DNA of 64,000 bases, taken from NCBI GenBank assembly GCA_017506865.1, contig JAFCMP010000157.1:620001-684000 (forward strand), written 5' to 3'. The DNA comes from Tribonema minus (Eukaryota; Sar; Xanthophyceae; Tribonematales; Tribonemataceae). The translations under genes and the position numbers were made by a program. Below the pieces are notes generated by a model. The model was not told the origin of the DNA and searched no databases. It worked only from the letters and a program-made list of their open reading frames with translations. Positions 1-64,000 of this stretch are shown here, in pieces. Each line of letters opens with the position of its first letter. Position 1 is the first letter of the stretch.

Positions 1-1573
1 CAGGGTCGTCAAACGCGGTGCATGACTACATGTACACACTCTTAGCACGTTGTACAGTCGAAGTGCTCGTTGAACGTGCAACAGAGCGATTTGGCAACGA
101 TACGCCGTTAATGGCGGGGCGCTATGTGCTGTGTCAGTAGGGCCGGCAAACGCGCAGATCGCCTGTGTGCTTTAACAGCGGGCAGTCAGCTCTGCTCGGG
201 ACATTCGCTGGGAACACCTCACAGCACTCCCAATTTGATGCGATAAAATTAAATTGGTGTGGCGCCAGATGTGTCTGCAACCCTAAAACGTGTTGACACA
301 GCGGTTCCTGTGGGTAGCTGAGCAATGTCGCAGTGGTTGCGCAGCGCTGCTCAACAAAGCGCGCGTGATTTGCAGTGGCGAACATCATACTTGAAGTATG
401 CTACTTGAAGTATGCGGCAACATGCGCGTCCCTGCCTCGCCACACGTTCAAGACAACACTTGTTGTGCGCTATTCATGATAATAAAAAAAGGAGCATAAG
501 TAGGTATACATGCTCTATTTCGAAGTCTCCACGGCACACTGAAAGCGAGCAGGTATATACCTGGTGGTGCTAGCGCAAGCGGTGGCTTCTGATTTTTTAA
601 ACACGCAACAGAAACCTAAGCATGTTCCAGCACCTTTAGTGCTTTTGCATGTTCAAGACACATTCGTGCATCTACTCATCCACTGCTCGCTGTAAACCTA
701 CCAAAGAACTTTTGCAATCAAATATACCCCCCCTCCCCCCCTTTTCAGTAGCTGTTGACCCACCAAAGCTCATCTGCTTCACATCCCCCCCCCTCCAGTC
801 TTGGCTAAAACCAAGAGCGCATACCTGGCAGTGCTGGTGAAAGTGGCGTTGCACCCGCCTATTCTGCAGGCAAAGCCCCCCGTGTGTGCGCGCCCCCCCG
901 CTGACTGAGCATCCTCCTCATCATCCCACAAACCGTGCAGCACGCTCATCTTGCAGGCTGTTGCCCTGGCCAGATCGCCTGCAATGAGTCAACGAGTCAT
1001 GCAATTGAAAGAGTCATGAGTCGCTGACTGAGCATCCGCTTCATCATCCCTCAAATCGTGCAGTTGCCCTGGCCAGATCTCCTGCAGTACGTCAACAAGT
1101 CATGTGAGTCTGAGATTCATGAGTCTATAAGCAGTGCTCTCATGTTGCCGGCCATCGCCCTGGCCAGATCACCTGCAGTGAGTCAAGGAGTCATGTGAGT
1201 CATGGAGTCATGAGTCATTGACTGAGCTCCTCCTCATGATCCCACAAGCCGTGAAAACGCTCATCTTGCAGGCCGTCGCTCTGGCCAGATCGCCTGCAGT
1301 GAGTCAACGAGTCATGTGAGTCAAAGCGTCCTGAGTCTCTCAGCATTGCTCACCACTGCTTGCCAATGTGGCATAATTGAAGCTTCTGTTGTTGCGGGCC
1401 CTTACAGAGGCTAGATCGCCAGATAACACTGCAGCGAGCCTTAGAGTCATGAAACCTCTCAGCAAAACGCGAGTTGAGGTCTGAGCTTTCCTCGGCAGAC
1501 AGGATGAATTAGGATAAACTTTGGGAGCTTCGATGCGCAGTTATATCTGTGGCGTTGCAAAGACGAAGCAGAT
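1..1573. other. No gene seen; degenerate tandem repeat in right part
   Basis: Nothing credible as a gene was found. Short poly-C patches lie near 727-745 and 787-795. The part from 900 to 1450 is a degenerate tandem repeat, listed separately. Confidence 0.5.
900..1450. repeat. Degenerate tandem repeat, period about 120 bp
   Basis: About five imperfect copies of a unit containing the core CTGGCCAGATCGCCTGCA, followed by GAGTCAACGAGTCATG and CTCATCATCCCACAAACCGT. Copies start near 905, 1025, 1140, 1210 and 1380 and differ by indels. The core could be an echoed intron-exon border, but no intact exon matches it in the window. Confidence 0.65.
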
Positions 1574-1724
1574 TTACACCGTCTTCTGCGGCGTTGCTTT
1601 TATAACATCAACCTGAGGGACCTCCAAAGGCTGGAAGCATGATCGCAGGTATATGGCCTGGATCTTCAAGGGCATTGCGAGCGATACTGTCTGAAGCAAC
1701 ATGTTTAGCACCGAGTAACAAGAC

Positions 1725-1903
1725 ATACCTGCCTCAAAGAACGGATCATCTGGCTGGTATCGCCTCTTGAAAGGTGCTGTGTGAAGCGTAGCCAGGGCAC
1801 TTGCGGGCACAGGCGGCTCCACCTCCATGCCCACATCCCCATCAGCTTCCTGTGACTTGCCAAGCCCAGCGGCCACCAGCTCTCCCTCGTCCATCATTGC
1901 CAT
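1725..1903 (-). CDS. Possible first exon of an unknown gene
   Basis: The minus-strand frame from ATG 1903 begins MAMMDEGELVAAGLG and continues through an acidic, Pro-rich stretch to FKRRYQPDDPFFEAG, where a strong GTATGT donor (GCAG/GTATGT) follows. This amino-acid make-up and the consensus donor suggest a real 5' exon; the frame itself stays open to 1574. No following exon was identified between 1 and 1700, where the sequence is dominated by a degenerate tandem repeat. I do not recognise the product. Confidence 0.3.
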
Positions 1904-3705
1904 GCCGATGGCGTTATTTGGGGAACCTCAAAGCTCAAGTTGCACTTGAAGTTCACATTCAGTTGATTCAAGGGCGTGTCGACAAATCTGCGTGATGATA
2001 CTCATCGTCAGGCCTGGGTCTGGGCTTCGTCGGGGCTGCTTCATGTGTGTGATGCACGGTGTGGTGACCTCTTCGCGGTTCAACGAGCACAGGCGGTTGC
2101 GGCTCTCGACCGATAATGAAGCTAATAATCCCTCGCGCTTGAAGAGATCTGGCCACAGACGATGGCGCGAGCTCGCTCGCCAGTCGCACATCTTAGACTC
2201 GTCGCCATTCAGCGCCGCTATCGCTGCCTGGGTCGCCCCATCAGGGGCGGCTGCGAAAGTAACAACTTGCTGTATTTACGCGCCAGCGACTAGACTAAAG
2301 GCCTAGACTTTGCAAGCCCAGGAAAGGAAGTTGTGAGTTGCCGGTTGACAGGGTGTTACTGAGCTTGTGCACGAACTTTTTGAAACTCTTGTAGCGCACC
2401 GTGTCATGATCTTCGCAATGATGACCATGCCGCTCTGGCCCTTGTGGTCCGCTTACACTGGCCGTCACTGACTAGTATATACCACCTGGGGAGAAAGCGG
2501 CGGAGCACTGACATCATGATTTATGAAAAACCGGACTTAACTTGTCGAACGAGCCGAACAGGCATACCGTCTATCCCTTTCACTGTGTGAGAACGTGAGA
2601 ACGATTGCTGTGACGGCACTCAAATTCACACTGGTGGCTGTGCAACAACAGTCGTGCATTCATCCGTTGACCCGTCCGCCGCGTCGCTGGCCAAACGTCA
2701 AGAAACGCCATGACCTTCTGAGCATCCATCCCTTGAGCTATTGCTTGCCTGCTTTGGATCTCGACCCAACGCATACATCCAGCCTCGCGGCACATAGCCA
2801 ATGCAAGTGCCTCCTCACAACCGTTGCGCAAAAGTCTGCTGTTGGTTTTCAAGGTATGCACGCCACTCATCGCGGTCATCGGTGCAGCAGACACACAAGC
2901 AAGCCCAGGTGACGCATGGAGAGAGCATGCAAGTGGCACATCCGTTTGGTTGTGGTTCATTTATCGTCACACATGCGGCACGTGACATGCATGCACTAAA
3001 GCTTGGCGCACACGGTCCCACTCACAGCACACGCGTAGCTTTGTGTGCGCTTGCATAATGTACTTGAATGAGGCCAAGTACCATGTCCCCAAGAGCCCCG
3101 GGGCTGATTCCTTTGCAAATCTACATGCGACTATAGTGGTGATTGTGTGTATGGCGTAGCTGCCCGCATCTTGCGCCGCGTATGCACAACTTTGATGAGA
3201 TGTTTCAACTTCAGGTCTCAGACTTGTGTGATGTTTGTGAACTGGTTCGGTGTGGCGCTGCTTGAGCTTGCCAGGTCTGCTCTGTCTATGAATGTATGGT
3301 CTTGCGCTCTCCAGGAGTGCACTATAGTAGTGTGGTGCCCAATGTGTGCTGCGGGCGCATGCTGGCACACCACGTGTGGATGAACCCTCTCCACTCGACA
3401 AGATGCACGTTTACGCATAACTAGTACGCTTGTCCTGTAGTAGACAATCACCGCTCAGCAAAACTCTGCCTACAGTATACATGTGACACTGTCCTGCAGC
3501 TGCCCCAAATTCAGCGCTGCTTCTGCCGCGTGGCCCTCCGCAGCCACAACTTCCTACCGTATCATAATGATTGCTCGGCTGCCGCCGCCACCGCTAGCAC
3601 TAGTGCTTGCCGCCGCTGCATACGCTGGTGCCGCCACCTTTGCTGATGTCATACACACGTTGTCAACGACTCGGACTGCTGCGGATGCCAGTGGCGGCAG
3701 CGCTT
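1904..3705. other. Spacer downstream of channel A
   Basis: Between the possible exon at 1725-1903 and the stop of channel A. Apart from the unassigned frame at 2580-2960, nothing supported was found; several short frames on both strands overlap each other and have no consistent features. Confidence 0.4.
2580..2960 (-). CDS. Unassigned open frame, possibly coding
   Basis: A 126-codon frame from ATG 2960, between the end of channel A and the possible exon at 1725-1903. The middle has a helix-like, charged composition (SRLLRNGCEEALALAMCR, then EIQSRQAIAQGMDAQKVMAF). No family is recognised. The opposite strand is also open for about 105 codons here, so the frame alone is weak evidence; it could be a relic of a mobile element. 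Confidence 0.2.
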   Translation of the reverse strand: MNHNQTDVPLACSLHASPGLACVSAAPMTAMSGVHTLKTNSRLLRNGCEEALALAMCREAGCMRWVEIQSRQAIAQGMDAQKVMAFLDVWPATRRTGQRMNARLLLHSHQCEFECRHSNRSHVLTQ

Positions 3706-6700
3706 TCACCACTTAGTGCTACCCACATAGCTGCCTGCCAGTGCACGGTGAGAGCCCACAGTCCCAACAGGCGCCCTGGCTCCTTCGTTAGCAGCGCTTG
3801 ACCTCAAGCTTGCAGCACTGCTCAGCGTCAAGTTGCCAGCCTCAGAGTCATCCACAGATTGCAGCGGTGTGTCGCAAGCGCCAGCAACCGCAATGTGCGC
3901 TGGCTGCACCCCCGTCTCCGCTGATGGAGGCGGAGCGATGCCATGCAGTTCGGGGACCGTGGCCAGAGGAGCGTCATGCGTGCGCTGCTCTGATGCATGT
4001 TGAAGTTGGTGCCAATCCACGAGATGTTGAAGATGAGGAGTGGTAGTTTTGGGGGCACCGGGGAGGTGGCCAGGGGGGCGTGCGCGACTGCCCAGAATGC
4101 GGGACCGCCGGAGCAGCAGCATCGCGCGTTCCCATCGCAGCTTTGCTCTGCGGCGCAGCACAAGTGTTAGGCACAGCGCGTGCATCAGCCTGAGGGTATG
4201 TAGTGGTATTGGCGACATGCTGCTTCGGGCTAAGCAAATTGCATTGTAGCTGCATGCTTCTGAGGATGTTGAGGCCAGTAAGCATTTGTCAGCGCTGATG
4301 CAGCATTGCTCAACACCCCTCTGCAATGCGGCCTCAATGTGTGAAGGGCATCACGGTGGCAGCAGTGCGACTTGCGGGTGTGATCACGCATCAGGGGGTT
4401 ACAGCCCTGAGATAGCACGGTGCATTAGCTGAATCAGACTGTGATTGATTGCCACCTCAATATCTCACTTGTCATTGCAAAGTCGCAGGTGCAGCTTTCC
4501 CTTTAACAGGTTCATCTGCTCTATGTGCATGACAAGCTCCAGTAGTCGAAGAGAATGGTGCCACACCTCAAAATGCTACCGCGCATACTTGCAGCTCATT
4601 TGCGTCCTGACTGAGAGCTAACAGTAGGGAAATTGACGTTGCAACTACTTGTGCTGCTGCAAATGTGATGTCAAGCACAAACATGGAAAAACATGGAAGT
4701 GGCCTGCAGGTGGGCCCCTATTCAACTGCAGAGCAAGTCATGAAGTGACATGCTTCAAGTAAGTACTTCAATATCAACATGTGCACTTCACCTCATCACC
4801 GGGAACTCATCGAGCAACGCCATGAGCGGCGCCCTGTCGAGCCGCCACAGGCTCACGTAGGTGGCTGCAAATGCGCTGTAACTGTAAATGGTGACGCTCC
4901 TCAGTAGGCTCTCTTGTCCAAACATGAAGCAGGACTCGCCAACGCCCTCTTCACACTGCTCCAGATGAATGACGCCCCTTACGGTGTAGCGCAGCACAAT
5001 GCCACTGGCCAGGACGAATGCGGCGCTGGCGGTATTTCCAGCCTGAAATACTCACATGATTGCAGCAGTGAAAATGTCATGACAACTTGAAGGTTGAAGT
5101 GACAGGTCGAGATGGATGACGCCCCTCACGGTGTAGCACAGCACAATGCCGCTTGCCAGGACGAATGCGGCGCTGGCGGTGTTTCCAGCCTGGAATATTC
5201 ATGTTTTGCAGCAGTGAACGCGGCAAGGTCGAGGTGACAGCTTGACCAGTGTCAATTGTAAAAGTTGGGTGGCTTGAAAACATGCATGTGTAGTATGGGT
5301 ACTTGTACCATCATATGTGTGCGCCTGTATAGGCTTTTCAAATATGCACGTCATTCATCGTTACACTTCAAGGTACAGAAAATACTTCTGGGAAGCATTG
5401 CTTATATAGAGGGGGGGGGGCAGGGGGAGGGCAACAGTGCTGAGCCATGCTGATAAATGTGTGCAGCGCTGGGCTGTGGTGAGTGCGCACTGAGCAGATG
5501 ATGTCCTGATTTGTCCTTGTTATGCTTCGAGTTGATGTATGAATCGAAATTGCGCCAAGGTCAACGCCACGACCAGGGCTTGAATGCGATGTGCGGTTTC
5601 TGATCTGCTTATGTACACTGAACATTGTGTTGTGCTCTTTGCCTAATAGGATTCATGATTTCTCAGGCATCAAAATGCGAAGTAGATGAAAATTTTGCAA
5701 TACAGCGAGCTGCCATGGCCTATTTGAATACTCACAGACTCGTATTGAAGTATAACAACGGGGCACAATAATGGCCCCGTGGGAGGCCGGTTCCCTTGCG
5801 TGTTCGTAGAATTCATGTCCTATGTACTCTGCCCTGCGCCCTGAGAGGTAATGCTGCACAGCACCCATTTTCCCAGTGCAACTTCAAGAAGCCAAAGTTT
5901 TAACCCAAGATTGTGTCCATTGGCGGGGCGTCTCACCCTGAAGATGGGCTCCCTGGGCGCAAAACACTGCGACCTCACTATGAGGCCAAGCCGCGCAATG
6001 AATGTGTCATCGCTCGTGCGCAGCCACCAAACCTGCAAACGTCAAGGTTGGTGAGCAGTAAAGTCACCATGTAGTTTAAGATGTGGATGGACGAAAAAAA
6101 TTGTGTCAAACTTCAGGTGCGGAGCGTGCATGTGCCGTACAACCAGCACTGCTATAAGGCAGCCCCAACCCCAATTGGAAATCTCACATGTACAATACCG
6201 CTCCGAGGTATAGTGTGCCCCCAGTTGCTAAGGTATGCACGCTATGATTGGTAGCCCACCTCAATTTGCATCACATGCCCCCCCCCCCTGCGCGTTCACA
6301 CGTAGTTGAAGCAGCCAGGCCCTGTGCAGTTGGCGTGCAAGTGCTGCTGCGGCAGGCGGCAATAATAGGCCTCAACTCCAGACGTCACCGTGCATTCAAT
6401 GAACAAGGTGAAGTTCCTGCCTCGGTTTCCGCCCGTACACTCACTTGTAGCAGCCAGGACCTGAACAGGTGACGCGCGAGCGCTGGCGCGGCCGGTGGCG
6501 ACAGCATGCTCCGAGTCATTGTTATGTGCACAAAGTTGCAGTTAGCTCTCTTCTCCACCCTTTACACTCACTTGAGGCAGCCAGGACCTGAACAGGTGGC
6601 GCGCGAGCGTTGCTGCGGCCGGCGGAGACAGTATGCTCATCTCCATCTGGCGCTCCGGCAGCTGCATGGGGCGCAGCGCATGCACCTCCGCCAGGAAGTA

Positions 6701-9700
6701 GCGCACCAGCACCTGCTGGTTGCGTGGCAGCTGAGGGGGGCAGGTAGGTATTTGGGAGAGGGGGAGGGGGGGGGGGGGCAGGGGGGGGGGGGGGAGGGGG
6801 TAGAAGCAGTTTCAAAAGTTGCACACATGTTGACACATGCATATACCGTTCAAGTTGTCGTGAGTATACAGCATATGTGTACGCACACACAAAAGGAGCA
6901 GACAGTTCCAGTTTAGCGTTTCTTTGTGCAGCAGTGAACTGCAGTGCGGCAGAAGTACTATTTTCAGTATAGTGGGCAATCTACTTCACCTTCACGAAAC
7001 AAGAAGTCGCCCGAGGGGTGTTCCAGCTTTCTTGTGCAAAATCGCAAACACATCTTGCCTTGGCTTGCGCCATGAGGTCATTGATGGCGGTGAGCTTTTC
7101 CCTCCTGTCCTGCTCCTTGCTGGCAAACTCCATCACGATGGCGATCAGAGCGCCAACCAGGTAGGCGTACAGCGATGCTCCTACTATCATACATACAATG
7201 GCGTACCTGCATGCAAAAGTACAAGTCAGAGTGGCATGGAACAAGTCCATGAGTACAGAGATGAGTCAGCGTCCAAACTGTTGGGGCGCAGGGCATTAGG
7301 GGTTGGTACCACAGTATGCATGACTTGGCTGCAGGCAAGCATAGGCGTACAGCGATGCTCCTGCTATCATACATACAATGGCGAACCTGTGCAAGCGTAC
7401 AGGTCAGGCACACTCGGGGGGGGCAGATGGATGAGGGCTTGGAGGGGAGGGAGATGCCATTTGGCGATGTTGTTCAGGAGTGACTGTCAATGCGCATTGA
7501 TACACTTTTACGTGCTACTGCTCGCTGGCCTGTTGATGCACGCCGACAGAGGTAAACAGCAGGGTGGCGTATGCAACAGAAGTCCGAGTTCAGTCGTGTG
7601 CTGCTGGAAATGAATGTGTGGTCTGTGGCCGGCAAGTGTTACAGTAACTGTCATCACCATCAGGCAGGCACAACAGCAGTGAGCATGTAATTGCCATACG
7701 CATTAATAGTTGAGGCATACTTGGTTTAGCACAGCTAGTGGTGATGCGAAATACTTAAAAGCATGAGAAAACAGCATGCGCATACTGTCGATTCCCACTT
7801 TGTCAACGTACTTACCCTCTCTCCACAAAGGTCACCAGAGATACGTCGCCGTACCCTGCATTTACGTCCGACACACAGCACAGCAAGCGCAAACAGCTTG
7901 AGCATTGCAGCAAAAAATATCTACCTAGTAGAGCTGGTGATCCCATGTTGTGACAAACTGAGACTGATGTTCAGGAGTTGACTTAGGGTTAGGACCAGGG
8001 TTATGGTTTCGCTAGTGTTGGCAAACCATACTTGTGCACTTGTTGATGTTTTGCTATACTACCCACCGCCATTCGTTACACTCAGACATGGCATGCATCC
8101 ATGCAGCATAGCCAAAGGTATGTCATCAAAACAACAGGTGTGAACCGGGTTGAAGTTAGGCTAGGTCCACCAGATCTGCATGCGGCACACGGAAAAGGAA
8201 AACACTGTCAGGAGCCATCACGCTCTGCCCCTGGTCTACTCATCAAGCGCAGTGATTGCTGGGACATGCATTATGCTTAAGCGGTGGCTGCAGCACATGT
8301 AAACAGAAATCTCATGATGCTCAAAGTGTGGCTGCCAGTGTATCGACCGTAAACAGCTGCCACATATAATATTACGCTAATGCAGTGGCCAAGATACACT
8401 GGCGTGTACTGCACCCACTATTGTTCTGACTGCATTGACTGTAAACGGCTGCCACTGGCATGCGTGATATTTGCAAATACAGCGGCCGAGATGCACAGCC
8501 GTATTGTGCACACACCTTTTGTACTATTGTGCACCCACCTATCGTGCTGACGGTCATAGCCGCCCAGTAGATCCCATACACCCACTGCAGAAAGTCGCTG
8601 TCGTGCACAATATCGTTGGCGTTACGGAAGTCATAGCTCTCACTGGCAACGTCCGCCACGATGTACAGCCCGCAGCCCATGATGTGCAGCACCAGGGGCA
8701 ACAGCACCGCGAAACGCGCAAGCTGTATGGCCTCGTAGTTTACAGGCTCGCGCCACTCGTACTGGCGCAGCAGGTGCTTGCCGGACAGAGCTTGGGCCAG
8801 TCTGAAATATTGTCAGACAAGGCACAACAACATATTGCAGTGTGCGTCGATCAGCGTCGCAGATACTCGGACCGAGCCTCAAACAGCACAGGGTGTAACA
8901 GCACCGCAGCATGTACAACATGTACAGCATGTGAGTATACATCTGTATGAGCACTTTTACAAAGCACTCTTTTGTTGAGGTACTATGGTGGAGTAATGGC
9001 AGGGGTGGACCATGCCTGGTACTCTATCCTGGTTGGCTGCTGCCTGTGTCCGTACCAGTGCAACAGTGCTCACCCAACAGCCTGAGTGCCTGTCAGCATG
9101 GAGGCACGTACACATGAATGTACTTGCATGTTGTTGACGTGGCACATTCAAGTGAACCACTTCAAGACATGCACCTCAAAAGTCTTACTGGTACACACAT
9201 TGCTCAGACACTGCTGATCCGTCTGACAAAGGGATGCGCATCAGTCATCGGCTGCAGTGTTCCCACGTATCTGTATGGACTTCAACATCAAATCACCACA
9301 AGAGGTACATCTGGCAATGCATCCTTCTCAATGTAATCCGTGGTAGGTTGCCCACATCATTTGTTAAGATACGCATGCACACGAATGGTGGGGTACAGAT
9401 TCTGTTGTCAAGAATAGACTTCAAGTGCTGTTTGTGCTCAGAGTCCAAGTTACAATTAAATACAACTAGCGCGGAGCTATACATACCGTCCAAACCGAAG
9501 CAGCTTGAGCAGCCGCAGCAGCTTGCTCTTATACTGCCAGAACATGAACTCCCACGGCATGCTGCTGACGAAGTCCCAGACGAACCAGGTGCGCAGGTAG
9601 TGCTGAGCAATGTCACGCCGCGTGGTGAGGAAAGAGCCGTCCGACAGCCACACCGCCAAGTTGAACTGCACGGCCATGTCGATCCAGAAGACCAGGTAGG

Positions 9701-12423
9701 CAATGCTGCGGGGGCATTTAGGTGTGTGGCAGTGACGAAGTTGGCGGCAAGGCAGCGATGCTCAGCGGTGTGTCAAAGCGGGAGCGACTATTATGTGGCG
9801 ATGCTGTGCAGCTGGCACACCTCCAGGTATGTTCTATTCGGCAGCGCTGCTTTATGATTGTGTTGACGATGGTTGAAAATATGTGTGGGGTGAGACAGAG
9901 TGTTATAGCAGGATGAGGTGCGCAATGCTGCGAATCCGCAGGTATGCGTTGTACATGACAACACTGCACTTTTATTGCTCCTGCCTAAAAGACGGTGCTG
10001 GAAGTCCCGCGTTGCTGCCTGAATTCGACTCAAGCCTGAAGTGTGATGCGCTTGGACTTCACTTACAGCGCGCAAATTTAGCAACATGTTAGCAGCTCAG
10101 CAGTGCCGCTATGCATGCGTTAAATATGTCGTCATCGCTCCGATAAGCCCAATTCTTAGCCCTCGCTTCAAAACTCGTGTTCAACGTTTGATGTGCCAGG
10201 CTTGTCAATCATCAGGGTAGAGGTGACATCACCGGCTGCATTCATTGACCTTGAATGCCGTTTGATGAGAACAATGCGACTTACAAGTTATAGACCGCAG
10301 CAATTATTGTAGCCCTTGCTGTAGGCCTCAAACCACCCTTTGCTGCGCCAGACTCCGCAGTCATTGGGGCACAGTTGAAGTCTGCAGCACATTACATTAA
10401 ACATTGAGGTTGTCTGATCAGAAAAATAAGACTTACAAGTTGAAGACCACCACAGTGATGCTGTCGCCCATGAACAGCGAGGGGTCGTTGTAGCCGTTGC
10501 TGGTGCCCCATGCCAGGCCCACCGGTATTGCAAACGACACCACGAGCGTAACGAGCAGCACTAGCAGCGTCCAAGCGATCAGCAGCCGGCTGCAACAGCA
10601 ACACACGAAAAAGACGTAAGAAGTTGCACGGCATGAGCGTTTCCAACTGAGAACTTCAATTGTCACATCAAAACGTTTGTGGTCATGCCTAGCCTTCAGG
10701 GTCTCAATTAACATCAAGGAGAGACAAGCAGCAAGCTGCCCCTAGCAAGGGTCACAGGGTTCAGATACAGTGCATAAATGTACAACAGGTAACAAGTATC
10801 AGGTCGGCGATGCAAATGACGAAGTACATGGCAATCGCACCGGCTTTGCAGAGGCCATTGAGGCCAAAGGCACAAGGCATCTGCTGCTCTGAAGAACTTG
10901 TGGAAGCTGTGCGCATGAAGAAGAACGGCGATCGGATACTGCGTTCATCAACACTCAGCTGACTCCAGTGTCTGGCAGCTGCACTTCAAGTTCCACCCAG
11001 CATTGCCAGGTGCAGGGGGTCATCATATATGGATATTTAAGTTGAGGTGGGTCACCTGCCGGGATCGAAGATGTAACGGCCAATGCCCTTGGCGGTGCGC
11101 AAGAACACATGCGAGCGGCCCATGCTCTCGTTCACGCCCGACTCCAGCGCGCGGCGCACGTGGTTGTGCGGTCCCGCCATGTGTGTGGCAGCGCTCATCT
11201 CCTGCACAGGAGAGTCACAGGCACATGCTTCGAAGTATGTGGTAAAGCTGAGATTGAAGCTTGAAAGTTCAGGCCGAGGGTATTGAACTTCACAGAGGGC
11301 GCTGCATGTCATGTATGTGTGCTCTGAAACTGTGGTCATGTGGTCGCAATGCATGTACTTGCTGATAGAGTTGTGTTCGGTTTACGGTGCGGTCACGCTG
11401 ATGATCAGAACTCCAAGTTGAAGCGCGAGAGTCGCCTCCTCCAAAGATGTTGAGCAGGAGAGTCCAACTGAGTCGCTCTGGTGCCCAGTGAACATGGACT
11501 TGCGAGCGTGTTCTTTGTGTTGTCGCACAACGCAGCTTTGTCACACAGGAGTGCCGCACACATGCTATACCTGCCATCAAGGCACAGGAAATAGTGCACT
11601 TCAAGAGGTCCATGTGAGGCTAAGGTCAGACACAGTTATTTGTGTAAGTACTGCCACATGTAACAGTCACACGTCGCCTATGGGACTTGCGGCACTCAAA
11701 ACAATAAGTGAATACTCAGCAGCCACCAGCATGACTGGCCATCCTGCTTACTGAGACAGACCTGTCACAATAAATATCAGCTTCTCATGGCATTTTACGT
11801 GCGCAGTGCGCAACTTTCAGGTCGCCCACAGCTCCTTCAAATGCTAGTAGTTTTACGCCTTTGAAATTAGTCGTAGTCCAACACAAAACATTTTGACAGT
11901 GCTCTGCATGCTCTGTCACAATGAGTGTAAATGTTTACCTCCTCTTCCATGGATGCTGCTAGCGCTTTGGCTGCCTCTGCAGCAGCATCGCTGTCCTGTC
12001 GCTTCAGCCTCTCTGCATCCCTTACATCGCTATGCATGTGCAGTTGAGCTTTGAGTTGCTTCCATCGGGCGTTTGCAGGTATTGCCCTGCTGTGCTCATG
12101 CGCAGAAGTTTCTGACAGCACGACAAGCAGCGCACAAGAAGAGTTTTTGAGGAAAAGGAGGCGGCAACTTGCATTACCGTAGCGCAGGTCATCGTGAAGC
12201 GTAGGTTCATTGCGCGCTGTAGTAGTGAAGCGACAGCTAGAGTACTGATGCATACAAGAACGTCGCAGCTTACCCCAAAGATCGATCGAACGCTGCGCAG
12301 CCACGGCTGCTGATCTTGATCTACACTCGCGCCAGGAGCCCTGGCTGCCACTCCTGACTGGTCTTTAACAAGAGCTTCTGAAAGATGCACCCATCGCTTG
12401 TGTCCAGCTTTTCCAGCCTTCAT
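3706..12423 (-). CDS. Channel A: six-TM potassium channel with cNBD-like domain, 12 exons
   Basis: Plasma- or organelle-membrane K+ channel subunit of the CNG/EAG/plant-Shaker type, presumably tetrameric. Exons in transcript order: 12274-12423, about 11939-12097 (acceptor unclear), 11056-11201, 10437-10589, 9487-9705, 8539-8801, 7816-7855, 7059-7206, 6572-6730, 5937-6032, 4792-5042, 3706-4147. All phases join, giving 741 codons from ATG 12423 to TGA 3706. S1 is near residues 157-179, S2 204-223, S3 243-258, S4 265-276 (LLRLLKLLRFGR, four positive charges at every third place), S5 301-325, pore helix 346-361, filter TIGYGDVSLVTF at 362-373, S6 378-404, C-linker 427-479, cNBD-like 512-595, Ser/Ala-rich tail 596-741. 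The GYGD filter is the K+ signature. The cNBD-like part has FGQESLL but no phosphate-cassette Arg. The intron after 7059 has a GC-AG donor (AAG/GCAAGA). Family assignment is firm; ligand and location are unknown. Confidence 0.88.
5100..5196 (-). repeat. Upstream echo of channel A cNBD exon
   Basis: Near-identical copy of the acceptor and first 80 or so bases of exon 4792-5042 (compare 4967-5045), lying upstream of it in transcription. It keeps an acceptor and contains ACC/GTGAGG, which could act as a donor, so a cryptic cassette exon is possible. It is the freshest echo in the window. Confidence 0.8.
6310..6495 (-). repeat. Downstream echoes of channel A C-linker exon
   Basis: Two decayed copies (about 6310-6360 and 6440-6495) of the 3' part of exon 6572-6730, including the FRSWLPQ codons; the nearer copy keeps the GTGAGT-type donor. 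Both lie downstream in transcription and lack the exon's 5' end. Confidence 0.75.
6731..6796. repeat. G-tract that forms the poly-C acceptor tract of the C-linker exon
   Basis: Runs of G broken by A and CA. On the coding (minus) strand this is a C-only polypyrimidine tract ending CCCCCCTCAG at the exon start 6730. The matching exon of channel C has the same kind of tract at 47337-47356. Confidence 0.7.
7336..7392 (-). repeat. Upstream echo of channel A S6 exon
   Basis: Copy of the 5' half of exon 7059-7206 with its acceptor (codons for YAIVCMIAGASLYAYA), ending before the helix exit. It lies upstream of the intact exon. Confidence 0.75.
7420..7495 (+). repeat. Decayed copy of the dispersed 3'-anchored element
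   Basis: Contains GAGATGCCATTTGGCG followed by a decayed version of the flank found after the stop at 13489, showing the element in plus orientation inside a channel A intron. Confidence 0.45.
8408..8435 (-). repeat. Downstream echo of channel A S5/pore exon end
   Basis: Short copy of the last bases of exon 8539-8801 plus its GTGGGTGC donor (GTCAGAACAATAGTGGGTGC on the minus strand), downstream of the intact exon. Confidence 0.55.
10280..10330 (-). repeat. Downstream echo of channel A S1 exon end
   Basis: Decayed copy of the 3' end of exon 10437-10589 (GGCTACAA motif to AACTTGTAAG) with the donor retained, downstream of the exon. Confidence 0.6.
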
Positions 12424-13042
12424 TGTGTCTCCCTGCCGACACACACAACCTGGTCACTGTGCGAGTCACCTTGCAGAACTTCACGAAGGTTCAGCTCAAA
12501 ACACGACGCGTGCACCGCGCACCCCACCTCACCTTTCACTTTTTCCTTCCTGCACATGAAAGCGATTTGACAACGGTCAATACTCTGTGTGCTGCAGAAA
12601 CTCACGACACGATCGGTGTTTACCGCCGTGTGCTGGCACTACTACTAGCAAGAGTGCAGCCCCCCCAAAAAACGCATCGCCTGTGATCACTGATGAGAAC
12701 AACGTGCGAGGTACATCACGCTCTCGGTCGGCAAGCTCATAAACTGCAGCAGCGCTGATGACGAAGTCAGTCAAGACTTGCGCCGCCATCATGCTGCCAT
12801 CCCTGGCTGAGCAGTGCCACGACCGCCATCTTGGTGTGTTTTTAAAATTAGGGCGCTGCTCATTGTCTCTCTTGAAAGAAATTTACCGTGTCAGAAGAAA
12901 GACGTCATCGTTCGCAAGAATAGCGACCCCCAGTCACATTGCTGCACGCATGACAAAAGCCTTGAAGGTGCTTCTTGCGCAGTTGCTAACTTAGAAAGCA
13001 GTAAAGCTCCGTGCCGCACAGCCGTTAGGCATTTCATTGCCT

Positions 13043-13096
13043 GACCTTAACCCTAACCTTAACCCTAATCCTAACCCTAACCCTAACCCTAACCCA
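13043..13096. repeat. Interstitial TTAGGG-type telomere repeats
   Basis: About eight units of CCCTAA-like sequence, the last four perfect. Orientation is C-rich on the plus strand. It sits just before the dispersed element copy. Confidence 0.85.
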
Positions 13097-13189
13097 GTCC
13101 CTAAGTTGTACATGATCCTAGCAAAGTATGCAGTGATGGATAATACATTCTTGAAGTACTACAGTATTCTGGTCATTATGACCAGAATT

Positions 13190-13489
13190 GCTACAAACTT
13201 GCCACTTTGGCAATCGGGTCTTTTGGCAGCATCGGGGAGCAGGGGCGGAAGCTGCTGGAGGCTGTTGGCGACGGAGTATGCCAGCAGGATGTCAGTGCCC
13301 GGAGGAGCGCGCCCTGAAGCTCTCAAGGGCATCGCCCTGGCGCGCTTACGCTCGGCACTGTCGGCAGCGCTCCACATGGCGTACTCTGGCCGTGTCATGA
13401 CACACATGGCAGAATCCAGGGGGGGGGGGCACATGGAGGAGGACGTAGGGGAGGATCCCGAGATGCCATTTGGCGGCGGCGGCGTTTGA
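13190..13489 (+). CDS. C-terminal coding fragment of a dispersed element or gene
   Basis: The plus frame ending at TGA 13487 has a protein-like C-terminus (ALKGIALARLRSALSAALHM, then EEDVGEDPEMPFGGGGV). The same sequence, with stop and 3' flank, is present as a near-identical inverted copy at 47684-47913 in an intron of channel C, and a decayed copy lies at 7420-7495. The upstream part of the frame runs through telomere-type repeats and is not credible coding, so this is probably a 5'-truncated copy of a longer gene or retroelement. The product is unknown. Confidence 0.3.
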   Translation, partial: ATNLPLWQSGLLAASGSRGGSCWRLLATEYASRMSVPGGARPEALKGIALARLRSALSAALHMAYSGRVMTHMAESRGGGHMEEDVGEDPEMPFGGGGV

Positions 13490-13529
13490 GTGGTTGTCGT
13501 TGAGACACTTTCAGAAGTCACACGACATG

Positions 13530-13705
13530 CACATTCCGTACAGCAGCATCAAGTTAGACCATCATTTGGGCTTTTTCGCGCCCTGAGCGAGAATTAATAA
13601 AAAGTACTACAGTAGTCATACGACATGTAGATTCCTTACAGCTAGATGCCAATCATCTGGGCTTTTTCGCCCCCTGAGCGAGAATTAATAAAAAGTACTA
13701 CAGTA
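13530..13705 (+). repeat. Tandem pair of the 3' end of the dispersed element
   Basis: Two copies of a unit of about 95 bp, each with GGGCTTTTTCGCGCCCTGAG (or its CCCC variant), GAGAATTAATAAAAAGTAC and TACAGTAGT. The GGGC/GCCC arms can form a short hairpin. The unit recurs, mostly inverted, at 39176, 42720, 42865, 47684, 47920 and 57780. Confidence 0.8.
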
Positions 13706-14959
13706 GTAGAACGCAGCCGAGCAGACGCCCCAGAGGGGAGGGGCTGGAGGGGACAATATGTTTGGCACTACCACTGTGGCACTGGCATGTGTTGTGATTG
13801 GTGTAAACAGCAAAACAAATGCTGATGGTTATAGACTTGAAGGTATACGCATTGCTTGACGTGTGTGCAACATCCAAGCGCTTGCAAGCACAGAACGAAT
13901 CGGCGGGTTTTGGGAGTATTTCAAGGTGCCCCCCTCCTTCCTCACGCCCCCCAGCGGTATACTATGATAGCTTTAGCTGGCACGACATTGGCGTTGACCA
14001 TGCGTGTACGGTGACTGTAATTACATTTTAATTGCAATGTGCATTCATTTTAAACGATTGTTGTTCATGTTGGGCTTTCATAGATACAGGTCCATACGTT
14101 CATGTACAAAAGCAGGTGTGTACAAATGCAGGTGCAGGTGCTGCTTCTATACATGACCCATGTCGTTTGTAAAATCGTTCTCTCTGTATGTTCCTCAGTA
14201 AGCATGCTCGCGTCCGTACACGTACCACCCAGGACTCGATCCACTCGCAGTCAGTACGGCAGGTCCTCGTCCGTAATTTACAGCCAACTTAGTTGAACCT
14301 AAAAGTTTGTTTGTAAACCATTGCAAGTATATAAGTAACCAAAAATGAGACTTGAACAAACACTCAAGGTTGGTTGAGTTGTTTGAACGCATTGTCATTG
14401 CTACAGACATGGCAAAGCAGCCTCACAGTGACTCAGAGGCTCATAAACTATAGGATTACGAACACGAAGAGCGCAAATCCTGGTTCCTACTAGTCTACTG
14501 CAGTAGATGATCTGGCAGGTTGGCAGCAGAATGAGTCTGGGCGTACTCAATAAATATTATACTCTTTGTAGTGCCCAATGTTTGCATCTCACTGCTGCTG
14601 CCACACTAGTCCATTAGTGTGCAACGCACAGTCTATAGAATAATATATTGGCACCACGCACCGCTGCAGCTCATGAGCTGGCTGCTGGGGTCCTATCATA
14701 TCAATTGCAATGGACCAGGTGTAGCATGTCAGTGACGTCACTCAAGGCTCATGACATGCAATCAGCTTGACAGGCTGAATCGTTGGACCACTATTCCTTT
14801 TTTTTTTTGTAAATCTTTAAAAACGAAAAAGAAATCATTCACCGATTTTTCCCGGACCATTCGACGAACTTTCAGGGAGAGGGAGTTCAACTCGAGAAAC
14901 ACAGAGAGAGACGCAGAGAGAGGCGACCGACACTACAGCCTCTAGCGAGTTCAGCTCTA

Positions 14960-15289
14960 ATGGGATGCGGTGGCAGTGCCCCCGATCGTGACACCACCGT
15001 GGCAGCCAGGGCCAGACATGCACAAGCTTCCACGGCCCGGGGGAGCACCAGGTCCTCCAGGATGCCATTGGACAGGAGAAGCGCAGATACAGCAGCTGCC
15101 CCCAGCAGCGGCAGCGACAATTATTGGCCTGCCAGCCACGCTCCTTACTATGGTGGTGGTGGCTTCGGGGGATACGACGGCGGCGGTCACGGTGGCGGTC
15201 ATCATGGCTGCGATGGCGGCGGCGGTCACGGTGGTGATGGTGGCTGTGGTGGCGGCGGCGACGGCGGCGGTGGTGGCGATGGCGGCTGA
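14960..15289 (+). CDS. Small Gly/His-rich protein with N-terminal MGCGGS lipidation signal
   Basis: Single-exon frame of 109 codons from ATG 14960 (MGCGGSAPDR) to TGA at 15287. Gly2 with Ser6 fits N-myristoylation and Cys3 fits S-palmitoylation, so the protein is probably membrane-anchored at the cytosolic face. Residues 7-60 are Ser/Ala/Arg-rich, then a low-complexity tail of Gly with His, Asp and Cys (GGYDGGGHGGGHHGCDGGGG) could bind metal or be structural. A second gene with the same start motif and tail lies at 17881-18192 on the other strand, which argues that both are real. A TGTAA lies about 160 bases after the stop. Other frames of this GC-rich repeat are also open and should not be taken as genes. 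Function is unknown. Confidence 0.55.
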   Translation: MGCGGSAPDRDTTVAARARHAQASTARGSTRSSRMPLDRRSADTAAAPSSGSDNYWPASHAPYYGGGGFGGYDGGGHGGGHHGCDGGGGHGGDGGCGGGGDGGGGGDGG

Positions 15290-17880
15290 TGAGCTCCACG
15301 GCCATCATCAAGAGATCGCGCAGAAGGCGATACAAGTATATAATGCAGCAGACGCGACGCGCAGCTGCTGCAGTGCACAACAGTAACTGTTGAACAGTTG
15401 CACAACATGCGTCACTCATGTTTATAAGCCAGGCACCAGCGCTTCGCCTTGTAATGCCAGCTTTATCTTGGATGCCTTTGCAAGAATGAGGTCTATTAGT
15501 AAGGCATCATCAATGATGCGCTTCGGGGGTTAGTGTGTCACGTAACACGTGTTTTACAAAATGAACAAGAAAGTTTACATTCGACACAGACTGAGTATGT
15601 AGCATGCGGATATATCCTCGGATGATTATCCTGCATGTACTGCATGCGCTCATTTCCATGGATAGTGTGTGTTTTGCACGATTGTTGCTCTGCATCGGCT
15701 GCCATGGTGGAAATCATGCTTGAGCGAGGAGGTATGGAGACTCGGATCATCATGATCCATCATGCACTGCAAAAAGGTTTGCGCATTGCCAGCACCCACA
15801 CAATTTTTTGCTTTGTATAGTACTCGAAGTGACATGACATTGTGCAGCCCTTTGTTCATCTTGTAGTACCTTCCTAAGTTAAGGTGAAGTTTGCTCTCAC
15901 TGACAGGCTTCATCGTGACAAGCAATAATGTTAGTGTGTAGCCACACACTCAGGCTGTGGCAGTCGATGCTGGGACCATTCAAGTCAAGTTGACTGAATT
16001 CTCATGCAGCAAGTACAGGTACTAGCAGCCACGTGCATCATGCACTGCATGGCACCATGTGACTGCGTGCGCGGCGCTTGCCAGTGGGTCAGTGATTCGT
16101 AGTACTACTCAGAGGCTCAGTAGGCTACTAGTGCATGCCATATGCATGCGGCAGAACCGCCACAGTGACTCTCGCCATGCCTCTGCGTGATGAGTGACGC
16201 TTGCTGCGTGGCCTGAACACAAATTTGGCCCGACCTCATTGGCTGGTTTCTGATTCTGAACAATTTCTGATTCTGAATCATTTCGAACAATTTCTAAGTT
16301 ACCTATTTTCATATGTTCTTCACAGCCCTCTAAAGGGCTGCCACAGTGACCATGAACTAATATGGACATGCGATTGCCCTCATGTAATCTTTGCGCATGA
16401 TCGCTCGCAAAAGCGGCTGTACAAAGCGGAGCTCTTGAAGTCGGACACGCGCTTCTGATTTAGTGTGGCACGTCGCCCTTGAATTCACATGATAAACGTT
16501 TGACACACTGTAGCATGCGGAGACCTTTATGTACATGAGATCATTTTTGTTGTCAATGTGTGTCGTGCACTATTTTTGCAGTGTTATAGCTACTAGTGTA
16601 ACAGCTGCCATGGTCATCATGGCTATGCTCGAGCAAGGACGTAGCTGACAGTGTCGAGATGCAGACAGTTTAACAATAATGTACCCACAATTAGTGAATA
16701 CCTGCCATGGTATATTTCTGTGTGGTGGTCGGCGGCCACCTGATGATACTGGCTGGTGCACTGCATTGCGTGCCATACCTTCAACTTCGGAAATGCATCA
16801 GCATTGCCATCAGACATCAAGCCGGTCCAGCACTGAGTGTTGATTTGCAGAAAGGCTTGCGCAAGTATTTACCCACAGTTATTGACAAGATGCATGCGCA
16901 TTCACTTCATCATCGCTGACATGCTCAAGCGCTGTCAATTCAATTCTCTGCAAACAACACATCATGCTTGCAAGGTGGCTGCATCACTCACTCTGATGAC
17001 ATGATAAATATGTGTGCACCCATCAACTGCAGTAGTATCTATTCAGTGTTGCAGCTACCTAAAGGTTTGCTATAGTATACTATAAAAAGTGTATATAAGC
17101 AATATCATATGATCGTATACACTCAGCTCACCCGGTCCGGTGCAGCACATCATGATGGTTGCCTGGTGAGAATGCCGCTGCAGGTCCCGGCATGAGATTT
17201 ATACTACCATGTATACATATGTCACCACAACACCATAGCAGGCTGATGCAACGCACAACTACTTTTAAACCATCAGGCAACGTTTTGCAAAGTATGAGCG
17301 CATGAACGTTTGTTGCTGTCCTTCCTTGCATGCGCATGCACTGTATGGCATTCTTGCGTTCAGCATTGCAACAAAGCTCATGCGCATGCATGCATGCATG
17401 TACACCTTGGCCGCCAAAACAGCACCAAAGTGCAAAAACGTTGAGACCATGTAATTCCAAATTCCACATTCACGTTTGAAATTGGTTGTGATTCAAAACT
17501 GAATGATAACCCTTCCTGAACCAGACGCGATGACGCCATGTTCAACTTGAACACCTGGCATTTGTCTTCCACGGCTTTGAAATTGCCTTACAGAAGTAAC
17601 TAGATCTCACTATGTCTCAGGCTTGTTCTAATCAGCTGGTCGTGATAACATGCTGGTCAATCACACTTGCAGCTGCTGCAAGTTTCGGGAATGCTCGCGG
17701 AATGATACAGTCGAAAATCACCGCGAGGCGTGGGCGTCTGGCTTCGTGACGTGGGGAGAATGGCATTTGTCTGGACTGTCTGCTTGCATCATCTGCGCGA
17801 ATCCTACCATATATCGACTAGTGTTTATTCCAGATTTTGCTACTGAGTGTGAAGAATCTGAAGCTAGAATGTGCAGCTGC
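15290..17880. other. Spacer between the two convergent Gly-rich genes
   Basis: No gene supported. A diverged direct duplication (about 15525-15800 and 16460-16885) shares GTAGCATGCGG, a TGTGTG..TGCAC block, GCTGCCATGGT and AAAGG(T/C)TTGCGCA. Below 17.6 kb the sequence should contain the 3' flank of the minus-strand gene. Confidence 0.45.
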
Positions 17881-18192
17881 TCATTCGCCGCCACCGCCGC
17901 CATCGCCCCCACCTCCTCCATCGCCCCCACCTCCTCCATCGCCACCCCCTCCGCCATCGCCGCCGGTTCCGCCATCGCCGCCCCCCCCACCGCCACCGCC
18001 ATCGCCGCCGCCACCACCGCCACCACCATGGTGGCCATGGTGGCCACCGCCATCGATGGTACCGCAATACGCAAGACAGGGGCCGTCGGTGCTGACTGCA
18101 CCATCTGTACCTCCACTGGCACTGTCGAATCTCCTCGTGGCGCGATTTTTCCCCTTCACAGTGCGGTCGAGTTTGCTACCACTGCATCCCAT
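17881..18192 (-). CDS. Small Gly-rich protein with N-terminal MGCSGSKLDR lipidation signal
   Basis: Paralog of the gene at 14960-15289, convergent with it. The ATG at 18192 (sequence CCCATGGGATGC) starts MGCSGSKLDRTVKGKNR; the frame runs 103 codons to TGA at 17881. Gly2, Cys3 and Ser6 fit N-myristoylation plus palmitoylation, followed by a basic stretch that would help membrane binding. After residue 50 the protein is almost pure Gly with Asp and a GGGHHGHHGGGG cluster. The frame is open upstream to 18318, but the shared MGC start with the sister gene makes 18192 the better choice. The opposite strand reads as a Pro-rich or Arg-rich frame, which is a shadow of the GGN repeat. A TGTAA on the minus strand lies near 17590. 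Confidence 0.5.
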   Translation of the reverse strand: MGCSGSKLDRTVKGKNRATRRFDSASGGTDGAVSTDGPCLAYCGTIDGGGHHGHHGGGGGGGGDGGGGGGGGDGGTGGDGGGGGDGGGGGDGGGGGDGGGGGE

Positions 18193-19732
18193 GGGAGCTT
18201 GACCCGCTGCTGCCTGCCTGCCTGCCAGACTGCCTGCCCGGCCTACTTCTTCAGGCGTTACTTTCTTCTTCAACTTGAAGTTATGTCGAGGGTTGTGTGA
18301 ACAATGCCGAAGTGACACACTGAAATGATTCGTATTTCGCAGGCTATTGCTATTCTATGTAGCTGATTTGCATATTCAAGTTCAGGTTTTACTTGAACAT
18401 TGTTCACTGATATTTCTGGACTTAAGTTGAAATTGTTAATTAATTAGCTTGGGTGTCCAAACCGGCGCAAGATGCTGTGAGCACACATGCAGCCATGCAT
18501 GCGTATTGCATGCCTTATTCATGAGGTGCACTGGTCAAGTGTGAAAAATCCAATAGTTCTAACCTTTTTTGAGTCGTATCAGTGCACCTGTACTTCAATG
18601 CCTACTCGTGAGCAAACTGCCCATCCGCATTTATTTTGTCATGAATGCCTCGTAGCCGGGAATCATAAGAAATCATTGCTGGTTGCGAAAGTAGTCACTA
18701 CAATGCACACGCAGTCCACCTGCACACAGTGTGGCACATGCGTGTGCATGCGGGTACTCTTTCACGAATGAAATAAAGCCTTGATTTTTAAGGTCAAAAA
18801 ACTCTCTGGCCATTGGCAAGAAATCGGTTCACACAAGCTTGCTGAGGCTAACCTTGAGGGGTTGGGCCCATCACTCTATGATCAAGCCAACAGTGGTCAT
18901 GCTGCAGCCTGCCACTGATCATTATACATTAAAGTCATCTATGGTATATTTCTACTTTTCTGTGACACCTGGGATATCCATATGCATAGCAGAAGTATTG
19001 ATTTCCAGTTACTCTATTGTGAGCACAGCGCATCTATGTGCAACATACCCCAGGCCCTCAGGCCTTGTGTGCTTCCAGTAATGTTTTCTGCTATACAGCA
19101 AAGCACTACTGGACATGTGCCATTGAAGAAATGAACTTCGTGTGTAAGAACAGGGCATCTCAGGCCCGAGCTTAAAATTTTCAAGCATGCACGTTCACAG
19201 CACAGGCATATATAATGTATTTATGTGCATAGCCTCACAGCATTGGCAACATGTTGGTCACAAACTATAACTTGAAGTTGTCAGGCAAGCCGAGGTGCTG
19301 GACATGCTCAGCTAGTAAGAGCTATGGTGCTCCAAAACGTTGCAAACCGTGCCTGATTCAAAGAGACTTGGGTGCAGCAGACATAGACTCGCAGCAAAAA
19401 CATGAGACAAAGTAGTGCAGCACGCGTGCATGCCAAATGACCTAGGTGAGTTCATGCATGGACACGAGGTTATGCACAATGAACGGCAGTTGTTGTTTAC
19501 TGACAAGCACTCACTGGCAGTTGAAAAGCAGAAGTGCAGGTGCAAAAAAATCAAATCCTCATACTTGAATCCACATGTGTACATGGGTGCATTTCATGCT
19601 GCTGTCAATGCGCGTTCCTGCAGCTCTCAAATTGGCGGCTGCTGTCGTTGCAATTTAGTCGCCAGTGCACGGCACATGTACCTGATGGCAAAGTCCGTCT
19701 AGCCGGAGGTACTAGTACGACACACACAGCGT
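18193..19732. other. Spacer upstream of the minus Gly-rich gene and beyond the end of channel B
   Basis: Contains a GGCAGGCA microsatellite patch on the minus strand just upstream of the Gly-rich gene. The missing 3' exons of channel B (rest of S6, C-linker, cNBD, tail) would be expected here and were looked for without success. An open frame at 18487 with CxxC pairs is not considered real. Confidence 0.45.
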
Positions 19733-22700
19733 CTACCTCATGATGGGTTTGAGACAAGTTTGCAATGGCGTTGAACAAGCGAATGCTGTTGTGAGGGTAC
19801 GTATTGATACAATGGAACCGAAGTACAACGTCAAGCGCTGCTGTGAGGGCATGGATACAATGGAACGAGTGATATTGATGAGCGCGCCAATGTGGTAGGC
19901 ATACAGTGACGCTCCCACAAGCATACATGCTATGGCATACCTGTCATGAGGTTTTGAGTTCAACAAAAGTGCTGTTGTGAGGGTACATGTCAATACAATG
20001 GAACACAAGTATAACGTTTTGGTGGAATGGAACAAGTGATGATTGTTGATGAGCGCGCAGATGAGGTAGGCGTACAGTGACGCTCTCACGAGCATACATG
20101 CTATGGCCTACCTGTCACAAACGCCATCAGTACAACGGCAAGTGCTGTTGTGAGTAGGGTATTGTCACGATGTAACAAGTGATGATAATCAGTGTGCCGA
20201 TAAAGATGGCTTAGAGTGATGCTCCCATGAGCATACATGCAACGGCATACCTATGTGTACATAATGTTGACGATGAATGAGTCAAACGGCACAAGCGGCA
20301 AAGTATGTTATGCATGCATCCTTGTCAAAAAGGACAATCCCACTTGCGGCGGACCCGAAGATGGATGCTGAGTCTGTTGTGATTGACCAATACCTTGACT
20401 ATAGTGCCACCCTTGAACTTTGACGAGCTTGTGATGCAGGTCACTGTTTACATTGGAAAGAGAAAGTAGACTACCACGTGAATACGTGCTATGCATTTCT
20501 GCAAGGATGGTGATGGGTGCTTGTGTGAGGATACCAACTTGGTCTCTCTCATATTGAATAAATTAGCAGTGCGCACCTTCCCCAAACATCGAAGAGCCAG
20601 GAAATGGTGATACCCCAAGAGCACCACATCACAAGGTGGCATCAGCAGGGACCTCAGCTATAATACTGATGGGGTGCGATACCCACACAACAAAAATGGC
20701 ATATGCAAAAGCGGGCGTGACTGCTTGCATGGTAGCAAAATGAGGGTATGAGTACTTTCTGGGTATGGTGCAGCTGAATGTGCTGCTGTTTTTCCGGATG
20801 CATTAACACGCCAAATCGCTGGCCTTAGTCAGCGAACCTGTTGACGGGGGCAATGCACACTCAAGAACAATACATGAAAGCGGCCTTGATCAGTTAGCAA
20901 CATGAGTGTCTGAGCGCTGGTATGGTGCAGTTGAACTGGCCTTAGTCACAGCCTTTATGAATATAAACCCACGAGGGCGCTGTGAGCATGAGGTCAATAC
21001 TGCCACTTGAAGTCATCCATCACCAAAGATTCAAGTTGTGACTCACCCCCTTTCTGCAAATGTCACCAGTTCGACATCGCCATAACCTGCCCAAAATCAC
21101 ACCAAAGTGATTGCAGGCACAATCACACGTGAGCAGGGGCGGTACGACACAATGGGTATGGTTCGCAAACCGCCAAGGCTTAGTATGAGCATGGAACACA
21201 CACCCTTTCCTTGTTTAATGGGCTCTGAAAGAAAGAAGGGAGGCAGCAAGTAGCATGTGAGGCAGGCCTCTAGTAAGAGATCAATACTGTGGTTGATATG
21301 TATTGAAAGCTAAATTCAGGGTTAGCGTTTAATAACCTAACCATTACCTCATGCTGGCTAGAGAGGGCTCAAGCAGATTCGCTGCAGCAGAATTGTGCAT
21401 GAGCAAGAGCACTTTGACCACACTTTGATGCAAGTGACTGCAGTTCATGATGGGGGAGTGCCATGAGTGCTCAGCACTTTTTGCTGCCTTGTACATGTGC
21501 ATCCTGCACCCCATCAGGAACACGTCGTCATGCAGTGTTTCCATACGCCTTGATATGTTCATGGACGCCTGGCAAGCTACTTCAAGTGGTGCTTGAACTT
21601 CATGCCTTCAGGCCCGATTCAGGCATGTCTACATGGTATTCGGTTCTGGGCGCTGCCAAAGGTGGCTCAAGCTCGCATTGAAGTTGGGATGATGGTAGAT
21701 ACGGTCTGATTGTAGGGGGCGGTGAAAACAAGGCAAGGGGGAGCCGGGCCTTCTTTGTGATTGCATCTATAGACTGTGGGTGTAGCAGCTGTGCGCAACT
21801 GCTTTTCGTGATGTTATGCAAATACAGAGGCCAAGATGCACTGCTATGTACTGCACCCACCTATAGCACCCCGTACACCCACTGCAGAAAGTCGGATTCT
21901 GGGCGAAAGTCGTTCGTGATCGACAGATATGGCCGATAGAAGCAGATGCTCCAAGTTCACAGAGTGCGACATCGCAGCTCACCCACCTATTGTACTGACG
22001 GTCATGGCAGCCCAGTGCACGCCCACTGCAGACGGTCGGAGTCCTGACTGACGTCGTTCACATGATTGAACAGGTATGGCCAAAAGAAGTAGATACTTCA
22101 AGTATGCAAACTGAGAAAATGCAATATGCCCACCTATTGTACTTCAAGTATACAAACTGAGAAAGTGCAATATGCCCACCCACGTACCTGACGGTCATGG
22201 CGACCCAGTATACCCCATACACCCCCTGCAAAAAGTCGGAGTCCTGGCCAATGTCGATCACGTGATTGTACAGATATGGCCAATATAAGTCAGTACTTCA
22301 AGTATACAGACTGAGAACTTGCAGTCCACCCACCTATCGTACTGACGGTCATCGCGGCCCAATAGATTCCATACACCCACTGCAGAAAGTCGGAGTCCTG
22401 GCCGATATCATTCGCCTGCCGAAAGTCGTAGCCTTCGCCCGCAATGTTGGCCACGATGAACAGCCCGCAGCCCATGACGTGCAGCACCAGGGGTAGCATC
22501 ACGGCAAAGCGCGCCAGTTGGATGGCCTCGTAGTTGACCTGGCGCGTGCGCTCGTACTGCTGCAGCAGGTGCTTGAGGGAGAAGCTCTGGAAGAGCCTGT
22601 TAATAGGGGTATGTAGGTAAGTAATCAAGTGAGCCAAGTTTGGTCGTTGAGGGCAGAGTCAGGTCAGGGGCTCACAGCCACAACGGAAGCAAGGGTTGTC

Positions 22701-25700
22701 GGCGGATTCTTCTGTAGGAGTACTTCAAATGCAAGTTATAGAAAACGTACATGTATATTCTGGTTCTCGTGCTGACTATGTATGCGCCAGTTGTATCTGT
22801 GGCAGGGCTGCATTGCAACAAAAGGCAGCTTGCCTATGTGGTGATCTTCAAGCTTGACGGTTTGAATTCACCCTTTCCCTACATAGTCCTCCCAAAGCTG
22901 CCCCACGTTCATGGCATCCCTTATAAAGACAAGGTGATGCTTGTGTGCACTGCTGCAGCGAGTGCCTCAAATGGTAGCATTTAAAATGAGACCGCAGAAG
23001 TGTTGCCGAATGCAGCATTTGACGTGAAAAAATATCAATGGCTCTTGCAGCGCCGCTAAGCTAAGTGGTAGGTTAACTAATCAGGCCTCAGTTAAGACAC
23101 TTCTGGCACACAGAGACAAGACGCATGACACACGCGCTGCCTGCGTCAACCAAAATTTTGACTTGGTTTGTGCGCCAGAACGGATGCAACAGGTGCTCAG
23201 GCACAAGGCCGTGACGTGCGTCGTGGGGCTTGCGTAATATCTGAGTCACTTGACTCATGACATAGACTCGAATCCAACAACCCGCAGCAGCATTTGTAAG
23301 CAATCAAGTCAGCTGTGACTCATCATCCAGACTCTGACTGCGACTCATGCGCGCACTCACCGGCCGAACCGCAGCAGCGTCGTCAGCTTGAGCAGCTCGC
23401 TCTCAAATTCAAAGAACATATACTCCCAGGGCATGCTCGCCATGAAGTCCCAGAAGAACCACGTGACGAGGTAGTGCCGGGCGATTTCACGACGCGTCGT
23501 GACGAACGAGCCATCCGACAGCCAAACCGCCAGGTTGAACTGAACGGTCATGTCAGTCCAGAAGATGATGTATGCGGTGCTGCAGGCAGGTAGGTAGGTA
23601 TGCAGTGCAGCGGATGCATGGTACAGCGGTGACAGACAGACAAACTGATAATTGAGACAGTCTCGCTGGGATTGGGGTTTATACTGGGAGCGATTTCACG
23701 CCGCGTCATGAGGAATGAGGCATGCGACAGCCATACCGCCAGGTTGAACTGAACGGTCATGTCGGTCCAGAATATGATGTATGCAGTGCTGCGGGCAGGT
23801 GGGTAGGTATGTAGTACGCGGTCAAGCCGCGACAGACAGACAAACTGATAAGTGAGACAGCCTCACTGGAATTGGGATAAATACTGGGAGCGATGTCACG
23901 ACACATTGTGAGGAACGAGCCATCTGACAGCCAGACCGTCAGGTCGAGCTGTCCGGTCATGTCGGTCCAGAAGATGATGAACACGGTGCTGCTGGCAGGT
24001 AGGTAGTTGGTGCACAGCTCAGCTCATGTTGAGGTTGAGTCCTATTGGGCACTGACATGGCTGGCAGTGCTCACGTTCTGCCTCCTGGTTCTCAATGATT
24101 ACTTTCAGCAGATAATGCACTGGCCGCGAGTTTTTCGTCTGTGTGGGTCGCTTGGCTAACAATTGTCATGTCTGCCAAGGTGGTCAGCTCTACGCTCTCA
24201 GGTAGGTAGGCAGTGCAGAGGGTACGTGGTTAGCAATGACGGCCAGAAAAACAAACAAGAGACACAGATTTACGGGAGCTGAGCCAGAAACTCAACGTTT
24301 TTCAGCATGGCACAAATAGAGCCAGAAACCAGGAACTAGCCAAGGGCCACTGTGACGGCGAGAGCCAAGTGTCACGTCCACCACTCGGTCTGACATCGCA
24401 CCCTTTCAACCACCCCAGCAAGTTTGGTGCGCGCTGTGCGCGAGGTGATCTCAAAGTGTCATGTGGCACGTGCCAGTGATCAGGCAGGCTGATACGTTCA
24501 GAGTTGTGCGGGCGCTGGTTGAAAGGCGTCGTCTGCAAAGTTTGCAAAAGCAGGCAACTCGAAAAGCGGCAACAGTATTTGTCCGCCATACCTTCATGCA
24601 GACCTTAATCAGGTAAACTTTGACACTCACGCAAGCAAAGCGACGATTCGGAGCGTTGCTGCTCGTAACACCGTGCTCTCATCACCAGTGCTCTGTCCCG
24701 CAAGGCTATATAAGACAAATCTTTTCAACGGTTGCTGAACTAGTTGTTATTGACTGTTCACATTGTGCTTCCCGTAGGAATTGAATTCGCGTTCAAGGCC
24801 TTATTAGCCACACAAGTGTGCAGCTTAAACCACTCAGCTGTCAGACTTACTTCGCAACTACTGACATCTCAGCTTCCATGTTCACTGCGGTGACAGCGGT
24901 GGTGTCTCCCATGGAGATTGCGGTCGTGTGGTCTAGATCATCAGCTTGGCAAAAAAAAAACTCTTTAGTAGTATATGATACTAATACCTGAGGTAGATGT
25001 ATTATTGACAAATGTCAACTTACATGTTCATTGCGATAATGACGGCGCTGTCTCCCATGAACAACGTCTTCGTGTCGTTGCTGCTCTGCCACGCCAGGTT
25101 GACAGGTATTGCAAAGCATATCATCAGGGTGACCAGCAGCACCACTATCGTCCAGGTCAGGTGCAGGCGGCTGCAGCAACAAGCAGCAGTTCATGCACAA
25201 GAAGAATCAATCGAGGCGCACCACTATTGTCCAGGTCAGGTGCAGGCAGCTGCAGCAACAAGCAGCAGTTCATGAACAACAACAATACATAGCCATCAGC
25301 CAACAAATACCTGAGCAGATAATCGATGGAGCATCAGTGGTTGTGATTGATCGTATGCTCACGACGAGAGGACCTGCAGCAGGCAGTTGTGACGTCAGAA
25401 AGTAGAACAGATGTCCGGTGTCATGAGGGCATCAAGCAGCACTTGGGTTAAGGTTAAAGGCAAGTAAACCTTAACCCCCACCCAGCAATCAAGCCAGGTG
25501 CAGGCGGCTGCAGCTGCAGCAGGTTGTTCTACGCGGGCTTCTGTTTGTGAACACAATCATCTGAAGGCTTTACCACTTTGGCAAACTATATCATCATAGT
25601 TATCATGAGGCGTCCTGCTGTGCTGTTGGGTCTACTTTGCCAAGGCGGCGACACCAGCAGCACTGCTTACTGTAAGGCATCAGATGATAACAAAATCACA

Positions 25701-28700
25701 TGAAGGCCATCAAACTCCATGTGCTTGCAAATACCTTTCCAGCCAACTCTGCACTTGATGAAATGTCAAAGCCCCTTGTTCAGAAAAAAAATTGTACCCT
25801 AAGCCTTACTCTTATCTGACTACCCTTTTGACCTGGCTCTGGAGGGTAAGCGGTATTTACTGCGTAGAGTTGCCACCTTCAACTACCAGGGTGCAAGATG
25901 CACGGGCTGATGCCCTTGAAAGATGTCGGAACTCACCAACGCCTCATGCCTAACCCTCACCCTCCCACTACTCTATTGCTAGCCGACCCCTGACTAATTG
26001 CTTGCTAGCCAATCCCTGTCCAATTGCCTCAAGCTGGCCCAAAACAACGGCACAGCACTGCTCAGCGCAACTCACGCCCTGCCGGGGTCAAAGACACAAG
26101 AGCTGAATTCAAGGGCAAGCAGCACTGCTCAGAAGCAGCACTGATCAGAAGCAGCACTGCTCAGAAGCGAGGCTCATCTGCCGGGGTCATAGACATGAGG
26201 GCTGATGCCCTTGACGTTGAACTAGGTACCTCAACCTGGCCCAAAACAACGGTACGCAGTACTGCTCAGAAACAAGACTCACCTGCCGGGATCAAAGACG
26301 TAAGGGCTGATGCCCTTGGCAGGCCTAAGGAACACGCGCGCGTGTGCGACATTGCCGCGGATGTCTGACTCGAAGGCGCGCCGCATGTGGCTGTAGGGCC
26401 CCGTCATGTGCGTCGCGCCGGCGACTTCCTGAGTGCGTGTGTGGATGGATAAATTTATGAAGGGGGTTTTAGGGGAGGGGGGGGGGGTGACGATGTGAGC
26501 AGCTTGAAATGGGGGTACGCCTACACGTGTGTTGATGGGTGAAATAATGAAGGGGGATTGGGGGGGGGGGGGGGGATCTGAGCAGCTTAAAATGCGTGTG
26601 CCATGATGATCTGGGCACTGAGAATTCGTTGTGTGCATCACACCGGCGACCTCCTGAATGCATGAATGAATTGAATGAGTTGAGGCTCGTGCGAGGGACA
26701 CCAAGCAGCTGAAATTGGTGTGCGGCGGAGAATTGAGGATCAAGACCCCATCACGAGTTGCATCGGCGCCCTGCAAAATGAATGAATGAATGAATTGAAT
26801 CAATGATTAATGAATGAATGAAAAGCTCGAGTGTGGCGTACGGCAAGGGGACTGAGCACTGAGCAAATGGTCAAGCACAGAGAGCGCTCCACTTCAAGTA
26901 CTATCTGAGTTTGAACTGCACATCACTTGGTGAAAAATTCTGAGAGTGAATCGGCCGCTTCCATTGCTCATGAGACCTTCCCGTCAGCACAGCGACCTTT
27001 GACACATGCGCGGCCCGACCTTACTGCACCACTTGGTAACACCATTACAATGTGAGGTTGCGTAATCCAACATGCAGTACACTCAAAGTATGAGGCGGTT
27101 CTCATTAGTGACCGTGGTGGGCAGCACTCGGTATTTCTGCGTCCACGCTAACTTAGTCTTTCTTATTTCTGTGTCATCTGTGTTTTGCGCTCAGGTCACA
27201 CCACCTGCCAGTACTCTGCTGTTTGGCTGGAAGCACCAGACTGAGGCACTGACTTGGGAGTGCGGCAGATCTCGATTCATGGTGGTTGTCGGTGAGCATT
27301 GCAGCTTTTGTGGCAAGGTAGTCTATGAACTAATTAGATGAGTTGATGCTGACTATGTGTAATTTCTGCGCCTGAGCAGGATCTCAGCAAAGAGCAAGTC
27401 ACCACAGCAGCGAGCTACGTCAATTACAAATGCTGACAACAACACACACTACACCTCATCGGTGATCGACTTGAGCAGCAAGTTGAACTTGGCCGCCTCT
27501 GCCGCCGACTGATGCATCAGCAGCAGAAAGTACTTAATTGGAGAAAAAGGTTCGTTCAATTTTGCATGCCGACGAGCACATACCTCTTCGGTGATCGACT
27601 TGAGAAGCGACTTGGCCGCCTCCGCCGCCGTCTGATGCATTGGCAGCAGGAAGTACTTCGAAGTGATGCATCAGCAGCAACAAGTAATTCATTTTAGGAA
27701 AAAGGAGTTCGTTCAGTTATTCATGCTGACGAGCACATACCTCCTCAGTGATAGACTTCAGCAGCGACTTGGCCGCCTCCGCCGCCGACTGGTGCTCCTC
27801 CTTGGAGAACTGCTTGGCGTCCTTGACGGAATTGTTCATGTTCACTTTGGCGCGCAGCTGCATCAACTTGCTGTTCAGCGCGAGCTCGTCCGCTGGGCGG
27901 TCCTTGTAGTGCTCCTGCAGGAATTAGTTTGGCGGATACTTCATGAAATTTGTGTGGGGAACTGCATCGAAGTCATCGGCTGGGCTGTCTTCCCAGTGCT
28001 CCGGCAGCAATTTCTCAAAAGTTTCATGTTATATAATGGCAAATACACTCATTGGCGCATTGTGTTGCTGGGCGGCCCTTGTAGTGCTCCTGCAGGAAAT
28101 TTCCGAATGATTCTTGGAATTGGGGCGGGGATAAAATTCAAGTTGCTGGCTGGGCGCCGGCTCATTCTCTGGGCAATCTTCTCAGTGCTCCAGCAGCAGC
28201 TTTCCAAAAACCTCATGGTTTTAGATGGCAAATTTACATGTGGGCATTGTGTTGCTGTTGAGTGTGAGCTTGTCTTTTGTTGCAGTTTTCACCTAAGCAT
28301 GATGCACGTCGGCCGCTATGTGCAGAATGGGCGTGTGCACCGACAGACACAATGCTGTACACGAGAGCCAGAATGCGTTGGTGGAATTTGAAGTTGCTGG
28401 CACACGCACCACACAACAAACTTGCGGTTGCCGCTATTCTCTGTCAGAGTCACCTTACTAGAGCACAAGTGCCACACACCAAAGTTGTGGTCGCCACTAT
28501 TTTCTGTCAGAGTCATCTCACTTCACACCGTGTACATTGCAATGTACATATATTCACTATGATCTTCTTTCTACAAAGCAAGAGGCTGGCTGTATGCTGT
28601 GTGCCTGCCGTGAAGCCTTGCACATGACTTACCCTAACCCTTACCCTAACCCTGACCCTAACCCTGACCCTAACCCTAAGTCGAAGCGCCAGCCCCCAAG

Positions 28701-30259
28701 TACCCGTCCTGCCACACTGCCATGTGCAATGCTCTGTTGTAACATATTGCGAGCGTCCAAACTATCGTTGCAGCACCAGCGCCCAAGCTCTCTGGACACG
28801 GTGCAGACTAGGTTTCTGCATAGGGTGTGCATCCTATGAACACACGGAACACCTGGCCTCTGGGGCGTTCATGAAGAAGAAGAAGATAAATCTACAAGTA
28901 CTACTACCTATAGTGTGGCATCAGCTAGAGCACAACAGTGCCATAGCAAGTTTGCCAACCCCGGGGAAATTTTGCTCTGGGCAAGCTGCAGATTGAGATC
29001 CGCAGCTTGTTGCAAGCAAACCGTATGGATGATGGCGTCTATCATGATAACTTGTGAGTGAGTGTTAGCACGAGGGCGTGCACTTTACTTCAAGTTGAAG
29101 ATAGTACTTCCACAGTTCGCCTTGTTGATTCGCTAAACTGACAGCTGGCCACTCTGTAATGGGCCAGGGAGGGTACATAGGCATGCAGACAACATGGTGT
29201 TGCTTTTCTGTGGCATCTGAGCAACACATTGCCGACCTTCACTTGCACGGCTTAGAAAACATTCAGGCTCTCTGATGGCACGCCGTCAAGAACACTTCAT
29301 GAGTCAGTTGAAGAAAGAGCACCTCCTACTCATTTGCGAATTTACGGCACGGGCAGAGATGCTTTAACGCGCTGAAATACTTGCGTATGCTATGGCTTAT
29401 AGTGCCGCTCTGCCGTCAATGCTGACCTTCAGACTTTCAGAGCGGTACGACGTCATGATGACCATAGATGCAGAAAACCACACGTGATTACGACTAGTCT
29501 GTGTGAGCCGCCAATGCGAGCACTATGAGCATCAGCCTGCATCAGCATGCTCATGCATACCTGCAGTGCTGGATTGCGCTCTATGAATCAAGCCACTTCC
29601 ACCGGAGCTACTACCTATCATGCTATCGGAGACCAGTTGGTGACCAGCGGCATACACCAGCGCTTGGAGACTCATACACTTGCACAGTGCATATTCGTGC
29701 ACAATCTTTCTGCTTGCAGATGCAGCTGTCTGAGGCACATAGTTCGGAAAAGCTGAGCTACCTCAACTGCAACATACCAGCAGCAAGTCATGCAGCTGAC
29801 CAGGCTCAGTGCTCGCTCCCCTTTCCATGCACGGCAATGAAGCAGGCAGCCATACTTTCTTCAAGCCATGAGTAAATTCGTTCAGCACACTGCACCAAAG
29901 GGTAGCATGCCGGTCATATTGAAATGGTGTGTTTACACTGCTCCTTAGGTCGTGCAAATGCGTTGCACAGAGGTTATTCTGGCACAATACCTCCTGTTTG
30001 AATGAAAAGACTGGCTGCGAGTCGATACCGCACAAGAACAGCTGGAGTGCTCGGAGCGGGCTACCCAAGCGAGCAGCTGACTTACTTGACCCATCCACCC
30101 TTGATTTAGCATCGACCCCAGCCAAGACCGGCGCTCCTTTGGCTTGCCGTCCTCTCCCGACTTCTCCTCGCCATCGTCAGCCGCTTTATCAGGTGCATCG
30201 TCCAGGGGCGGTGGATGCTCCGACATGTTGTTCATGCCTTCCTCGGTCGCCTCTATCAT
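19733..30259 (-). CDS. Channel B: tail-less six-TM potassium channel paralog (truncated, possible pseudogene)
   Basis: Paralog of channel A with the same exon plan but without C-linker and cNBD. Exons: 30086-30259, 27741-27914, 26283-26428, 25024-25170, 23361-23579, 22334-22596, 21047-21086, and a last piece from 19940 to a stop at 19733. All junction phases agree, giving 456 codons. S1 exon RLHLTWTIVVLLVTLMICF, S2-S3 with FWTDM and FFWDFM, S5 with LPLVLHVMGCGLFIV, and filter IGYGDVELVTFAERG are intact. S4 reads LLKLTTLLRFGR, so one of the four charges is lost. The S6 region exists only as three tandem copies of its 5' half (20236-20250, 20035-20110, 19870-19940), and nothing from the second half of S6 onward is seen down to 12.5 kb. 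The remaining 3' end may have been deleted. It may make a short pore subunit or nothing. Start is ATG 30259; an upstream ATG at about 30348 opens a short frame that stops at the same place. Confidence 0.7.
19870..20260 (-). repeat. Three tandem copies of the 5' half of the channel B S6 exon
   Basis: Copies near 20200-20260, 20035-20110 and 19870-19945 each contain acceptor-side sequence and codons like YAIACMLVGASLYAYHIGAL. In the other channels such 5' copies precede an intact exon; here the intact exon is missing. Confidence 0.75.
21830..22333 (-). repeat. Downstream echoes of channel B S5/pore exon
   Basis: At least three decayed copies of the 3' end of exon 22334-22596 (codons around SDFLQWVYGIYWAAMTV and the GTGGGT donor), at about 21840-21990, 21990-22080 and 22180-22270, all downstream of it in transcription. 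Confidence 0.75.
23690..23995 (-). repeat. Upstream echoes of channel B S2-S4 exon
   Basis: Two copies (about 23690-23785 and 23885-23995) of the acceptor and first third of exon 23361-23579 (codons FWTDMTVQFNLAVWLSHASF or close), truncated after the RREIAP codons, both upstream of the intact exon. Confidence 0.8.
25205..25530 (-). repeat. Upstream echoes of channel B S1 exon
   Basis: Copies of the acceptor and first 30 bases of exon 25024-25170 (GTGCAGGCGGCTGCAGCAAC motif and its variants) near 25215-25275 and 25495-25530. Confidence 0.7.
25885..26215 (-). repeat. Downstream echoes of channel B exon 3
   Basis: Three decayed copies of the 3' end of exon 26283-26428 (GGGCTGATGCCCTTG and the CTGCCGGG donor side) near 25890-25940, 26075-26120 and 26170-26215, downstream of it. 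Confidence 0.7.
26470..26825. repeat. G-runs and GAAT microsatellite
   Basis: Two poly-G tracts (26478-26487, 26560-26575) followed by decayed copies of the acceptor side of exon 3 of channel B (CGGCGACCTCCTGAATG) and a GAAT microsatellite at 26775-26822. Confidence 0.6.
27450..27660 (-). repeat. Downstream echoes of channel B exon 2
   Basis: Two copies (about 27456-27520 and 27581-27655) of the 3' end of exon 27741-27914 (codons SAAEAAKSLLKSITEEV) with donor-side bases. One keeps GTATGT. Confidence 0.8.
27960..28205 (-). repeat. Upstream echoes of channel B exon 2
   Basis: Three copies of the acceptor and first bases of exon 27741-27914 (CCTGCAGGAGCACTACAAGG and variants) near 27965-28010, 28065-28105 and 28150-28205. 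Together with the downstream set this exon shows both halves of the polarity rule. Confidence 0.7.
28627..28682. repeat. Interstitial telomere-type repeats in channel B intron 1
   Basis: About nine CCCTAA/CCCTGA-like units, C-rich on the plus strand. Confidence 0.8.
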
Positions 30260-31138
30260 TTCGCTCCCGTCTGCACGAGCGCACCCAGCGCTTGCCTGTC
30301 CAGCACTGCTTGTTTAGCCACAGCCTGCTCGATCCTCGGTGCGTCCATGCTTCCGCGGCGCATTCCGAGTTTTTTTTTGCGCCGCGAGGCCGCCGTTGCG
30401 GACTTTGCCCCCCACCCATCCCCCCCATGACATCACCCCATGAGCTTGCTACATATAGCTAAGCGAGCGGCGTTGCCATCTCTTCCGACTCCGCATGGCT
30501 TTCTTGAGAAAAAAAATTGGCCAACTGCAACAGCATGTGCGCTGTCACTTGCACCATCTATGATGTCAACATTTGCCTGAAGCACCACTACTGTGCTGAT
30601 CTGTTGCGTCGAACCTTCGGCAATGAACAGCATACCACTGCACTGGATCCAATGCTGTATACACAGCAGCTTTGAGCGCGGGATTTTCCCTTCCTGTGCC
30701 GCTTTTCACTTGACATGATTGTCCAATGTAAGTCTGGGTCCCGTCGCCTCCAGCACAACCATCGACCAAAGCTGCAAAAACTACAGAATTGGTCACAAAC
30801 AATATAACATGTTTCAAGCTCTAGAGGCTGCTACTCCATCAGGTTGCAACTCCAAAAAAAAAACCCGCTCTCTCGGGAGGGAGGGGGGGGCAAAGGCAAG
30901 GACCCCCCCCTTTCCTCCTCGTCTTCATCTGTGAAGCAGATGATCTGATCACTTTTTAAGCCACCAGCTGCATAGTTTGGTGCACACAGGCACACACACA
31001 GAGCTCTTGGGAGGCTTTGGCTGGTGTGAGGTCGCTCTGCATTTACCGATCCGCAGCAGGCAGCAGCAACGCGCCATCGGCACGCACGTCAAGCACGCGC
31101 AAAATTGCCGCGCTGTACGCATTTGCCGCTGGCAACAA
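30260..31138. promoter_or_regulatory. Shared head-to-head upstream region of channel B and the STI1-domain gene
   Basis: About 880 bases between the two divergent starts. It includes a possible upstream frame of channel B (ATG near 30348), a GC-rich block at 30330-30430, and a G-run/C-run pair at 30886-30909. No TATA-type element was recognised with confidence. The divergent layout suggests shared control, which is an inference. Confidence 0.4.
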
Positions 31139-34100
31139 ATGGAGCAGCAGCATGAAGTGCTGGAAGTGGGCGACGAGGAAGCAGTGCGCAAGAGGCTGGC
31201 CGACAAGCTAAACATTTCAGCCTCCCAGCCTTCTGCTGCAAGTAGTGGTGGGGGATCAGCCAAAGCCAGCACTTTCGCCGCCGCAGCTTCAGCTAGCTCG
31301 GGAGATGGCGAGGACGAGGATGGGCCCAATATCATGGAGCAGATGATGGCGGAAGCGATGCAGGCGCAGTTTGAAAGGAAGGTCAGTTGCGTCTACTATA
31401 GCTGACCTCGCCTTTCGCCTTCAAAGTAATCATTTGCCGTCTCAAACTTTTCACTGATTTGTGCAACCCCTGGTGATTCATAGACCCGCCAGCGCCAAAC
31501 TCCCGGCACGCTTATTCTTACCAGATGCTCACTTCGTTGTTGGCGTTGTGCACAACTCGAACAAAGTGTATCAAGTTGTAGTTGGTGTTGTCTCATGACT
31601 GTCAGCACAGCCATAGCCAGAGGTGCAAACTGACATCTCCGGAAGTTTGTTTACTCGCGCGCGCTGTAGGTGCGTGCCGTCATGCGTAGACGAGCTGGTG
31701 TCTACCTAGTGCACGTTACTCAAGCACGCTTATTGTGCTTTTGACAGTTGCCTGCTCAGAGTGTTGCATGATCGCCGCATGCATGAAGTCGATGCACCAT
31801 TGTGATGTCGGAAAGCTTGGGGTCTGCGGTTTTCTGAGGACTTTTTAAGCAGCAGCATTCACGAAACTAACTGACATGCGTTGAAGGTGTTGCTCTTGCA
31901 CTTGCCGATCTGCCTCACTTGGCAATTGTCCTGTACTTTCGGGGTCAGGGTTATGGCTGAAATTAATGGGCACAACTATGCGTTGAACTAGCTTCCATGT
32001 GATGTGGAAGGCCTGCTGTGACTCTGACTGGTGCCTTCGGCCTGAGTTTTCAACCGAAGCACATATTTTCGCTCCGTGCACTCTTCTTTTCTGCAGCGCG
32101 CAGATCATCACTCTGTCTGGCGCTGTTGGCGCTCTACACCACTGTTGGTGCTGATGCATGTCTCAGCACAGAGCCCTGATAGTCACATGCATGCCGCATA
32201 TGAGGACTGACGGAGCACTGCAGCAAGAAAAACAAAAAGTGAAAAAAACACAGTACAGTACATAATGCATGCAAGTCAAATGGCAGAACGGCTTTATTCA
32301 TAAAGCTTCCGGTCCAGCAGCTGCACTCACCGCTCAACAAGCATTTTACCTAATGTGCCGATCCTTTGTCAAAGCATTCAATCACTGGAGTATGTGCACT
32401 GCGCTCACTGTTGAAGCTCGGCTGTGGGACGTCTGCGCTCAACACGCACATACTTACAGTATGTCCTGATTTTCAAAGCATGCAATCATTGGAGCACGTG
32501 CACTATCATCGTTGTCGGAAGCTCGGCTGCGGGACCTCCGCCGCAGGTCAAATGCCACTTCAAGTACTTGTGTGGCCAAAAAGCTATCAAAAGTGTCTAT
32601 TTTTGTGTATGTACATGCCCTATGCTCAATGTCGGAAGCTCGGCTGTGTGAGCCCTGCCGCAAGCAAAAAACTTGTACATGCCCTATGCTCAATGTCGGA
32701 AGCTCGGCTGTGTGAGCCCTGCCGCAAGCAAAAAACTTGTACTTTTGCATACATGCGCAGTGCTCAATGTCGGAAGCTCGGCTGTCTGAGCGCTGCTGCA
32801 GGCCAAAAACTTGTACTTTTGCATACAACTATGAACATAAGCGCAATGGGCAGCTGCATAAACACAATTCGCAAAGATATGTAACGAGCAGCTGCCGATG
32901 CGCTGATGATCCCGAGCCCATCCCCTCTCGGGGGTCCTGCTGGTACTTGTGCATACGCGCGCTGCGCTCAATGTGGGAAGCGCCGCTGTCTGAGCGCTGC
33001 TGCAGGCGGAGAAGCAGCGGCTGAAGACCGCCTTCGGCGACGGCCTCAAGGGCGGCCTGCAGAAGGGGTTCCTCTCCGGCGGCAAGAAGCCCGCGAAGAA
33101 GCGCGCTGCTGCCGCTGCCACCGCCGCGGCGCCGCCGAAGGCCACCGCAACAGCAAATAGTAACAACAACACGGCTCAGCAGCAGACTGCTGCTGCTGCC
33201 AGCAGTGCGCCGTCCTCCTCCATTCCGACGCTCACCGCCAAAACCCCCGCGCCAACACCGCTGGACGTGATCTCCGGCAGCGGCAGCAGCAGCGGCGGCA
33301 GCAGCACTCAGCGCGGCGTCGTCCTGCCGGAGGTGCAGGACGCAATGGCGGAGCAAGGGCGCGCGCTGCTGTCGAGCACCGATGCGTGGCTCACGCCAGC
33401 ATTGCTCAGCAAGATTGCGGCGCGCCCCGCGCTGGCGGCGGCGCTGCAGTCACCGCGCTTCACGCGCGCGCTGGAGCTCATGCGCGACGACCCGCGCGCG
33501 GCGATGGCGCTGTTTGGCGGCGACGCGGACGCGCGCGCGCTGTTCACGGAGCTGCTGGGGCTGCTGGGGACGCACTTCGAGGAGCTTGGCGCTCAGACCA
33601 GGTGAATTACGCAATTAAAAAATGCTTTGTGCATAGTTTTTGAAATATGTTGTTGAAGTAGAATGGCGCTGTTCGGCGGCGACGCGGACGCGCGCGCGCT
33701 GTTCACGGAGCTGCTGGGGCTGCTGGGGACGCACTTCGAGGAGCTCGGCGCTGAGAGCAGGTGCAAGTCTAGCTCTGAAGCACAGTCAAGCGATTGAAAA
33801 ACTGTGTGCATACTTCAAGATAGTGTTTGGGTAGAACGGCCGTGTTCGGCGGCGATGCGCAGGCTTGCGCGCTGTGCTGTTCATGAAGGCTAGGGCTTCA
33901 CAGATCGCTCTGTGATGAGGTCAGCGCCGATTCCAGGTGCGTCATGAAGCCTGCAACTCTCTTCAACTTTACTTGGCGGCGGTCAAAAGCGGAACGCCCG
34001 CAAGTCATAGATGAAACGCGCGATCCGCAATGGCTGTTTTCGGCAATGCGCGTGCTGCTCACAGAGCTTCTGGGGCTGCATGGTGCGCACTATGAGAAGC

Positions 34101-35580
34101 TCGGCGCTGACAACGGTTCGCGAATGACGCTGCTGAATTTGAGTGTGCGCATTTGCAAGCCTTGTATATAGACAGCAGTTCACGTATGATAGGTAGCAGT
34201 TCAATAGGCATTCATACTTCCACACACTGTCAAAGTAGGACAGCCGTGTTCAGCAGCAACGCTCAGGCGCACACCGTTTTCACGGAACTCTTGGCGCTGC
34301 TTGCGCGCGCTCCAACAAGCCAAGTGGTGGTAGTGATGTCTCAGAGATGCGCTTTGTACTCCGCAGCACTCGCTGGCTGATGCCCAAACTGTAACCCTCA
34401 GCCTGCCGAGCCTCACCACCACACGCGCATTGTCGTCCGCTGCGCAACCAAGGCGTGCCGCCGCACGATCCCACGGCGGCGGCAGCAGCAGCGGAGGCAG
34501 CGACGCAAGGGCCGCTGGCGCATCTACTCCGTAGCACTCGCTGGCTGATGCCCTAATTCCAACCCTAAGCCTGTTGAGCCTCACCACCACGCGCATTATT
34601 GCTGTTCGTCGCAACATGATCATTCGCAATGCATCAGCCGCACGTCTGCAGCTCTATCATGTGGCACACAGGCGGCGAATGACTGGCACACGCCGGCTAA
34701 TACGCAATCTTGCCATCAAAGCTGTGCTGTATGTTGTCCGCGATCTGTCCGTACTCATCGGTCTCTTCAGGGCCAATCAGCAGGCCTGGCCCACCCCGCT
34801 GCATGCAGCGCGAGATAAGGACATGAGAGGCGCCCAGCCACACTTTCCTGCAGAGCTCATCAGGGCTGATGCCCTTGGCGGTATGCGCTTGTCAACCGTC
34901 GTGCCATCTTCATGTTCTGTGAGCCTTTGCATGTGAAAAACCTTTGTGGCACTTGCGATTCATCTCTTCCAAGCTTCTGCCAGCTGGCGTGACCTTGCAC
35001 TTGCAAACGTTGTGTACACACACTGATCACACTGCATCTGCACTCATCATCTGACAGATACTTCGAATAAATTGGCTAGACAACGCCTGAGCAAGCTATA
35101 GACAGCTGCCACTGCTTGTAAGTGCTGATGGATCAGCCACAGTCAAGTCACTGAGCTCACCACCACGTGCAATGTCGCCTGCTACGCAGCCAAGCCGCGC
35201 CCCCGCCTGATCCCGCGGCGGCGGCGGCGGCAGCGGCAGCAGCGGAGGCAGCGGCGCAAGGGCCGCTGGCGCAGGCCGCGCTGCGCCGCCACGCCGAAGC
35301 CGCCACTTCCAATGGCGGCAGCAGCGGCGGCAGCAGCGGCGGTGACGGTGGCGCCGGCGCCGGCAGCAGCAGCAGCAGCGGCAGCGCGGCAGCGGCGGAC
35401 GCTGACGTGGCGCGCATCCTGGCGGACGAGGGCCTGCGGGAGCTGCTCGTGGACCCTGGCATGCAGACCGTTCTCCAGGAGTGTTCCGCGCCGGGGCGCC
35501 TGCGCCACTACGCGGCGCACCCGGAGTGGGGCCCCAAGATCCGTCGCCTCGCGCAGGCGGGCCTGGTGCAGATTCAGTGA
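31139..35580 (+). CDS. Protein with two STI1-type (HOP/TIC40-like) helical domains
   Basis: Probable co-chaperone-type protein. Exons 31139-31381, 33006-33601, 35190-35580; phases join (0, 2) and give 409 codons ending in TGA at 35578. Exon 1 encodes an acidic, Ala/Ser-rich region with NIMEQMMAEAMQAQFERK. Exon 2 starts AEKQRLKTAFGDGLKGGLQ, followed by a basic Ala-rich linker and a first STI1-like helical repeat (about residues 190-276, with LTPALLSKIAARPALAAAL and RALELMRDDPRAAMALFGG). Exon 3 has a long Ala/Gly/Ser linker and a second, classical STI1 repeat (about 351-409, VARILADEGLRELLVDPG and EWGPKIRRLAQAGLVQIQ). Tandem STI1/DP domains occur in HOP, HIP, ubiquilins and plastid TIC40, where they bind clients or Hsp70/Hsp90. 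No TPR or ubiquitin-like domain is visible. The start is uncertain: the frame is open upstream of 31139, so an earlier exon, perhaps a transit peptide, may be missed. Confidence 0.75.
32395..32995 (+). repeat. Tandem acceptor-side echoes before STI1 gene exon 2
   Basis: Six copies of a 60-130 bp unit containing GCTCAATGTCGGAAGCTCGG, then CTGTSTGAGC and CTGCTGCAGG or decayed forms, ending at the real acceptor at 33003-33005. Two neighbouring copies (about 32626 and 32690) are almost identical. This is the upstream half of the echo pattern, not a CRISPR array. Confidence 0.8.
33661..34310 (+). repeat. Downstream echoes of STI1 gene exon 2
   Basis: Copies of the exon's last 100 bases plus donor at 33661-33765 (nearly identical), 33835-33935, 34030-34120 and 34238-34310, progressively decayed with distance. 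Confidence 0.85.
34376..34615 (+). repeat. Upstream echoes of STI1 gene exon 3
   Basis: Two copies of the acceptor side and first bases of exon 35190-35580 (GAGCCTCACCACCAC, then a CGCATTGTCG-like stretch). The first, 34376-34530, also carries the decayed Ala-repeat coding start. Confidence 0.75.
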
Positions 35581-37244
35581 CGAGCCCCCACGCGCGCAGG
35601 GGTATGTAGGGTATGCCTGCACCGCTGGCGGTGTGTATCCTACCCCCATTTTCACACCATTTGTTCTCGCTGGCGCCGGTAGCGCCATTGCGAGGGAAGT
35701 TGAAGTTGGCATCGCGCGTCTAGTCAGGTACCATCGTCGTGGTTCAGCAGTGCGGTGGCAGGCGCCCCGTTGCGTTGGCCCCGTTGCGGGCCAACGCCTG
35801 GCGCAGAAAAAGAGGCTACCATGCCGGGTATGTAGGTATCCTGTACCGCCGGCGGTGTGGATACACCCCCCATACCCATTCCCCGCTTTCGCCGTCGCTT
35901 CTGGTCGCCCGCCTCCCCCCCCCCCACACACTTTGCGGCAGCTCCTCAGGACGCGGGGAGGGCGGGGTTTGAAAGGCCGGATTAAACGTACCCCAAGAGG
36001 GCCAGCGTTGGCGCATTTCTAGAATAAGCAGGCATAAGCGCAGCCCGCTGCCGTGGTTGCGGCATTTTGCTGCGCGCACGCAGCAGCAGCGCTCAGGGCT
36101 CCGCCCTTCTCGAAGCGTCGTGCCCCCGTGCTGCTGCGGGAGACGTTCAGGTGCCCTTCGCACACGTGCGAGAGTGCACACAAGCCGCTTGAAGCCGAGC
36201 TGAGCCTGTGCTGTCAGCAACTTCAACTTCAACTCATGTGGCTTCGCCGCTCTACGCGCCATGCAAGGGCGCTGTGGGGGATGGCAGGGTCAGGGCTGCC
36301 CAACTTCAAGTGTTTGTGGCAATTTTCTGCCCGGGCACTGGTTTGCAAGCCGCCTCCATTCCGCCGCCTTTGGTGCGCGCATCAGACGCAACAGCGGTCG
36401 TTCTCCTCCATTTCTGCCTCCTCTCTGCGTGTCATCATCAACTTCAAGGGGGAGGCCTGCGCCTTCAGAGAGTAATTCCCCATCTTGCACAGGCTTGTGC
36501 AAGATACCGCTGCTGAGTGTGCTGCATTTGTTTTGAGTGTGTGTGGCGCTGGGTAGTTATAAGTGTGTCCCAGGTTGAAATGTAGTAGAGTGTAATAAAG
36601 CATACGCCTTTTGTTCTTGATGTGCTCTTGTCACAGTGTTGTCTTCACTCACTTGCTTCCCATGTGGTGTGTGCACACATTTTTGTACCTGTACCCCTCA
36701 TTCAGCCTGTGCTGTGCACTGATTGTGGCTGCTTGTTGATGCGCTCAAAAGTCGAACTTGCATGCAACCAGAATTCATTACTTCTCATGTCAATTTTGTG
36801 TCCGCCCAAACGGAGTGCATCGGAGTTCACGGAGAGGCAGGCCGATTTTCGGGAGCCATAAGCGATTCATAAACATATCGGTTTCGGTTGAACTGCAGTC
36901 GGTGCAGTCACTGCGGTCACACTTGGTGGCCCTGCGTTTGATCACACTGTGTGCGTTGTCAAGCAGGCCACCGTCGTACAGCCAGCTAACACGGAACGAG
37001 AAAACACGTCTTGTTTGCTGCGGGCAAGACGTACGGGGTCAGGAGCGTAATGAGAGAGTCAAGTGGTGTGTGCTGTGCGGACAAAGGTCTCTTTCCGCTT
37101 GCTGCAGGTTTCAGAGCTTCAAGTGAATGCGGTCTTCCCATTCCCATTGGAAGTTCCCAAACTTCCAATGTGTCGCGATTTAACGGATTAGCGAAACTTA
37201 AACTTCAATTCACTCTTTTGAAATAAGTGCAGCAGGCGGAAGCT

Positions 37245-37437
37245 ATGGAACAAGACACAGAGAGGCTGCGTACTGTGGAGAGCAGTGGTGATGGCGTGGA
37301 GCCTTGGTGGCGGCGCTGGCGCGGATCGCGTTCGCCTCTGGCACGACAAGCGGAGGCAAGACTATGGATCATGTTGTTGTGCTGTTTGCGCGAAGCTGGT
37401 GCTCCTGGCGCTTGCCAAAGTGCGGTGGTGGCGGTCT
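37245..37437 (+). CDS. Candidate first exon region of channel C
   Basis: The frame from ATG 37245 reads MEQDTERLRTVESSGDGVEP followed by WWRRWRGSR. The EPWWRRW part resembles the end of channel A exon 1 (QQPWLRSVRSIFG) and this is the only such frame found upstream of channel C exon 2. No good donor in phase 0 was found, so the link to channel C is a guess. Confidence 0.15.
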
Positions 37438-38449
37438 AAATGCGCTTATCGAGAAATGTAGCCCTGTCATCATGTCCATCAAGTAGACGACATTTTCTGC
37501 ACATCAATCAAATCAAGCAGTATAGAGATCGCATCATGCAGCGTAGTACCGTCTCAGTGTCGTGTTGCTGGCCACCCCGAGTTCACGCTGTTTTTTACCA
37601 TCAATCAAATTGGTGGCACGTTTGGTGCCACACCGGGTGGTGGCATGAAAGCACTGGAATACGACGAAGGTGACCACCACCCTTGCAGCCAGCGTTTGGC
37701 ATGCAGCCGATAGCCATGCGACAGGGCATCCGCAGCAAGACCAGCAGTCCAGTTGACAGCATCATGAGTGCATGTGCTCAAATTGACAGACTCAATGCGA
37801 CAATTTGCCTGGCTAGTCAGCTGCATTGCGTATACGCTGTTGTTGCCCCAAGAATTAGGGCTGGTTTATGCTTGGAACCTCCACACTCAGCAAACAGAGC
37901 ACATCATTTGTGTAGTCCTTTTTTGATAGCGGTGCGTCCGTGCTCGCTTGGGATGCTGTGAAGCTACCGAATTGCATCTGCCCACTCCATTCCTCTGATC
38001 GCTGATTGTATGACTGCTTTCGGTTCTGGCTTACTACCAGCTAGCACTCTGCTAGTTCTCTTCTGCAGCTGTGTGCATGGTCTGAGTACTCTGCTAGCAC
38101 TCTGCTGCAGCTGTGTGGTCTTGCTGGTCAGTGCCAAGCACGAAGTGCAGTGCACGCTGCCGGCTCTCTCAATGCTCTTCGAATAGAGTTCACGCGTCAA
38201 TTGCATATGCGCTGGCAGAGCGCGCCAAGCGGTAGAAGCAGCAACGGTATGTATGCATGTGTCAGACGTGCTTGCTCTTCAATGGTACGGGACAGCATCT
38301 GTAAGGCTGAGCACTGAGCTGCGACACCCTGAATAACAGCGCTCACGCGTGCGAGATGTCAGTTGTTCACCCACTTCAACAGCTGACAGCGTCAACACGT
38401 ATGGTCAAGGGCGCGTCAGTCACTTGCGGAGTTCAACTTGGCTTCGGTT

Positions 38450-38490
38450 AGGATTAGGGGCAGGTGCTAGGGTCAGGGTTAGGGTTGCTG
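38450..38490. repeat. Interstitial telomere-type repeats
   Basis: Degenerate TTAGGG units, G-rich on the plus strand, upstream of channel C. Confidence 0.7.
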
Positions 38491-38639
38491 CTTTTGCAGA
38501 CCCGGGTGGTGCAGCAGTCCCTGCGCGCTGCCCCCCATGGACGACCGTATCAGAATCTTCACAGAAGAGAATAATCGGATATCCAGTGTCCATTTTGACG
38601 TGATACTCACAAGTGCAACACTTACTCAACCCTAAGCAA

Positions 38640-39550
38640 CACAATTCCAAAGGACGGCGGCAAGGCGCCAGCGCTAGAGACGCAGGTGGGGCAGCCACCT
38701 TCTTTCACATCGCAGGCGATGTCGGAGACTCCCTTCACACATCTAATCCCGTGAGCACTGCTGCCGATCGGCAATTCTTATCAACCGCCAAGCCAAACCC
38801 TCCCCCAATAACCAATATCCAATAAGATGGCAGCAAGGCGCCGCCGCGGCGCCAGCGCCGGGGGGCCCTGGTAGGTCAGCCAACACAACAGTGCTTGTCA
38901 AAGATTAAAGTACACCTGTTACAATGAGTGCTGCCTCTGCTCGGCAATCTAATTTGACGCCAATTCAAATCCTTACCCGATATTCAATAGGATGGCAGCA
39001 AGGAGTTGAGCTGGCGCCAGCGCCGGAGGCCATGGTGGGGCAGCCACATTGTGCACATTGCTGGCAATGCTGGAATGAATGTACTCTTCGAAAACGGCTG
39101 CCAATGGTAACCCTGATGGCAATCCTACACCAAACCCAAACCCACACCACATCGCTAGCAATGCTAAAAGCGAGTGTACTTGCTATTAGTCCTCGCTCAG
39201 GGCGCGAAAAGCCCAGATGAATGTACTCTCTCAGCACTGCTGTCAATGGTCACGCTGATGGAGACCCTAGTCAAATCCCTAACCCACACCGTACCCCAAC
39301 TATTTATATCTGATAGGATGCTAGCAAGCTGGCGCGTCGTCAGCACCGGAGGCCATGGTGGGGCAGCCATCGAATTCAAAACGCTAGATGCTGGAAAAAT
39401 CAACTCATGCATAGCATGTCATCCCGTGAGCACTGCTGCCGATTGTTCAAAACCCTAAGCCAACCCTATCCCAATCCAATATATAATGAGGATAGTATTA
39501 AGGAGTTGGGTCGGCGCCGGCTCCGGAGGCCATGGTAGGGCAGCCAACTT
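38640..39550 (+). repeat. Upstream echoes of channel C exon 2
   Basis: Five copies of the acceptor and first 50 bases of exon 39652-39831 (CCAATAGGATGGCAGCAAGG, then GGAGGCCATGGTGGGGCAGC) near 38651-38700, 38826-38875, 38990-39052, 39318-39370 and 39490-39545, preceding the intact exon. Confidence 0.85.
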
Positions 39551-39651
39551 TTTCACATCGCTGGCAAGGCTGAAAATTCCATTCGTGCATCGCATGTAAT
39601 CCCACGGGAAACTCTAACCCAAGCCTTAACTCAACAACCACTATCCAACAG

Positions 39652-42600
39652 GATGGCAGCAAGGCGTCGGCGCGGCGCCAGCTCCGGAGGCCATGGTGGG
39701 GCAGCCATCTGCAGCGTGCGCTGATGCTCAGCTACGGCATGAGCGAAGCGGGGAGGCTGTCCAGGGAGGAGGAGGAGGTGGCGGAGCGCGCTGCGCAGGA
39801 CGCGATAGCAGCGCTCAACACCCAGGCTGCGGTGAGAGGCACTCAAACAGGGGAAAGTAACACTTCAACATTGAAGTTTCAAATGTTTGACGATTTGTAC
39901 ACTGCTGAAGTAAAGAGTCTGAGGACGCGATAGCAGCGCTCAACACTCAGGCCGCGGTGAGAGGCACTCAAAGTGAAGACAGCGGATAAAACTTCAACAT
40001 TGAATTTGTGTCGTGTCGCGTCTGCAGCTCGCAGGCACATGCGGCGCGCCTGTGAATCGCGCATGCACTTGCAGTTACATGATGAAATCGGAGGCTTCCA
40101 AATATTTACGTGTTTGTACACTACGTGTTTGTACACTGCTGGAATAAAGAGTCAATGATGCGACAGCAGCGCTCAACGCCCAGGCCGCGGTAAGGCACGC
40201 GACGTTAACGCGAAAAGGTGGCATTTGCAGGCAATACATAGAGCAGAAGGCCACCTCTCGGGACCCAAGCGGGCTTCGTGCTCGAGTTGAAGTTGTACTT
40301 GCAGAACACGCACTGCAATGCTGAAGCGTTGCGCCGCGCGTTGCTGTGTTGGCAGCAGACCGTGGATGTCGCCGCACACATGAATTAGAGTTAGGGTTAC
40401 AGCCACTTGCGACGCGCCTTGAATCAGGCACCGTGGGAGACTACCATGCACTTCAACACTGAAGTTCATATTTTCCCTCCTTGCGTTCTCAGCAGCCCGT
40501 GGTTGCCACGGCGCAAACTGCTTTTGACCCTCAAACTTCCAATCGCTGCGCCCGCAGCAGCCCATGGTTGGCGCGGCTCACATAACGGGCCCCTGCAGCC
40601 ACGCGCAACGCGCCTTCGAAGGCATTTACTTGAGATGTGCACTTCAACATTGAATGAAGTTTACTAATGCCTCGTCTGCAGCAACCCGCGGCTCACATGA
40701 CGGGGCCCTACAGCACCTGTGATGCGCCTTTGACTCGGGCACCGCTGGAGGAGCACATGCACTGCAACATTGAAGTTTAAATTTTTCCTTCTTGCGTGTG
40801 AAGCGGCCTGTGGTTGGGCGCGGCGGACGGCATATGCCTGATGTACACACTTCAACATTGAAGTTTATCTTTCCTTGTCCGCAGCAGCCAGTGGTTGGCG
40901 CGGCGCACATGACGGGGCCCTACAGCCACCTTAGGCGCGCCTTCGATTCGGGCGCCGCGGGAGATGCGTCAGCGCAGCCGCGCGTCTTCCTGCGCAGAGG
41001 CAAGGGTGTTAGCCGCTTTGTGCTGGATCCCAACAGGTGAAGATTATCTCGGCTGAGGTGTAGAGTTGAAGTTAGGTTGCATTTGGGGGTAAGTTAGGTT
41101 ACATGTTTGGGGGCGGTAACGCATGAAGAAATTTTAGGGGCGGGTGGAACGTTTGTGGCGCAGGTTAGGGCTTTAATGCGGGTTAGGGTCAGGGGTAGGT
41201 AGGGCCAGGATCTAAACATTTCTTTTCTCTCAGTTCCCTTGTTCCAATCATTCTGATTGTCGGCTGTGCACGGTTTTCTGATTGAGTATTTTGGTTGGCC
41301 GTAAACAGCCGATGCTTACACCCTCTCGCATCAAGGGGGTCTGGAAAGGAAGAAGAACGAAAGGAAAAAAGTATTCCCGGCCAGGGCCCTTGCTTCAAAG
41401 CTGTGCCCACTTTTGATGCGGTATGTTTGACTCTGCCGCAGCTGCTTTTGAAAGCCAACTCTCAATTACAACCATGTACGTTTGGGTGGTTTCACTTTTG
41501 AATGACAGCCTACGCTCTCTTTGCGCCGTGCAGGCGGTGCGGCGTGCCTCAGCCACCCCTCTGCATCATATGGGCCAGTAACCAGTTCTGTCAGCAGTTG
41601 CACCTAGCCACCTAACAGCTCTTAGGCTCTCGATGGTCTATGAATCATATGGAGTTCTCGTGGAATTGGCGGTTATTTTTCCACCCTACAGCTCACGCTG
41701 TCGTGGCCCGCGTATATGTTTCTGTCTTCCTCTTCAGTTTTCGTCTTCCTTTTTGTATCAACAACGCCAACGCCTTGCGTTGGGGGCCAGCTGTGCCTGG
41801 CGTCCAGGTTCTCAACTGTGGTCTGCCCTTCTTCAATGAGTGACTCTGCCTCAGCTGGATTGAAGTTCATGGCTTAGTTACTCTGGCGGTTTCAGCTGTG
41901 GCGGCGTGCATCACTCGCGTCTGGTGCAGCATGGCCTCCGCTGCCCCTCTGCGTTATGTCCGCCAGTTCCTCTTGTTTCAGTTGTAGCTCTCATCCATCT
42001 GACTTAGGGTTAGGGTCAGGGTTAGGGTTAGGTCTTGGCGGCCCGTGCATCACTCTCATCCGCTTCCGCATGCCTCCAGTGTCCCTTCGTCTCACTTTCA
42101 CATCACACGAGCCAAGTATCATGATCTCACCCGCGTTGTTGCATTGGTTGCCGCCTGTTGCACCATCATTAGCATTCTACTGACACCTGTTGCGCGCTCT
42201 CACTGGCCATTTATGTCCCCATCATCATCAAAACTCATGACACACAGCCTCTTTGACAAGGCGTGTCAGTGCTCCGCAGGGCCCCCAACTTCAACATGTG
42301 CTGAGCTCTGCGCTGCCAGTCAAACTGACACTTGTCATGCTCTCATTGGCCCATGATCCCATGTTCCGGTGCCTCTTGCCTCAGCCGCCCTTTCATGGTC
42401 TGGGTCATATGGATCTTTCTCGTCACCCTGGTGGTGTCGTTCCTGATACCGGTCGCGCTGGCGTGGCCGCCACACAACCGCCACGCACCAATCTACGGAG
42501 CGATGAACACGTGAGAGCTTCTACCTCGAAGTAGTTGAGTTCTTGGTAGTGTTGGGGCTGAGGCTGCGTGTCTGAGAGTAGGGTAAGGGCGCCAATTTCA

Positions 42601-45600
42601 ACGGGGGTTGAGCAGTGGAGTGCCATGCGCACCGCTGGGCGTTTGAGGTGGCACTGGCGTGGCCGCAGCACAACCGCCATGTACCAGACTACGGCGCAAT
42701 CAACGTGTACTTCGGAGCGCGTACTTCTTGTTGAGTCTTGCTCAGGGCGCACAAAAGCCCAGATGATTGTGTGAGAGGCACACACTGCTTGCTGTTTCAG
42801 GTGGCCCTGGCATGGCCGCCGCACAACTGTCACGCTCTAATCTACGGGGCAATGAACACAGGAGTACTTTCTTGTTGAAAATCTTGCTCGGACGCGAAAA
42901 AAGGCCAGATGATTGTGTGAGAGCCACGCACCGCTTGCGGTATCAAATGGCCCTGCCGTGACTGCCGCACCACCACCACAGGGGCAGGGGATGGACGTGC
43001 AAGTGCCACACACCGCTTGCTGCTCTGAGTGGTCTGAGAACATGAGCTTGAGATCGCCAATGAGCACTGGACACATGCCGTTCCCTGAGGCAAAGTCGCC
43101 GCAATAGTGCCATTGACAGTCTTCGCTGTCGCCTGCTTCGAAGCAGATTCAGCTAACATGCGTTTTGCGGTTATGTGGCAAACATCGCATCTCGCCGATG
43201 AGTCTGAATCCCTTGCTAGTCTTCTCTTGATCCTCGTGCAAACAGGACTCTTCGTTGTTTTTCTTGGTGCTGATGGCGCATCGGCACCCATCTCCGCTGG
43301 TGCCTGCAGGCAGCCTATGTCATTTTCACTGCCAAAGTTCTCCCACTGCGTGTGTATCCGTTTCCAACCCCCGTCGTTGTCGTATATACCCCACACACAA
43401 ACACCCTTCCAGCTTATCTACGTTACGTTGCCATTGCCATATACCCATATACCCCCCCCCCACATCCACCAGGATATTCTTCGTGACCTTCTGGCTGTCC
43501 CCGCCATTGCCATATACCCACATACGCCCCCTCCCCCCCCCCCCACACACACCCCTGCCAGGATCTTCTATGCCACCTTCTGGCTGGACATGATAGCGCG
43601 CTTCAACCTGGCGGTCTGGCTGCCCGACGGCGCGTTCCTCACAACGCGCCGTGACATCGCTCAGCACTACCTCGCCACCTGGTTCTTCTGGGACTTCATG
43701 TCGAGCATGCCGTGGGAGGCAATCGTTGGGCAGGATCACAATGATGTGCTGCGACTCATGAAGCTGCTGCGGTTCGGACGGTGAGTGAGTCTGACCCTGA
43801 GTCTTGCAACAGGGGTCATAAACTTGCATGGCGCACGCCCTGGGAGGTGGTGAGAGTCTAACTCTGAGTCATGCACTTCAAGTTGAACTAGTAAGTGCGG
43901 TACGCCTTGTGAGGTGGGACCATGACGACGTGCTGAGAGTCATGAAGCTGCGGTGCGGCCGGTGCGTGCGTGCGTGCTGTTTGACTCTGAGTCATTCACT
44001 CCAAGTGAAGCGCTCGAGTAAGTGTGTCCTGGGAGGCGCATTTCGGCAGGATCACAACGACGTCCTGAGATCAGAGCACTGCTGCACACATACCGCTACC
44101 ATTGCGCCTTCCACTGGTCTTGTGCGTGTGCTGTTTGGGCAAAAGGGCATGCTGCACCATCGTCTTAGTGCAGCATGCACCTCTGTGTAACTACGGCTTA
44201 CCTTCACAAACATAACTCGCCAGTGGAGCTCACACTGCTGCCGCCGTGCCTGCATCACCAGGCTGGCGCAGGCGCTCTCTGGGCAGCAGGGCAGGCTGTC
44301 CCTACTTCAAGGACATGACGTGTCCACAAAAGATAAATCACCACTGAAGCGTTCAAACCCATGCCATTGCGCTTGCCTCCAGGCTGGCGCAGACATTGTC
44401 TGGGCAGCAGGGCATGCTATCCCAGTACGAGCGGAGCAGGCCCGTCAGCTACGACCCCCTGTCCCTGTAGATGACAACATTCATAACCACAATGCACTTG
44501 TGAAGCGCTAAAGCTGCCATTTATATTGTCGCCACTACGTTTGCCTCCAGCCTGGCGCAGACATTGTCTGGACAGCAGGGCATGCTATCCCAGTACGAGC
44601 GCAGCAGGCCCGTCAACTACGACGCCGTGTCCCTGGCGCGACTGGCCGTGCTGCTGCCGCTCGTGCTGCACATCATGGGCTGCGGCCTGTACATTGTGGC
44701 CAGCCTCGAGCACGAGACGTACGACTTCCGCGAGGCGAATGGCATTGAGGGCGACAGCGTGTTTGAGCAGTGGGTGTTTGGGATCTACTGGGCGGCCATG
44801 ACGTGCACCACCATTGTGAGTGATGTTCACATATTCTCTGAAGTATACTCCGAGGTATACTACATCACGCAAGTACAAGTACAAGCATGCGGTGATATAT
44901 ACCATGCAATACGTTGGAGATCATGCGCTTGTACTTGCGGCTTTGCAAGGCACAGGGCCTTGAAAGCAGCAACATGTGAGCAGTGAGTGTTAGGATATAC
45001 TGCGGGGCCATGATGTGCACCACCGTTGTGAGTGATACTCATGTATTTTTGTAGTATACTTTGCGGGATACTACATCATGCAAGTACCAGTACGAGCATG
45101 TGGTGATGTAATGTATACCATGCAATACGTTGTGGAAGTAGCACATGTGCTCCGTGTGTGGCTTTCGCGAGGCAAAGGGCCTTGAAAGCAGCAGCTCGGT
45201 TGAGCAGTGGGTGTATGTAATATACTGGGCAGCTTTCACGTGGACCACCTGTGAGACATGTGCTGCCTTTGAAGTTCAGTTCCTTCTGATGTACATTCAT
45301 GCCTGCATCGACTCCCACGTGCTCGGAAAATCAGCACAAATAACATTAATTTGAAGCCAACATCGTCTTGTACAAGCGTTTTCTGTCGGCGCGGCTGCAT
45401 ACACCATGCAGAGACTTTCTGAAGGAATGCGCAGAAGTGCAACGACGTGCTAACACTCGCTGAACTGCAACTGTACCTCAAAACCTGATATCTGACGTGA
45501 GGCAGCATTGCTCCGTGCTCGTTTGTTATGCCGCGTGCAGGGGTATGGCGACGTCGTACTGGTCACCTATGCCGAGCGAGCGTGAGTGCTCAAGAAAAGT

Positions 45601-48600
45601 GACTTCAAATGTTTGAAAGTGACTCTAATGGTTCAAGATATGGAACCATCAAAATACGTGCAAATCTGAAGCCACCGACTTGGTGTAGTGCAGTTGTATA
45701 GCCCATGTGCGCTGTCCGAGTGTAAAATTCTCATTGCAAAGATAATATTTGTGTATATGGTATTCCAGGGTCGTGAAGCCATTTGCAACAGCAAACTCAT
45801 GGTGCTGCTGTGATAGCGTCGACCACTCACAGGTACTTCGTTCAGCATCATTCTCAATTGAAGTCGGCACACCAAGCTGGAGTACATTTGCAGCATGTGG
45901 GCGCGTGCTGAAACCCAGCGACATGCGTCCAACTGTCACTCATCATGCTGCAGCTGTGTCTGCATGCCGGTGGGGGACAGTGCTATCTCTGCGACAGCAC
46001 CACCCTTTGAAGTTGAGATTGCACGCGACAGAGTCTTTCAAAGCACTGCCCTGACCACCAGTTACCTTTGCGCATTTGTCATGCAGCTACGTCATCATCT
46101 GCATGCTGGTCGGGGCCACGTGCTACGCGTACCTAGTGGGCACGATGATTGGCATCCTTGCGACCATGGCCAAGAAGGAGCGGGAGCGCAGGGCACGGCT
46201 GACCGCCGTCAATGAGCTCATGGCGGATGTGAAGGTTGCTACTTCAACTTGAACTCTAAGTCTTATTTTCTTAAACCTTGTTGACCAAATAGTCGATGTC
46301 GCAGTGTTTCTCATGCATGGCCAAGGTAGAACGCGAGCGCAGGGCAAGGCTGACCGCAGCCAACGAGCTCATGGCGGATGTTAAGGTTGCTACTTCAACT
46401 TCAACACTGCTCTGAGTTTTGATTAGCTGTACTTGACAGAAATGATCAAAAGAGCATCACATTACCAATGGTGCGTTGTTCTCGAACTGTAGTGGTATGG
46501 CCATGACCCGGTCAATGAGCTCATAGCAGACGTCATTGTTCCTACTTCAACTTGTGCACTACTCTTGAACCTGCTTTGTCGAGAATTTGTTCATGATCCA
46601 TGTACTCTAGTCAATGTTGCAGCATTCTTCATGGGTAGCCAAGGCAGCGCGGGAGCGCTGGGCAAGGCTGACCGCCGTCAATGAGCTCATGGCACATGTC
46701 AAGGTTGTTACTTCAACTTGAAGACCACATCTACCTTAAACACCAGTATTAGCTTGGCCTAGTGTGGGGCATTATTTGTGAACCACATGATGTTGCGTCA
46801 TTCTCAATGCGTGCTCAAGGCAGAGTGAGAGCGCAGGGGAACTGACCGTGGCCATATTCAGGTCAAAACTTCCTTTTGCACCTGTAGGGCAGCGCAAACG
46901 TGCTTCTCCACACAAGTATTCTAAGTCACATGAAGCAAGATTATTCATATTGAAGGCACACGAGAGTGCAGAGCGGGACTGACCGAGTTTATGGCAAATG
47001 TTGCTGCTTGCACTTGCGAATGACTTCTCTGTCAAGAAGTAGTAGCTTACACCTGCTGTGCCGATCAATGTTGTGTTGTTTCTGTGCTACTATGTCAAGG
47101 CTGAGCGCAAGGCAACAACCTCATGCCAAACGCCAATGTTGCATCCTCAACTTTTGGAGTAGTACATAGAAGCTTGGGCGTGCTCTACAACAGCATGGTC
47201 AGTGTGGTACTGTTTTTTCTTCTGGCTGCGTTTTAAGTGGACAAGTCCACACCACCAACTGATTGTTAATATCTGATGGATCAGTGCGCCCAGTTTGCTG
47301 ATGTAACGGGATATTCCGTCTGTTATTGCCCCTTGTCCCCCCCCCCCCCCCCCCCCAGCTGCCCCCCCAAATGCAAGTTCAAGTGCGGCGCTTCATGGCG
47401 GACGTGCGCGCAACACGCGAGTGCAGGCTGCAGGAGCACATCACCGAAGTGGCGCTGCTGTCGCCGCCATTTGCCGCAGCGCTCGTGCGCCACATGTACC
47501 GAGGCTGGCTCCCGCAGGTAGGTAGCGCGAGTCATTCGGTAGCACAAGTCACTTGGTGGCACAAGCCACTTGTTATTGAAAGTCACTGGTCCGATCAAGA
47601 AGGCAGCATTGCTGCCGTTTGCCGCCGCCCTGGTGCGCCACATGTACCGAGGCTGGCTGCCGCAGGTATGTACTTTTTATTAATTCTCGCTCAGGGCGCG
47701 AAAAAGCCCAGGTGATTGGCATCTAGCTGTAAGGAATCTACATGTCGTATGACAGTCTGAAAGTGTCGCAACGACAACCACTCAAACGCCGCCGCCGCCA
47801 AATGGCATCTCGGGGTCCTCCCCTACGTCCTCCTCCATGTGCCCCCCCCCCCTGGATTCTGCCATGTGTGTCATGACACGGCCAGAGTACGCCATGTGGA
47901 GCGCTGCCTGTATGTACTAGTTGTCAATTCTAGCTCAGGGCGTGAAAAAGCTCAGGATGGTGGATTTCCAGCTTGCGACCGGAATTTACATGTGTCGTTG
48001 TGAACACGTTCAAAGTGTCCATGTACAGGGCACGAGTCACTCGGTAACACGAGTCACTCAGCATCGCAAGTCACTGGTCCAGTCAAGAAGGCAGCATTGC
48101 CAGCATTTTCTGCCGCGCTTGTGCGCCACATGTACAGAAGCTGGCTCCCGCAGGTATGTAGCACGAGTCACTTGGTAGCACGAGTCATATGGTAGTACAA
48201 TTCACCTGCCCCTGTTGTGGGCACAGCAGCAACGCCATATGCAGAAGCAATTGTGCACGCCATGGGTGTCACAATGATTTCATAGCAGCAAAAGTCAGTT
48301 GGTGGTAGCACAAGTCACGTGCTAGCACATGTCACTTGGCACGAAGTCAGTAGTCCAATCAAGAAGGCAGCCGTGCCGACACCTGTCGCCACATTAGTGC
48401 GCCCCATGTACCGAGGCCGGCTCTCACAGGCAGCACGAGTCACTCTGTATGACAAATCACCTTGATTGCACAAGTCACTTGGTGCCAACACAAGTCACTT
48501 GGGAGCACGAGTCACTTGACATGATCATGGGGGCGCGGTGCCACCATTTCCAGCAGTGCTCATACGCTACATGCACTGTGGTTGGCTCTTGAAGTCATCG

Positions 48601-51600
48601 CGACTCACTGAGTATCACTGGCTCTTGCAGGTAGCACGAGTCACTGAGAATCGTAAGTCGCCTGCCAACACAAGTCACTTGGTAGCACAAAGCACTTGAG
48701 TAGCTGTTTTCTATGAATATGTGGTTGCGTAATGGAAGGTGGCGTGACTGTCTGCGTTTCAGGTGTGGTTGCTGCGCACAACAGACGACACCTTCATCTC
48801 CAGCCGCATGCTGACGTGTATCGATAAAAGTGATCTTATAATCTCAACTACTTTTGATGAATACATAATGTGATGAGCTCCAATGTATGTGGTTGCGGCT
48901 GTGTACCCAATTGCGGTGGCTGCACACCACGGACGACACCTTCATCGCCTGTCGCATACTGAAGTGTATACTTCTATGTTGACAGCAGCAAACCCATACT
49001 GAGTGGCATACTCATAAGTGTACAAACCGTCATTGGCTGTGTATCCGATTATGACATAACTGTCTGCGCGTTCAGGTGTGGTGGCTGCACACCACCGACG
49101 ACACCTTCATCTCCAGGCTCGCCATCATCATGAAGTGTATGGATGGAAGTGACCATGTAGTCTGAAATATATATAGAAGTACTCTTATGTATGATGTGCT
49201 TCGACGTATGATTGCAACTGTGTAACTGTTTGTGACGTAACTGTCGGCGCACGCTGGTGCAGTGGCTGCACACCACGGACGACGCCTTCATCTCCAGTCG
49301 CATACTTTCGTATACTTTAGTGTATGCTTCGATACTCATGAGTATACCAACGGTCATCGGCTGTGTAACTGCTGTGTAACTGATCGTGGCGTAACTGTCT
49401 CCACGCGCAGGTGTGGTGGCTGCACACGACGGACGATACCTTCGTCTCCAGGCTCGCCATCATCATGAAGTCGCAGTCCTTTGCACCCAAGGAGCCCATT
49501 TTCAAGGTGATGAGGCTCTGACTAACTGGCATACATGCATACCCGCTCTGCACCGTCGACCTTGCTTGATGATTGGCGAATCTACCGACTAACACTGCGG
49601 GGCGGCTGCTTGCGTTAACATGCGTTATACGCGTCAGTCTGCAAAGCAGTTACAGTAATTACAAGTAGGGTGTTGCTGTGATCATCAGCGAACAGACAGC
49701 TTTGCCGCCATAATGCAATGTGAGCACACATGCATAATTTGTTATTCATGTGAATTGAAGCACAATACTTCATAAACAAGTGTTAATGAGGCCTGCTTCT
49801 AATAAGGCCTACTTCAAATCACCTTCAGCGTGTTGCCCGGCCAGGCATTTGTGTGCACAGCGGCCATGTGCTCCGCAGCGCAAGTAAATTGCTGACATGC
49901 GTGTGACCAAACGCCCATTCCATCCCTGTCAATCGCCGCTGACGCAGGCGGGCAACAGCGCCACCGCCGTCTTTGTGCTGAGCACTGGCGTGCTCGTGCG
50001 CTTCGCACACGGGAACCTTCTGCAGAATGGTCTTCAGAACGGTCTCCAGCTGGAGCGCTGCGAGGGGGGCCTGCGCGGTTCCAAGTTCATGTTCGGGCGC
50101 GAGAGCCTGCTGAAGAGCGTCACCACTTACAGTTACAGCGCGTGCGCCGCCACGTACGTGAGCCTCTGGCGGCTGGACAGAGCGCCCTTCGCGGCGCTTC
50201 TGGACGAGTTCCCACGCATGAGGTAGGTATAGGTATGGGTATTCATGGGCGGTATGCATATCTGCGCAGCGTAACGTCTACTTCAACTTGTACCTCAGCG
50301 CGGCCTTTCATTGCACCACTGGACGAGTTCCTGCGTATGAGGTAGGTATGTATAGGTGTGGTGCGGTATGCATAGCTGCGCAACGCAGCATCTACTTGAG
50401 CTTGTAGTTCGGAGCGCCCCCTGCTGAAGAGCATCACCACTTACAGTTACGCGTGCGCCGCGTACGCGAGCGTGTGGCGGCTCGACAGAGCCGCCTCGCG
50501 GCGCTGCTGGATGAGTTCCCGCGCATGAGGTAGGTATAGGTGTGTGTGGACGGTATGTATGCATGTATATATACTGCTCCGCAGCGCAGCATCTACTTCA
50601 ACTGGTAGTACAGAGCACTGTTCGTGGCACTGCTGGACGAGTTCCTGCGCACTTCAACTTGAAGTATGAGGTAGGTTTAGGTGTGGTACGGTATGCATAG
50701 CTGCGCAACGCAGCATCTACTTCAACTGTAGTTCAGAGCGCCCTTCATGGCGCCGCTGGATGAGTTTCCACGGATGAGGTAGGTAAATACAGGTATGTAT
50801 GGTCCAGATGCAATGTTGCTCCTCAGCACGGCATCTACTTCATTTTGTTCTGTAGAGGTGTGCTCACCCAACGATGCACTCAAGGTCACTTCTCAGCCAC
50901 TTCACGGATTGCAGAGGCCACACTCATGACTCACGACTCATGAGCAGGAGCGCTGCAGTGTGCACACACTCACATTATATATACATGTGCAGAGTAGTCC
51001 TTGAACCCATGACCCAAACGCAACTGTGACCCTAGGCATTGTAATTTGACTTGTCATTCATTCATCTCTGTGCACGCAAAACGAGCACGCGTTATCGTAC
51101 TTGTCTTTTGTGTTCATAGCTCTCTACATGTTATGGTGCTTTGACTCAGAGAAGAGCAAGATCGACATCGCTCTAGGCCATGGTGATCTAATCGTTCTTG
51201 AAGTCGTGCTTGATCTCTGTGTGCGCGCTGTTGCTCACTGCTGCAGAGCGCGGGTCCGCTGGGCGGGAGCGCTGCTGCTGCTACGCAAAACGCGTCGGAC
51301 CGCAGACGCTCACGGCGCCAAAGCATCGCCTGCCCCCGACCACAGTGATGTCAGATTGAAGGCCGCCTCATGCGTCGTGCAGTCCGACCATGCACACGCG
51401 GGTGATGACAGCCGCAACGGCGCGTGCCGGGACGTGTGTGACAGCGCTCAGCGCTTGCGTGACAGTGCTCAAACCAGCGAAACGCACGGCACGAATGGCG
51501 CCCCCGCGAGCAACGCTCACCACAGCCACAGCAGCATTGCGTTGACCATCGGAAGCGCAAGAAGTGGCGGCGGCGGCGGCGGCGACAGCGATCGCGTGGC

Positions 51601-51793
51601 AGCGGCGGCGACAGCGGGCACTGAGATGCAGGAGATGGCTTCAAGTGTGGCAGCGCTCACCGCGGCGCTGCAGAGCGCGCTCGCGAATGCGGCGGCGCTG
51701 AGCAGCCGCATCGAGGCAGCGGAGGCGCGCGCAGCTGCCGCTGCCGCCGCCGCTGATGCGCACGCGGCTGCAGCGCGCGCAGCAGATGGCTAG
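39652..51793 (+). CDS. Channel C: six-TM potassium channel with cNBD-like domain and C-terminal coiled coil
   Basis: Paralog of channel A on the other strand. Exons: 39652-39831, 40885-41036 (or from 40888), 42385-42510, 43562-43780, 44551-44815, 45541-45581, 46087-46234, 47359-47517, 49411-49506, 49948-50222, 51247-51793; all phases join to 735 codons and a TAG. The first coding exon, with the start codon, was not located upstream. Recognisable parts are S1 (VWVIWIFLVTLVVSFLIPVAL), S2 (FYATFWLDMIARFNL), S4 (LRLMKLLRFGR), S5 (LPLVLHIMGCGLYIV), filter TTIGYGDVVLVTY, S6 (IICMLVGATCYAYLVG), C-linker ending RHMYRGWLPQ, and cNBD-like FGRESLL and WRLDRAPFAALLDEFP. The tail (51247-51793) ends in a long Ala-rich heptad-like helix absent from A, probably a coiled coil for subunit assembly. 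Donor GTTGCT after 46234 is weak; GTGAAG six bases earlier keeps the frame and may be used instead. Confidence 0.86.
39924..40200 (+). repeat. Downstream echoes of channel C exon 2
   Basis: Two copies of the exon's last 35 bases and its donor (CGCGATAGCAGCGCTCAACA, then GCGGTGAGAG or GCGGTAAGGC) at 39924-39965 and 40158-40200. Confidence 0.85.
40400..40835 (+). repeat. Upstream echoes of channel C exon 3
   Basis: Four decayed copies of the start of exon 40885-41036 (GCAGCAGCCCATGGTTGGCG, GGGCCCCTGCAGCCACGCGC) at about 40400-40440, 40485-40620, 40675-40765 and 40795-40830. Confidence 0.8.
41160..41205. repeat. Interstitial telomere-type repeats
   Basis: A few degenerate TTAGGG units, G-rich on plus, in channel C intron 3. 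Confidence 0.55.
42003..42035. repeat. Interstitial telomere-type repeats
   Basis: About five TTAGGG/TCAGGG units, G-rich on the plus strand, in a channel C intron. Confidence 0.75.
42635..42990 (+). repeat. Downstream echoes of channel C S1 exon
   Basis: Copies of the 3' end of exon 42385-42510 (GGCGTGGCCGCAGCACAACC, then TCTACGGGGCAATGAACAC) near 42635-42700, 42785-42865 and 42945-42990, interleaved with two copies of the dispersed 3'-anchored element. Confidence 0.8.
43470..44080 (+). repeat. Echoes around channel C S2-S4 exon
   Basis: An upstream copy of the exon start with its acceptor (43470-43500, CCAGGATATTCTTCGTGACC) and two downstream copies of its end with donor (43905-43965 and 44025-44075) flank the intact exon 43562-43780. 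Confidence 0.75.
44258..44470 (+). repeat. Upstream echoes of channel C S5/pore exon
   Basis: Two copies of the acceptor and start of exon 44551-44815 at 44258-44310 and 44383-44470; the second keeps about 80 coding bases with SQYERSRPVSYDPLSL codons before a stop. Confidence 0.85.
45000..45260 (+). repeat. Downstream echoes of channel C S5/pore exon
   Basis: Two copies of the exon's 3' end: a short one near 45005-45030 with GTGAGTGATACTCATG, and 45145-45255 with codons FREAKGLESSSSVEQWVYVI and the donor. Confidence 0.8.
46318..47000 (+). repeat. Downstream echoes of channel C S6 exon
   Basis: Four or five copies of the exon's 3' end and following intron (CTGACCGCCGTCAATGAGCT, GCTACTTCAACTT) at 46318-46400, 46490-46555, 46640-46715, 46805-46850 and perhaps 46955-47000, decaying with distance. 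Confidence 0.85.
47337..47356. repeat. Poly-C acceptor tract
   Basis: An uninterrupted run of about 20 C directly before the acceptor of the channel C C-linker exon (starts 47359). Channel A has a C-rich tract at the same intron end. Confidence 0.75.
47585..48600 (+). repeat. Downstream echoes of channel C C-linker exon
   Basis: Copies of the exon's last 70 bases (GCGCCACATGTACCGAGGCT and GGCTCCCGCAGGTA donor) near 47585-47670, 48083-48155, 48360-48430 and 48555-48600. Confidence 0.85.
47684..47913 (-). repeat. Inverted, near-complete copy of the dispersed element
   Basis: Matches 13368-13705 in reverse orientation with few changes, including the stop codon, the GGGC/GCCC hairpin and AATTAATAAAAAGTAC end. 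It starts abruptly at 47913 next to another, decayed copy (47915-47990). Confidence 0.85.
48760..49305 (+). repeat. Upstream echoes of channel C exon 49411-49506
   Basis: Four copies of the acceptor and first 50 bases (GGTGTGGTGGCTGCACACCA, ACGACACCTTCATCTCCAG) at 48760-48815, 48905-48955, 49073-49140 and 49255-49305. The last two are nearly intact. Confidence 0.85.
50295..50785 (+). repeat. Downstream echoes of channel C cNBD exon
   Basis: Four copies of the exon's 3' end with donor (TGGACGAGTTCCTGCGTATG, AGGTAGGTATAGG) at 50295-50350, 50405-50535 (longest, about 120 bases), 50605-50675 and 50725-50785. Confidence 0.88.
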
Positions 51794-54700
51794 CAGCATC
51801 GCTGATGACTTTGTGCTCATTGCGCTGCTGTTACCAACATGGCGGTCCACCGAGGCGGCGGCAGCGATGGCGATGGCGTCTGCCACGCGGCGCTCTTGCT
51901 AGCGTAAGCAGCAGCGACGGCAAGTGCTGCACGTCTTGGCCGAGTGCGTCGCCGACCCGCGCTGAAAGGCGGTGCGTTCATGGCGTCTGCGGATGTGGTA
52001 GCGCTCTCAGCTATGCGCTGATCTGCGTTCGCACTCATGGCACCCGCCCGACCCTACACGAGCGGCGGCGGCAGCAGCGCCGCTGAGCCATGCCACATCT
52101 GCTGCCGCGCGCGCATCGCTGCTGCAGGTGAGGTATGCGCAAGCCCACAGCGGTGCGCACAACGCGTTGCCGGCCAATACATAGCCCTCGTGACGGTACG
52201 TGCCCACCTGTACTGGGAGCTGGTATGCATCAGGCAAGGCGTCGCTCAGCTCAGCGCTGCGCTCATCAGAGCTGTTGACGCAGCAGTCGTGAGCCACGGG
52301 CAGCTGCAGCGCCACACACAATCGCACGGTGCAGCAGCCGCCTGCTGCATTTGAGGCGGAGCGCACTGTTCTGCGCAAAACGCTGATGCAGCAGAGCAGG
52401 CGCGGTGTACACCAGAGTGAGGCTGCATCCGTCCTTCAAGCTGCAGCGCGCGATGGCCAAAGCAGGCCGCTGCGCATCGGCCGCACAAGGCAGTGGGGGT
52501 GATTGCTGTCTCTTCAGCGGCGGAGTGCAGTCGTGTAGCAGCAGTGCTTGGCAGTGCTCAGCATTAGTCATGCGCGGCAGAACAGTGACGTCGCATGGCT
52601 GTAGGGGCGGCACGCCACATGACGGGCGGCGCCGCGTAGTTCTGCAGCAAGCAGCGGACATCGCAGACATGATCTTGTCCAGGGGCGACTTTGAGCAGGG
52701 TTGCAGCTTCATCGTCACGAGGGCGGTGACTATTCGCACACTCCACCTGTACCTTCTGTATGGTAAGTCACCACAAGGTCGTAGTGCAGCAGTACCACGT
52801 AACAAGCAACGACTGACGCGCTCTGCGGTGCCGCCCAAATCTGCGGCGCACAACGCTGCAAAAGCGCTGCACATGCACTACCTAACCCCAACAATATTCT
52901 CCACCAGCTACATACATTGTGGCGCGTAGACACAGTGGTGCAATGCCTAGCAGCAGCAACTTCAAGGTGACGCACCACTGCATCGGATAACGCAGCGGTC
53001 CCCAGCACACAGTGCTGCGCTTGCAGAGGGCAGCGGCGGCAGCTACAATCTCTCATGTCGCTGGTTTGTGCTGGTGCCAAGCCCTGTCAATGCGTTTCAT
53101 TTGCTGCACTCGGAGTTCATATGTTGCAGGATTTGAAGGCTGTACCTTGCAGCTGCACGAGTGCCTGCAGCCTTGCTCATGGAGCACCTCAAAAGAGGCA
53201 TGTGTTTCGTGCCTGTGTTTCTGTCTCAATGAGAGATGCTGTGCAACTGGAACAGACACCTTAGTGAACAAGGTGCTGCCAATGTAAAATACACACACAA
53301 GCCTGTGCCAGCCGCCATGTGTTTGTGTGTGTGTTGTTGCACTGTTTCATCTGCGTGCTTCAAGGTTTTTCTGCGCTCATGGACTTGTTTTTGCACGGTT
53401 GGCACCGTCTCTCACAGACTTCAACTTCAACTTTCTTAAATTTTGAGCAATCGTTATGCATGGAGCCGTGTGCTATTGCCATGGCTGGCACACAGCGCAC
53501 ACCAGCTTTCGATGCAATCCTTGACGCCAGGAGCAGAAAGGGAGTACACAGATGAGTATACTGGGAGTACACAGATGAGTACTCTGGCGTACACAGAAGA
53601 CGTACACAGGTCTTGTATATGTACCAAGTGGTCTCAAGAGGTTTCCCCCCCTCTCAGTGTCGCTGCCTGCACGCGGACACTCATTGCATGATTTTGATGT
53701 GTGACTTAGGCTTTCTTCAGGTGAGGTCAATGATGCATTGACACTCATGTGTGCGTGCAGGCAGCCAGTGCCAGTTAACATGATGCACCTCGATCAGCAT
53801 GGACGTTTGGTTCAGGCTGAGCTACGCAAGCCCTAGGGGAAGTGCAGCAGCCCTAGCAGCACAAAACCCTGCATTTAGTACCGGCAGCACACAGCATACA
53901 CATAAAGCAACACGCAGTTCTGTCATGTGCTGATTTCAAGAGTTGAGCGGCGACAGTTGTAAGCTGACACGAGGCCTCTGTGGCTTAGAGCCCCCTTTCT
54001 TTCTCCCCCTCCCCTTCTCGTTTCTTCAAGGTCCGGCGTGTCACCTCACTTGAAGTCGATGATGGGGTTGAAGTTCACATCAGGCTAGCTAGCGGGACGC
54101 GGTGCAGATTCTGTGAACTTCATTCTGGGGCGTGGGCGGTGGCGGCGAAGTCAGTAACATGGCGGGCGATGCGAGGGACAGTGTCGGCGACACAGCACCG
54201 ACAAGCTGGAGGGCGAGTAGACGTACTTTCAAGGTTAGTTCGAATTGTGTTGTAATCGCGCGACAAAGGGTGCGTAGGTCGCTGCTACAGTACAATTGTT
54301 GAGCTTGGCTATATGTTCGCCACCCAAATTGATGCCCACCATGTCAATTTGCCCCCACAATAGCCCGCAAACCCAGCCCCAGGCAACACCCACTGCACCG
54401 CTGCACCTGCATTGCATCGTGTAACTCCTCGATATGATGCTGCGCATGTGGTGATTGACGAGTCACAGAGCATTGAAGCTCGGTTTATCACCTCGTTGAC
54501 TCGGCCAACAAAGCTCAATATGTCAAAGGAAGGCATTCACGGCTTCGTGCTTAACGTTTCTTGTTTGGTGTGAGATTTATACACACAAGCACTATATGGC
54601 AGAACGGGATCCATGCCAGCACAGGCTGGCGTGTGCGCAGAGCGCCCGCCATGACTTCTGCGCGTGCATCACTGCGCACCTGTGACTCAATTGAGGGATG

Positions 54701-55321
54701 TGACATTGAAGTACGTGAAGTACAACATGTGTCACGCATGCACCAGTTTGAAGAAGTCCCACAAAGCACTGTTCCGTTTCCATCTGCACGGGACATCAGA
54801 AAACCTGAGCTTAGAGGCTAGTAGTTCAGGCCCTGTGTGTATGCGCCACGGCCCACACGGGGGTGGGTAGAGAGGGCGGGGGGGGGTAGGCAAATATTGA
54901 TTAATGTAGCACTCCATAAGCATACTATTGCGGCAGCAAATGCGGACATACTTTGCAGCATGTCCTCCAGTGGAGCAGCCGCGTGAGCGCGTACTGAAGC
55001 AGACGCTGGCTGCCGCCTCACTTCAATCCTGGTCATCTCACTTCAATACCGTACTGTAGTGCTCGGTGTGCGTGCTTATTATCCAGAAACTGCTAGCTAC
55101 TTACATTCAAGCGCTCCAAGGCCCTCGGTGAGGGTAAGGGTTGGGGCATTGATTTAGGGATATAACACCCGTGAACCAGCAGATCAAGCAAGGGTTAGGG
55201 ACAGTCGTGCTTGCTAGCTGCAACATCATAGACCGCCGCAGCGCGTGTGTTTGAGTAACACCTTCTGAATATGAACTTCAACTGCAACCCATTTTTTCAA
55301 CTGTGACGCTCCCTCCGCCAG
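51794..55321. other. Spacer between channel C stop and located start of channel D
   Basis: GC-rich to about 53.0 kb (possible 3' UTR of C or the weak exon at 52405-52764), then ordinary spacer. The first exon of channel D should be here but was not found; a 56-codon frame at about 54651-54821 is a weak candidate with no suitable donor. Degenerate TTAGGG units lie at 55130-55200. Confidence 0.4.
52405..52764 (+). CDS. Possible exon of unknown gene downstream of channel C
   Basis: A GC-rich open frame follows channel C. Its 3' part reads VLQQAADIADMILSRGDFEQ and ends near LHLYLLYG at a consensus GTAAGT donor (52763-52768), which would suit an internal exon. The 5' part is Cys/Ser-rich and poor in convincing features, and the minus strand is also open. 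It may instead be 3' UTR of channel C or a relic. No family is recognised. Confidence 0.18.
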
Positions 55322-58300
55322 ATCCCGCGCATGGGCCTGGCGCACGTTGGTCGTAAAACCATCCTCAAGCAGATGATGGAGATGAACATCGGAATTGACG
55401 CTGATCAGCGCTACTCTGAGGAGGAGGAAGCGGCGGCGCGCGCTGCGGCGGACAAAACGGTGGCAACGCTCACACACGTGGTCAGTACTCTTACCGCGCA
55501 CTGCAGCGGACAAAACGGTGGCAACGCTCATACACGTGGTCAGTACACTTTCCACAGTACATTGTTGTAGTGCACTCTGAGGAAAGCACACTGTGTCAAT
55601 AGTACACACAGTGCGTAGTTGACAATATATTAGTTGTAGCGCACTTTGGAGTAGGAGAAAGGAGGCGGCGGCGCGCGCTGCGGCGGACAACACGGTGGCA
55701 ACGCTCACACACGTGGTCAGTACACTTGTCAGAGTCCATCATTGTACTGACGTGCCACAGTGCATAGTTGTAGTGTACTCTGAGGGGGGGGAGGCGGCGG
55801 CGCGCGCTGCGGCAGACAAAGCGGTGGCAGCGCTCACACACGTGGTCCGTACACACTCAAATGCATTTCAGCACACACTTGACACGAGCACAAGAGTTGC
55901 ATATCTTGCATTTTTCATAGGGGTTCCGCTCCGCAAGCGCAAGTGAATAATGTCTACTCACCAAAGTAAACCGTTGTATTGACGTGGACAGTGCATTATG
56001 GTAAGTGTACTCTGAGGAGGAGGAGGTGGCGGCGCGCGCTGCGGCGGACAAAACGGTAGCAATGCTCACATACGTGGTAAGTACACTTAACAAAGTACAT
56101 CATTGTTCTGACGTGGACAGTGCATAGTTGTTGTGTACTCTGAGGAAGTGGCGCGCAGAACAGTGGCATCGCTCATACGCGTGGTACCACGTGTGTACCA
56201 CAATAGTACTGTACTGTGAGGAGGCGCTCACTTTGTGTGAGGCCTGCACAGCATTCCTACGGCTCATACGACGCCCATGCTCTTTCCCCGAACTCCGCAG
56301 GCGCGGCATTTGCAGGTGCTGAGCACTGCCACGCCGCCACTAACCCTGAACCCAAGTATTGTCAAAGTGAACTTGACGTTTGAGGCCTGATGGCCACCAG
56401 CCTGAGGTCACACTTTGCCTGGTTCAGGGTGCGGTGTCAATGCTCAACGGCCTGCTCATTGCTCAACCTTGCGTCAGCGTTCCGGCCTATCAACATCATC
56501 TCGCGCGCCCTGTGTGACCAAACCCTAAGCAAACTCTCACCCTAACTCTAACCCTTGTTGCCGCGTGCGCTCGCCCGCAGAACATCCAAGATATGAAGCA
56601 CCTGTGTAGACCCTACAGCGAGACCAAACCCTAACCTTAACGCTAACCCTAATCCTAAACTTAACCCTACTAACCCTAACCCTCACTCTAACCCTAGTTG
56701 CCGCGTGTGCGCTCGCCCGCAGAACATTCAGGATGTGGAGTACCTGTCAGGGCCCTACAGCCTCAACATCAAGGAGAACTTTGATGGCGACAAGGGGGTG
56801 ATGAACCGCCCAAACCTCTTCATGCACGTGGGGCGCGGCGTCAGCCGCTATGTATTTGATCCCGCAAGGTATGTATGTTGGCACAAAACATGTACGTATG
56901 GACTTGTATTTATAAAAGCCCAAGGGACCGGGTTGCCTATGCAATCGAAAAGCTTGCGTCAACGCGGCAGCCTAGTCTGTGCTGTGCCCTAGGAGCTTGG
57001 ATACCGGCGCTGCAACATGTACTCATTCTGTGCACAAAACATGTACTTCGTAGCCATTCTGTATGTTCAGTGTTGGCGCGGGGGACACGCTGTCAGTCAT
57101 GTGTCACGCGATTTGGTTTATTTATTTAAATTTTACGTCTACTGGCCTGTAGGGCCATTGTTCAACTGGTCGCACACAGTGCAAAAAAAAAAGTCATGTA
57201 GTACCTCTAAGTGTACTTCTAATTTGAACCAGCTGGTTTTATAAAATTAAGGTTAAGGTAAGGGTAAGGGTTAAAATGAGGGTCAGAATAAGGGTTAGCG
57301 GCATGTACCTGTGCAACCTTACTGAAGCTCTGTGATCATCGGTGCCCGAAAACTGTTGATTCAAAGGTGTGATTGCTGGTCTGACCAGTATACCTGCTGC
57401 ACCAGTTTTTCTACCAACAACACAATGGTGGTGTTTTTTTCATGCCCAGTCATAGCATGCGTAATGTACTCGTGCAAGCGATGCACACATCTACTTCAAA
57501 GTGCAGCAGCGGCTTCAGGATGCTCTGTGGTAGCTCGGCTCGAAGCTTGTGCAGCCAAATGTACCCAAGTGCATGATGCGTACAGCTTGGGAGAAAAAGC
57601 CGAATCAGCAGCATGACAGCGCAATTGGTGCCTTTTGCATGTGACACTCAAAGTGCACTCATGACGCTGCAAAGGCGGTCAGCAACATTATGTGTACAGC
57701 ATGCAGCCAACGAGTGATGGGCAGTAGTTCACACATCTCTCTCGGCCTGTGCATCTGACTATTGGCACGCACGCCGCATGTACTTTTTACTACTTCTCGC
57801 TCAGGGCGCGAAAAAGCCCAGTGTGTACTTGAAGCAGTGCGCAGCTCTTTCACAAGTCATCCGCAGGTTCTAATGTTAGCACTGCTCAAATTCGAGCCTT
57901 TCCTCAACCGCGACAGCGCATCGAAGGGGCAGAAACCACATTCGTTCAAGTTTTGTCTTCACAAGAACGAGTTCATCGCTTCCCCCGTGTCGGGTGTCCG
58001 ATGCCTTTGCTCTGGAATCACCGCTGCACATATTACCGCTCCTGCATACACTGCTCGTGCGTTCAGCACTCTCAGATGGGGATCAGCTTTCACCAACGAT
58101 TGGAGACCTGGTCCACGACTGCCTTGTTTGATGTTTGCACCATCAGATGGGGCCGCTGGCTCGCCGTTGCCATCTGAGTCCATGCTGACAACAGCATAGC
58201 AGCGGTCAAGCCACCTCCAATCCCTATGTTTGCCTATTCGTGGGTGTCGAGGCACTATTGCCACCACACGTGTACTGATGCTGAGCGCTACTTCCATACC

Positions 58301-61300
58301 TACCTACCCCTGCTGCCCCTTGCAGCCGTGTGTTTCAGTGGTCGTTGTTCGTTGTCCTGGTGGTGATGCTTGTTGTGGCCTTTGCCATTCCCCTCGTGCC
58401 CTCTGCCCTATTGTTCATTCAGTAACTTGTTGTGGAAGTGCTGAGAGACAACTGACAGTCATCGCTGCCCTCGCAAACCTGCAACAACATGCACCGGAGT
58501 AAGCGATAATCATCGCTGCCAATTCAAACGTAGTGATTCTGAGCACTGCTTCCATACCTGCCTGACCCCTCTCCCCCCCTGGCAGCCAGGGGTTCCAGTG
58601 GTGGTCCTTTGCACCGGTGCAAATTTAAATGTGCAACCAAACATACTGATGCTGAGCACTGCTTCCATACCTGCCTACCCCTTGCCCCCCTCTCAGTCGC
58701 GGATTCCAGTGGTGGTCCTTTGTCGTCCTGGTGGTGACTCGCGTTGTGCCCTTTGCCATTCCCATTGTGTCCTCTGCCCTATTGTTCCTTCAGTAACCTG
58801 TTGTGCCAGTGCTGAGAGACAAATGACAGTCGGCACTGCCCTTGCAAACTCGCTGCAATATGCACCGATGGAAGTGATACTCATCGCTGCCAATTCAAAC
58901 GTACTGATGCTGAGCACTGCTTCCATACCTGCCTGCCCTCTCTGCCCCCCTCTTAGTCGCGGATTCCAGTGGTGGTCCTTCGTCGTTCTTGTGGTGACTC
59001 TCATTGTGGCCTTTGCCATTCCCATCGATCTGGCGTGGCCGCTGGTGGCCAAGTCTTCTGCTGCCTACGTCCTGGCGAATGCGTGAGTCGCCGCATGTTT
59101 GAGCGCTGCTGCGTGTGTGTTCGTCTCAGCGTCGCAAGAGCCACCCCATTTATCGAAGGTTCGTGTGAACGGTTGTGTGTTTGGGCGCTGCTGCGTGTGC
59201 TGGCAAACGCGTGAGTCGGTCTGGCGTGGCCGCTCGTGGCCAAGTCTTCCATCGCCTACGTCCTGACAAACGCGTGAGTCGCCGCATGTTTGAGCACTGC
59301 TGCATAAGCGCGTCAGAGTCACGATAGCCGCTGCGTTCATCAAAACTTGTTGTGCTGGCGGCAGTATGTACAGTATGATGTGTTAACGCACTGCTGCGTG
59401 TACTGGCAAACGCGCGAGTCGTCGCATGTTTGGGCACTGCTGCATACGCGCGTCAGAGTCGCGAGAGCCGCCGCATTTGTCAAAGCTTTCTGTGGTAGTA
59501 ATAGTGTGCACAGTACGATGTGTTTGGGCGCTGCTGCATATATTGGCAAATGTGCGAGTCGCCACGTGTTTGAGCCGGTGTAAGTTGCAATTGAAGCTAG
59601 GATAAATTGAATACAACGATGAAGAATAAAGATCATGTGGCCTCAAACAGCACTCGCGCTCCCTCGCTGAAGGGCGCAGTTCAATTTGCAACTTCATGAC
59701 CTCTGCAACTTCAACATCAAATTCAACTTCAAATCTCCGCCCTGCGCAGCATCTTCTACCTCGTCTTCTGGCTGGACATGCTCGTGCAGTTCAACCTGGC
59801 GGTCTGGATGGCAGACGGCTCAGTCATCGCAACGCGTCGCCGCATTGCGTTGCACTACCTGCTGACTTGGTTCTCGCTGGACTTGATATCGTCCATGCCC
59901 TGGGACCTGATACTGGGCCAGAAGCGCGGCAACCTGTTCCGGCTGCTCAAGCTGCTGCGGTTCGGGAGGTGCGTGCAGGGAGCGTCACTTCAACTCCTCA
60001 CCGCGCTCTACTTCAACTCTTTGTCGCGCATCAACTGGTTGTATCGCGGTGGGATAGCCGCGGGCCAGCTGTAGCTTCTGTGGTGAAAGTTAAGCCAAGA
60101 AAAGTCCATAAAGGTAAAAAAAAAGAAAGAAAAAAAAAGAGATAATTAGATTAGCTTTTTAAATTATTCATGCGAGGCGTGCTTTTTTCTATAAAGCTGG
60201 AACAACATCTGTGCGAGGATTTTCTGGCTATAGTTTGCAGCCGCAGTGCAGTAAAGCTTGTGGGCTATCCTGAGCTTGCTAGTGACCCTAATTCTAAGTC
60301 TCACCCTACCCAACGCCGCATGGAACGGCTCAAAACAACCTGCGGTGCAGTCGTACTTGCGGGTTGTCATGAGCTTATCACTGATCCTAACCCAATGACG
60401 AGGACTCCACGGCACAATTGGTCCGTGATGCGCTGAGGGCCGCAAGGCACGCTGCTACAGCGGAGAACGCGCTCGAGACTGTGCGAGCGCTCCCTACAGC
60501 TTGAAAGAGGCGGCAGCAGCAGCAGCAGCAGCGCTCGACATTGCACCAGCGCTCAGCAGCTCAGCAGCAGCAGCAGCAACAGCAGCCTCTAGCTGACTCA
60601 GAGCTGCTGCAGCGCCCGGCGTCACGTGTACAGCAATCTTAAGAGTGCCCACTGACAGCGTCGCAGCCACAGCACTCGACACCGCAGCAGCGGCTCTCGT
60701 CGCCACAGCGAGATGGCAGCCCAGCGCCGCAGCAGCAGCGCCGCTCATCGCAGGAATCCGAGGAGGTGGACGACAAGGGAAGCCCCTTGAGCCCCATCAT
60801 CCTACGAATCCTGCCAGTGGAGGGTTTCAGCCTCAGGCGGAGCGGAGGGGGCGACGGCGGAGCTGCAGACCCCGTTCCGGCCGCGGCGGCCCGGGGGCCC
60901 AAAAAAGCAAAAGTTTCAAGCGAAGACTTTGAGTATCCCCCACTGCATGCAGCAAGCAGCTCGATCTCAACGGTGAAGCCCCACGAGGTGCCCCACCGTG
61001 CCGCCGAACCCCTCCCTGTGCTCAGTAGTGAGCTGCCGCTGTATGACAGCGGTGGCATACTCCCCTGCCGCCGCACGCGCGGGCCGCCGATCGCCTTCAT
61101 TGGCGCCATGCGCAAGTTGCCAGTGCCGGCTGTAGGCGGCCTCGCTGCGGCCTGCAGCACCGCCGCCGCCCCCTCCGCTCCGCCCGAGGCTGAAACCCTC
61201 CTCTGGCAGAACTCGTAGGATGATGGGGCTCAAGGGGCTTCCCTCGTCGTCCACCTCCTCAGATTCTTGAGATGAGCGGCGCTGCTGCGGCGGCGCTGGG

Positions 61301-63912
61301 CTGCCCCCTTGCTGTGATGCCGAGAGCTGCTGCTGCGCCGTTGAGCGCTGTGGCTGCGATGCTGTCAAGGGCACTGTTGCTGTGACCCCCGAGCGCTGCA
61401 GCAGCTTAGCCTCAGGCCGCTGTTGCTGCAGCTGCTGCTGCTGAGTCGCTGAGTGCTGCTGCAATGCCGAGCGCTGCTGCTGCCGCTGCTGCTGCCGCCG
61501 CTGCTGAGCTTTGAGGCACGCTCACACAGTCTCAAGCGCGTCCTCCGCTGTAGCAGCGTGCCTTGCGGCCCTCAGCGCATCACGGACCAGTTGTGCCGTG
61601 GAGTCCTCGTCGTCGCTCTCCGCCGACCACCCACGCCCCCCTGCGATGCATGCTGCTAGGTACGCCAACTCGCTCGGAATCGGCCGCTCTCTTGATAGAC
61701 TTGTTCGAGCCCACAGCGCTTCGACCGCCGCTGCTCGAGCTGCTGCCTACGCCTCGAGCACGCCTGCGACCCTGTTGAGCCATGCCACAACAATCAAACA
61801 TTTCAAGCAAGGTCTACTAGTAATGCCCCCTGCATGCAGCAAGCAGTTCAATCTCGACGGTAAAGCCAGATGAGGTGCCCCACCGTGCGTTCTTCCGAAG
61901 TGCGGATGCTGCACTATTCCGGCTGGAAGGCGCTCGCAGGTGGTCGCTTGCTGCTCAGAGTTAGGGCCAGGGTTACGTCACATCATGAACGATGCACACC
62001 CGTGCCGTACATCCTCCTGCACTACTTCTCTTGAGTACACAGCTCAACCGCTGAGCCGCGCTGCTGTTGAAGTTGCTGAAATTGACGTTCTGCAAGTTGG
62101 TGTTTTCTGCATTGTGCTTAAAAGTACTGACATTAAGCTCTGTTTTTCCTTGTGCGGTAACAAGCGACGCAATCCCTCACAGTCTGCACACCTGCAGCTG
62201 TGGCCCTCTGCCGTGTGCTGCTGAGATCACGGGATGTGACGCTCCTTGTACCATTTTCTGGAAGGCGCTCTGAACTGTATCGTCATGACAACATCCTCTT
62301 CTTGTACTCAGGTTGACGCGGGCGCTAGCAGGGGAGCACATCCTGCGCCAGTACGAACGGCACAAGCCTGTGCAGTATGACATATCATTGAGCTCCTACA
62401 GCTGTGGCGCTCTGACGTACTGCTGCTGAAAGCGCAAGACGTGACGCTCCTTGCACCGTCCTCTGGAAGACGCTCTGGATTGTATCGTGATAACACGCTC
62501 TGCCTCTGCTCAGGTTGGCCCAGGCGCTCGCGGGGGAGCACGTCCTGCGCCAGTACAATGGCACAAGCCTGTGCAGTATGTCATTGAGCTCTTACAGCTG
62601 TGGCGCTTGTCGTGCTGCTGAAACTGCAAGATGTGACGCTCCTTGCACTGTCCTCTGGAAGACCCTCTGACTTGTATCGTTATCACACTCTCTTGTTGTG
62701 CTCAGGTTGGCCCAGGCGCTTGCGGGGGAGCACGTGCTGCGTCAGTACGAACGGCGCAAGCCTGTGCAGTACGAGCTTTTGCAGCTGTGGCGTTTTGCCG
62801 TGCTGCTGCCACTGGTACTTCACTTCATGGGCTGCGGCCTGTACATCATTGCTAATATTGCCAACGAGACGTACGACTTTCGCGAGGCGAACGGCATCGA
62901 GGGGGACAGCCAGTTCCTGCAGTGGGTGTATGGGATCTACTGGGCCGCCATGACCGTCAGCACCATTGTGAGTGATGAATGCCTTTGAAACTGTACTTCA
63001 AAGTTCATGATGAGAGGGCTCCATGCACAGGTTATATGCCATGCACAGGTTATGTGTATGTACGGCTGTCATGAGGCAAATGGTGACAAGGGGGATAGCC
63101 AGCTTGTGCAGTGGGTGTATGGGATCTCACAATGTCATACCAGTATTAGTAAACCATGCATGAACACTAGAGTACATGTTCTAGTGTGTGCAGCTTTCGT
63201 TAGGCAAACGGCATTGAGGGTGATAGCCAGTTCCTGCAGTGCACCCATGGGTGTATGGGATCTACTGGGCTGCCATGACCTCAGCACCACTGTGAGTGAT
63301 CAACGCCTTGAGAACTGCACTGCAAAGTACAAGATGTGAAGGTTCCATGCACAGGTTATATGCCATGCACAGGTTATACGTATGTACTTTCATGAGGCAA
63401 ATGGTGTTAAGGGGGATAGCCAGTTTGTGCAGTGGGTGTACGGAATCTACTGGGCTGCCATGACCGTCAGCACCATTGTGAGTAATAAACTTGCACTTCT
63501 TTTGAAGTGTACGTTGAAGTATGTTATGTAAAGTGTACATGTGGACTACATGGCATATGTGTGTACGGCGTTTGCAAGGCGAATATCGTTTAGGGCAACA
63601 GCCAGGTTCTACAGTGGGTGTATACTATTGTTGCGTGTACTGAGCTGTCATGACGGTCAGCACAGGAACTGATTTGAAAGACCATTCGCACGAGCGACCC
63701 AAGCTTTTTGCTTCTCACCATTGCATGTTAGTTGTACCCGTACCACCGCCCCAAAAAAACGCAAGGCTTCCCAGAGGAAGTGACTTGCATTACTCACGTG
63801 CTGCTGTGACGGCCACTGTTACGAAAGAACTGACTTGAGTGCTCGCGTGGTGCTGTGACGGCCGCTTCTAGGGCTACGGAGACGTGTCGCTGGTCACCTA
63901 CGCTGAAAGAGG
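55322..63912 (+). CDS. Channel D: six-TM potassium channel, cut by the window edge
   Basis: Fourth paralog, partial at both ends. Exons: 55322-55480 (acidic helix with SEEEEAAARAAADKTVATL), 56723-56868 (NIQDVEYLSGPYSLNIKEN to YVFDPA), 58957-59082 (S1, FVVLVVTLIVAFAIPIDLAW), 59750-59968 (S2-S4, FYLVFWLDMLVQFNLAVW to LFRLLKLLRFGR), 62706-62967 (S5 and pore helix, LPLVLHFMGCGLYIIANI, WVYGIYWAAMTVSTI), 63872-63912 (filter GYGDVSLVTYAERG). Phases join throughout and match channel C, including the phase-0 filter intron. S6, C-linker and cNBD must lie beyond base 64000. The first exon with the start codon was not found in 51.8-55.3 kb. D differs from C in a normal four-charge S4 and an NETYDFREANGIEG turret. 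Intron 5 (59969-62705) holds an inverted duplication of another gene. Confidence 0.84.
55497..56185 (+). repeat. Downstream echoes of channel D exon 2
   Basis: Five copies of the exon's 3' end and donor (GCGGCGGACAAAACGGTGGC, CACACACGTGGTCAGTAC) at 55497-55550, 55660-55722, 55783-55852, 56008-56085 and 56140-56185. Several keep 60-70 coding bases. Confidence 0.9.
56515..56700. repeat. Interstitial telomere-type repeats and echo of exon 3
   Basis: Two blocks of CCCTAA-like units (56520-56560 and 56623-56700) separated by a copy of the acceptor and start of exon 56723-56868 (GCTCGCCCGCAGAACATCCA, 56562-56625). The telomere-like block itself has therefore been copied with the exon border. Confidence 0.85.
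57245..57300. repeat. Interstitial telomere-type repeats, opposite orientation
   Basis: Degenerate AAGGGT/TTAGGG units, G-rich on plus, in channel D intron 3, facing the C-rich blocks at 56.5-56.7 kb. Confidence 0.6.
58320..58790 (+). repeat. Upstream echoes of channel D S1 exon
   Basis: Three copies of the acceptor and first 60 bases of exon 58957-59082 (CGCGGATTCCAGTGGTGGTC) with the preceding intron end (GCTGAGCACTGCTTCCATAC) at 58270-58400, 58545-58615 and 58645-58790. Confidence 0.88.
59165..59580 (+). repeat. Downstream echoes of channel D S1 exon
   Basis: Copies of the exon's 3' end and donor (TGGCCAAGTCTTCCATCGCC, AACGCGTGAGTCGCCGCATG) at about 59190-59217, 59218-59300, 59385-59430 and 59535-59575. 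Confidence 0.85.
60396..61614. repeat. Large imperfect inverted repeat in channel D intron 5
   Basis: Left arm about 60396-60880 and right arm about 61175-61614 match in inverted orientation over roughly 450 bases; outer ends share GACGAGGACTCCACGGCACA and inner parts share GGAAGCCCCTTGAGCCCCAT. The spacer of about 300 bases holds further coding-like sequence. Arms differ by substitutions and small indels, so the inversion is not recent. Confidence 0.85.
60950..61635 (-). CDS. Fragment of an unknown Gln-rich/acidic gene inside channel D intron 5
   Basis: Minus-strand reading gives SAESDDEDSTAQLVRDALRA (about 61614 downward), a Gln-rich stretch, then SSQESEEVDDEGSPLSPIIL and a Gly-rich run, and further on ARWGTSWGFTVEIELLAAC near 60950-61005. 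The first part is repeated in inverted orientation at 60396-60880, and the FTVEIELLAAC part is repeated directly at 61810-61900. Between the two FTVEIELLAAC copies the differences are mostly at third codon positions and silent, which supports coding on this strand. Exon borders could not be fixed and the family is not recognised. Confidence 0.35.
62310..62605 (+). repeat. Upstream echoes of channel D S5/pore exon
   Basis: Two copies of the acceptor and first 70 bases of exon 62706-62967 (CAGGTTGGCCCAGGCGCTCG, CAAGCCTGTGCAGTATG) at 62305-62400 and 62513-62605. Confidence 0.88.
63060..63665 (+). repeat. Downstream echoes of channel D S5/pore exon
   Basis: Four copies of the exon's 3' end (GGCATTGAGGGTGATAGCCA, ATCTACTGGGCTGCCATGAC) at 63060-63130, 63195-63300, 63392-63490 (with intact GTGAGT) and 63575-63660. 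Confidence 0.88.
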
Positions 63913-64000
63913 GTGAGATGTAGGTACTTGTTGTCGATTCTCGCTTAGGCAATTAACAAGCGCAGATGGTAGATGTCCAGCTTGCTACCAGAATCTACAT

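Follow-up and report, generated by a model that had tools for sequence, protein, structure and literature searches.

Partial exon copies of strict polarity in Tribonema minus point to short tandem duplication along introns

Exons of Tribonema minus are accompanied by partial copies of themselves in a fixed order. Across all sets, 147 such copies were found around 47 of 111 exons, on contig C157 and on 12 of 18 other contigs. We call a partial copy near its own exon an echo. Ten echoes were interior (2 upstream and 8 downstream), and the remaining 137 included an exon end. All 137 followed one rule: 56 lay upstream and held the 5' end of the exon, and 81 lay downstream and held the 3' end. None of the 137 showed the reversed polarity, and none of the 147 was a whole-exon copy with both splice sites, as in mutually exclusive exons. 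These counts are alignments, some of them overlapping, and not independent events; the near-identical haplotigs C179 and C90 are counted twice in the totals. Our preferred reading, to which we give a probability of about 0.85, is that short tandem duplication occurs along introns and that the duplications crossing an intron-exon border give echoes in fixed order while one exon stays intact.

Channel genes and echo polarity

The window, the whole 64-kb stretch of DNA analysed, is part of contig C157 of T. minus (Xanthophyceae), whose genome comprises 158.18 Mb in 554 contigs. It holds four channel genes, two per strand. A protein search with the window gave four matches: the public T. minus models P0001, P0002, and P0004, which correspond to genes 3, 1, and 4, respectively, so that three of the four genes have a public model, and P0003, the protein of a Trinity-assembled transcript. 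P0003 matches gene 4 and is about 92-100% identical in six exons; judged from this identity, its source is taken as a close relative or another strain. All four matches have ion-channel Pfam domains and three also have a cyclic-nucleotide-binding domain, after which the window genes are named as putative CNG/EAG-like potassium channels.

4792-12037, minus strand: gene 1, putative cyclic-nucleotide-gated/EAG-like K+ channel (P0002); echo-bearing exons 7059-7206, 6572-6730, 4792-5042
19826-27914, minus strand: gene 2, putative channel; echo-bearing exons 27741-27914, 26283-26428, 25024-25170, 23361-23579, 22334-22596
39652-51790, plus strand: gene 3, putative channel (P0001); echo-bearing exons 39652-39831, 40885-41036, 42385-42510, 43562-43780, 44551-44815, 46087-46234, 47359-47517, 49411-49506, 49948-50222
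52453-64000, plus strand: gene 4, putative channel (P0004), running past the window end; echo-bearing exons 55322-55480, 56723-56868, 58957-59082, 62706-62967

Exon borders set by paralogue comparison were GT-AG with one apparent GC donor, exon lengths were mostly equal between paralogues, and the public models agreed with nearly all of these borders in their reach. The S6 exon of gene 1 has a possible GC donor at 7050-7059 (AAG followed across the junction by GCAAGA); in the public model this exon extends slightly further, to 7050. Gene 2 is apparently cut off after S6. At the end of the gene (19784-20252) the 5' part of the S6 exon occurs in about three copies, and downstream no channel exon beyond S6 was matched.

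Exon positions came from alignment of paralogues, from public gene models, or from matches to protein families. Together with 150 bp on either side, each exon was searched against its own flanks on both sides at E ≤ 1e-3. An exon end was accepted within 3 bp for the 24 paralogue-defined window exons and within 20 bp for exons on other contigs, whose ends are protein-match ends. The 76 other-contig exon matches comprised 61 of 80 HSP70 matches, 14 of 56 TCP1 matches, and one channel exon; the remaining HSP70 and TCP1 matches lay outside the loci analysed. The echoes of the four channel genes were as follows.

Genes 1 and 2, minus strand
7342-7407, minus: upstream echo with the 5' end of exon 7059-7206 and acceptor, 90% identity
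6295-6511, minus: two downstream echoes (6436-6511, 6295-6380) with the 3' end of exon 6572-6730 and donor region
5107-5218, minus: upstream echo of exon 4792-5042; P0002 has an exon at its piece 5130-5189
27973-28098, minus: two upstream echoes (28067-28098, 27973-28012) of exon 27741-27914
27453-27638, minus: two downstream echoes (27510-27638, 27453-27515) of exon 27741-27914
26632-26664, minus: upstream echo of exon 26283-26428
25879-26213, minus: three downstream echoes (26151-26213, 26027-26106, 25879-25918) of exon 26283-26428
25218-25286, minus: upstream echo of exon 25024-25170, 79-bp tandem unit
24866-24913, minus: downstream echo of exon 25024-25170
23690-24006, minus: two upstream echoes of exon 23361-23579, 200-bp tandem unit
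21868-22255, minus: downstream echoes (22139-22255, 21868-22059) of exon 22334-22596, with interior piece 21871-21916
Genes 3 and 4, plus strand
38650-39549, plus: upstream echoes (38790-38882, 38981-39046, 39279-39371, 39327-39549) of exon 39652-39831, with a piece (38650-38700) that begins at exon base 10
39922-40194, plus: two downstream echoes (39922-40007, 40157-40194) of exon 39652-39831
40352-40828, plus: five upstream echoes of exon 40885-41036, steps 88-130 bp
42647-42859, plus: two downstream echoes of exon 42385-42510
43430-43497, plus: upstream echo of exon 43562-43780
43927-44070, plus: downstream echo (43927-43971) of exon 43562-43780, with interior piece 44030-44070
44258-44467, plus: two upstream echoes of exon 44551-44815; P0001 has an exon at 44381-44467
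44977-45261, plus: two downstream echoes of exon 44551-44815
46316-46722, plus: three downstream echoes of exon 46087-46234, steps 151-165 bp
47600-48481, plus: three downstream echoes (47611-47672, 48104-48208, 48397-48481) of exon 47359-47517; 47600-47668 is an exon in P0001
48726-49297, plus: four upstream echoes of exon 49411-49506, steps 147-192 bp
50319-50797, plus: four downstream echoes of exon 49948-50222; P0001 has an exon at 50489-50527
55495-56089, plus: four downstream echoes of exon 55322-55480, first unit 58 bp
56521-56619, plus: upstream echo of exon 56723-56868
58272-58765, plus: three upstream echoes of exon 58957-59082
59188-59575, plus: four downstream echoes of exon 58957-59082
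62193-62626, plus: upstream echoes (62195-62426, 62356-62626; interior 62193-62221) of exon 62706-62967, about 200-bp tandem unit; 62313-62417 within them is an exon in P0004, absent from transcript-derived P0003
63060-63663, plus: downstream echoes (63194-63438, 63378-63489; interior 63060-63127, 63563-63663) of exon 62706-62967

Among the 24 paralogue-defined window exons, 18 had echoes, 58 in all: 24 upstream ones held the 5' end, 29 downstream ones held the 3' end, and 5 were interior. Seven further window exons, including 39652-39831 and 27741-27914, gave 15 echoes around 3 (6 upstream, 8 downstream, and 1 interior), and four exons just beyond the window gave 11 around 2 (3 upstream, 8 downstream, and 0 interior). 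Of the 76 exons on 18 other contigs, 24, spread over 12 contigs, had echoes; these numbered 63, of which 23 were upstream, 36 downstream, and 4 interior. Protein-level tables, with nested matches judged by eye, showed the same polarity in three cases already counted and in four and two more, partly on further contigs. An earlier note on this DNA had proposed that upstream copies hold the acceptor with the 5' end of the exon and downstream copies the 3' end with the donor. This polarity is borne out by all 137 end-bearing echoes and extends to 12 of the 18 other contigs, with zero upstream echoes holding only the 3' end. The six exons that it had named as two-sided have exactly the borders given there, each preceded by AG and followed by GT; of these, 27741-27914 is on the minus strand. 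That most exons have echoes holds in the window (21/31) but not elsewhere (24/76).

Pairing each of the 24 window exons with the flanks of others gave 13 matches in 144 pairings, 7 of the reversed type and 6 interior; none was of the upstream/5' or downstream/3' type. An antisense search of the own flanks of the same 24 exons gave 0 echoes. Echo and exon typically differed by 10-30%. The copies had also been described as decaying; divergence rises only weakly with distance from the exon (Spearman -0.26, p 0.05).

Tandem duplication and intron length

Local repeats in 26 channel-gene introns (25,535 bp) were direct in 96 cases and inverted in 6, and 31% of the sequence aligned to a neighbouring copy. 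First-order shuffles of the window, in 8 pieces, gave 1 direct and 1 inverted repeat. The step between successive copies had a median of 152 bp (quartiles 127-194; typically 100-220 bp), and Tandem Repeats Finder independently called several echoes tandem arrays with units of 58, 79, 192, 200, and 371 bp. Head-to-tail duplication of a unit requires that the spacer separating exon from echo be matched by sequence on the far side of the echo. Such homology was found for 29 of the 50 nearest echoes (z>3). Another 19 showed no clear spacer homology (z of 2 or less), five of them with an exon part 94-100% identical, and simple recent duplication with neutral decay does not account for these 19. The exon part of an echo was more alike (0.836) than the intron part (0.785; n=37, p 0.006), as expected with the real exon under constraint. 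Candidate young duplications for a microhomology test, taken as alignments of at least 92% identity and at least 40 bp, numbered only 11 in 220,748 bases, and in only 2 of these was the alignment nearly as long as the offset (ratios 0.87 and 0.92).

However far from the border, duplications confined to introns covered 26-36% of intron sequence (0.26 at 0-20 bp and 0.36 at 300-400 bp). Such duplications are equally dense mid-intron, so the echoes are the border-crossing subset of a general process, and a duplication process specific to borders was rejected. The earlier suggestion of border-spanning tandem duplication therefore keeps its tandem origin, given the direct repeats, the strict polarity, and the matching spacers, but loses border spanning as the mechanism. 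Repeats covered 32% of intron versus 16% of the rest of the window, where the rest may include unrecognised genes, and coverage ranged from 1% to 39% among 16 pieces from the window and other loci.

We propose that short head-to-tail duplications, mostly of 100-220 bp per step, recur along T. minus introns and, less densely, between genes in the window. Duplication of a segment across an acceptor would yield intron with a 5' exon piece, followed by intron with the whole exon; across a donor, the result would be the mirror image. The intact exon would necessarily be the outer copy, which would place the echoes inside the intron with strict polarity. Since tandem duplication with one intact exon forces this polarity, the polarity supports a tandem origin and does not count as a separate phenomenon. 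Border-crossing duplications would be tolerated because the outermost donor and acceptor still pair, removing the echoes. Duplication within an exon or of a whole exon would alter the protein, and whole-exon copies were presumably purged. Under random placement, about 8% of border-or-whole duplications should be whole-exon copies; their absence beside the 137 end-bearing echoes hints at purging, though with non-independent counts it is not decisive. Echoes and intron copies would then decay, and introns would lengthen. What we observed is the identity and position of the copies, their polarity, the head-to-tail geometry in the majority of nearest echoes, and their spread over many contigs, together with the longer introns of one echo-rich gene relative to its paralogue and the lack of echoes in one transcript-derived protein; the purging, the splicing rule, and the process that makes the duplications at the DNA level are inferred.

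Two HSP70 paralogues share five introns, delimited between protein matches. These total 5,101 bp in C190, which has many echoes, versus 1,596 bp in C522, which has none, a 3.2-fold greater length in the echo-rich gene. Among HSP70 introns, only 10 of 46 had direct repeats, and coverage correlated moderately with length (Spearman 0.36, p 0.015). No direct repeats were found in long HSP70 introns of 1,080, 1,277, and 1,433 bp. The idea that introns grow in this way thus agrees with the paralogue comparison, but the long repeat-free introns and the small share with repeats mean that duplication is not the whole story of intron length.

Other repeats occur in the same DNA. A dispersed repeat of about 45-245 bp, up to 98% alike and in both orientations, lies at 13363-13698, 39175-39223, 42721-42769, 47669-47908, and 57778-57821; unlike the local echoes, it is probably a mobile element. 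Two arms of about 470 bp (60397-60871 and 61149-61611), 84% alike, form an inverted repeat inside a 2.7-kb intron of gene 4, and transcript-derived P0003 lacks a public-model exon of this gene at the inverted repeat (61027-61215). Interstitial telomere-like (CCCTAA)n tracts lie at 13040-13104, 28631-28679, 42004-42032, and 56627-56696, and two of the four fall within gene 3 and gene 4 introns. Rfam gave no match on the window at the gathering threshold. Contigs C179 and C90 (L015, L017) have near-identical HSP70 regions with 2.5% substitutions and a 29-bp tandem-like indel, and are probably unmerged haplotypes. The inserted 29 bp are similar to the sequence on their right and may be a polymorphic duplication.

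Splice sites and coding signature of the echoes

Alignments around the 24 window exons covered the acceptor in 23 of 24 upstream echoes and the donor in 27 of 29 downstream echoes. The acceptor AG was kept in 22 of these 23 and the donor GT in 20 of these 27, and acceptor bases were identical at 45 of 46 positions (0.978). P0003 joins intact exons directly and includes 0 of the 22 echoes beside the exons it covers, with three upstream of its first exon excluded; its source gene, if from a relative, may have been without some echoes to begin with. The annotated TCP1-gamma protein P0005, a gene model and not RNA, includes none of the 19 echoes in its gene and aligns with three other orthologues without echo insertions. 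Most echoes look inert by appearance. Public models nevertheless take five echoes as exons via a cryptic partner site (5130-5189, 44381-44467, 47600-47668, 50489-50527, and 62313-62417). The view that each echo has one functional splice site and is inert fits the retained AG and GT and the skipping of echoes by P0003, but sits uneasily with these five model exons and with a coding signature.

Mismatches between echo and real exon at codon positions 1, 2, and 3 were 11.3, 8.8, and 25.2% in the window and 10.1, 7.6, and 17.1% elsewhere, respectively. Pooled echo-exon dN/dS, bootstrapped over borders, was 0.22 (0.18-0.27) in the window and 0.30 (0.21-0.43) elsewhere. Inert echoes simulated with the substitution patterns of intron copies gave 0.40-0.45 beside an exon with omega 0.05-0.15 and 0.50-0.53 at omega 0.3; the interval outside the window reaches this neutral range, so that set alone is compatible with neutrality. 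With one echo per border, the third-position excess was 2.36 (1.90-3.00) versus about 1.3-1.6 derived from the position rates of the simulation. Echo-echo dN/dS was 0.33 (0.24-0.46). For the 26 borders whose aligned intron reached 40 bp or more, divergence at positions 1 and 2 was 0.39 (0.30-0.48) of intron divergence; by our reasoning, an inert echo would be expected to give about 0.5 or more. In-frame stops numbered 6 in 2,037 echo codons, two to three times fewer than the 17-21 that 8-10% divergence would give; this expectation was used since one of 28 counts exon-side changes as well and is too high. Out-of-frame stops were 24 versus 35 and 34 versus 41 expected, so the stop model somewhat overestimates there too.

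Neutral third-position mutability was rejected as the source, as base and CpG effects taken from intron copies failed to reproduce the signature, and omitting CpG sites moved the excess only from 2.24 to 2.22. Haplotype difference behind the synonymous divergence was also rejected, the haplotigs being only 2.5% apart. The echo-specific excess was 1.6 (1.33-1.95); exon change between serial duplications can explain part of it, so this value is not decisive alone. The coding signature is not predicted by inert copies and lies beyond neutral expectation. Together with the near-identical exon parts beside unrelated spacers, it is read as partial constraint or exchange in a subset of echoes.

Echoes might be kept alike through recombination with the real exon, the sole part similar enough for it, as gene conversion or unequal exchange; we regard this as possible but less likely than not. 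It would explain exon parts 94-100% identical beside spacers with no detectable homology, such as the upstream echoes of exon 7059-7206 and C544:243738, but by our reasoning conversion alone should not lower dN/dS below the neutral value of about 0.4-0.5. Low dN/dS would instead follow if the echoes were functional, many being now or recently spliced as extra or alternative exon ends and forming steps toward intron and exon gain, which we consider unlikely. The third-position excess, the rarity of in-frame stops, the near-invariant acceptor bases, and the five exons of the public models agree with such use. Against it, the P0003 and P0005 proteins lack 22 of 22 and 19 of 19 echoes, respectively, 33 of the 38 deletions within the exon parts of echoes disrupt the reading frame, the dN/dS interval outside the window overlaps neutrality, synonymous change in the real exon can give part of the third-position excess, and inclusion would put repeated peptides into channels and chaperonins. 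A related and rather improbable reading is that border-crossing duplication in Tribonema provides a standing, genome-wide supply of still-translatable half-exons, occasionally used as alternative exon edges, and that many echoes keep splice site, frame, and amino acids through such use. If true, introns, exons, and isoforms would turn over by one duplication process catchable at every stage.

Copying from elsewhere, by templated insertion at breaks or by mobile introner-like elements, appears extremely improbable. Mobile sequences are present in the window, as the dispersed repeat indicates, but this origin predicts mixed polarity and inverted copies, of which there were 0 reversed among 137 and 0 antisense around the 24 exons, and the echoes match their own exon rather than swapped partners. 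We hold an assembly artefact or collapsed haplotypes to be very improbable as well: probable unmerged haplotigs do occur (C179/C90), but echo-exon difference exceeds the difference between them, and the same echo lies at the same 138-bp offset in both. Short tandem duplication along introns accounts best for the order of the echoes, with constraint or exchange possibly acting on some of them afterwards.

Relation to known systems

The closest known case found, going by the available part of its report, is the potato RdRp gene, in which one duplication across an intron-exon border produced a new intron via a cryptic donor, with RNA reads in support (PMC4974935). As in potato, the Tribonema copies hold intron end and exon end contiguous across the splice site, and are local, head-to-tail, and in the same orientation, with spacer homology in the majority (29/50). 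Unlike this single event, those in Tribonema are many, affect both exon edges, and are mostly not spliced in as far as seen. For those of the five model exons that are upstream echoes, the public models imply the potato architecture. In the accessible text of a review, tandem duplication of exon segments is the one route to new introns shown in vivo (PMC3443670), and a survey by Gao and Lynch (2009), as cited in PMC4974935 and PMC3443670, found internal duplications common in eukaryotic genes. As outlined in these two sources, the Rogers/Hellsten model (Hellsten et al. 2011) likewise has tandem duplication within genes feed intron evolution; its unit is exonic, with splice sites from internal AGGT, and gives a new intron, whereas the Tribonema units include intron and an existing splice site and lengthen existing introns. 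Introners, as presented in the consulted portion of PMC9860276, also reshape introns on a large scale but are dispersed mobile elements, whereas the echoes are local copies of their own exon edge and, among the window exons, have no near-identical copies at unrelated loci; Tribonema is not mentioned in that portion. Among the literature matches listed, judged by titles and the starts of abstracts, none appeared to describe this pattern in Tribonema; subscription journals are thinly covered in that set, which leaves absence unproven.

Three things appear to be new here: the scale, the polarity on both sides of the exon, and the reading of intron growth from exon edges. Intron lengthening without transposons is rarely visible because its traces decay. 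Exon edges, held by selection, serve as markers that show both the duplication process and its direction. With them, the lengthening of introns can be counted directly within one genome, as can the initial step toward intron gain through border-crossing duplication. For annotators there is a warning, as the public models of three channel genes together treat five echoes as coding exons.
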